Of a DNA stretch of 21,781 bases, positions 1 through 21,781 are shown piece by piece. A program made the position numbers and the translations under genes. The stretch is from a virus, in IMG/VR virus record IMGVR_UViG_3300030098_005028, positions 121,278 to 143,058 of that record; one strand, given 5' to 3'. Positions within the stretch are counted from its first letter, which is position 1. The number at the start of each line of letters is the position of its first letter. The notes below the pieces were generated by a model. That model saw only the letters and a list, made by a program, of their open reading frames with translations, was not told the DNA's origin and did not search any database.

Positions 1-55
1 CAACCGCTTCTGCTAACTTCTCACGGTTCTCTTCGTTGTTCTTGACTTTACTCAT
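1..55 (-). CDS. Partial hypothetical protein, N-terminus only
   Basis: The first 18 codons (MSKVKNNEENREKLAEAV) lie inside the window and the gene runs off the left edge, so nothing can be said about function beyond a charged, lysine- and glutamate-rich start. Its ATG overlaps the stop codon of the preceding 28-codon gene (ATGAGTAA), which suggests translational coupling at the end of the operon that starts near 868. No separate promoter or strong ribosome binding site is visible before it. Confidence 0.55.
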   Translation of the reverse strand, partial: MSKVKNNEENREKLAEAV

Positions 56-134
56 CTTCGAGGTACTCCACATAATCTCCCCACTCAAGTCCAAACATAT
101 CGGTTAGTATATCAATCTGTTCCTGTGATAGCAT
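48..134 (-). CDS. Small acidic hypothetical protein, 28 aa
   Basis: A 28-codon reading frame beginning MLSQEQIDILTDMFGLEW. A GGAG ribosome binding site lies about 9 nt before the ATG. The gene starts inside the last 23 bases of the 62-codon gene upstream, in another frame, and its stop overlaps the next start codon, the packing typical of phage operons. Composition is acidic and probably helical; there is no recognisable domain. It could be a chance frame, but start and stop are both well placed for coupling. Confidence 0.5.
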   Translation of the reverse strand: MLSQEQIDILTDMFGLEWGDYVEYLEDE

Positions 135-300
135 TTTCAATCTCCACTAAGTCGCTGTCATCAACTGACTCTGCTATATGTGACCAATCAAAATCATTAT
201 GGGCGGTGAATAGCTTTACAGTACCATCTTCATTACATATCTCATCACCATTTTCATCACACTTAGAAAATGTACATTCCCAAACTCTTATATCACTCAT
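112..300 (-). CDS. Hypothetical acidic protein, 62 aa
   Basis: Unrecognised 62-residue protein rich in Asp and Glu (about a quarter of residues) with three cysteines in the first 22 residues. The ATG is preceded by a strong GAGGAGA ribosome binding site, and the start overlaps the stop of the upstream 191-codon gene by 8 nt (ATGAGTGA), so the two are probably translationally coupled. It belongs to the operon driven from the promoter at 949-976. No membrane segment or catalytic motif is visible. Confidence 0.75.
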   Translation of the reverse strand: MSDIRVWECTFSKCDENGDEICNEDGTVKLFTAHNDFDWSHIAESVDDSDLVEIENAITGTD

Positions 301-868
301 TGTTCTCTCTCCTCAAATTATCTTCCATGCTCTTTTCATATCGCATTGCGTTGGCAAGAACGATAGCCAATCTTTCAATAACCATTTCTTTAGTACCCGT
401 TAGCTCTTGATACGTTAATGGATCAAGCCCTTCAATTTCCTCGTTCCAGTTGTAAGCTACATTAGGGATTATATGATACACACCTCTGTCGTCATCCCAA
501 CGAATCTTGATGTAAGCAGGTTCATTGCTACCACAGTGTTGTCCAGCATATCGTGTCTGTGGAGCATAAAAACTCTCACTCTCACCAGTGTTTTTGAGAT
601 GTCTGGAATCCTCAAATTGTATGTTAATGAAAATTTCTTTCTCGTCGGAATACCGCTTCTGTTGGTAGGAACGTCTTTTCAAAATATCATTCCCCTTGAA
701 CCTGCCGAAGCTGTATCCGGCTTCTTCGACAGCGGGTTTAATTTCGTCACCAAGTTCTATGAGAACCTCACGTTGGCGTTGTAGCTTTTCTTCTGCCAAC
801 ATCTCTTGATGTTTTGACTCAGCCTCTAAGACTGCCATATTATCATCAATCATTTCTTTTAAGCCCAT
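293..868 (-). CDS. Hypothetical protein with N-terminal coiled coil, 191 aa
   Basis: Unrecognised protein. The first 45 or so residues form a charged heptad-like helix (MGLKEMIDDNMAVLEAESK onwards), followed by a mixed region with several aromatic and charged strands and a C-terminal helix. The ATG at 868 is chosen because AGGAGA lies 6 nt upstream; a longer TTG start at 895 has no such site. It is the first gene after the CGAT-type promoter at 949-976, with a leader of about 70 nt, and is followed by two or three coupled small genes. The coiled coil suggests an oligomeric or scaffold role, but that is inference. Confidence 0.8.
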   Translation of the reverse strand: MGLKEMIDDNMAVLEAESKHQEMLAEEKLQRQREVLIELGDEIKPAVEEAGYSFGRFKGNDILKRRSYQQKRYSDEKEIFINIQFEDSRHLKNTGESESFYAPQTRYAGQHCGSNEPAYIKIRWDDDRGVYHIIPNVAYNWNEEIEGLDPLTYQELTGTKEMVIERLAIVLANAMRYEKSMEDNLRRENNE

Positions 869-948
869 ATCAACTCTCCTATGGTTGGTCTGCAACTAGA
901 ATTTCCTTTTTATGTCAGACAGAGAAACCCCTCTCGATGTCTCACCTA

Positions 949-976
949 ATCATACCATTCATATCGTCATGGTCAA
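949..976 (-). promoter_or_regulatory. mRNA promoter, CGAT class
   Basis: Minus strand TTGACC, N4, CGAT, N8, TATGAT, spacer 16 bp, with an extended -10 TG. Drives the operon starting at 868. Confidence 0.75.
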
Positions 977-987
977 CAGAAAAGTTT

Positions 988-1374
988 TTATTTTCTCAAA
1001 CTTTTTATCAGATTGTTTAGGCTTGCTACGTCTATCGACTCATCATCATCGTCAATATCCGTTGTTTTTACTGGTGATTCTTTAGTTTCATACCTGTTCC
1101 AGCATTTCTCACACCACCAATATTTTTCCCCATCTGTATATGAAGAGTGCCATGAGTTCATTCCACCCTTCATCTTCTTACTACATAGACCACACTTAGC
1201 ATTGCGTGTTCTTGCTGGAACGACTTTCCAGCCATTGAAAACATAATCTACATCATGCTGGCTTAGTTCTTTATTAGATTTTTTAGTTTTACGAGGAAAT
1301 ATATACCCGCAAGCACACTCTCTAACACGAACATGTTGACTTTTATTACAGTCAGGACATTTCTTCTCCGGCAT
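988..1374 (-). CDS. Zinc-ribbon protein, 128 aa
   Basis: The protein has two four-cysteine clusters. Near the N-terminus are CPDC (residues 6-9) and CAC (20-22), a compact zinc ribbon; near residues 61-64 and 88-91 are CGLC and CEKC with intervening Trp residues, a second ribbon. The C-terminus is acidic (DIDDDDES). Such double-ribbon small phage proteins usually bind nucleic acid or partner proteins; the specific role is unknown. The gene overlaps the upstream 96-codon gene by 23 nt and has GGGGGTG before its ATG. It is the last gene of the operon that begins with dCMP deaminase. Confidence 0.8.
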   Translation of the reverse strand: MPEKKCPDCNKSQHVRVRECACGYIFPRKTKKSNKELSQHDVDYVFNGWKVVPARTRNAKCGLCSKKMKGGMNSWHSSYTDGEKYWWCEKCWNRYETKESPVKTTDIDDDDESIDVASLNNLIKSLRK

Positions 1375-1642
1375 TTTTCACCCCCAATACCAATAAGCCA
1401 TTTTTACTCTCAACCTTATCCATTTGATAGAGAGTAACCATAGCATTAAAATCGCTACTTTTTTTACTGTGAGCCATAGTGTAATCTACATTACAGTCAG
1501 AGTTTATATAAATAGCCCAAACATCAGCTTCTTCAGATATTGTCTTCTTCAATTCCTGAATAGCAGAAATAACCTTTTCTTTTTCTTTTTCAACTCTATT
1601 TTCAAAGTCTTCTCCAAACCAATCTATACTGTAGTCTTCCAT
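1352..1642 (-). CDS. Hypothetical protein, 96 aa
   Basis: Unrecognised 96-residue protein with an acidic N-terminus (MEDYSIDWFGEDFENRVEK), a lysine/glutamate-rich helix around residues 18-38 and a mixed C-terminal half. It starts 13 nt after the methyltransferase-like gene and overlaps the zinc-ribbon gene downstream. Its ribosome binding site is weak (AGGAT, far from the ATG), so expression probably depends on coupling within the operon. Confidence 0.7.
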   Translation of the reverse strand: MEDYSIDWFGEDFENRVEKEKEKVISAIQELKKTISEEADVWAIYINSDCNVDYTMAHSKKSSDFNAMVTLYQMDKVESKNGLLVLGVKNAGEEMS

Positions 1643-1655
1643 GATTATATTTATC

Positions 1656-2309
1656 CTATAATCTACTGTTCGAGAAGTGTGGCAGGGATATTCCCTTATG
1701 CCATTTATCTACTGTTAAATCTAACACACCAATACCATTGGCTATAGGATAAAAAGTTACTGACTTCAATACATCTTCTGGCAAGAGACTTCCTTTGATT
1801 TCAAAATCATCAATTATTACTATCGAATCTTTATCTTTTATTTTATTGAATTGTTCTAGTGTCTGTTCCGGTTCATTGCCGCCATCCAGATAATATATAT
1901 GATGATTCCAGTCAAGATTTCCTAAGTATCGGGCTGCATCATCATGTATCAAGACTACTTCATAACCTAATTGCTGTGATGCCAAGAAAGAGTTTGCAAG
2001 ATTATCTAAATTAATATCAACAATAGTGAGTTCTGAACCATGTTCTTTTACATACTTGCCAAATATTAAATCACTCCACCCAGAACCAATCCTCCAATCA
2101 GAATCAAATGTCTCAATAGCTCCTACCTGACAAATACTAACAGGAAGTGGTCTTAATTGATCTAATATAGAATTAAATATATTATCTCTAGTCAAGTTGC
2201 CATTTGAATCTACGTTTATTTCGTTTGACCTCTTTCCAGTCAGTACATCAACAGCAAAATTAAAATTGCTATCAATCCTTGCCTCTTCTTTCGTATTCCC
2301 ATATAGCAT
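1656..2309 (-). CDS. Methyltransferase-fold protein (FkbM/class I-like), 217 aa
   Basis: The order of segments resembles a class I SAM-dependent methyltransferase. Strand one is ICQVGAIETF (about residues 59-68), followed by a glycine-rich GSGWSDLIFGKYV; strand two is ELTIVDIN with an acidic residue at its end; then come a YEVVLIHDD strand, HIYYLDGG and an SIVIIDDFE strand. This order is seen in methyltransferases that act on sugars or small molecules. The classic GxGxG loop is not perfect, so catalytic activity is inferred. The start at 2309 has AGGAG 11 nt upstream. The gene sits between a conserved phage protein and two small genes in the dCMP deaminase operon. Confidence 0.6.
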   Translation of the reverse strand: MLYGNTKEEARIDSNFNFAVDVLTGKRSNEINVDSNGNLTRDNIFNSILDQLRPLPVSICQVGAIETFDSDWRIGSGWSDLIFGKYVKEHGSELTIVDINLDNLANSFLASQQLGYEVVLIHDDAARYLGNLDWNHHIYYLDGGNEPEQTLEQFNKIKDKDSIVIIDDFEIKGSLLPEDVLKSVTFYPIANGIGVLDLTVDKWHKGISLPHFSNSRL

Positions 2310-2385
2310 TCGATAAGAAGCTCCTAGTTATTTTATTTCCTTCTTTTATCTCTTTATTTATCTTCTTAGCTAACCACTTTAGCAT
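2272..2385 (-). CDS. Possible small basic protein, 37 aa
   Basis: A 37-codon frame beginning MLKWLAKKINKEIKEG fills the gap between the 181-codon gene and the methyltransferase-like gene and overlaps the start of the latter in another frame. The composition (basic amphipathic helix) looks protein-like, and without it the gap would be about 90 nt, long for this operon. However, no ribosome binding site precedes its ATG. Treat it as tentative. Confidence 0.28.
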   Translation of the reverse strand: MLKWLAKKINKEIKEGNKITRSFLSNAIWEYERRGKD

Positions 2386-2399
2386 AATGTTATCAATAG

Positions 2400-2945
2400 T
2401 TATGCTTCTAAGCATGAGTGTTCTCTCCACCAGTCTGGTTCTTCTCTACCATTATTCCATACTATTGTAGACTCTCCGGTTTTTTTATTAACCATGTTTG
2501 CACGCTTAAATATATTATAGTAATCCCTATATGCCTGAACCGGATTGGCATTGCGATATTCATCTGGCATTGCCTGTGCTGGTGCAGTAAGTTTACCTTC
2601 TGGAATAACCCAATCGCACCTTGCCATGTATCTTATCCCAGCTTCACAAGCATGTGTTTTTCCATACCTGTAAGTATATTCCTCACATAGAGCAATAGCA
2701 TGTTTCGCTGCCCACTTAAAGTTTTCTCTGGTATCGCCCACCCACCTTGTACATGGATGATTATGATAACCACCTTTGAGAGGAGTACCTTTAGAAGTTA
2801 GTGGCATATCTTTATCTTCAGCACCATTCCTCCTCATTGCTGAACCCATCTGTTGATATAACTCCAATAGCATCTTAACAACGTGCTTATCGCAATGAAA
2901 TCTTGCAGACTCAACAGGACACTCAGATAAATAGAATATGTTCAT
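2400..2945 (-). CDS. Conserved phage protein of unknown function (CDKHVVKM family), 181 aa
   Basis: The protein has signatures I recognise from a family common in marine and T4-like phages but without an assigned role: MNIFYLSECP at the N-terminus, CDKHVVKM (residues 18-25), a HNHPCTRW block, CEEYTYRYGK, AMPDEYRN, NPVQAYRDYY and a C-terminal PDWW. Invariant His, Lys, Arg and Trp suggest a nucleic-acid or nucleotide-binding enzyme, but the function is not established. Its ATG overlaps the dCMP deaminase stop (ATGA), so it is co-translated with a nucleotide-metabolism enzyme, which fits a role in DNA precursor or DNA repair metabolism (inference). Confidence 0.85.
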   Translation of the reverse strand: MNIFYLSECPVESARFHCDKHVVKMLLELYQQMGSAMRRNGAEDKDMPLTSKGTPLKGGYHNHPCTRWVGDTRENFKWAAKHAIALCEEYTYRYGKTHACEAGIRYMARCDWVIPEGKLTAPAQAMPDEYRNANPVQAYRDYYNIFKRANMVNKKTGESTIVWNNGREEPDWWREHSCLEA

Positions 2946-3376
2946 ATACCAATAACTTCCATACCAGATAAACCAATAAATTTCTCAGTAAGTTCTTCAT
3001 GGGTAGCGTCAATCATATGAGGCTTGCTACCATTCTTAGAATAATAAACTTTAGAGATTCCTTTCTGCCACATTAGAATCAAACAATTAAAACATGGCAC
3101 AGTAGTAACATAAGCAATCGCCCCCTCCAAAGATGAATTAGAGTTAAGTATTGCGTTTACTTCTGCATGTATCATCCAAGCATATTTCTTAGGTCTTGTA
3201 TTAGGCAAAACATCATCATCTAATCCTCTTGGAAACCCATTATACCCTTGTGCTAGTATACGATTTTTGTCATCTACAATAACACAACCGCACTTAGTTT
3301 GGGCATCAGGACTCCTCGTTGATGCTAATTCAGCCATTTCTAAGAAATAATCGTTCCAATTAGGTCTATTTAACAT
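2942..3376 (-). CDS. dcd: Deoxycytidylate (dCMP) deaminase
   Basis: Converts dCMP to dUMP, feeding dTMP synthesis during phage replication. The zinc site is complete: His70-Ala-Glu72 (MIHAEVNAIL) supplies one ligand and the catalytic glutamate, and Cys95/Cys98 (PCFNC) the others. The N-terminus (MLNRPNWNDYFLEMA, then TRSPDAQTKCGCVIVD and GYNGFPRG) is characteristic of the family, and 144 residues is normal length. The start at 3376 has no clear Shine-Dalgarno sequence but matches the family N-terminus. It is the first gene of a five- or six-gene operon from the promoter at 3423-3450. The symbol follows the T4 phage usage 'cd/dcd' and is approximate. Confidence 0.92.
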   Translation of the reverse strand: MLNRPNWNDYFLEMAELASTRSPDAQTKCGCVIVDDKNRILAQGYNGFPRGLDDDVLPNTRPKKYAWMIHAEVNAILNSNSSLEGAIAYVTTVPCFNCLILMWQKGISKVYYSKNGSKPHMIDATHEELTEKFIGLSGMEVIGI

Positions 3377-3422
3377 TTATTTCAAATAACGACAGTATTA
3401 AAACGATTTCTTTTGATACCCG

Positions 3423-3450
3423 ATCTTATCATATTATCGTCATAAGTCAA
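3423..3450 (-). promoter_or_regulatory. mRNA promoter, CGAT class
   Basis: Minus strand TTGACT, N5, CGAT, N7, TAAGAT, spacer 16 bp, extended -10 TG. Drives the dCMP deaminase operon. Confidence 0.75.
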
Positions 3451-3745
3451 GCAAAAAATTGTTACTTTGCGGAAAAAAAATAAGATTTTCGACTTTTCCT
3501 CAAACCCCTATTTTTCTAGTGTTTAGATAACATATATACATAGAGAATAACAGTAACAACCATAGGGAGAACGTCTTCGTTTTTTTGAGTCGGTTTTGCC
3601 AGAAAATTTTGTGGTTTCTACTAGGGTCACAAGCAATAAGCAGAATTACTATTAAAAACCCACAAAACTATATTACTATTGTTCAGATTTGGGGCGAAAA
3701 CCCACAAAGTCAAAAACAAGTTTGGGAAAAGTGAGGAAAAAGTTC
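3451..3745. other. Gene-free AT-rich stretch upstream of the large RNA
   Basis: No supported gene. AAAACCCACAAA occurs twice (3655-3666 and 3697-3708). A short hairpin AACG-TCTT-CGTT followed by T residues lies near 3571-3586 and may be a weak plus-strand terminator. Otherwise I see only homopolymer-rich sequence. Confidence 0.5.
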
Positions 3746-3773
3746 TTGCAATCCTTGTTCCCTGTGGTATATT
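3746..3773 (+). promoter_or_regulatory. Promoter of the large structured RNA
   Basis: Plus strand TTGCAA, N16, TATATT with extended -10 (TGG). It lacks the CGAT element of the mRNA promoters. Expected start about 3780, at the beginning of the densely base-paired region. Confidence 0.6.
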
Positions 3774-3779
3774 GTTAGC

Positions 3780-4350
3780 AGGAAAGGACTGGTGGGAGCA
3801 TGTACCCTCCACCTTCTATTAAAAAACCTATAAAAAGTTCTAAAAGTGTTACATGCTCTGGAGGGGGAGTAGCTGGTTACAGTGATGATACCCCTGAGAA
3901 GATCGTGGCGATGGCGGTTATATCATTATAGATATACTCGGTTGGCCTCGCTGGGCAATACCACCCTATCTTGTCGATTTTCGGTTTAGTTATATTAATC
4001 TCGACGGGTTTACGACACAAAATAATAAACTGGGGCTAGGTCTTATCCGAAACTGAGAGAGCAGCGTAGAACGAAATCACTGGAAATGTGACAGAGAGAA
4101 GTTAATATCACGATAATTAAAATATTGCCAAAAAAATTAGCTGCGACAAAACTCGGTAAAATAATAAATGTGGTGTAATATTATAATAACAACCGCAGCA
4201 TCCCTGCGTTTATAATATTGTGTCCTCCTGAGATAAAAGAGTTGACAAAACAGAGTTATGGTAGTGAACTAACTCTGAACAAAGCAACTGCCTATCACTA
4301 GAGGAAGACGGTCACTAATGGTTAAGAACCAGATCGTTGGGAGACACAAC
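3780..4350 (+). ncRNA. Candidate large ornate structured RNA, about 570 nt
   Basis: The region has no credible reading frame, is preceded by a plus-strand promoter and is full of perfect helices. GAGCATGTA (3796-3804) pairs TACATGCTC (3850-3858), while the next six bases CCCTCC can pair GGAGGG after 3858, forming a pseudoknot or a switch. GCGA(T)GGC pairs GCCTCGC around 3908-3950 and encloses TATATC/GATATA. AATATTATA (about 4177) pairs TATAATATT (4211-4219) and encloses CGCAG/CTGCG. CAGAGTT/AACTCTG spans 4251-4279. TGGTT-AAG-AACCA is near 4319-4331. TTGTGTC (4218-4224) pairs GACACAA (4343-4349), closing a 3' domain that ends exactly before the next gene. Size, ornate folding and phage setting recall ROOL and GOLLD RNAs, but I cannot align it to either. 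Strand choice rests on the promoter. Confidence 0.6.
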
Positions 4351-4351
4351 T

Positions 4352-4609
4352 TTATAATCCCCATCTTTCATTCATCTCATCAGCTTCTTCCTGACTGATA
4401 AGTAGTGCATAAACCATAAAGGCACCATTAAGGAAACACTCTTGTCTCCTTACATCCCCTTTTGAAGCAGTCCTTGCACTTTCAACAACAGAGAGAAACA
4501 TCTCCCTATTCTCCCCTAACATTCTAAACCAAACGTCACTAAGATAATTCTTATCTGTTTTGACATTTCTGGCGACACTATTTATCGTTTCTGTTTTTAC
4601 TTCTATCAT
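4352..4609 (-). CDS. Hypothetical protein, 85 aa
   Basis: Unrecognised 85-residue protein, predicted mostly helical, with a segment around residues 60-75 (FLNGAFMVYALLISQEEAD) that is hydrophobic but short for a membrane span and more likely a buried helix. GGGAG lies 9 nt before the ATG. The stop lies 2 nt beyond the 3' boundary of the candidate large RNA on the opposite strand, so the two transcripts converge tightly. Upstream are two copies of the CTTGCT repeat and no obvious CGAT promoter. Confidence 0.7.
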   Translation of the reverse strand: MIEVKTETINSVARNVKTDKNYLSDVWFRMLGENREMFLSVVESARTASKGDVRRQECFLNGAFMVYALLISQEEADEMNERWGL

Positions 4610-4649
4610 AATTATTCTTCTCCCTGCCTAATAATACACAAAACTTTCG

Positions 4650-4750
4650 CTTGCTGTTACGCATAGAAAAGATCTGAATAGTTTTAGTGAGACAGAGAAA
4701 ACTAGCTTGCTGTTGGGCATCAGAATGGGCATCAAGTATGATTAGCTATT
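4650..4750 (+). repeat. CTTGCT-family repeat, two diverged units
   Basis: Units begin at 4650 (CTTGCTGTTACGCATAGAAA, ending in TTTTAGTGAGACA) and 4706 (CTTGCTGTTGGGCATCAG, ending in ATTAGCTATTAC). The second runs into the 3' end of the 92-codon gene. They match the dispersed pattern CTTGCT...AAAAG...TTAGCTG only loosely. Confidence 0.5.
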
Positions 4751-5020
4751 ACTATTGCGTTGACTTGTTCTCAACTTTGAACAATATAAAGATGGTATCT
4801 TCTCTCTGAGAAAATCATCAATATTATTACCAGTAGGTACTAAATCTCCTACAGGAAAGTCTACTTGTGCATTGAAGTGCTGGATAAGATTATTATCATC
4901 CTTGTAGGAAATATGTATATAATACTGTCCCGACTCTTTTGCAGTGTTAATTGCTGAATCAACTTCTCCTTTAACTTTTTCTGAAACTTGTTGCGATCTT
5001 CTTTCCATCTTTTTTGACAT
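4742..5020 (-). CDS. Hypothetical protein, 92 aa
   Basis: Unrecognised protein with a basic N-terminal helix (MSKKMERRSQQVSEKVKGEV), a middle part with strands (YYIHISYKDD, QHFNAQVDFP) and a basic, serine-rich tail. AGGAT lies 8 nt before the ATG. The HFNAQV segment resembles FNAEV in two other small proteins here (10727-11038 and 12699-12896), which may reflect a shared short fold. The gene lies between CTTGCT-type repeats and has no clear promoter; a weak minus-strand TATAAT occurs near 5120. Confidence 0.7.
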   Translation of the reverse strand: MSKKMERRSQQVSEKVKGEVDSAINTAKESGQYYIHISYKDDNNLIQHFNAQVDFPVGDLVPTGNNIDDFLREKIPSLYCSKLRTSQRNSNS

Positions 5021-5039
5021 TATAAATATCCTATTTTTG

Positions 5040-5090
5040 CTTGCTGTTGTATATAGATGTGAACTAGGGTTGTTTGGCAGAGACAGAACA
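5040..5090 (+). repeat. CTTGCT-family repeat unit
   Basis: CTTGCTGTTGTATATAGATG starts at 5040 and the unit ends near GGCAGAGACAG. Its first 20 bases differ from the unit at 5132 by one base. Confidence 0.45.
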
Positions 5091-5131
5091 CATTCCTTCC
5101 TGATCTTCTCCCACTAAATTATATAATTTTG

Positions 5132-5175
5132 CTTGCTGTTGTGTATAGATGTGAACCGTAATAGATTAGGTAATC
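5132..5175 (+). repeat. CTTGCT-family repeat unit
   Basis: CTTGCTGTTGTGTATAGATG followed by TGAACC and ending GATTAGGTAATCC. Close relative of the unit at 5040. Confidence 0.45.
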
Positions 5176-5191
5176 CAAAAAAAAATTCCAC

Positions 5192-5219
5192 AAAAAAACC
5201 CCGCCATCCTTGACGGGGT
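5192..5219 (-). terminator. Rho-independent terminator of the HTH gene
   Basis: On the minus strand ACCCCG pairs CGGGGT (5198-5219) and is followed directly by a run of T. It lies about 20 nt after the stop of the 83-codon gene. Confidence 0.8.
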
Positions 5220-5238
5220 CTTTGTATCATATAAATGA

Positions 5239-5490
5239 TTAGCTTTGAGAATTAACTTCAGCAATAAGTTGATTCAAAGCATCAGCATCAATACCAATTC
5301 CACGTTGTGCTTTTGGCATTTCTTTGAGATCAACTCCTCTTTTTCGGAAGTTCTTTTCTCGGCTTGATACAGCCCCGTAAGTAATCTCCAATTTATTTGC
5401 AACTTCTTGTCGGCTTTCACTCTCTTGCCAAGCTAGTACAAAATCTCTTGGTGACGTTCGTTTTCGTTTGTTTTTGACTTCTTCAGTCAT
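5239..5490 (-). CDS. Small helix-turn-helix DNA-binding protein, 83 aa
   Basis: A basic N-terminus (KNKRKRTSPRDF) leads into a likely helix-turn-helix: SRQEVANKLEITYGAVSS (residues 26-43) followed by a basic recognition-like stretch REKNFRKRGVDL. Similar short phage proteins act as DNA-binding regulators. GAGGAG lies 6 nt before the ATG. The leader between its own -10 box and the start codon contains a perfect 21-bp palindrome (5521-5541), so autoregulation is likely (inference). A terminator follows immediately, making it a single-gene unit. Confidence 0.75.
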   Translation of the reverse strand: MTEEVKNKRKRTSPRDFVLAWQESESRQEVANKLEITYGAVSSREKNFRKRGVDLKEMPKAQRGIGIDADALNQLIAEVNSQS

Positions 5491-5520
5491 GTCAAACTCC
5501 TCTTATAAAAAACCAATTTG

Positions 5521-5541
5521 TTAGTACCAACTTGGTACTAA
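5521..5541. promoter_or_regulatory. Palindromic operator
   Basis: TTAGTACCAA-c-TTGGTACTAA: a perfect 10-bp inverted repeat with a one-base centre, lying just downstream of the -10 box (about +5 to +25) of the helix-turn-helix gene. Position and symmetry suit a repressor dimer. Confidence 0.75.
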
Positions 5542-5552
5542 TTAACAACCCC

Positions 5553-5580
5553 ATCTTATCACTATATCGGCATAGTGCAA
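5553..5580 (-). promoter_or_regulatory. mRNA promoter, CGAT class, embedded in coding sequence
   Basis: Minus strand TTGCAC, N5, CGAT, N7, TAAGAT, spacer 16 bp. The -35 box and CGAT element are the last six codons of the upstream 133-codon gene. Confidence 0.7.
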
Positions 5581-5963
5581 GTATTTTCTTGAAAATTTTC
5601 TCTTAATATTTTTAGTTCTGGATAACCATTAACGACAGCCATTTCTATGTACTTAGCCTGATGAACTGGGTTAAGAGTTTCTCTCTCAACAAAAGTCGTG
5701 TACTTCTTAGGATTATATGTAATGCTTATTTCAGCATCCAGATTCATTGGATCGACCAGTTCCCCTCTTACAAAAGCATGCACATTCTTTACGCCAGTAT
5801 TCCTGACTCTTTGCATGCCCTTTTTACTCACTGAGAATACCGGATTCATTAAACACACATTCAAACCGGAAAGATTCTTATCTACCAGTCCTTTACCCTC
5901 ACCAGACAACGGGCGAACACTGAAAATCTTTTTAGTAATATTAAAGTAAACTTCAACTCTCAT
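5562..5963 (-). CDS. Conserved phage hypothetical protein, 133 aa
   Basis: The protein begins MRVEVYFNITKKIFSVRPLS and contains RNTGVKNVHAFVRGELV (about residues 54-70), features I associate with a widespread phage hypothetical family of the same length; no function is assigned. The structure is predicted mainly beta with strands around residues 1-6, 32-44 and 62-86. AGGAG lies 6 nt upstream of the ATG. The last codons double as the promoter of the downstream helix-turn-helix gene. Confidence 0.8.
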   Translation of the reverse strand: MRVEVYFNITKKIFSVRPLSGEGKGLVDKNLSGLNVCLMNPVFSVSKKGMQRVRNTGVKNVHAFVRGELVDPMNLDAEISITYNPKKYTTFVERETLNPVHQAKYIEMAVVNGYPELKILRENFQENTCTMPI

Positions 5964-5985
5964 AGCAATCTCCTTTTCTGCTTTA

Positions 5986-6013
5986 ATTATACCATTAGTA
6001 TCGGAGTTGTCTA
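5986..6013 (-). promoter_or_regulatory. mRNA promoter, CGAT class
   Basis: Minus strand TAGACA, N4, CGAT, N8, TATAAT, spacer 16 bp, extended -10 TGG. Drives the 133-codon gene. The divergent cassette promoter starts 47 bp away. Confidence 0.75.
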
Positions 6014-6059
6014 GTAATTACTTTAGAAAATACTGTAAAAAAAAATTTAGTTTTTACGC

Positions 6060-6140
6060 TTGACATTGGATGAATATATGGTAAAATCGGCGGGGTAGGT
6101 TTAGAAAAAACACCCCCGTTTTACTGAGGGTGTTTCTTTT
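6060..6140 (+). promoter_or_regulatory. Plus-strand cassette promoter with short terminated RNA
   Basis: TTGACA (6060-6065), N16, TAAAAT (6082-6087), then CGGCGGGG and TTTAG. AAACACCC (6108-6115) pairs GGGTGTTT (6128-6135), with T residues on both sides, so it can stop transcription in both directions. The predicted plus RNA is about 50 nt. Confidence 0.65.
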
Positions 6141-6146
6141 CCGCTG

Positions 6147-6209
6147 CTATTCTCCGGCGATTCCCGCACAGAAGCAAGCAATCATTAGGAATATAATTAA
6201 GACAGCCAT
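6147..6209 (-). CDS. Possible membrane micropeptide, 20 aa
   Basis: A 20-codon frame (MAVLIIFLMIACFC and a short Gly/Ala tail) is almost wholly hydrophobic, with GGGAG six nt before the ATG. It lies 67 nt after the DUF932 gene and before the terminator at 6108-6135, so it would be on the same transcript. Length alone gives little statistical support; the ribosome binding site and hydrophobicity favour it. Confidence 0.4.
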   Translation of the reverse strand: MAVLIIFLMIACFCAGIAGE

Positions 6210-6233
6210 GTCAATCTCCCAAAAGATGATAGT

Positions 6234-6256
6234 GGGGGCAGGACAATCCTACCCCC
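6234..6256 (-). other. Intercistronic hairpin after DUF932
   Basis: GGGGGTAGGA pairs TCCTGCCCCC on the minus strand with one wobble and a 3-nt loop. There is no T-run, so it is more likely an mRNA stability or processing element than a terminator. Confidence 0.5.
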
Positions 6257-6275
6257 TTATTCTACCACCTGTCGG

Positions 6276-7511
6276 TCAGACTGCCAGACTTTTCGAGAAT
6301 GATTTCTCAATCTCTTTATCAGACATTACCTTAGCCTGATTGACTAATGCTTCCCAGCGAGGTGCAGTTATGTTTGCCATCTCTCCACCAACCTGATCTA
6401 GCTTCAACCAACTGGCATCATCCAGAGTTTGTCCGAATCTGGTTATCGCATTTACAACTCCAAAAGCTGAGTTAGCTTCATTGCCAAGAATATCTTTCTC
6501 GACTAGGAAAGCCTCCATAACTCCGGTTGCATGTTTCTTAGTAATTCCAAATCCCTTTACAGTCTGAGCAATTACATTAGACATTGGTGCAACACCGTTT
6601 ACTTTATGCTCACGAAGTTTCAACAATACATCTATGCCGGAATCTACAAGAGGAATTTGTGCAGTCAGGTTTTCTATGATTTCTTCACGAAGTAAAGTTA
6701 AATCAATATTACCTTTATGCACTTGCTTAATAGCACTTCCACTTTGCTTATCCCATATGCAACCATTCATACAGATAGCACGGAATACGGAAGGTTGACT
6801 ACTCATAGTTCGCATACCAATCTCAGAGTTACCGATTGACAGCATACCACCATAATCAGAATCGTCTTCTTCTCGAATCGAATCAGGAATAAGAATATTA
6901 CCAAAAATGTTATCATGGTCACCGCGCCAGTGCGATATTTTGCCATCCTTGACAGTTTTCGTAACAGTCTCCATAAACCAAGAATTGTTGATGATTGCAT
7001 ACTGGTGAGATAGCATTGCACGCAAAGTACCATCAGTCCAAGTTCTAAACAATCTTTCCTTGTCTTGATCTACTCGGTCACTACGAAACAATGTCTTCTC
7101 AAGAGTATAGGCCATGAGTTCAGCGTCACCTGAGTCACGAGTGAATAAGAATCCACCTTTTGTAGGATGTTCCTTATCCCTGCCTAATCCTTGAAGGTAT
7201 CCCGTTGAAAGATAGCCGTTGACAGCTAGGTGTTTCAACGCATGTTGAGTAGGTGCAAAAGAACGTCCGTCTTTATATTGCAAGACGCATTCTCCATCAG
7301 CACTTACCGCTGGCTTCCAGTCTGATAGCGGACTTCTAATATCCTCAATCATCCTTTGACCTTCAGCGACTTTATCCAACACTTCATCGTAGCTCAGGCA
7401 CTTATCTTCCCAAGCCTTAGAAACATTCTTAAAATCCTTAGCAACGGTTTGAGTCTCCAACACGAAGTCTCCAAGATATTGTTGCTGCTTTTCTTGTCCA
7501 AGTTTTTCCAT
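6276..7511 (-). CDS. DUF932 phage/plasmid protein, 411 aa
   Basis: The largest protein in the window. Order and motifs match the DUF932 family found on phages and plasmids: an N-terminal region with RSFAPTQHALKHLA (about 82-95), AMLSHQYAIINN (about 162-173), a beta-rich middle with GMLSIGNSEIGMRT, SQPSVFRAICMNGCIWD (about 238-254), then a long helical C-terminus. The family's biochemical role is unknown; members often sit beside replication and recombination genes. Normal length, no frameshift. AGGAG lies 7 nt before the ATG. Its leader (7527-7553) shares ACCAACTTG with the operator of the helix-turn-helix gene, so it may be under the same regulator. Confidence 0.9.
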   Translation of the reverse strand: MEKLGQEKQQQYLGDFVLETQTVAKDFKNVSKAWEDKCLSYDEVLDKVAEGQRMIEDIRSPLSDWKPAVSADGECVLQYKDGRSFAPTQHALKHLAVNGYLSTGYLQGLGRDKEHPTKGGFLFTRDSGDAELMAYTLEKTLFRSDRVDQDKERLFRTWTDGTLRAMLSHQYAIINNSWFMETVTKTVKDGKISHWRGDHDNIFGNILIPDSIREEDDSDYGGMLSIGNSEIGMRTMSSQPSVFRAICMNGCIWDKQSGSAIKQVHKGNIDLTLLREEIIENLTAQIPLVDSGIDVLLKLREHKVNGVAPMSNVIAQTVKGFGITKKHATGVMEAFLVEKDILGNEANSAFGVVNAITRFGQTLDDASWLKLDQVGGEMANITAPRWEALVNQAKVMSDKEIEKSFSKSLAV

Positions 7512-7526
7512 TTTTAGTCTCCTTTA

Positions 7527-7553
7527 TTAGACTGACCAACTTGTATGAACTAA
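7527..7553. promoter_or_regulatory. Possible second operator site
   Basis: TTAG and CTAA flank ACCAACTTG (7535-7543), nine bases identical to the centre of the operator at 5521-5541, here as an imperfect palindrome directly downstream of the DUF932 -10 box. Confidence 0.4.
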
Positions 7554-7580
7554 TCATATCATAACTATCGACGCTTGCAA
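7553..7580 (-). promoter_or_regulatory. mRNA promoter, CGAT class
   Basis: Minus strand TTGCAA, N4, CGAT, N8, TATGAT, spacer 16 bp, extended -10 TG. Drives DUF932. Confidence 0.75.
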
Positions 7581-7636
7581 GTAATTTCTTTATATTATTC
7601 CTAAAAAGTTTTTTTAATATTTTTTTTATTTTTTGC

Positions 7637-7690
7637 TTGACTTTCTCTAAAGTTGTGGTAAAATTGGCGGGGTGGGATTTGCTGGTACAT
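7637..7690 (+). promoter_or_regulatory. Plus-strand cassette promoter
   Basis: TTGACT (7637), N16, TAAAAT (7659-7664), then TGGCGGGG and ATTTGCTGGTAC. It starts 57 bp from the -35 of the DUF932 promoter. Two CTTGCT repeats follow. Confidence 0.6.
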
Positions 7691-7698
7691 AGAAACCG

Positions 7699-7800
7699 CT
7701 TGCTGCTGAGAAATTGATGAGTCGTTTGATAATATTAGCAAATACAAAAAACACTTGCTCCTAGTCATCGGAAAAGTCATTTTACAATATTAGCAAATAC
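7699..7800 (+). repeat. CTTGCT-family repeat, two units
   Basis: Units at 7699 and 7754. Both contain AGTC around the centre and end ATATTAGCAAATAC. Period about 55 bp. Confidence 0.6.
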
Positions 7801-7805
7801 AAAAC

Positions 7806-7843
7806 AAAAAACCCCTGCTGCCTTCGGAGCGTGGCAACAGGGG
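7806..7843 (-). terminator. Terminator of the cysteine-rich gene
   Basis: Minus strand CCCCTG pairs CAGGGG (7812-7843) with inner GCC/GGC and is followed by TTTTTTG. Confidence 0.8.
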
Positions 7844-7844
7844 A

Positions 7845-7871
7845 ACAGTAGCGGGCGTTATTCGCTACTGT
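7845..7871. other. Perfect 8-bp hairpin
   Basis: ACAGTAGC (7845-7852) pairs GCTACTGT (7864-7871). It stands directly before the terminator on the minus transcript. Confidence 0.6.
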
Positions 7872-7885
7872 CGGGATTTTGTATG

Positions 7886-7932
7886 CTTGCTATCAAATTA
7901 GAGAATGAACCTGATAAGTTCTGCTAGTACAT
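7886..7932 (+). repeat. CTTGCT-family repeat unit, diverged
   Basis: CTTGCTATCAAATTAGAGAA, ending TTCTGCTAGTACA. A poor match that keeps the ends of the unit only. Confidence 0.35.
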
Positions 7933-7944
7933 AGGCCTTCGGCC

Positions 7945-8664
7945 TTAGTGGGGAGTACCCACTTCGGCCAGATTTTCGGTTATTTTTTCTGATAATTTTT
8001 TCCGTCGTGATCCGTGTGCCTTAAATCCTACGATACATTTTCGGTCACGTTTCTGACATACTTTGCAAGTATCGCAAGCGATTTCATCAGCTACCTGAGC
8101 AGGACAAACTAGAATCGGTAAACCATTAGGCGTTTTGTTTCCCTTGTTAGGTGCATCCTCCGGCAACACAACGGTAACGGGTGCAATGCCTAGTGCGTGA
8201 TATTCGTCGGCCTGTTCCATTGTATCCGCTGATAAGTTTACCACTAGACCACCGATTTCATTCATGCCATTAATAACTGAATTATTGTGTTCATCGGTAG
8301 GGTCATAATGTGTATATGTCCAACCGTCGGTATGAGATGACGCTTTAGCCAATGCTAAGCATTTATCTGAATCTAACTTATCAACATCGGCTGATTGATT
8401 TTCATCTTTCGGTAAGTCACCAGCCTGATTGTGTCGCCATAATGTATTCCTGCGAAATTTTCTGACTCGCTTGCAAAATGCGTCCCAATTATCGCCATAC
8501 TTATGATTGTTTACTTTTTTCCACCACATTCCCAAGTGACCTAATCCAGCATAGCACTCGTCAGATATGCCGCACTCTTTCGGGCATGATTTGCTTTCGG
8601 TAGTGGATACTGGAATAGCTCCAGTTTTTTTATTTGATGATACAGGTGTTAAATGAACCCACAT
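7945..8664 (-). CDS. Cysteine-rich conserved phage protein (WRHNQAGDLP family), 239 aa
   Basis: The protein matches a widespread phage family that I recall under the label DUF7227, though that number is from memory. Features in order: SNKKTGAIPVSTT near residue 10, a first cysteine cluster CPKECGISDECYAG (about 28-41), WRHNQAGDLP (about 77-86), TYTHYDPT, VVNLSADT, APVTVVLPEDAP, LVCPAQ and a second cluster CDTCKVCQKRDRKCIVGF (about 199-216) with AHGSRRKK. The clusters suggest bound metal, possibly an iron-sulfur centre; function is unknown. AAAGGA precedes the ATG by 9 nt. It has its own promoter and terminator. Confidence 0.85.
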   Translation of the reverse strand: MWVHLTPVSSNKKTGAIPVSTTESKSCPKECGISDECYAGLGHLGMWWKKVNNHKYGDNWDAFCKRVRKFRRNTLWRHNQAGDLPKDENQSADVDKLDSDKCLALAKASSHTDGWTYTHYDPTDEHNNSVINGMNEIGGLVVNLSADTMEQADEYHALGIAPVTVVLPEDAPNKGNKTPNGLPILVCPAQVADEIACDTCKVCQKRDRKCIVGFKAHGSRRKKLSEKITENLAEVGTPH

Positions 8665-8694
8665 GATATTATATCCTTTCTTGTTAGATACCTA

Positions 8695-8721
8695 ATTATA
8701 ACATAGTTATCGGTATGTCAA
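8695..8721 (-). promoter_or_regulatory. mRNA promoter, CGAT class
   Basis: Minus strand TTGACA, N3, CGAT, N8, TATAAT, spacer 15 bp, extended -10 TG. Drives the 239-codon gene. Confidence 0.75.
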
Positions 8722-8778
8722 GCATTTATCTTAATATATTTTTGAAATATTTTTTTTATTCTTTTTTTAATAATTTAC

Positions 8779-8830
8779 TTGACTTTTGCTCAAGACATGG
8801 TAAAATTTTGCAGGGTAAGATTTGCTGACA
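8779..8830 (+). promoter_or_regulatory. Plus-strand cassette promoter
   Basis: TTGACT (8779), N16, TAAAAT (8801-8806), then TTGCAGGG and TTTGCTGACA. It lies 58 bp from the divergent -35 and upstream of the only plus-strand gene, so here it could add to that gene's expression. Confidence 0.6.
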
Positions 8831-8875
8831 CAAAAGTATCTCCGAAAAACTTTTGGATTTGTTGAATAATACTCG

Positions 8876-8903
8876 TTGACAAGTCGATATATCATAGTAG
8901 AAT
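8876..8903 (+). promoter_or_regulatory. mRNA promoter, CGAT class, plus strand
   Basis: TTGACA, N3, CGAT, N9, TAGAAT, spacer 16 bp. The only CGAT promoter on the plus strand, and it precedes the only clear plus-strand gene, which ties CGAT to mRNA promoters. Confidence 0.75.
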
Positions 8904-8937
8904 GGTGATGTTGAGAGAAAAGGATAAGGAGACAATC

Positions 8938-9279
8938 ATGTTGGAAATCGGAGACAAAGCTAAGTTTCAGTATCTGAAACAGCCAGTCACGGATGACGAA
9001 AATCCTCAGCTAGTCAATCTAGTTGAGACCTCTGAAGTTTACTTCGGAGAAATCATAGACGTTCGTGATACCGCCAAAAATCCGGTAACGGATGAGACTA
9101 TTAGACGAGGAAATATTAAGGGACATCGTTCTCGGAATTTAATTTTTGTCAAATTAGCCGATGGAAGTATCAAGAGCTTTTATGATGGTCGTATGGTTTT
9201 ATTATCATTGACCAAACAGAAAATTATTCTTAGATTTGCTAAAGCATTACTTAGAAAATTTTCTAAAAATTCTACTTGA
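8938..9279 (+). CDS. Hypothetical protein, 113 aa, only plus-strand gene
   Basis: Unrecognised. Begins MLEIGDKAKFQYLKQP; a beta-rich core includes GEIIDVRDTAKNPVTDETIRRGN and NLIFVKLADGSIKSFYDGRM (about 66-85), and the tail is a basic amphipathic helix. The pattern looks like a small beta-barrel binding nucleic acid or another protein (inference). The ATG at 8938 is preferred over one at 8902 because AAGGAG lies 6 nt before it and the earlier ATG lies at the promoter -10 box. The stop TGA overlaps the -35 box of the next promoter, which drives a structured RNA. Confidence 0.75.
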   Translation: MLEIGDKAKFQYLKQPVTDDENPQLVNLVETSEVYFGEIIDVRDTAKNPVTDETIRRGNIKGHRSRNLIFVKLADGSIKSFYDGRMVLLSLTKQKIILRFAKALLRKFSKNST

Positions 9280-9303
9280 CTTATTACTTCACAGTGATAT
9301 AAT
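9276..9303 (+). promoter_or_regulatory. Promoter of structured RNA B
   Basis: TTGACT, N16, TATAAT with extended -10 TGA, no CGAT. The -35 box overlaps the stop codon of the preceding gene. Expected start near 9310. Confidence 0.7.
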
Positions 9304-9309
9304 AGTAGA

Positions 9310-9402
9310 AGAAGAATTAAGACTATCTAGTTGTCAAGGGAACTTAGTCTGTAACTCAGAGGCAACCGCGCAAGCAGGTTACAGACTGTCTTAGTTTTTT
9401 TT
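9310..9402 (+). ncRNA. Small structured RNA B with terminator
   Basis: AGTCTGTAAC (9346-9355) pairs GTTACAGACT (9378-9387) perfectly, and eight T residues follow at 9395-9402. An alternative stem AGACTA (9320-9325) with TAGTCT (9345-9350) excludes it, so attenuation is possible. The 24 nt at 9369-9392 recur in RNA C (13764-13787, minus). No reading frame is present. Confidence 0.6.
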
Positions 9403-9545
9403 GAAAGGTGCCACTTCGGTGGGCAGGAGATCTCCGTAAATGTTTTTCCTGTAGTTGGTTTAAGCAAACAATTTAATTGGCAAACCATCATTTAATCAGT
9501 TTGTGGTAATCGTGGGTTCAAATCCCATCACTTTTCACTTGCCCG
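9403..9545 (+). ncRNA. tRNA-like element with a perfect T-arm, unresolved
   Basis: GTGGG-TTCAAAT-CCCAT (9512-9528) is a textbook tRNA T-arm. GAAAGGTG (9403-9410) can pair CACTTTTC (9529-9536), exactly where an acceptor strand should be, giving eight pairs with one wobble. But about 130 nt separate the ends and no standard D or anticodon arm fits, so this is an inserted, decayed or non-canonical tRNA-like RNA. A competing stem GGGCAGG (9421-9427) with CTTGCCC (9538-9544) is also possible. Confidence 0.4.
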
Positions 9546-9596
9546 ACAGTAGCTCTGTTTGGTAGCAAATAAGATTCCTCTTCATGAGGGTCTCCG

Positions 9597-9638
9597 GCCT
9601 CGCAGGTTCTTAATCCTTTCTGACCTGCGGGGCTTTTT
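9597..9638 (+). terminator. Strong plus-strand terminator
   Basis: GCCTCGCAGGT (9597-9607) pairs ACCTGCGGGGC (9623-9633) with one wobble, followed by TTTTT. Ends the plus-strand block. Confidence 0.8.
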
Positions 9639-9639
9639 G

Positions 9640-9745
9640 CTTGCTCTTAGCCATTGTAAAAGTCGTTGCGTAACATTTGCTGATACTTGCTTGCTCTTAG
9701 TTATAGAAAAAGTCGTTTTATAACATTTGGTGATACACGCAAATC
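9640..9745 (+). repeat. CTTGCT-family tandem repeat, 50-bp period
   Basis: Units at 9640 and 9690: CTTGCTCTTAG...AAAAGTCGTT...TAACATTTG(C/G)TGATAC. A decayed third start is at 9740. The centre TAAAAGTCGTTGCGTAAC aligns base for base with the start region of the plus-strand cassette promoters. Confidence 0.65.
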
Positions 9746-9749
9746 AAAT

Positions 9750-9794
9750 AAAAAAGATGAGCCGCAGGTGGAAAACAGACCTACGGCTCATCTT
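9750..9794 (-). terminator. Terminator of the 71-codon gene
   Basis: AAGATGAGCCG pairs CGGCTCATCTT (9754-9794), 11 bp plus inner GGT/ACC, followed on the minus strand by TTTTTTATTT. Confidence 0.85.
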
Positions 9795-9818
9795 GAAACG
9801 CTTGTACTACACGTTTCC

Positions 9819-10034
9819 TTATACTTTTGAGTGGTATTCCATGCACTTTTTATGGATTTTATCTTTCCACATTTCTCTATTTAATTCATAAAGTTGCCAA
9901 TCTTCTGCGTCTTGGCCTTGCAAGGGTTCTCCTGTGTATAGGTCTAGTCCATTAGCTATCCTCTCCCTATACATTTCCATTCTACGTTGTCTTTCCTCCA
10001 TGACTTGTCCGCTTAGTCTAGCTGATTTTGGCAA
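9819..10034 (-). CDS. Hypothetical protein, 71 aa, TTG start
   Basis: Unrecognised small protein, helical and charged: PKSARLSGQVMEERQRRMEM, then a short GLDLYTGEPLQGQDAEDW loop and a second helix. The start codon is TTG, supported by AGGAG 8 nt upstream. It ends with a strong terminator. The only promoter before it (10079-10105) has a 15-bp spacer and no CGAT, so it may also be read from the operon upstream. Confidence 0.75.
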   Translation of the reverse strand: MPKSARLSGQVMEERQRRMEMYRERIANGLDLYTGEPLQGQDAEDWQLYELNREMWKDKIHKKCMEYHSKV

Positions 10035-10078
10035 TATATAAACTCCTAATAAATCTACTTTAATATCTTCTCTGTTTC

Positions 10079-10105
10079 ATTTTAACACGTATATGTGAAT
10101 GTCAA
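10079..10105 (-). promoter_or_regulatory. Possible promoter overlapping a stop codon
   Basis: Minus strand TTGACA, N15, TAAAAT, no CGAT. The -35 box contains the TGA stop of the 70-codon gene. Confidence 0.45.
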
Positions 10106-10314
10106 TCCCGTGGAACGTAGTTTCCTACAATTTCTTTCCATTTTTTCATCACATAACCCAACTTCCCCTGACTCTTAATTCCACCGATTGCGGAACCAGT
10201 CGATCCTACCCAACTACAAATGGCGTACTTACCTGTGTAATTGCACTTCACTAAGTGACTAGTGCCGGTTGGGGTTTGCTTGGTTCGTTTTACTTCGTAT
10301 GCTGTATAAGCCAT
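10102..10314 (-). CDS. Hypothetical basic protein, 70 aa
   Basis: Unrecognised. Begins MAYTAYEVKRTKQTPTGTSH and continues with a beta-rich, lysine-rich sequence containing two cysteines (CNYTGKYAICSW) and a glycine-rich segment. The start at 10314 has AAGG 8 nt upstream; a longer frame from 10398 overlaps the preceding gene and has worse signals. It forms a two-gene unit with the 61-codon gene 26 nt upstream. Confidence 0.7.
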   Translation of the reverse strand: MAYTAYEVKRTKQTPTGTSHLVKCNYTGKYAICSWVGSTGSAIGGIKSQGKLGYVMKKWKEIVGNYVPRD

Positions 10315-10340
10315 TTTATTTACCTTCATTTTCTCCAAAA

Positions 10341-10526
10341 TCAATAATCTTTGACAATATCCAACACGGATTTGGCAACATTCAACCGTTCTTCCCATTG
10401 AGCGGTTAGCGACATGCCTAACTCATTGCACTTTGCAATGCGTTTTTCGCATTCCTCAATACGATCCTCAAGAGCTTGCTCAACACAAATAAGTTGTCTA
10501 ATGCTTAGTTCTACTTTGTGATTCAT
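10341..10526 (-). CDS. Hypothetical helical protein, 61 aa
   Basis: Unrecognised. Nearly all helix with heptad-like spacing (IRQLICVEQALEDRIEECEK and a second helix), probably a small coiled coil or helical hairpin. The ribosome binding site is modest (AGAAGAG). It is the first gene after the promoter at 10559-10586. Confidence 0.75.
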   Translation of the reverse strand: MNHKVELSIRQLICVEQALEDRIEECEKRIAKCNELGMSLTAQWEERLNVAKSVLDIVKDY

Positions 10527-10558
10527 CTTGTTTTCTCTTCTTAATTAAGTTTCTCTTT

Positions 10559-10586
10559 ATTATAATACTCATCGGCACAATGTCAA
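10559..10586 (-). promoter_or_regulatory. mRNA promoter, CGAT class
   Basis: Minus strand TTGACA, N6, CGAT, N6, TATAAT, spacer 16 bp. Confidence 0.85.
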
Positions 10587-10641
10587 TCATTTATTTACTA
10601 TTTTATCGAAAAACTTTTTTTATTATTTTATCAAAATATAG

Positions 10642-10716
10642 TTGACATTCTATCTTTTTATGGTAAAATTTGCGGGGTAAGATTAGAAGCTCCATCCCTT
10701 GCGGGATGGAACTTCT
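10642..10716 (+). promoter_or_regulatory. Plus-strand cassette promoter and hairpin
   Basis: TTGACA (10642), N16, TAAAAT (10664-10669), then TTGCGGGGTAAGATTAG. Hairpin AGAAG/CTTCT plus TCCATCCC/GGGATGGA (10685-10716). No T-run. 56 bp from the divergent -35. Confidence 0.7.
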
Positions 10717-10726
10717 ACGACTACGT

Positions 10727-11038
10727 CTAGTCGCACAGTTCGACGTGAAATCCGTCAATCTGTTCTCTTACATATTCTTCGCACCACTCAACCAGCTTAG
10801 GCAATTCATTTGCTTCGCCGTTTGGAAGAACAGAGCTTGCGACTTCGTCACCGTTTTCTCGATAGGTTTCCCAATCGGTAATTTCTACACCTGTTACATG
10901 AATATTGTCTTCAGGAGGATTTACACCGGTGTAATCGTGAATGGTTTCCTGTTCAGAAAACACTTCTGCATTGAAGCTCAAAAATACGCCTTCGTATTTA
11001 ATGTCTTCAAACGATAGATAAGTTTTTACGCTTCTCAT
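10727..11038 (-). CDS. Hypothetical acidic protein, 103 aa
   Basis: Unrecognised acidic protein. Predicted strands near the start (MRSVKTYLSFEDIKYEGVF), an FNAEV motif at residues 22-26, a central GVNPPEDNIHVTGVEITDW block and a C-terminal helix (LPKLVEWCEEYVREQ). AAAGGG precedes the ATG. Single-gene unit with its own promoter and a strong hairpin after the stop. The FNAEV segment is also found in the 65-codon gene at 12699. Confidence 0.8.
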   Translation of the reverse strand: MRSVKTYLSFEDIKYEGVFLSFNAEVFSEQETIHDYTGVNPPEDNIHVTGVEITDWETYRENGDEVASSVLPNGEANELPKLVEWCEEYVREQIDGFHVELCD

Positions 11039-11075
11039 AATTTTCCCTTTCTAATAATGTCCTTTGCTTTCTTCT

Positions 11076-11103
11076 ATTATAATACTATATCGGACTATGT
11101 CAA
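11076..11103 (-). promoter_or_regulatory. mRNA promoter, CGAT class
   Basis: Minus strand TTGACA, N5, CGAT, N7, TATAAT, spacer 16 bp. Confidence 0.85.
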
Positions 11104-11158
11104 ACAAATATTTAAGATTTTCTATAAAAAGTTTTTTAATAATTATTTCATTTTTTAG

Positions 11159-11234
11159 TTGACTTTTGTTGAATATATGCTAAAATTTTTGCGAGGCAAG
11201 ATTAGGAACTCCGCCCCTTTCGGGGCGAAGTTCC
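11159..11234 (+). promoter_or_regulatory. Plus-strand cassette promoter and hairpin
   Basis: TTGACT (11159), N16, TAAAAT (11181-11186), then TTTGCGAGGCAAGATTAG. GGAACT/AGTTCC plus CGCCCC/GGGGCG (11205-11234). 56 bp from the divergent -35. Confidence 0.7.
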
Positions 11235-11243
11235 CTTTCACGT

Positions 11244-11750
11244 CTATACTAGTGTGATTTGACTTTTACACTTTCTACAACTGTAGCGTGTACCCTTGCG
11301 TAGTCTACCGGCTTGCGTTGACCCTAAAGAATCAACGGCTCCACAATGGCAACTAGCCGCTACACGTTTGTTTGTACGCCGTAGGCCTTCCCTGTTGACG
11401 TTGTGGCATCTTTTGGGCTGTAGGCCGCACTTACGCATTAATCTCTTCCACGGCTCTTTATGCCCTGACATATAGCCATTAATCACTCCGTCGATTATGT
11501 GGCATGCTTCATGGATTACTGTTTGCCGTCTTTCTTCAGCGGTTGCTCTAGGCCAAAGAGGTGCAGACAATCGAATTCTTCGGGTTTTTCCTCCCCACCT
11601 TGTTGTTCTCATTGATGCGTCACCCATTCGTCGAGTGAATCGGTGGTTCCACTCTACCATTGTGATATGCTCAGATGGATTCAATCCGCATTCTCTAAAA
11701 CACCACTCTACCAAATCTCTTGCGTCATTTAATTCTTTAATAAAGTCCAT
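11244..11750 (-). CDS. SprT-like zinc metalloprotein, 168 aa
   Basis: Belongs to the SprT/SPRTN-like family. The HEACH zinc-binding motif spans residues 80-84 (Glu81 catalytic), with a likely third ligand His97 in SGHKEPWKRLM. Before it is a strand-rich region ending RIRLSAPLWPRATAEER, and after it a C-terminal zinc ribbon with CHC (134-136) and CRKC (158-161). Relatives cut proteins crosslinked to DNA or act as minimal metallopeptidases; phage members are uncharacterised. Full length with an intact active site. AAAGGA lies 8 nt before the ATG. Single-gene unit with a CGAT promoter and downstream hairpin. Confidence 0.88.
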   Translation of the reverse strand: MDFIKELNDARDLVEWCFRECGLNPSEHITMVEWNHRFTRRMGDASMRTTRWGGKTRRIRLSAPLWPRATAEERRQTVIHEACHIIDGVINGYMSGHKEPWKRLMRKCGLQPKRCHNVNREGLRRTNKRVAASCHCGAVDSLGSTQAGRLRKGTRYSCRKCKSQITLV

Positions 11751-11782
11751 TTTGTTTTCCTTTCTGTTGAACCTTTTCTCTT

Positions 11783-11810
11783 ATTATAATATAGATCGAC
11801 CTAATGTCAA
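11783..11810 (-). promoter_or_regulatory. mRNA promoter, CGAT class
   Basis: Minus strand TTGACA, N6, CGAT, N6, TATAAT, spacer 16 bp. Drives the SprT-like gene. Confidence 0.85.
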
Positions 11811-11865
11811 ATGATTCTTTAGCATTTTATGGAAAAACTTTTTTAGTAATTATTATATTTTTTGC

Positions 11866-11925
11866 TTGACTTTTGTGATTATTAAGGTAAAATTTGCGGG
11901 GCAGCATTAGCTGCTACTCGCTAAT
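11866..11925 (+). promoter_or_regulatory. Plus-strand cassette promoter
   Basis: TTGACT (11866), N16, TAAAAT (11888-11893), then TTGCGGGG and ATTAGCTGCTAC. The branched hairpin at 11935-11987 follows. 56 bp from the divergent -35. Confidence 0.7.
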
Positions 11926-11987
11926 AAAATAAAAAGCGGAGGGCGGCTCCCCAGCCGCTGCCTCCGAGAGTCTAAGACTCCTCCGCT
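11926..11987 (-). terminator. Branched hairpin terminator
   Basis: AGCGGAG (11935-11941) pairs CTCCGCT (11981-11987), enclosing GCGGC/GCCGC and GAGTC-TAA-GACTC. On the minus strand it is followed by TTTTTATTTTATT. Lies just after the stop of the 67-codon gene. Confidence 0.8.
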
Positions 11988-12002
11988 CCCCCAGTTTCAA
12001 GA

Positions 12003-12206
12003 TTAGTTCACCGTCACCATTTTCATGGTAGTCTGCAAAACATGATCATAGTCACCACTCATTGCCTCCCTCATGTACTCTTCTATTTGTTCGGGTGATG
12101 CTTTACCACGCAAGGCGCGTTTTACTTCACCTATGATGGAAAAGGCATTACCGTCTATTTCAGATATGTTTACTTCTACTTCTGGAAATTTAATTTCTTG
12201 TGTCAC
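12003..12206 (-). CDS. Conserved phage hypothetical protein, 67 aa, GTG start
   Basis: The protein matches a short phage family I recognise by pattern but not by function: KFPEVEVNISEIDGNAFSII (residues 6-25), GEVKRALRGKASPEQIEEYM, then MSGDYDHVLQTTMKMVTV at the C-terminus. Members are about this length and scattered in phages of unrelated hosts. The start codon is GTG with AAGGAG 7 nt upstream. It is 28 nt downstream of the DUF4313-like gene in the same operon. Confidence 0.85.
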   Translation of the reverse strand: MTQEIKFPEVEVNISEIDGNAFSIIGEVKRALRGKASPEQIEEYMREAMSGDYDHVLQTTMKMVTVN

Positions 12207-12234
12207 GTCTGTTCTCCTTGTTAAAAATAAATAG

Positions 12235-12552
12235 TTATACTTTGTATTCTTCTAAACCAATGAACCTGTATATGGGGACTTCCACAAATCCGGCTATGGT
12301 TGTTTTTCCAGTATCTTCAAAACAACTACCCAAGAACTGCTCATTGACACCTTCATTCTCGCTGTATGTCTTGGCAATGAACTCATCCTCTGCCAAACAT
12401 ACACCTTCAAGGCTAGTTGATAGAGTGTAGCAAGGCTCTCCATATTCGTTGTAAAGCTTGACAGCAAGATGGCCATTGGCATATCTGGCAGGTACAATTT
12501 TTCCAGTTTGCAATTCTTCTGGATTGAACTTTGATTTATATACAACTTCCAT
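12235..12552 (-). CDS. DUF4313-like protein, 105 aa
   Basis: The pattern GKIVPARYANGHLAVKLYNE, then CYTLSTSLEG, LAEDEFIAKTY, a helix NEGVNEQFLGSCFEDTG and a final FVEVPIYRFIGLEEY resembles DUF4313 proteins, which occur on mobile elements and phages and have no known activity. AGAGGAT lies before the ATG. First gene of a two-gene operon with the 67-codon gene. The promoter at 12596-12622 is the only one of its class with CGAA instead of CGAT. Confidence 0.75.
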   Translation of the reverse strand: MEVVYKSKFNPEELQTGKIVPARYANGHLAVKLYNEYGEPCYTLSTSLEGVCLAEDEFIAKTYSENEGVNEQFLGSCFEDTGKTTIAGFVEVPIYRFIGLEEYKV

Positions 12553-12595
12553 TTTAATCCTCTTTCCTTTTTTAGAACTTCTTTCTGTTTATCTT

Positions 12596-12622
12596 ATTAT
12601 AATCATTTTCGGAATATGTCAA
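12596..12622 (-). promoter_or_regulatory. mRNA promoter, CGAT class variant (CGAA)
   Basis: Minus strand TTGACA, N5, CGAA, N6, TATAAT, spacer 15 bp. No plus-strand cassette promoter follows here; the terminator at 12646-12688 takes its place. Confidence 0.8.
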
Positions 12623-12645
12623 GTACTTTCTTTAACATTTTTTTC

Positions 12646-12688
12646 AAAAAACCACCTGCCCCTCTAGCTAGGCCTTTGGGACAGGTGG
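12646..12688 (-). terminator. Terminator of the 65-codon gene
   Basis: CCACCTG pairs CAGGTGG (12652-12688); TTTTTTG follows on the minus strand. Confidence 0.85.
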
Positions 12689-12698
12689 ACAGAAAGGG

Positions 12699-12896
12699 TT
12701 ACACTTTTATTCCGTATTTGTTCCCGTATTTCAGTCGCATGATTTTCTGGACTTCATCCTGAATCATCATTTTCGTGTGGTATGAACATTCATCACATTC
12801 TACCCCACACTCTAAAAGTTCAGTTGGAATCTCGTGACACTGACAGTGGTGAGTTTCCTCTAGTGTTACTTCTGCATTGAAGTGGTCATTGTACAT
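12699..12896 (-). CDS. Small Cys/His-rich protein, 65 aa
   Basis: Unrecognised, but the spacing HHCQCHE (16-22), CGVECDECSYH (30-40) suggests a small zinc-binding knuckle. FNAEV is at residues 6-10, as in the 103-codon protein at 10727. The C-terminus is basic (MRLKYGNKYGIKV). AAAGGA lies 8 nt before the ATG. Single-gene unit with CGAT promoter and strong terminator. Confidence 0.8.
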   Translation of the reverse strand: MYNDHFNAEVTLEETHHCQCHEIPTELLECGVECDECSYHTKMMIQDEVQKIMRLKYGNKYGIKV

Positions 12897-12938
12897 GGCT
12901 TTTTTCCTTTCTGATAATGCCTTGTCTCTTATGCCTTT

Positions 12939-12966
12939 ATTATACTATTATTATCGAACATGTCAA
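12939..12966 (-). promoter_or_regulatory. mRNA promoter, CGAT class
   Basis: Minus strand TTGACA, N4, CGAT, N8, TATAAT, spacer 16 bp. Confidence 0.85.
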
Positions 12967-13022
12967 ACACTTTCTTTAGTATTTTATCGAAAAGTTTTTT
13001 TAATAATAATTATATTTTTTGC

Positions 13023-13093
13023 TTGACAAATCGCCTTTCGTGATGTAAAATTTGCGGGGTAAGATTAGCTGTTTCTTTCTATGGCTAAAGAAA
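13023..13093 (+). promoter_or_regulatory. Plus-strand cassette promoter and hairpin
   Basis: TTGACA (13023), N17, TAAAAT (13046-13051), then TTGCGGGGTAAGATTAGCTG. TTTCTTT/AAAGAAA hairpin (13072-13093). 57 bp from the divergent -35. Confidence 0.7.
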
Positions 13094-13154
13094 GGCAGAC
13101 ACAGGAAAGGACGCAATCCGTTATTCCCATGTCTACCTATTCCCCGAAAGGGGA

Positions 13155-13280
13155 TTAAACTTTTGGATTATACTTTTTGCTTTTCTTGGCGTACCTATAT
13201 GTGCCATAAAAGTCTAACAGCAATGCTAACAATGGTATTGTCAACACAGCACATATTATTAATTCAAATGCCAACATCAT
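13155..13280 (-). CDS. Single-pass membrane micropeptide, 41 aa
   Basis: A 41-codon frame begins MMLAFELIICAVLTIPLLAL: residues 2-23 form a hydrophobic span, followed by a basic tail (YRYAKKSKKYNPK), consistent with a C-in membrane protein. AGGAG lies 4 nt before the ATG, and the start overlaps the TAA of the 90-codon gene by one base, so the pair is coupled. A CCCC-GAAA-GGGG hairpin (13142-13153) lies directly after the stop. Function unknown. Confidence 0.75.
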   Translation of the reverse strand: MMLAFELIICAVLTIPLLALLLDFYGTYRYAKKSKKYNPKV

Positions 13281-13552
13281 TATTCTCCTATTAATTGAGC
13301 CAACTCTATTGATTCATATGAGGCCTTCATAGATTGATATACCAATGCCACAATATGAAGATAACGGAACGATGTCTCGTCATCCTCAGAAATACTAGCA
13401 ATTATTCCATATAATATTTCCATCATAGCCGGATTCTCATCACTAATCGTCTGGCAATACTTATTGATTGCATCTTCTGCACCTAAAGATCTAACATCGC
13501 TTTCCATCTTAGATGCTACTGCCTCTATACAGTCTTCACGTATCTCAAACAT
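13280..13552 (-). CDS. Hypothetical helical protein, 90 aa
   Basis: Unrecognised acidic, mostly helical protein (MFEIREDCIEAVASKMESDV onward), with repeated amphipathic segments and no zinc or catalytic pattern. AAAGGG precedes the ATG. It is followed by the coupled 41-codon membrane peptide, so the two may act together at the membrane (inference). Confidence 0.75.
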   Translation of the reverse strand: MFEIREDCIEAVASKMESDVRSLGAEDAINKYCQTISDENPAMMEILYGIIASISEDDETSFRYLHIVALVYQSMKASYESIELAQLIGE

Positions 13553-13588
13553 AATTTCCCTTTCCCTGACTAATTTCTTGTTTATCCT

Positions 13589-13616
13589 ATTATAATCTAC
13601 ATCGTCATTATGTCAA
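13589..13616 (-). promoter_or_regulatory. mRNA promoter, CGAT class
   Basis: Minus strand TTGACA, N6, CGAT, N6, TATAAT, spacer 16 bp. Confidence 0.85.
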
Positions 13617-13671
13617 TTAATTCTTTAACAAAATACTAGATTATTTTTTCTAATATTATTTTATTTAAATC

Positions 13672-13720
13672 TTGACATTGTCTAAAGTTCGCCTAAAATT
13701 TGCGGGGTAGATTTAGCTGT
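13672..13720 (+). promoter_or_regulatory. Plus-strand cassette promoter
   Basis: TTGACA (13672), N16, TAAAAT (13694-13699), then TTGCGGGGTAGATTTAGCTG. Converges on RNA C. 56 bp from the divergent -35. Confidence 0.7.
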
Positions 13721-13734
13721 GACTTATCACTTAA

Positions 13735-14002
13735 TAAAAATACCACCGAAGCCGCACTTCTTCAAGACAGTCTGTAACCTGCTTGCGACTCCGGTGGTTT
13801 GCGTCATCAGTCAGAAAGTCAATTAATCTTTCTGTTCAATCCCTGCTACCCGATGCCTCGGACAGAGATGCTCAAGCCAATGACTCCATGTCTGCAAGAC
13901 ATGATCATGAGCAGTCGTAACGGACTTGGTTCAGAATTAACATAAGCCAACATGTTCCAAGACATACAGAGGTTTCTAGAACCGAGCCGTCACTTACTTG
14001 TA
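13735..14002 (-). ncRNA. Structured RNA C, about 270 nt
   Basis: No reading frame, own promoter and a long 3' terminator: 13742-13756 pairs 13784-13798 over 15 bp (ACCACCG/CGGTGGT outermost, two wobbles), followed by TATTTTTATT. Upstream on the RNA are CATGTCT-TGC-AGACATG, AGAAAG/CTTTCT, GGTT/AACC and a CTTGG/CCAAG domain enclosing AACAT/ATGTT. The terminator loop carries 24 nt identical to RNA B, whose 5' arm AGTCTGTAAC is complementary to this loop. No known family recognised. Confidence 0.7.
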
Positions 14003-14008
14003 CCTTTA

Positions 14009-14036
14009 ATTATAAACTATGTTTTTGTATTGTCAA
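14009..14036 (-). promoter_or_regulatory. Promoter of RNA C
   Basis: Minus strand TTGACA, N16, TATAAT, no CGAT. The -35 box overlaps the stop codon of the 27-codon gene. Confidence 0.8.
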
Positions 14037-14116
14037 GTATTTTTTAGAACAAATCTGTTAAAAGTTTCTGCACCAAAAAATCCTACTCCACACGCTAAAA
14101 ATAATAAGTATAACAT
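14033..14116 (-). CDS. Membrane micropeptide, 27 aa
   Basis: A 27-codon frame (MLYLLFLACGVGFFGAETFN and a short basic tail) has a strong AAAGGAG ribosome binding site 6 nt before the ATG and its own CGAT promoter, which is unusually good support for so short a gene. The first 16 residues are hydrophobic, so membrane insertion is likely. Its stop overlaps the -35 box of RNA C, so transcription could read through into RNA C. Function unknown. Confidence 0.7.
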   Translation of the reverse strand: MLYLLFLACGVGFFGAETFNRFVLKNT

Positions 14117-14129
14117 TTTTCACTCCTTT

Positions 14130-14157
14130 GTTATACTATATATATCGGAGTAGTCAA
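14130..14157 (-). promoter_or_regulatory. mRNA promoter, CGAT class
   Basis: Minus strand TTGACT, N4, CGAT, N8, TATAAC, spacer 16 bp. Drives the 27-codon peptide. Confidence 0.8.
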
Positions 14158-14178
14158 GGTAAAACTTTAATAATACAT

Positions 14179-14406
14179 CTAATTTTTTCTGAACTTTTCG
14201 CTGAATCCTAAGCATCCGGTTTCATCGTATTGTTCTAGCAATCCGTGCATTGATTCGTCTAAGCCATCATTGCCTAGCTTGTTACTTACTTCGTAAATCC
14301 AATCCCAACATTGCTGATTGCCTTCGCCATCATAGCCTAGTGCCAATGAGATTCGGGTCATTGTGTCTTGCATGTAGGTCGGTGATTCTGTGTTTGGTAA
14401 ACTCAT
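14179..14406 (-). CDS. Hypothetical acidic protein, 75 aa
   Basis: Unrecognised. MSLPNTESPTYMQDTMTRIS, then a glycine-rich GYDGEGNQQCWDWIYEVSNK and an acidic C-terminal half. Probably a small helical protein. AAAGGG precedes the ATG by 7 nt. Single-gene unit with CGAT promoter. The spacing of Asp and Gly could mimic a calcium loop, but the pattern does not match an EF-hand. Confidence 0.75.
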   Translation of the reverse strand: MSLPNTESPTYMQDTMTRISLALGYDGEGNQQCWDWIYEVSNKLGNDGLDESMHGLLEQYDETGCLGFSEKFRKN

Positions 14407-14434
14407 TTTATTCCCTTTCTGTTTGATTTCCTTT

Positions 14435-14462
14435 ATTATAATCTATATCGGTATATTGTCAA
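14435..14462 (-). promoter_or_regulatory. mRNA promoter, CGAT class
   Basis: Minus strand TTGACA, N6, CGAT, N6, TATAAT, spacer 16 bp. Confidence 0.85.
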
Positions 14463-14517
14463 TCAATTCTTTAGTATTTTATCGAAAAATTTTTTTAGCA
14501 ATTATTCTATTTTTTAC

Positions 14518-14596
14518 TTGACATTCCCTAAAGCTATGATAAAATTTGCGGGGTAAGATTAGCTACCCCACCCCTTACTTTTGGGGCGAGGTAGCT
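14518..14596 (+). promoter_or_regulatory. Plus-strand cassette promoter and hairpin
   Basis: TTGACA (14518), N16, TAAAAT (14540-14545), then TTGCGGGGTAAGATTAGCT. AGCTACC pairs GGTAGCT (14561-14596). 56 bp from the divergent -35. Confidence 0.7.
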
Positions 14597-14614
14597 ATCA
14601 GAAAGGAATTTTGT

Positions 14615-14887
14615 TTAGACTTCTTGGGCTAGTTTTGCTTTTATAACCTCTGCTAGTTCTTCCAAGTTATCTATTGCTTTTATGACCTTTTCTCGACCAT
14701 ATAAAGTTTCATAGTTATCTAAAGCAACTTTTAGTGCATGCTTCTCATGCTCTTTGGGAAGCTCGTATCCAACCATGATTTCAATGTAGTTAAGTATATC
14801 TTCTAACATTTTTTTGAACTTCGTAGTTGGTTTCACTTGCCCACTCGGCGGCAAAGACCCTGTTCGGTAAAATTTATCATTCATCAT
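14615..14887 (-). CDS. Hypothetical helical protein, 90 aa
   Basis: Unrecognised. A short polar N-terminus with GSLPPSGQVKPTT is followed by long charged helices (KFKKMLEDILNYIEIMVGYE, then KVALDNYETLYGREKVIKAI). GAGAGG lies about 5 nt before the ATG, and the gene overlaps the preceding one by 11 nt. Last gene of a four-gene operon from the promoter at 15485-15512. Confidence 0.75.
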   Translation of the reverse strand: MMNDKFYRTGSLPPSGQVKPTTKFKKMLEDILNYIEIMVGYELPKEHEKHALKVALDNYETLYGREKVIKAIDNLEELAEVIKAKLAQEV

Positions 14888-15089
14888 ATAACCTCTCTGA
14901 AATTCTCTCGTGAATAACTTCTTCTTGTGAAAACATCCAGTGGATGTCTTTTAGTCTAAATCCTTTATCCTCCAAAAACGTCATTACATCGGCTTCGGTT
15001 GGATAGTCATCTTCCAAGTGAAACCTATGGCAAGTTGCGTTACATGGATTCAAAACATAAATATAACAGCCCTTCATTCCTTCTAACAT
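14877..15089 (-). CDS. Hypothetical protein, 70 aa
   Basis: Unrecognised. The start at 15089 (MLEGMKGCYIYVLNPCNATC) is chosen because GGAGG lies 9 nt upstream and the ATG follows the previous stop by one base; a longer frame from 15116 lacks a site. The fold looks mixed, with an initial strand, a short cysteine pair (CNATC) and a LEDKGFRLKDIHWMFSQEE helix. Third gene in the operon. Confidence 0.75.
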   Translation of the reverse strand: MLEGMKGCYIYVLNPCNATCHRFHLEDDYPTEADVMTFLEDKGFRLKDIHWMFSQEEVIHERISERLYDE

Positions 15090-15090
15090 T

Positions 15091-15315
15091 TTATGCAACC
15101 TCCAGATTTTCCTCATAGGCTTCTACTAGCATACCATCATAGCCGCCGTGGTTTTTGCATCTCTCTGTAGGATTGACCACCCTACAAAGATACCTGTCAT
15201 TGGCTAATTCCCGAACAAGCTTCAACTCTTGCCCTTCTTCCAGTAGCGTTACTTTGTTGTCGCCATACTGGTCGTAGAATCCTAAATTCCCTTTTTTAAT
15301 CTTTACACTACTCAT
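15091..15315 (-). CDS. Hypothetical protein, 74 aa
   Basis: Unrecognised, probably a small beta-barrel. MSSVKIKKGNLGFYDQYGD is followed by VTLLEEGQELKLVRELANDR and a cysteine pair (YLCRV, RCKNHG). The ATG at 15315 has GGGAG 8 nt upstream and overlaps the stop of the 47-codon gene (ATGA). The KxGxLGFYDQ...VTLLEEG layout recalls SH3-like repeats, which is only a shape impression. Confidence 0.75.
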   Translation of the reverse strand: MSSVKIKKGNLGFYDQYGDNKVTLLEEGQELKLVRELANDRYLCRVVNPTERCKNHGGYDGMLVEAYEENLEVA

Positions 15316-15455
15316 ATGTAAATCTCCCATTGTTTTTCTTGTTTATTGTAATACGCCCGAAATAAACATTTTTCACTAGAAAGACCGGCACAAACTTCAG
15401 CAAATAGATGACTGTCTCCCAATGGAATTACAATTTTTGATTCTCTTAAAGTCAT
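15312..15455 (-). CDS. Hypothetical protein, 47 aa
   Basis: A 47-codon gene heading the operon: MTLRESKIVIPLGDSHLFAE, then CAGLSSEKCLFRAYY and a charged end. AAAGGAAAGG lies before the ATG, the CGAT promoter is at normal distance, and the stop overlaps the next start by 4 nt. Mostly beta by pattern. Easily missed because of its length, but all expression signals are present. Confidence 0.8.
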   Translation of the reverse strand: MTLRESKIVIPLGDSHLFAEVCAGLSSEKCLFRAYYNKQEKQWEIYI

Positions 15456-15484
15456 TTTTATTCCTTTCCTTTGATGTTTCTTTT

Positions 15485-15512
15485 ATTATAATACCTATCG
15501 TCTATTTGTCAA
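15485..15512 (-). promoter_or_regulatory. mRNA promoter, CGAT class
   Basis: Minus strand TTGACA, N6, CGAT, N6, TATAAT, spacer 16 bp. Heads the four-gene operon to 14615. Confidence 0.85.
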
Positions 15513-15544
15513 TTAATTATTTAGTTTTATTTTTAATATTTTAT

Positions 15545-15751
15545 AAAAAAAAGGTGGCAAGCGAGCGGGAATCGAACCCGCTATCAAACAGCAAAAAAGT
15601 GTTGACCTAAAGCTCGGTCGGTGTATCCGTGAACTTATTAACCTTGACCGGTCATAGGTGCCACTTCGTGTCGTCATATCCTGTTGGGCAATTCACCCAA
15701 CAAAAACACTTTTAAGGCTTTCTGATTGATGTACCAACCGCCGCCCTTTGT
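15545..15751 (-). ncRNA. Structured RNA D with tRNA-like T-arm, about 205 nt
   Basis: No reading frame; a CGAT promoter upstream and T8 at the end. Near the 3' end is GCGGG-TTCGATT-CCCGC, a perfect tRNA T-arm, preceded at canonical distance by an anticodon-like hairpin AACAC-TTTTTTG-CTGTT (one mismatch) and 5 nt of variable loop. The acceptor does not close normally: GTGGCA pairs TGCCAC just before the T-run about 110 nt apart, and AAAAGTGTT pairs AACACTTTT further out. TGTTGGG/CCCAACA forms another hairpin. It may be an interrupted tRNA, a tRNA-derived RNA or a new class. Confidence 0.55.
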
Positions 15752-15757
15752 TCCTTA

Positions 15758-15785
15758 ATTATAATATACATCGGTACATTGTCAA
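15758..15785 (-). promoter_or_regulatory. CGAT-class promoter of RNA D
   Basis: Minus strand TTGACA, N6, CGAT, N6, TATAAT, spacer 16 bp. The only structured RNA here with an mRNA-type promoter. Confidence 0.85.
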
Positions 15786-15841
15786 GTAGTTCTTTAACTA
15801 TTTTATTAAAAAAATTATTTAGTAATTATTTACTTTTTTGC

Positions 15842-15900
15842 TTGACAAATCGTATTATTATGATAAAATTTTGCAGGGTAGGATTTGCTGATACTTGCCT
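15842..15900 (+). promoter_or_regulatory. Plus-strand cassette promoter
   Basis: TTGACA (15842), N16, TAAAAT (15864-15869), then TTGCAGGG and TTTGCTGATAC. 57 bp from the divergent -35. Runs into the hairpin at 15913. Confidence 0.65.
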
Positions 15901-15907
15901 ATTATAT

Positions 15908-15948
15908 AAAAACCCCACTAGCAGCATTGTGTAGCACCACTAGCGGGG
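15908..15948 (-). terminator. Terminator of the lipoprotein gene
   Basis: CCCC-CTAG / CTAG-GGGG stem with one mismatch (15913-15948), followed on the minus strand by TTTTTAT. Confidence 0.75.
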
Positions 15949-15962
15949 CGAAGGAAGTTCAA

Positions 15963-16139
15963 TTATTTCCAATCAGGCTCTGACTCTTGCAAGTAAAGCC
16001 CCCCTCCAAATTCTACATCACTCCCAAATACTCTTGTTTGGGTTTTGTTAGCCGCCGCACATCCCGTCAGAGTGATTATAAACCACCCCAACAGGAAAGC
16101 GCCGATACACATAAATGCACTTTTATTTTTACTTTCCAT
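15963..16139 (-). CDS. Small lipoprotein, 58 aa
   Basis: Residues 1-7 are charged, 8-26 hydrophobic (AFMCIGAFLLGWFIITLTG), ending in a lipobox LTGC with Cys27 as the lipidation site, so this is a secreted lipoprotein of about 32 mature residues. GAGGAGG lies 5 nt before the ATG at 16139. It follows a 39-codon membrane peptide whose stop codon overlaps its ribosome binding site. A small lipoprotein next to a membrane peptide resembles a spanin pair in outline, but both are very short and there is no lysis context, so other envelope roles (exclusion, for instance) are equally possible. Confidence 0.75.
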   Translation of the reverse strand: MESKNKSAFMCIGAFLLGWFIITLTGCAAANKTQTRVFGSDVEFGGGLYLQESEPDWK

Positions 16140-16149
16140 TTCTTCCTCC

Positions 16150-16269
16150 TCAAAGCAAATTCCAAGTAAGATAATCAAAGGCATAAGCTATAGCCCCACC
16201 GATGATTGCAAACGATATTACAAGACCCCAAAATTGTTGGTTCTGTCTTTTCTGTTCTTCGTAATCCAT
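16150..16269 (-). CDS. Single-pass membrane peptide, 39 aa
   Basis: A 39-codon frame: polar N-terminus MDYEEQKRQNQQ, then a hydrophobic span (FWGLVISFAIIGGAIAYAF, residues 13-31) and a short tail. AAAGGA lies before the ATG, and the stop TGA is part of the ribosome binding site of the lipoprotein gene, so the pair is coupled. First gene after the promoter at 16304-16332. Confidence 0.72.
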   Translation of the reverse strand: MDYEEQKRQNQQFWGLVISFAIIGGAIAYAFDYLTWNLL

Positions 16270-16303
16270 GACTTTCCTTTCTGACTAATTAACTTAATAT
16301 CTA

Positions 16304-16332
16304 AGTATACTATTAGTATCGAACCATGCCAT
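16304..16332 (-). promoter_or_regulatory. mRNA promoter, CGAT class, weak -35
   Basis: Minus strand ATGGCA, N5, CGAT, N8, TATACT, spacer 17 bp. No plus-strand cassette promoter follows; CTTG repeats take its place. Confidence 0.6.
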
Positions 16333-16362
16333 TAAAAACTTTAGAAAAAAACAAAAAAACCA

Positions 16363-16482
16363 CTTGATGTAAGTAAAAGAAAAAGCCGCCACGTACTATT
16401 AGCTGAAACACTTGGTCTAAGCAGAAGAAAAAGCTGCCACGTACCATTAGCTGAAACATAACCAAAATTCTTGTTCAATAAG
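16363..16482 (+). repeat. CTTGCT-family tandem repeat
   Basis: Units at 16363 and 16411 (48-bp period) share AAAAGC(C/T)GCCACGTAC and ATTAGCTGAAACA. A shortened third, CTTGTTCAATAAGTTTAGCTG, starts at 16470 and enters the terminator hairpin. Confidence 0.65.
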
Positions 16483-16485
16483 TTT

Positions 16486-16512
16486 AGCTGCCCCTTTCGG
16501 GGCAGCTTTTTT
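16486..16512 (+). terminator. Plus-strand terminator
   Basis: AGCTGCCCC-TTTC-GGGGCAGCT followed by TTTTTT on the plus strand. The same hairpin without T-run follows several plus-strand cassette promoters. Confidence 0.75.
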
Positions 16513-16517
16513 ATTCC

Positions 16518-16673
16518 TTATATCAACTTAGGATCGAAATTTTCTAGATATAGGTCGGTATTCGCATCGTAATACTTTCCCTCAGCCGGATCGTAAAAGT
16601 ATCTGCCACCGTATTCATGTGACTCTGGAAATACCGGTTCTAATCCCTGCTGTTTTGCGGTTGCGTGTGTCAT
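16518..16673 (-). CDS. Hypothetical protein, 51 aa
   Basis: Unrecognised: MTHATAKQQGLEPVFPESHE, then YGGRYFYDPAEGKYYDANTD and a short acidic end. Tyrosine-rich with a repeated Y-D motif. The start at 16673 is chosen for AAGGA 6 nt upstream; an alternative ATG at 16709 adds MLNIIKNWEGKK but has a poorer site. The promoter at 16732-16759 excludes any start further upstream. Single-gene unit. Confidence 0.7.
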   Translation of the reverse strand: MTHATAKQQGLEPVFPESHEYGGRYFYDPAEGKYYDANTDLYLENFDPKLI

Positions 16674-16731
16674 TTTCTTTCCTTCCCAATTTTTGATTAT
16701 GTTTAACATGTTTGTCTCTCTTTCTTCCTTT

Positions 16732-16759
16732 ATTATAATATATATCGGCACCGTGTCAA
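16732..16759 (-). promoter_or_regulatory. mRNA promoter, CGAT class
   Basis: Minus strand TTGACA, N6, CGAT, N6, TATAAT, spacer 16 bp. Confidence 0.85.
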
Positions 16760-16814
16760 CTAATTATTTAGTATTTTATGAAAAAACTTTTTTAATAATA
16801 TTTTTATTTTTTAC

Positions 16815-16880
16815 TTGACAAACTGCACTATTATGCTATAATTTTTGCGGGGTTGGATTAGCTGCCCCTTTCGGGGCAGC
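16815..16880 (+). promoter_or_regulatory. Plus-strand cassette promoter and hairpin
   Basis: TTGACA (16815), N16, TATAAT (16837-16842), full consensus, then TTTGCGGGG and ATTAGCTGCCCC; hairpin GCTGCCCCTTTCGGGGCAGC (16861-16880). 56 bp from the divergent -35. Confidence 0.75.
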
Positions 16881-16892
16881 CTTTCCGCTTGC

Positions 16893-17108
16893 CTATAGCC
16901 ACTTGATATTCTCTAAGACAAATTTCTTAGGGAATTTTTTCTGGTTATCGTCTAAGTCTTTAGCACGGATTCCGTCACTCTTTCCGTGGTCGAATAGAGT
17001 TGACACGACTAGTACACGACGACGACGGGCTTCTTTGTCTTTGCTTCCTTTGTAATTGAAAGCGACCTCACGACCCACTAAACCGATTGCTTCAAGTCTT
17101 GTAATCAT
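16893..17108 (-). CDS. Hypothetical basic protein, 71 aa
   Basis: Unrecognised. MITRLEAIGLVGREVAFNYK begins with a short helix and strand, followed by a basic run KEARRRRVLVV and an end GIRAKDLDDNQKKFPKKFVL. The strand order and the final KKFVLENIKWL recall the ligand-binding end of WYL-type domains (RxFRLDRI), a weak resemblance only. AAAGGA precedes the ATG. Single-gene unit. Confidence 0.78.
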   Translation of the reverse strand: MITRLEAIGLVGREVAFNYKGSKDKEARRRRVLVVSTLFDHGKSDGIRAKDLDDNQKKFPKKFVLENIKWL

Positions 17109-17146
17109 TTTTTATCCTTTCTATTGATGATTAACTTTATGCCCTT

Positions 17147-17174
17147 ATTATATTATAATTATCGTCACTGTCAA
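17147..17174 (-). promoter_or_regulatory. mRNA promoter, CGAT class
   Basis: Minus strand TTGACA, N4, CGAT, N8, TATAAT, spacer 16 bp. Confidence 0.8.
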
Positions 17175-17240
17175 GTAAAAACTTTATAAAATCTTATAAA
17201 AACTTTTTTCTTTTTTTCTATCTTTTTTACTGTTTTGCTA

Positions 17241-17307
17241 TTGACATAATTACTATAATATGCTATAATTTTTGCGGGGTTGGATTAGCTGCCCCTTTCG
17301 GGGCAGC
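17241..17307 (+). promoter_or_regulatory. Plus-strand cassette promoter and hairpin
   Basis: TTGACA (17241), N17, TATAAT (17264-17269), then TTTGCGGGG and ATTAGCT; GCTGCCCC/GGGGCAGC hairpin (17288-17307). 67 bp from the divergent -35, one helical turn more than usual. Confidence 0.75.
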
Positions 17308-17321
17308 CTTTCCGCTTTTCA

Positions 17322-17543
17322 CTATTCGTTAGCCGTGCCATACTTCTCAAAGTATTTTCGAGTTGCATCTACTCTAGCCTGTGAAACTTCTTTCACTGTG
17401 ACAACTTCCCACTGTACTCGGGAATTATACTTGAACATAGTTTCGCCATGCTCATTCTGGACTAGGCTCTTAGCACTTACCATAAGAAAAGTTTCTTCTC
17501 GGCCAGTTTCTGGGTGAACTGCTGTTACATCGTATTGTTTCAT
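17322..17543 (-). CDS. Hypothetical protein, 73 aa
   Basis: Unrecognised small protein, beta then helix: MKQYDVTAVHPETGREETFL, MVSAKSLVQNE, WEVVTVKEVSQAR and a charged C-terminal helix. The arrangement could be a small ubiquitin-like or ferredoxin-like fold (shape impression only). GGAAAGGA lies before the ATG. Single-gene unit. Confidence 0.78.
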   Translation of the reverse strand: MKQYDVTAVHPETGREETFLMVSAKSLVQNEHGETMFKYNSRVQWEVVTVKEVSQARVDATRKYFEKYGTANE

Positions 17544-17572
17544 AATATTTTCCTTTCCGTTTGATTTCCTTT

Positions 17573-17600
17573 ATTATAATATACATCGGCATGATGTCAA
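17573..17600 (-). promoter_or_regulatory. mRNA promoter, CGAT class
   Basis: Minus strand TTGACA, N6, CGAT, N6, TATAAT, spacer 16 bp. Confidence 0.85.
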
Positions 17601-17655
17601 GCAATAATTTAGTATTTTATCGAAAAACTTTTTTTATATTTTTTTTATAATTTAC

Positions 17656-17718
17656 TTGACAAACTCAATTATTATGCTAAAATTTGCGGGGTAGCATTAG
17701 CTGCCCCTTGCGGGGCAG
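17656..17718 (+). promoter_or_regulatory. Plus-strand cassette promoter and hairpin
   Basis: TTGACA (17656), N16, TAAAAT (17678-17683), then TTGCGGGGTAGCATTAGCTG; CTGCCCC/GGGGCAG (17701-17718). 56 bp from the divergent -35. Confidence 0.72.
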
Positions 17719-17722
17719 TCCT

Positions 17723-17821
17723 TTATTCTTGGGGTGCGTCTTCTTGTTCGTGGATTTCTTGAGCTTTCGCCATGTCATCCATGTCGAATAACTCTTTTAT
17801 TATTTCGTGGATGTCAAACAT
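17723..17821 (-). CDS. Small acidic protein, 32 aa
   Basis: A 32-codon frame (MFDIHEIIKELFDMDDMAKA and an acidic, glutamine-rich end), probably one amphipathic helix. Its ATG overlaps the stop of the 39-codon gene by 8 nt, and the stop falls 5 nt before the cassette hairpin. The ribosome binding site is weak and distant, so coupling is needed. Without these two genes the promoter at 17969 would have no product. Confidence 0.6.
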   Translation of the reverse strand: MFDIHEIIKELFDMDDMAKAQEIHEQEDAPQE

Positions 17822-17933
17822 TTTTTTCTAATTCTTCCTCTAATTTATCACACTCATTAAAAACTTTTTTGGTTTCTGGATCAAAGCTGTCAACCACAGC
17901 AAGCCATTCCATCCATTCCATTTCTATATCCAT
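17814..17933 (-). CDS. Small acidic protein, 39 aa
   Basis: A 39-codon frame (MDIEMEWMEWLAVVDSFDPE, then a charged helix ending ELEKNV) with the standard leader AAAGGA before its ATG and a CGAT promoter at the usual distance. Tryptophan-rich N-terminal helix, acidic throughout. Two-gene operon with the overlapping 32-codon gene. Function unknown. Confidence 0.72.
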   Translation of the reverse strand: MDIEMEWMEWLAVVDSFDPETKKVFNECDKLEEELEKNV

Positions 17934-17968
17934 TTCGTTTTCCTTTCTTAGTTTCTTTGATTTCCTTT

Positions 17969-17996
17969 ATTATAATATATATCGGTAGCATGTCAA
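17969..17996 (-). promoter_or_regulatory. mRNA promoter, CGAT class
   Basis: Minus strand TTGACA, N6, CGAT, N6, TATAAT, spacer 16 bp. Drives the 39- and 32-codon genes. Confidence 0.85.
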
Positions 17997-18052
17997 ACAA
18001 TTCTTTAGTATTTTATCGAAAAACTTTTTTTATATTTTTTTTAGTTTTGGGG

Positions 18053-18116
18053 TTGACTTTCTCATATAATAGTGTAAAATTTGCGGGGTTGGATTAGCTG
18101 CCCCTTGCGGGGCAGC
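18053..18116 (+). promoter_or_regulatory. Plus-strand cassette promoter and hairpin
   Basis: TTGACT (18053), N16, TAAAAT (18075-18080), then TTGCGGGGTTGGATTAGCTG; GCTGCCCC/GGGGCAGC (18097-18116). Nearly identical to 18447 over about 50 bp. 57 bp from the divergent -35. Confidence 0.72.
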
Positions 18117-18128
18117 CTTTCCGCTTGC

Positions 18129-18323
18129 CTACCATCCAAGTACCTCATTCAATTCTTTTTGTAACTTTTTCAATTCGGCTGATGTCGGTCTCGCTTTCAC
18201 TTCCGTATTTGGTAGGTCATGCGCCCAGATAATTGTCTCGAAATTTTTTCTGGCTGCTTGTACGTCCTTCGCTTCTGTGTCTGCGATTCTTTTACCGTTT
18301 GAATAAAGATCGAATTTTCTCAT
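18129..18323 (-). CDS. Hypothetical basic protein, 64 aa
   Basis: Unrecognised. MRKFDLYSNGKRIADTEAKD gives a beta-hairpin start, then helices (VQAARKNFETIIWAHDL, AELKKLQKELNEVLGW). The layout is compatible with a small RNA- or DNA-binding alpha/beta protein (inference). AAAGGA lies before the ATG. Single-gene unit. Confidence 0.78.
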   Translation of the reverse strand: MRKFDLYSNGKRIADTEAKDVQAARKNFETIIWAHDLPNTEVKARPTSAELKKLQKELNEVLGW

Positions 18324-18361
18324 AACTTTTTCCTTTCTAATTATGTCTCTTTGTCTCTTTC

Positions 18362-18389
18362 ATTATAATATATATATCGGCTATGTCAA
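18362..18389 (-). promoter_or_regulatory. mRNA promoter, CGAT class
   Basis: Minus strand TTGACA, N4, CGAT, N8, TATAAT, spacer 16 bp. Confidence 0.85.
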
Positions 18390-18446
18390 GCAATTACTTT
18401 AGTTTTTTTCTAAAAAACTTTTTTAGTATTTTTTTTAATTTTGGGG

Positions 18447-18500
18447 TTGACTTTCTCATATAATAGTGTAAAATTTGCGGGGTTGGATTTGATGAGACAA
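18447..18500 (+). promoter_or_regulatory. Plus-strand cassette promoter
   Basis: TTGACT (18447), N16, TAAAAT (18469-18474), then TTGCGGGGTTGGATTTGATG. Leads into the duplicated 201-bp block. 58 bp from the divergent -35. Confidence 0.7.
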
Positions 18501-18669
18501 TTTTCTAATTTTGTCAAAAAAAACGTATAAAAAAAAATCGCAAAAATTTTATAAAAAATTACAAATTTTGCTTGCTTTCCGCCAAAAAAAAGCCGCTTCG
18601 CAGCATTAGCTGCTACGCAGCTATTTTGCTTGCTTTCCGCCAAAAAAAAGCCGCTTCGCAGCATTAGCT
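18469..18669 (+). repeat. 201-bp intergenic duplication, copy 1
   Basis: From the -10 box of the cassette promoter through two CTTGCT units (18571 and 18629, 58-bp period). Differs from copy 2 (20017-20217) at only a handful of bases. Contains GACAA/TTGTC and GCAAAA...TTTTGC inverted repeats and GCAGC-ATTA-GCTGC hairpins. Confidence 0.85.
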
Positions 18670-18719
18670 ACTCCACCCCTTGCGGGATAGAGTAGCCTTT
18701 GCTTCAGAAAGGTTTTTTC

Positions 18720-18953
18720 TTAACTATGGGGTTTTACTTCTATAAGGTCTCTAACTCTAGTAAGCACATCAATGCATTCTCCTGCATGGCTGTAAAACGT
18801 GTAACCAATCAGTCTAGATGTTGGTAGTATTCGTATGTCACTAACCTCAATCCGTCGGATTTTCTTTTCGTGTTTGTAAATGCCATCCGTCCAGTGGCTA
18901 AGTATAATTGTTTTTTGGTCTTTGATAGCTTCTTGAAATTCTGCTAGATTCAT
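18720..18953 (-). CDS. Hypothetical protein, 77 aa
   Basis: Unrecognised. MNLAEFQEAIKDQKTIILSH, a basic beta segment KHEKKIRRIEVSDIRILP and a short YTFYSHAGECIDV block. Probably alpha/beta. The ATG at 18953 is chosen for AAAGGA 8 nt upstream; a longer frame from 18989 starts at the promoter. Single-gene unit. Confidence 0.77.
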   Translation of the reverse strand: MNLAEFQEAIKDQKTIILSHWTDGIYKHEKKIRRIEVSDIRILPTSRLIGYTFYSHAGECIDVLTRVRDLIEVKPHS

Positions 18954-18991
18954 CGTTTTTTCCTTTCTGAGTTTCTCTTTCTGTCTCATTT

Positions 18992-19019
18992 ATTATAATA
19001 TTAATATCGACGTTGTCAA
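18992..19019 (-). promoter_or_regulatory. mRNA promoter, CGAT class
   Basis: Minus strand TTGACA, N4, CGAT, N8, TATAAT, spacer 16 bp. Confidence 0.85.
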
Positions 19020-19075
19020 CTAAATACTTTAGAAAATACCATAAAAACTTTTTCTAAAAAAATTAAAAAAACTAC

Positions 19076-19138
19076 TTGACAAACCGTTGTTTTTAGTGTA
19101 AAATTTGCGGGGCAAGTTTAGCTGCCCCTTGCGGGGCA
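19076..19138 (+). promoter_or_regulatory. Plus-strand cassette promoter and hairpin
   Basis: TTGACA (19076), N17, TAAAAT (19099-19104), then TTGCGGGGCAAGTTTAGCTG; TGCCCC/GGGGCA (19123-19138). 57 bp from the divergent -35. Confidence 0.72.
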
Positions 19139-19154
19139 ACTCCTTGCTTCTCCT

Positions 19155-19376
19155 TTATAGTTCTTCGTCGTGGTAGTATTCCATAGCTCGGCTGATTGAC
19201 TTTTCTTCGTCCATTCTTTCCGATTCTTCTAGCCTCTTTTCCAATATTGGCATAATCTCTTTAAGAGTATTTGCATAACTTGTATGCTTGGCCGTGCTAG
19301 GCAAAGCGTTGAATTCATCTTTTACGTGTCCAAGTAGTAAAGCGATTTGTGAAGTTGCTTGAGTTATGTGTAACAT
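19155..19376 (-). CDS. Hypothetical helical protein, 73 aa
   Basis: Unrecognised, mostly helical: MLHITQATSQIALLLGHVKD, then KEIMPILEKRLEESERMDEE and an acidic end YYHDEEL. Likely a two-helix hairpin. AAAGG precedes the ATG. Single-gene unit. Confidence 0.77.
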   Translation of the reverse strand: MLHITQATSQIALLLGHVKDEFNALPSTAKHTSYANTLKEIMPILEKRLEESERMDEEKSISRAMEYYHDEEL

Positions 19377-19406
19377 TGTTTTAACCTTTCTGTTAATGTT
19401 TCCTTT

Positions 19407-19434
19407 ATTATAATATGTATCGGCGTATTGTCAA
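19407..19434 (-). promoter_or_regulatory. mRNA promoter, CGAT class
   Basis: Minus strand TTGACA, N6, CGAT, N6, TATAAT, spacer 16 bp. Confidence 0.85.
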
Positions 19435-19510
19435 CAATTATTTCACTAAAAACTATAATTTTTCCAAAATAACTTTTTACGTTTTTTTTATTATTTTTCT
19501 GATTTTACTA

Positions 19511-19539
19511 TTGACATTTGTCCATTATTCCGATATAAT
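19511..19539 (+). promoter_or_regulatory. Plus-strand cassette promoter
   Basis: TTGACA, N17, TATAAT (19534-19539). 77 bp from the divergent -35, two helical turns more than usual. Drives the RNA at 19546-19652. Confidence 0.75.
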
Positions 19540-19545
19540 TTTGCG

Positions 19546-19652
19546 GGGCAAATTTAGCTGATACAATTATTGATATTGAGACTCAGTCTCAATAAGGCCA
19601 ATTTATTGGTTTGGCTGAGACAAATAAAAAACCCCCTTCCGGGGGCTTTTTT
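19546..19652 (+). ncRNA. Short plus-strand RNA with own terminator
   Basis: The transcript begins GCGGGGCAAATTTAGCTG, then folds ATTGAGAC-TCA-GTCTCAAT and CCAA-TTTA-TTGG, and ends at CCCCC-TTCC-GGGGG (19632-19645) followed by T6. No reading frame. It shares its 5' end with the other cassette RNAs and is the clearest complete example. Confidence 0.65.
19625..19652. terminator. Bidirectional terminator
   Basis: CCCCC-TTCC-GGGGG with A-run on one side and T-run on the other, ending both the 67-codon gene (minus) and the plus-strand RNA. Confidence 0.85.
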
Positions 19653-19660
19653 CTAGGGAC

Positions 19661-19864
19661 TTAACCCCAATAATCGGGGTCATCGAATACCATATAAAGT
19701 TCATTCGGCAAATGCATCACAGGCTGACCATCGTACAATTCGACTTCTTCCGAGGATTCGCGCGCATCGTTCATCATTTCGGCACGCTGTTCCTCCATCA
19801 TCCAATTATATTTTTCTTCCCCTGCGGTTTCTTCTGGCGATTGATTTTTTACAAATTTGTTCAT
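19661..19864 (-). CDS. Hypothetical acidic protein, 67 aa
   Basis: Unrecognised, strongly acidic and methionine-rich: MNKFVKNQSPEETAGEEKYN, a helix EEQRAEMMNDARESSEEVEL and an end VFDDPDYWG. Acidic phage proteins of this size sometimes bind host nucleic-acid proteins or mimic DNA, but nothing specific can be claimed. AAAGGA lies before the ATG. Single-gene unit. Confidence 0.77.
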   Translation of the reverse strand: MNKFVKNQSPEETAGEEKYNWMMEEQRAEMMNDARESSEEVELYDGQPVMHLPNELYMVFDDPDYWG

Positions 19865-19899
19865 CTTTTTTCCTTTCTGAACTTGTTTCTCTTTCCTTT

Positions 19900-19927
19900 A
19901 TTATAATATATATCGCCACTATTGCAA
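19900..19927 (-). promoter_or_regulatory. mRNA promoter, CGAT class
   Basis: Minus strand TTGCAA, N6, CGAT, N6, TATAAT, spacer 16 bp. Confidence 0.82.
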
Positions 19928-19993
19928 TAACTTATTGACTAAATTCTATAAAAAAGACAATAAATTTATTTTCAAAAAATTCTAAAAAAAGAC

Positions 19994-20045
19994 TTGACAA
20001 GCCGCCTTTCGCATGGTAAAATTTGCGGGGTTAGATTTGATGAGA
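19994..20045 (+). promoter_or_regulatory. Plus-strand cassette promoter
   Basis: TTGACA (19994), N17, TAAAAT (20017-20022), then TTGCGGGGTTAGATTTGATG. 67 bp from the divergent -35. Leads into duplication copy 2. Confidence 0.7.
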
Positions 20046-20217
20046 CAATTTTCTAATTTTGTCAAAAAAAACGCATAAAAAAAAATCGCAAAAATTTTAT
20101 AAAAAATTACAAATTTTGCTTGCTTTACGCCAAAAAAAAGCCGCTTCGCAGCATTAGCTGCTACGCAGCTATTTTGCTTGCTTTACGCCAAAAGAAAGCC
20201 GCTTCGCAGCATTAGCT
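20017..20217 (+). repeat. 201-bp intergenic duplication, copy 2
   Basis: Near-identical to 18469-18669. A third CTTGCT unit, of the AAAAGCCGCCATGTA type, follows at 20235, giving units at 20119, 20177 and 20235 with an exact 58-bp period. Confidence 0.85.
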
Positions 20218-20335
20218 GCTACGCAGCTATTTTGCTTGCTCCTAAGCATAGGAAAAGCCGCCATGTATATTTAGCTGGAACAAAAAGCAAAACTCAGTAC
20301 ACATGTTTAGGTCATACAAACGTGTGTGAGTATGA

Positions 20336-20357
20336 CGGGCGGCACCATTGCCGCCCG
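20336..20357. repeat. GC-rich hairpin, copy 1
   Basis: CGGGCGGC-ACCATT-GCCGCCCG. Lies 12 nt after the stop of the 175-codon gene. No T-run. Confidence 0.8.
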
Positions 20358-20369
20358 CCCATCGTGGGA

Positions 20370-20897
20370 TTATGACCAGCAGAACCCTACACGCAATAGC
20401 AACGTCTGGTATTCCAAGTGGGTCAACATCGTATGGTCATGATGGTTTTCCATCGGTTCACCCTCTAGGCAATCAGCATAGAAAACGGTTTCGGGTGCGC
20501 CGTCACCATCGAGTGAAATCTGATGAAATCGCTGGATATTTGCGCCCGTTTTTTGATTGGCAAATAATATCGCTGATGCTTGCTCTAGTCCGCTTGTTTT
20601 GCCTGCGTCCCAGTCCAAACCTGCAATGTCAAACTTGCCGTATCCGTAGGTTATGAAGTGGTCATAATGCGCCAAGTACAAGCGGCTTGGTTCACAGTGA
20701 ATTGCCTTCCAAATAGCTTGCGTCTTGTCGTTTGTAGGTAGTGCAGACCCCAACGGGTAAACGTCCGCTTGACCGTCTAATGATGCGAGTACTTCCTCGG
20801 TCACGTTTTTGACGCTGTCAGCGGTGCCAAACGGCACGCCTGCCAAGAGTTCTAAGAGTGTTACGTTGTCGGTGTTGGGATAAAGTCGAGTAGCCAT
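20370..20897 (-). CDS. Hypothetical protein (MATRLYPNT), 175 aa
   Basis: Unrecognised. MATRLYPNTDNVTLLELLAG, then GTADSVKNVTEEVLASLDG, a central aromatic part LYLAHYDHFITYGYGKFD and IAGLDWDAGKTSGLEQ, ending with HTMLTHLEYQTLLLRVGFCW. No catalytic motif is evident. The ATG at 20897 has AAAGG about 10 nt upstream; an apparent longer frame from 20945 reads through the intergenic hairpin. Base composition is clearly more GC-rich than the array to its left, which suggests a different origin. Last gene of a three-gene operon. Confidence 0.8.
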   Translation of the reverse strand: MATRLYPNTDNVTLLELLAGVPFGTADSVKNVTEEVLASLDGQADVYPLGSALPTNDKTQAIWKAIHCEPSRLYLAHYDHFITYGYGKFDIAGLDWDAGKTSGLEQASAILFANQKTGANIQRFHQISLDGDGAPETVFYADCLEGEPMENHHDHTMLTHLEYQTLLLRVGFCWS

Positions 20898-20930
20898 GAG
20901 AATAAACCTTTCTGAATTTCGGGTGATGTT

Positions 20931-20956
20931 GACGGGCGGCACCATTGCCGCCCGTC
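20931..20956. repeat. GC-rich hairpin, copy 2
   Basis: GACGGGCGGC-ACCATT-GCCGCCCGTC, perfect 10-bp stem between two genes of the operon. Confidence 0.85.
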
Positions 20957-20967
20957 ACTTGGTCTGA

Positions 20968-21204
20968 CTATGAGACGGTGATGTTACGCATGCGGGAAAA
21001 CTTGGGTGTTTTGTAGGCACCCGTGCTAGTGTCTACCGCGCGAAAATTGCCGTGTTCTGTTAGGTCATTACAGACAACCTGCCATTCTTTGCGCTCGTAG
21101 CTCTTGGCACCTGATTTTTTATATAAACAAGTGATGATGTAGCCTATTCGGGCGTATCGGGCGGCTTGTTCTGCTGTTAGTTCTGCGTGGAATACTTTGG
21201 ACAT
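20968..21204 (-). CDS. Hypothetical protein, 78 aa
   Basis: Unrecognised. MSKVFHAELTAEQAARYARI begins with a strand and helix, then a beta region (YIITCLYKKS, WQVVCNDLTEHGNFRAVD) and a basic end. AAAGG precedes the ATG. No promoter lies in the short gap upstream, so it is read with its neighbours. Hairpins copy 2 and 3 flank it exactly. Confidence 0.78.
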   Translation of the reverse strand: MSKVFHAELTAEQAARYARIGYIITCLYKKSGAKSYERKEWQVVCNDLTEHGNFRAVDTSTGAYKTPKFSRMRNITVS

Positions 21205-21236
21205 TGTTAAAACCTTTCTGATTTTCTAGGGTGTTA

Positions 21237-21260
21237 GTGGGCGGCACCATTGCCGCCCAC
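21237..21260. repeat. GC-rich hairpin, copy 3
   Basis: GTGGGCGGC-ACCATT-GCCGCCCAC. The outer pairs differ from copies 1 and 2 but remain complementary, so the structure is conserved. Confidence 0.85.
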
Positions 21261-21273
21261 TGTTTGAATCGGT

Positions 21274-21459
21274 CTATCTTTCTGATAACTTTACCGGAAG
21301 TTTGGAAGTGAGTGAAATATTTTCAGCTTCCAAGTTTTCTAGTCCGACACTGTCAACCATTGCCGCCATAATTCGGACTCGAATAGCCCGTTTCTTGGCG
21401 GCGTTAGGGTCTCGGTTTTCGTTGCTGTTTTCTTGCAGTTGTTGAAGCATGTTTCGCAT
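21274..21459 (-). CDS. Hypothetical protein, 61 aa
   Basis: Unrecognised. MRNMLQQLQENSNENRDPNA is a polar helix, followed by a basic KKRAIRVRIMAAMVDS segment and an end with LENLEAENISLTS. The ATG at 21459 is chosen for AAAGGA 8 nt upstream; a longer frame from 21477 is less likely. First gene of the GC-rich operon. Confidence 0.75.
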   Translation of the reverse strand: MRNMLQQLQENSNENRDPNAAKKRAIRVRIMAAMVDSVGLENLEAENISLTSKLPVKLSER

Positions 21460-21510
21460 TGTGTTTTCCTTTAACACTTTGTTTAAGACTTAGTAAACTT
21501 CACTGTTAAA

Positions 21511-21538
21511 ATCTTACCATAATTCCAAACTCGGTAAA
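21511..21538 (-). promoter_or_regulatory. Possible promoter of the GC-rich operon
   Basis: Minus strand TTTACC, N16, TAAGAT with extended -10 TGG. No CGAT and poor -35, unlike the array promoters. Confidence 0.45.
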
Positions 21539-21701
21539 TACCATTACAAGTAGTCGCAATAATTTATATAGCAATAATTGCAACAAATACACGTTTCACC
21601 CTATAAAAATAGGGGTAAAAAAACATCGCATTATTTCGACTTTCTGTAAAATTTGTTTTTGACATGCCTACTAGAATCATCGTTTTCAAGTCGATTTTAC
21701 T

Positions 21702-21781
21702 GCCGTCTGCCGTCCGTCTGCCGTCCGATTGTCTGCCGTCTGCCGTCCGATTGTCTGCCGATTGTCTGCCGATTGTCTGCC
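21702..21781. repeat. Short tandem repeat at the right edge
   Basis: Repeats of GTCTGCC joined by GTCC or GATT; the last copies form a regular 11-bp unit (GATTGTCTGCC). It continues to the window end and probably beyond. Confidence 0.8.

Follow-up and report, generated by a model that had tools for sequence, protein, structure and literature searches.

Genomic setting of the window

The IMG/VR virus record IMGVR_UViG_3300030098_005028 comprises 143,058 bases and is classed as linear. The window analyzed in this work is the 21,781-nucleotide stretch at its right end (positions 121278–143058). The left part of the record carries late-type genes (terminase) on the plus strand, the middle contains leftward genes for replication and metabolism (DNA polymerase, ribonucleotide reductase (RNR)) as well as rIIA, and the right end is occupied by a series of leftward genes, mostly of 60–170 codons and with good Shine–Dalgarno (SD) sequences. 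Strong promoters are dense in the latter part and rare across the remainder of the record. From this organization we infer that the window represents the early region of a large, lytic tailed phage.

As regards the affiliation of the phage, the terminase matched several phrogs, rIIA and RNR were present, and the DNA polymerase matched phrog_405, with the best identity (35%) to unclassified phages. Searches of INPHARED, which may leave out close records, returned no nucleotide match to the window, and no relatives were found using the SprT-like and 191-aa proteins. The closest relatives (genomes L013–L015) showed 56–58% identity in a 411-aa protein. Screening of the window with ARAGORN indicated neither tRNA nor tmRNA. 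The region also contains near-identical stretches of 205 nt (97%) and 62 nt (98%), consistent with copying between sites.

Divergent promoter pairs

Recomputation from the sequence revealed 18 divergent sigma-70-type promoter pairs in the window (Table 1), with distances between the −35 boxes of 47 (1 pair), 56 (7), 57 (5), 58 (2), 67 (2) and 77 bp (1), i.e., the same number of cassettes and the same spacings as given in the preliminary description. When a pair was defined by at least 10/12 consensus positions in both promoters, divergent orientation and a distance of 20–120 bp, 19 pairs were detected in the window, of which 17 are cassettes and two (8721 and 17179) are alternative, overlapping matches; the remaining cassette (7580/7637) fell below the cut-off, as its leftward promoter reached 9/12. 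By the same criterion, the remaining 121 kb of the record contained none, and the chance expectation obtained with dinucleotide-preserving shuffles was 0.24 ± 0.45 pairs.

Table 1. Divergent promoter cassettes and associated elements (positions within the window; spacing is the distance between the −35 boxes).
Feature	Position	Strand	Spacing (bp)	Remarks
Cassette 1	5986..6087		47	leftward TAGACA-16-TATAAT; A/T spacer; rightward TTGACA-16-TAAAAT
Cassette 2	7553..7664		57	leftward TTGCAA/TATGAT, weak (9/12)
Cassette 3	8695..8806		58	only rightward promoter aimed toward a rightward gene
Cassette 4	10559..10669		56	
Cassette 5	11076..11186		56	
Cassette 6	11783..11893		56	
Cassette 7	12939..13051		57	
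Cassette 8	13589..13699		56	
Cassette 9	14435..14545		56	
Cassette 10	15758..15869		57	non-coding RNA with a tmRNA-like 3′ end read from the leftward promoter
Cassette 11	16732..16842		56	
Cassette 12	17147..17269		67	
Cassette 13	17573..17683		56	
Cassette 14	17969..18080		57	
Cassette 15	18362..18474		58	
Cassette 16	18992..19104		57	
Cassette 17	19407..19539		77	
Cassette 18	19900..20022		67	
Example of rightward promoter with conserved initial region	10642..10690	+		TTGACA-N16-TAAAAT-TTGCGGGGTAAGATTAG
mRNA-strand hairpin facing the cassette 4 rightward promoter	10688..10722	−		G-U wobble pairs on the − strand; A-C mismatches at these positions on the + strand
Further hairpins of the same kind	11205–11235, 14563–14597, 16861–16884, 17288–17312, 17700–17722, 18097–18118, 18664–18702, 19121–19145			
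Promoter-less intergenic repeat, two tandem copies	9637..9736	−		GTATCAGCTAAT..CTTTT..GCAAGC
Other promoter-less repeat sites	7698–7800, 16362–16457, 18570–18672, 20118–20281			

The leftward promoters, mostly TTGACA-N16-TATAAT with a CGAT motif inside the spacer, precede small early genes equipped with SD sequences. The rightward promoters conform to TTGAC(A/T)-N16/17-TA(A/T)AAT, often with TG preceding the −10 box. In the order of the leftward mRNA, the stop codon that ends the preceding gene is followed by a hairpin of this mRNA, a conserved intergenic element of about 48 nt, an A/T-rich tract of about 56 bp, the strong leftward promoter, the SD sequence and the next small gene. Rfam contains no family for these cassettes. 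The earlier statement that gene after gene carries the same device holds for the leftward promoters, but not all of them are paired: to the right of 5.9 kb, a rightward partner at the expected distance is missing for at least three strong leftward matches (15512, 12622 and 10105), and likewise for weaker ones, e.g., 14036 and 16331.

Conservation of the rightward promoter

Compared across cassettes, the hexamers of the rightward promoters share 92–95% identity, and the spacer that separates them shares 37–49% (25% being the random level). In all 18 cassettes a G at +1 is placed 7 nt after the rightward −10 box, even where the T-run before GCGGGG differs in length, and a TG-extended −10 box is common. 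As the hexamers and the +1 G are invariant and the spacers have diverged, the rightward promoter is, judging by this pattern of conservation, under selection. An alternative is that it is a functionless by-product, spread by duplication of the cassettes and homogenized by recombination. The near-identical blocks, as a sign of recent copying, and the homology of the A/T spacers would agree with such an origin; however, a neutral relic would decay, and every cassette retains the hexamers, 16–17 bp apart, together with the +1 G, although the spacer has diverged, which makes this explanation rather unlikely.

An observation absent from the preliminary description is that the rightward promoter is geneless in 17 of the 18 cassettes, faces an mRNA hairpin and appears to derive from an intergenic repeat. 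Rightward open reading frames with an SD sequence were not found after the cassettes except at cassette 3, and a role of these promoters in driving rightward genes was thus rejected; the gene beyond cassette 3 has its own promoter at 8876. Each of the others faces the preceding leftward gene head-on from its 3′ end. Searches of IMG/VR for the exact rightward motif gave no match (their coverage may omit close records), and the four single matches in genome contigs of assorted bacteria were taken as chance.

Hairpins at the 3′ ends of the preceding genes

A hairpin is nearly always present between the gene and the antisense promoter (Table 1). Read as leftward RNA, the 18 intergenic hairpins contain 20 G-U pairs, versus 3 when read as rightward RNA. 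Because the G-U pairs of the leftward strand correspond to A-C on the other one, the hairpins were assigned to the leftward mRNA, and their interpretation as rightward terminators was rejected. They thus belong to the 3′ ends of the preceding early mRNAs, which the rightward promoter opposes. Inspection of the sequences showed a U-tract on the mRNA strand at 8 of the 17 3′ ends and its absence at the other nine, which leaves room for another stop mechanism.

The conserved leader of the predicted rightward transcript, GCGGGGTNNGATTAGCTG, exceeds the length required by a promoter, and an element of the mRNA strand may account for some of its conservation. This bears on the idea that the rightward promoters produce short functional RNAs of about 20–60 nt with a conserved 5′ end (GGGGUNNGAUUAGCUG), pairing in trans with complementary 3′ ends of early mRNAs or with host RNAs. 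The initially transcribed region is indeed conserved, and 18 copies would yield much RNA; yet the hairpins are those of the opposite strand, the rightward strand has no consistent terminator, and the mRNA-strand element (CAGCTAAT), also present without the promoter, can explain why the leader is conserved. We therefore consider such RNAs improbable.

Probable derivation from an intergenic repeat and comparison with relatives

Tandem repeats of about 48 nt, devoid of the promoter, occupy several other intergenic sites (Table 1). Alignment of these repeats with the rightward elements (mRNA strand) revealed the common pattern GTATCAGCTAAT...TAC...TTTT...CAAG(C). In the promoter versions, C-TTTT is changed to ATTTTA (the −10 box) and 6–7 nt are inserted, whereby GTCAAG (the −35 box) is placed at 16–17 bp. 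The similarity between the repeat and the rightward element exceeded that of shuffled elements with z = 13, and with z = 3.5 when the shared CAGCTAAT end was omitted. From this alignment, the rightward promoter appears to have been built on the intergenic repeat by a 6–7 bp insertion, and the promoter-less element appears to be the older one, the direction of change being deduced from the comparison.

In the genomes L013–L015, CGAT-bearing promoters of the same type likewise form arrays, and several of them are preceded by an element composed of hairpin-CAGCTAA-hairpin-GATAGCAAG, for which Rfam has no family. The matches returned by a broad search for GCTAA..ATAGCAAG were mostly single. No divergent pair at 40–85 bp with at least 10/12 matches was detected in L013–L015, and a looser cut-off of 9/12 gave scattered partners in L013 and L026. 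The search of relatives suggested in the preliminary description thus ended with the reverse promoter lacking, at the threshold of at least 10/12, in the early regions examined.

The rightward elements might also be regarded as transcription-primed replication origins or R-loop sites, with a G-rich start after a strong promoter. While the G-run at the start site, the A/T-rich flank and the number of copies would suit such a role, all 18 copies lie between early genes, no initiator gene was noted and nothing similar occurs in the relatives, so that we find it very improbable.

Helical phasing of the spacers

Some twelve A/T spacers are homologous copies, and the 18 spacings are therefore not independent observations. 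For this reason, phasing was tested post hoc on a collapsed set composed of one representative and the six weakly homologous spacers (57, 47, 56, 67, 57, 77 and 67 bp). The resultant was R = 0.98 at periods of 10–11 bp (p = 1e-4), and the four distinct lengths alone gave p = 0.002. The steps of about 10 bp, to which the preliminary description drew attention, are thus beyond chance even after the homologous copies are collapsed, and the intermediate spacings named there as contrary evidence do not occur among the cassettes found in the whole record. The stepping is probably real.

Taken singly, A and T show a periodicity near 11 bp in the spacers (peaks at 11–12 bp), and the AA/TT power at 10–10.5 bp is not raised; because of the latter, the claim of curved DNA is only moderate. 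The composition of the tract is as expected of two abutting UP elements, and the phased A-tracts of such elements would suffice to explain the steps, with no need for a joint complex. Slippage between periodic tracts, by one tract at a time, could yield indels of ±10 and thus the same steps.

These data bear on the earlier proposal that both promoters must be served by a single protein complex or by two polymerases in contact. In its general form, back-to-back polymerases or a shared activator or architectural protein would fire both promoters as a unit and force them onto one helical face. The significance of the steps in the collapsed set and the strong periodicity of the A/T tract speak for it. 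On the other hand, the A/T periodicity accounts for the steps by itself, about twelve spacers are homologous, no common binding motif besides the A-tracts was seen between the promoters, and leftward promoters of the same kind in the early regions of the relatives examined do without a strong partner (at least 10/12) at 40–85 bp, so that the leftward promoter is not dependent on pairing. We regard joint firing as unlikely, and the same low probability is assigned to its specific variant, in which two polymerases per cassette would be coupled by a phased A-tract bridge and the early promoters loaded or fired as helically constrained pairs; if this were true, the natural one-turn length variants would be a ready-made test series. 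What stands of the paired-promoter claim is that both promoters are real by sequence conservation and form a repeated device; an obligatory joint complex is not supported.

Proposed function of the cassettes

Proceeding from the architecture, conservation, hairpin strand and repeat homology, which are read from the sequence, to promoter activity, collisions and insulation, which we infer, we propose that the cassettes are promoter/hairpin units resembling the promoter-early stem-loops (PeSLs) of T4-type phages, supplemented with a head-on antisense promoter that would insulate or attenuate between tightly packed strong early genes. We hold this proposal with roughly even confidence. Host RNA polymerase would load both ways from the two abutting UP elements, the leftward promoter giving the early mRNA and the rightward one, starting at the conserved G, a short antisense RNA or a parked complex. 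Either of the latter, together with the hairpin, would stop or dampen the transcripts arriving from the preceding gene, and each closely spaced strong early gene would thereby be insulated from its neighbour. The helical stepping would then reflect A-tracts placed in phase for the alpha-subunit domains of the individual polymerases, with no single complex serving both.

Insulation is favoured by the contrast between the 18 pairs of the early region and their absence elsewhere in the record and near-absence in the shuffles, as well as by the presence of the promoter-less element in the same phage and of a similar element in the relatives. Against it, 8 of the 17 cassettes also keep the U-tract terminator on the mRNA strand, so that a mere replacement of terminators by the rightward promoter does not fit; a rightward promoter is present in cassette 3 though no gene converges there; and several leftward promoters have no rightward partner, with the relatives examined having no strong reverse promoter at all.

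Strong early promoters of one direction, placed every few hundred bases, should interfere mutually, and the phage seems to answer this by a reverse promoter grown within an existing intergenic RNA element at 18 sites and retained there. If expression data agree, this would be a natural, repeated use of head-on promoters as gene insulators or attenuators, and the length variants would form a set for asking what distance two back-to-back polymerases require.

Comparison with known systems

Divergent starts from one intergenic site are also known from the bidirectional promoters of enterobacteria, described as pseudo-symmetrical, with one polymerase binding event preventing the other (PMC10268837, PMC12825309). 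In contrast to the overlapping, shared elements of that description, each cassette of the phage contains two full, separate promoters, with −35 boxes 47–77 bp apart.

The host-takeover module of Bacillus phage SPO1, which is terminal and comprises 26 mostly small early genes with promoters characteristic of highly expressed genes (PMC6873191), resembles the analyzed region by description; the description used here mentions no reverse-promoter array.

A parallel to the rightward promoter is the synthetic E. coli part of Brophy and Voigt, in which a terminator at the 3′ end of a gene is followed by a constitutive promoter facing this gene, which is repressed in proportion to the strength of the antisense promoter (PMC4731013). 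A promoter likewise faces the gene from its 3′ end in all cassettes except cassette 3. Unlike that part, described in PMC4731013 as synthetic and for a single gene, the cassettes are natural, exist in 18 copies and have the antisense promoter back-to-back with the promoter of the next gene.

The nearest natural kind is the PeSL of T4-type phages (Arbiol 2010, Comeau 2014), presented in PMC4503421 as one promoter with a stem-loop. Both are repeated intergenic cassettes, with an early sigma-70 promoter beside a stem-loop, placed between small, poorly conserved early genes and bearing signs of copying between sites (PMC4503421). In comparison with the PeSLs as described there, the phage analyzed here is not shown to be T4-type, and its second promoter, facing the upstream gene, is the added feature.

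Repeats and promoter motifs

Two 205-nt blocks, 18468-18672 and 20016-20220, share 97% identity, which fits recent copying from one cassette (a pair of leftward and rightward promoters) to another; each block holds two of the promoter-less intergenic repeats, with GCTGCGAAGCGGC and a T-run (mRNA strand). The leftward promoters, in the window as well as in the related phages L013, L014, and L022, have a CGAT(A) motif between their -35 and -10 boxes, and a YTAAAG-like motif precedes the -35 box by ~7 nt; these may mark a site for a regulator or for modification. At its end (21690-21781), the record carries CTGCCGTCTGCCGTCCG / ATTGTCTGCCG as short direct repeats.

Structured and non-coding RNAs

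In related phages, a GC-rich structured element is repeated between early genes and ahead of promoters, with the approximate layout GCGCCG-loop-CGGCGC / CCCC-loop-GGGG / GTAACAGCTAA-hairpin-GATAGCAAG. No Rfam family was found for this element, possibly an undescribed phage RNA element.

Predicted RNAs of the window and structured elements of related phages (L140, L141)
Feature	Position	Strand	Remarks
Non-coding RNA with tmRNA/tRNA-like end	15550-15758	-	predicted transcription from leftward promoter at 15785
Putative non-coding RNA	13740-14009	-	strong promoter
Putative non-coding RNA	9304-9400	+	strong promoter
GC-rich element	L140:190-300		
GC-rich element	L141, ends at rc positions 4953, 6877, 8927, 11710	-	

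The two putative RNAs have GCAAGCAGGTTACAGACTGTCTT in common and are likely further promoter-driven non-coding transcripts. For the remaining one, ARAGORN returned nothing and the match to the Rfam tmRNA model covers 17 nt only; its end (GCGGGTTCGATTCCCGCTCGCTTGCCACC, then T8) resembles the T-arm and acceptor of tmRNA/tRNA.
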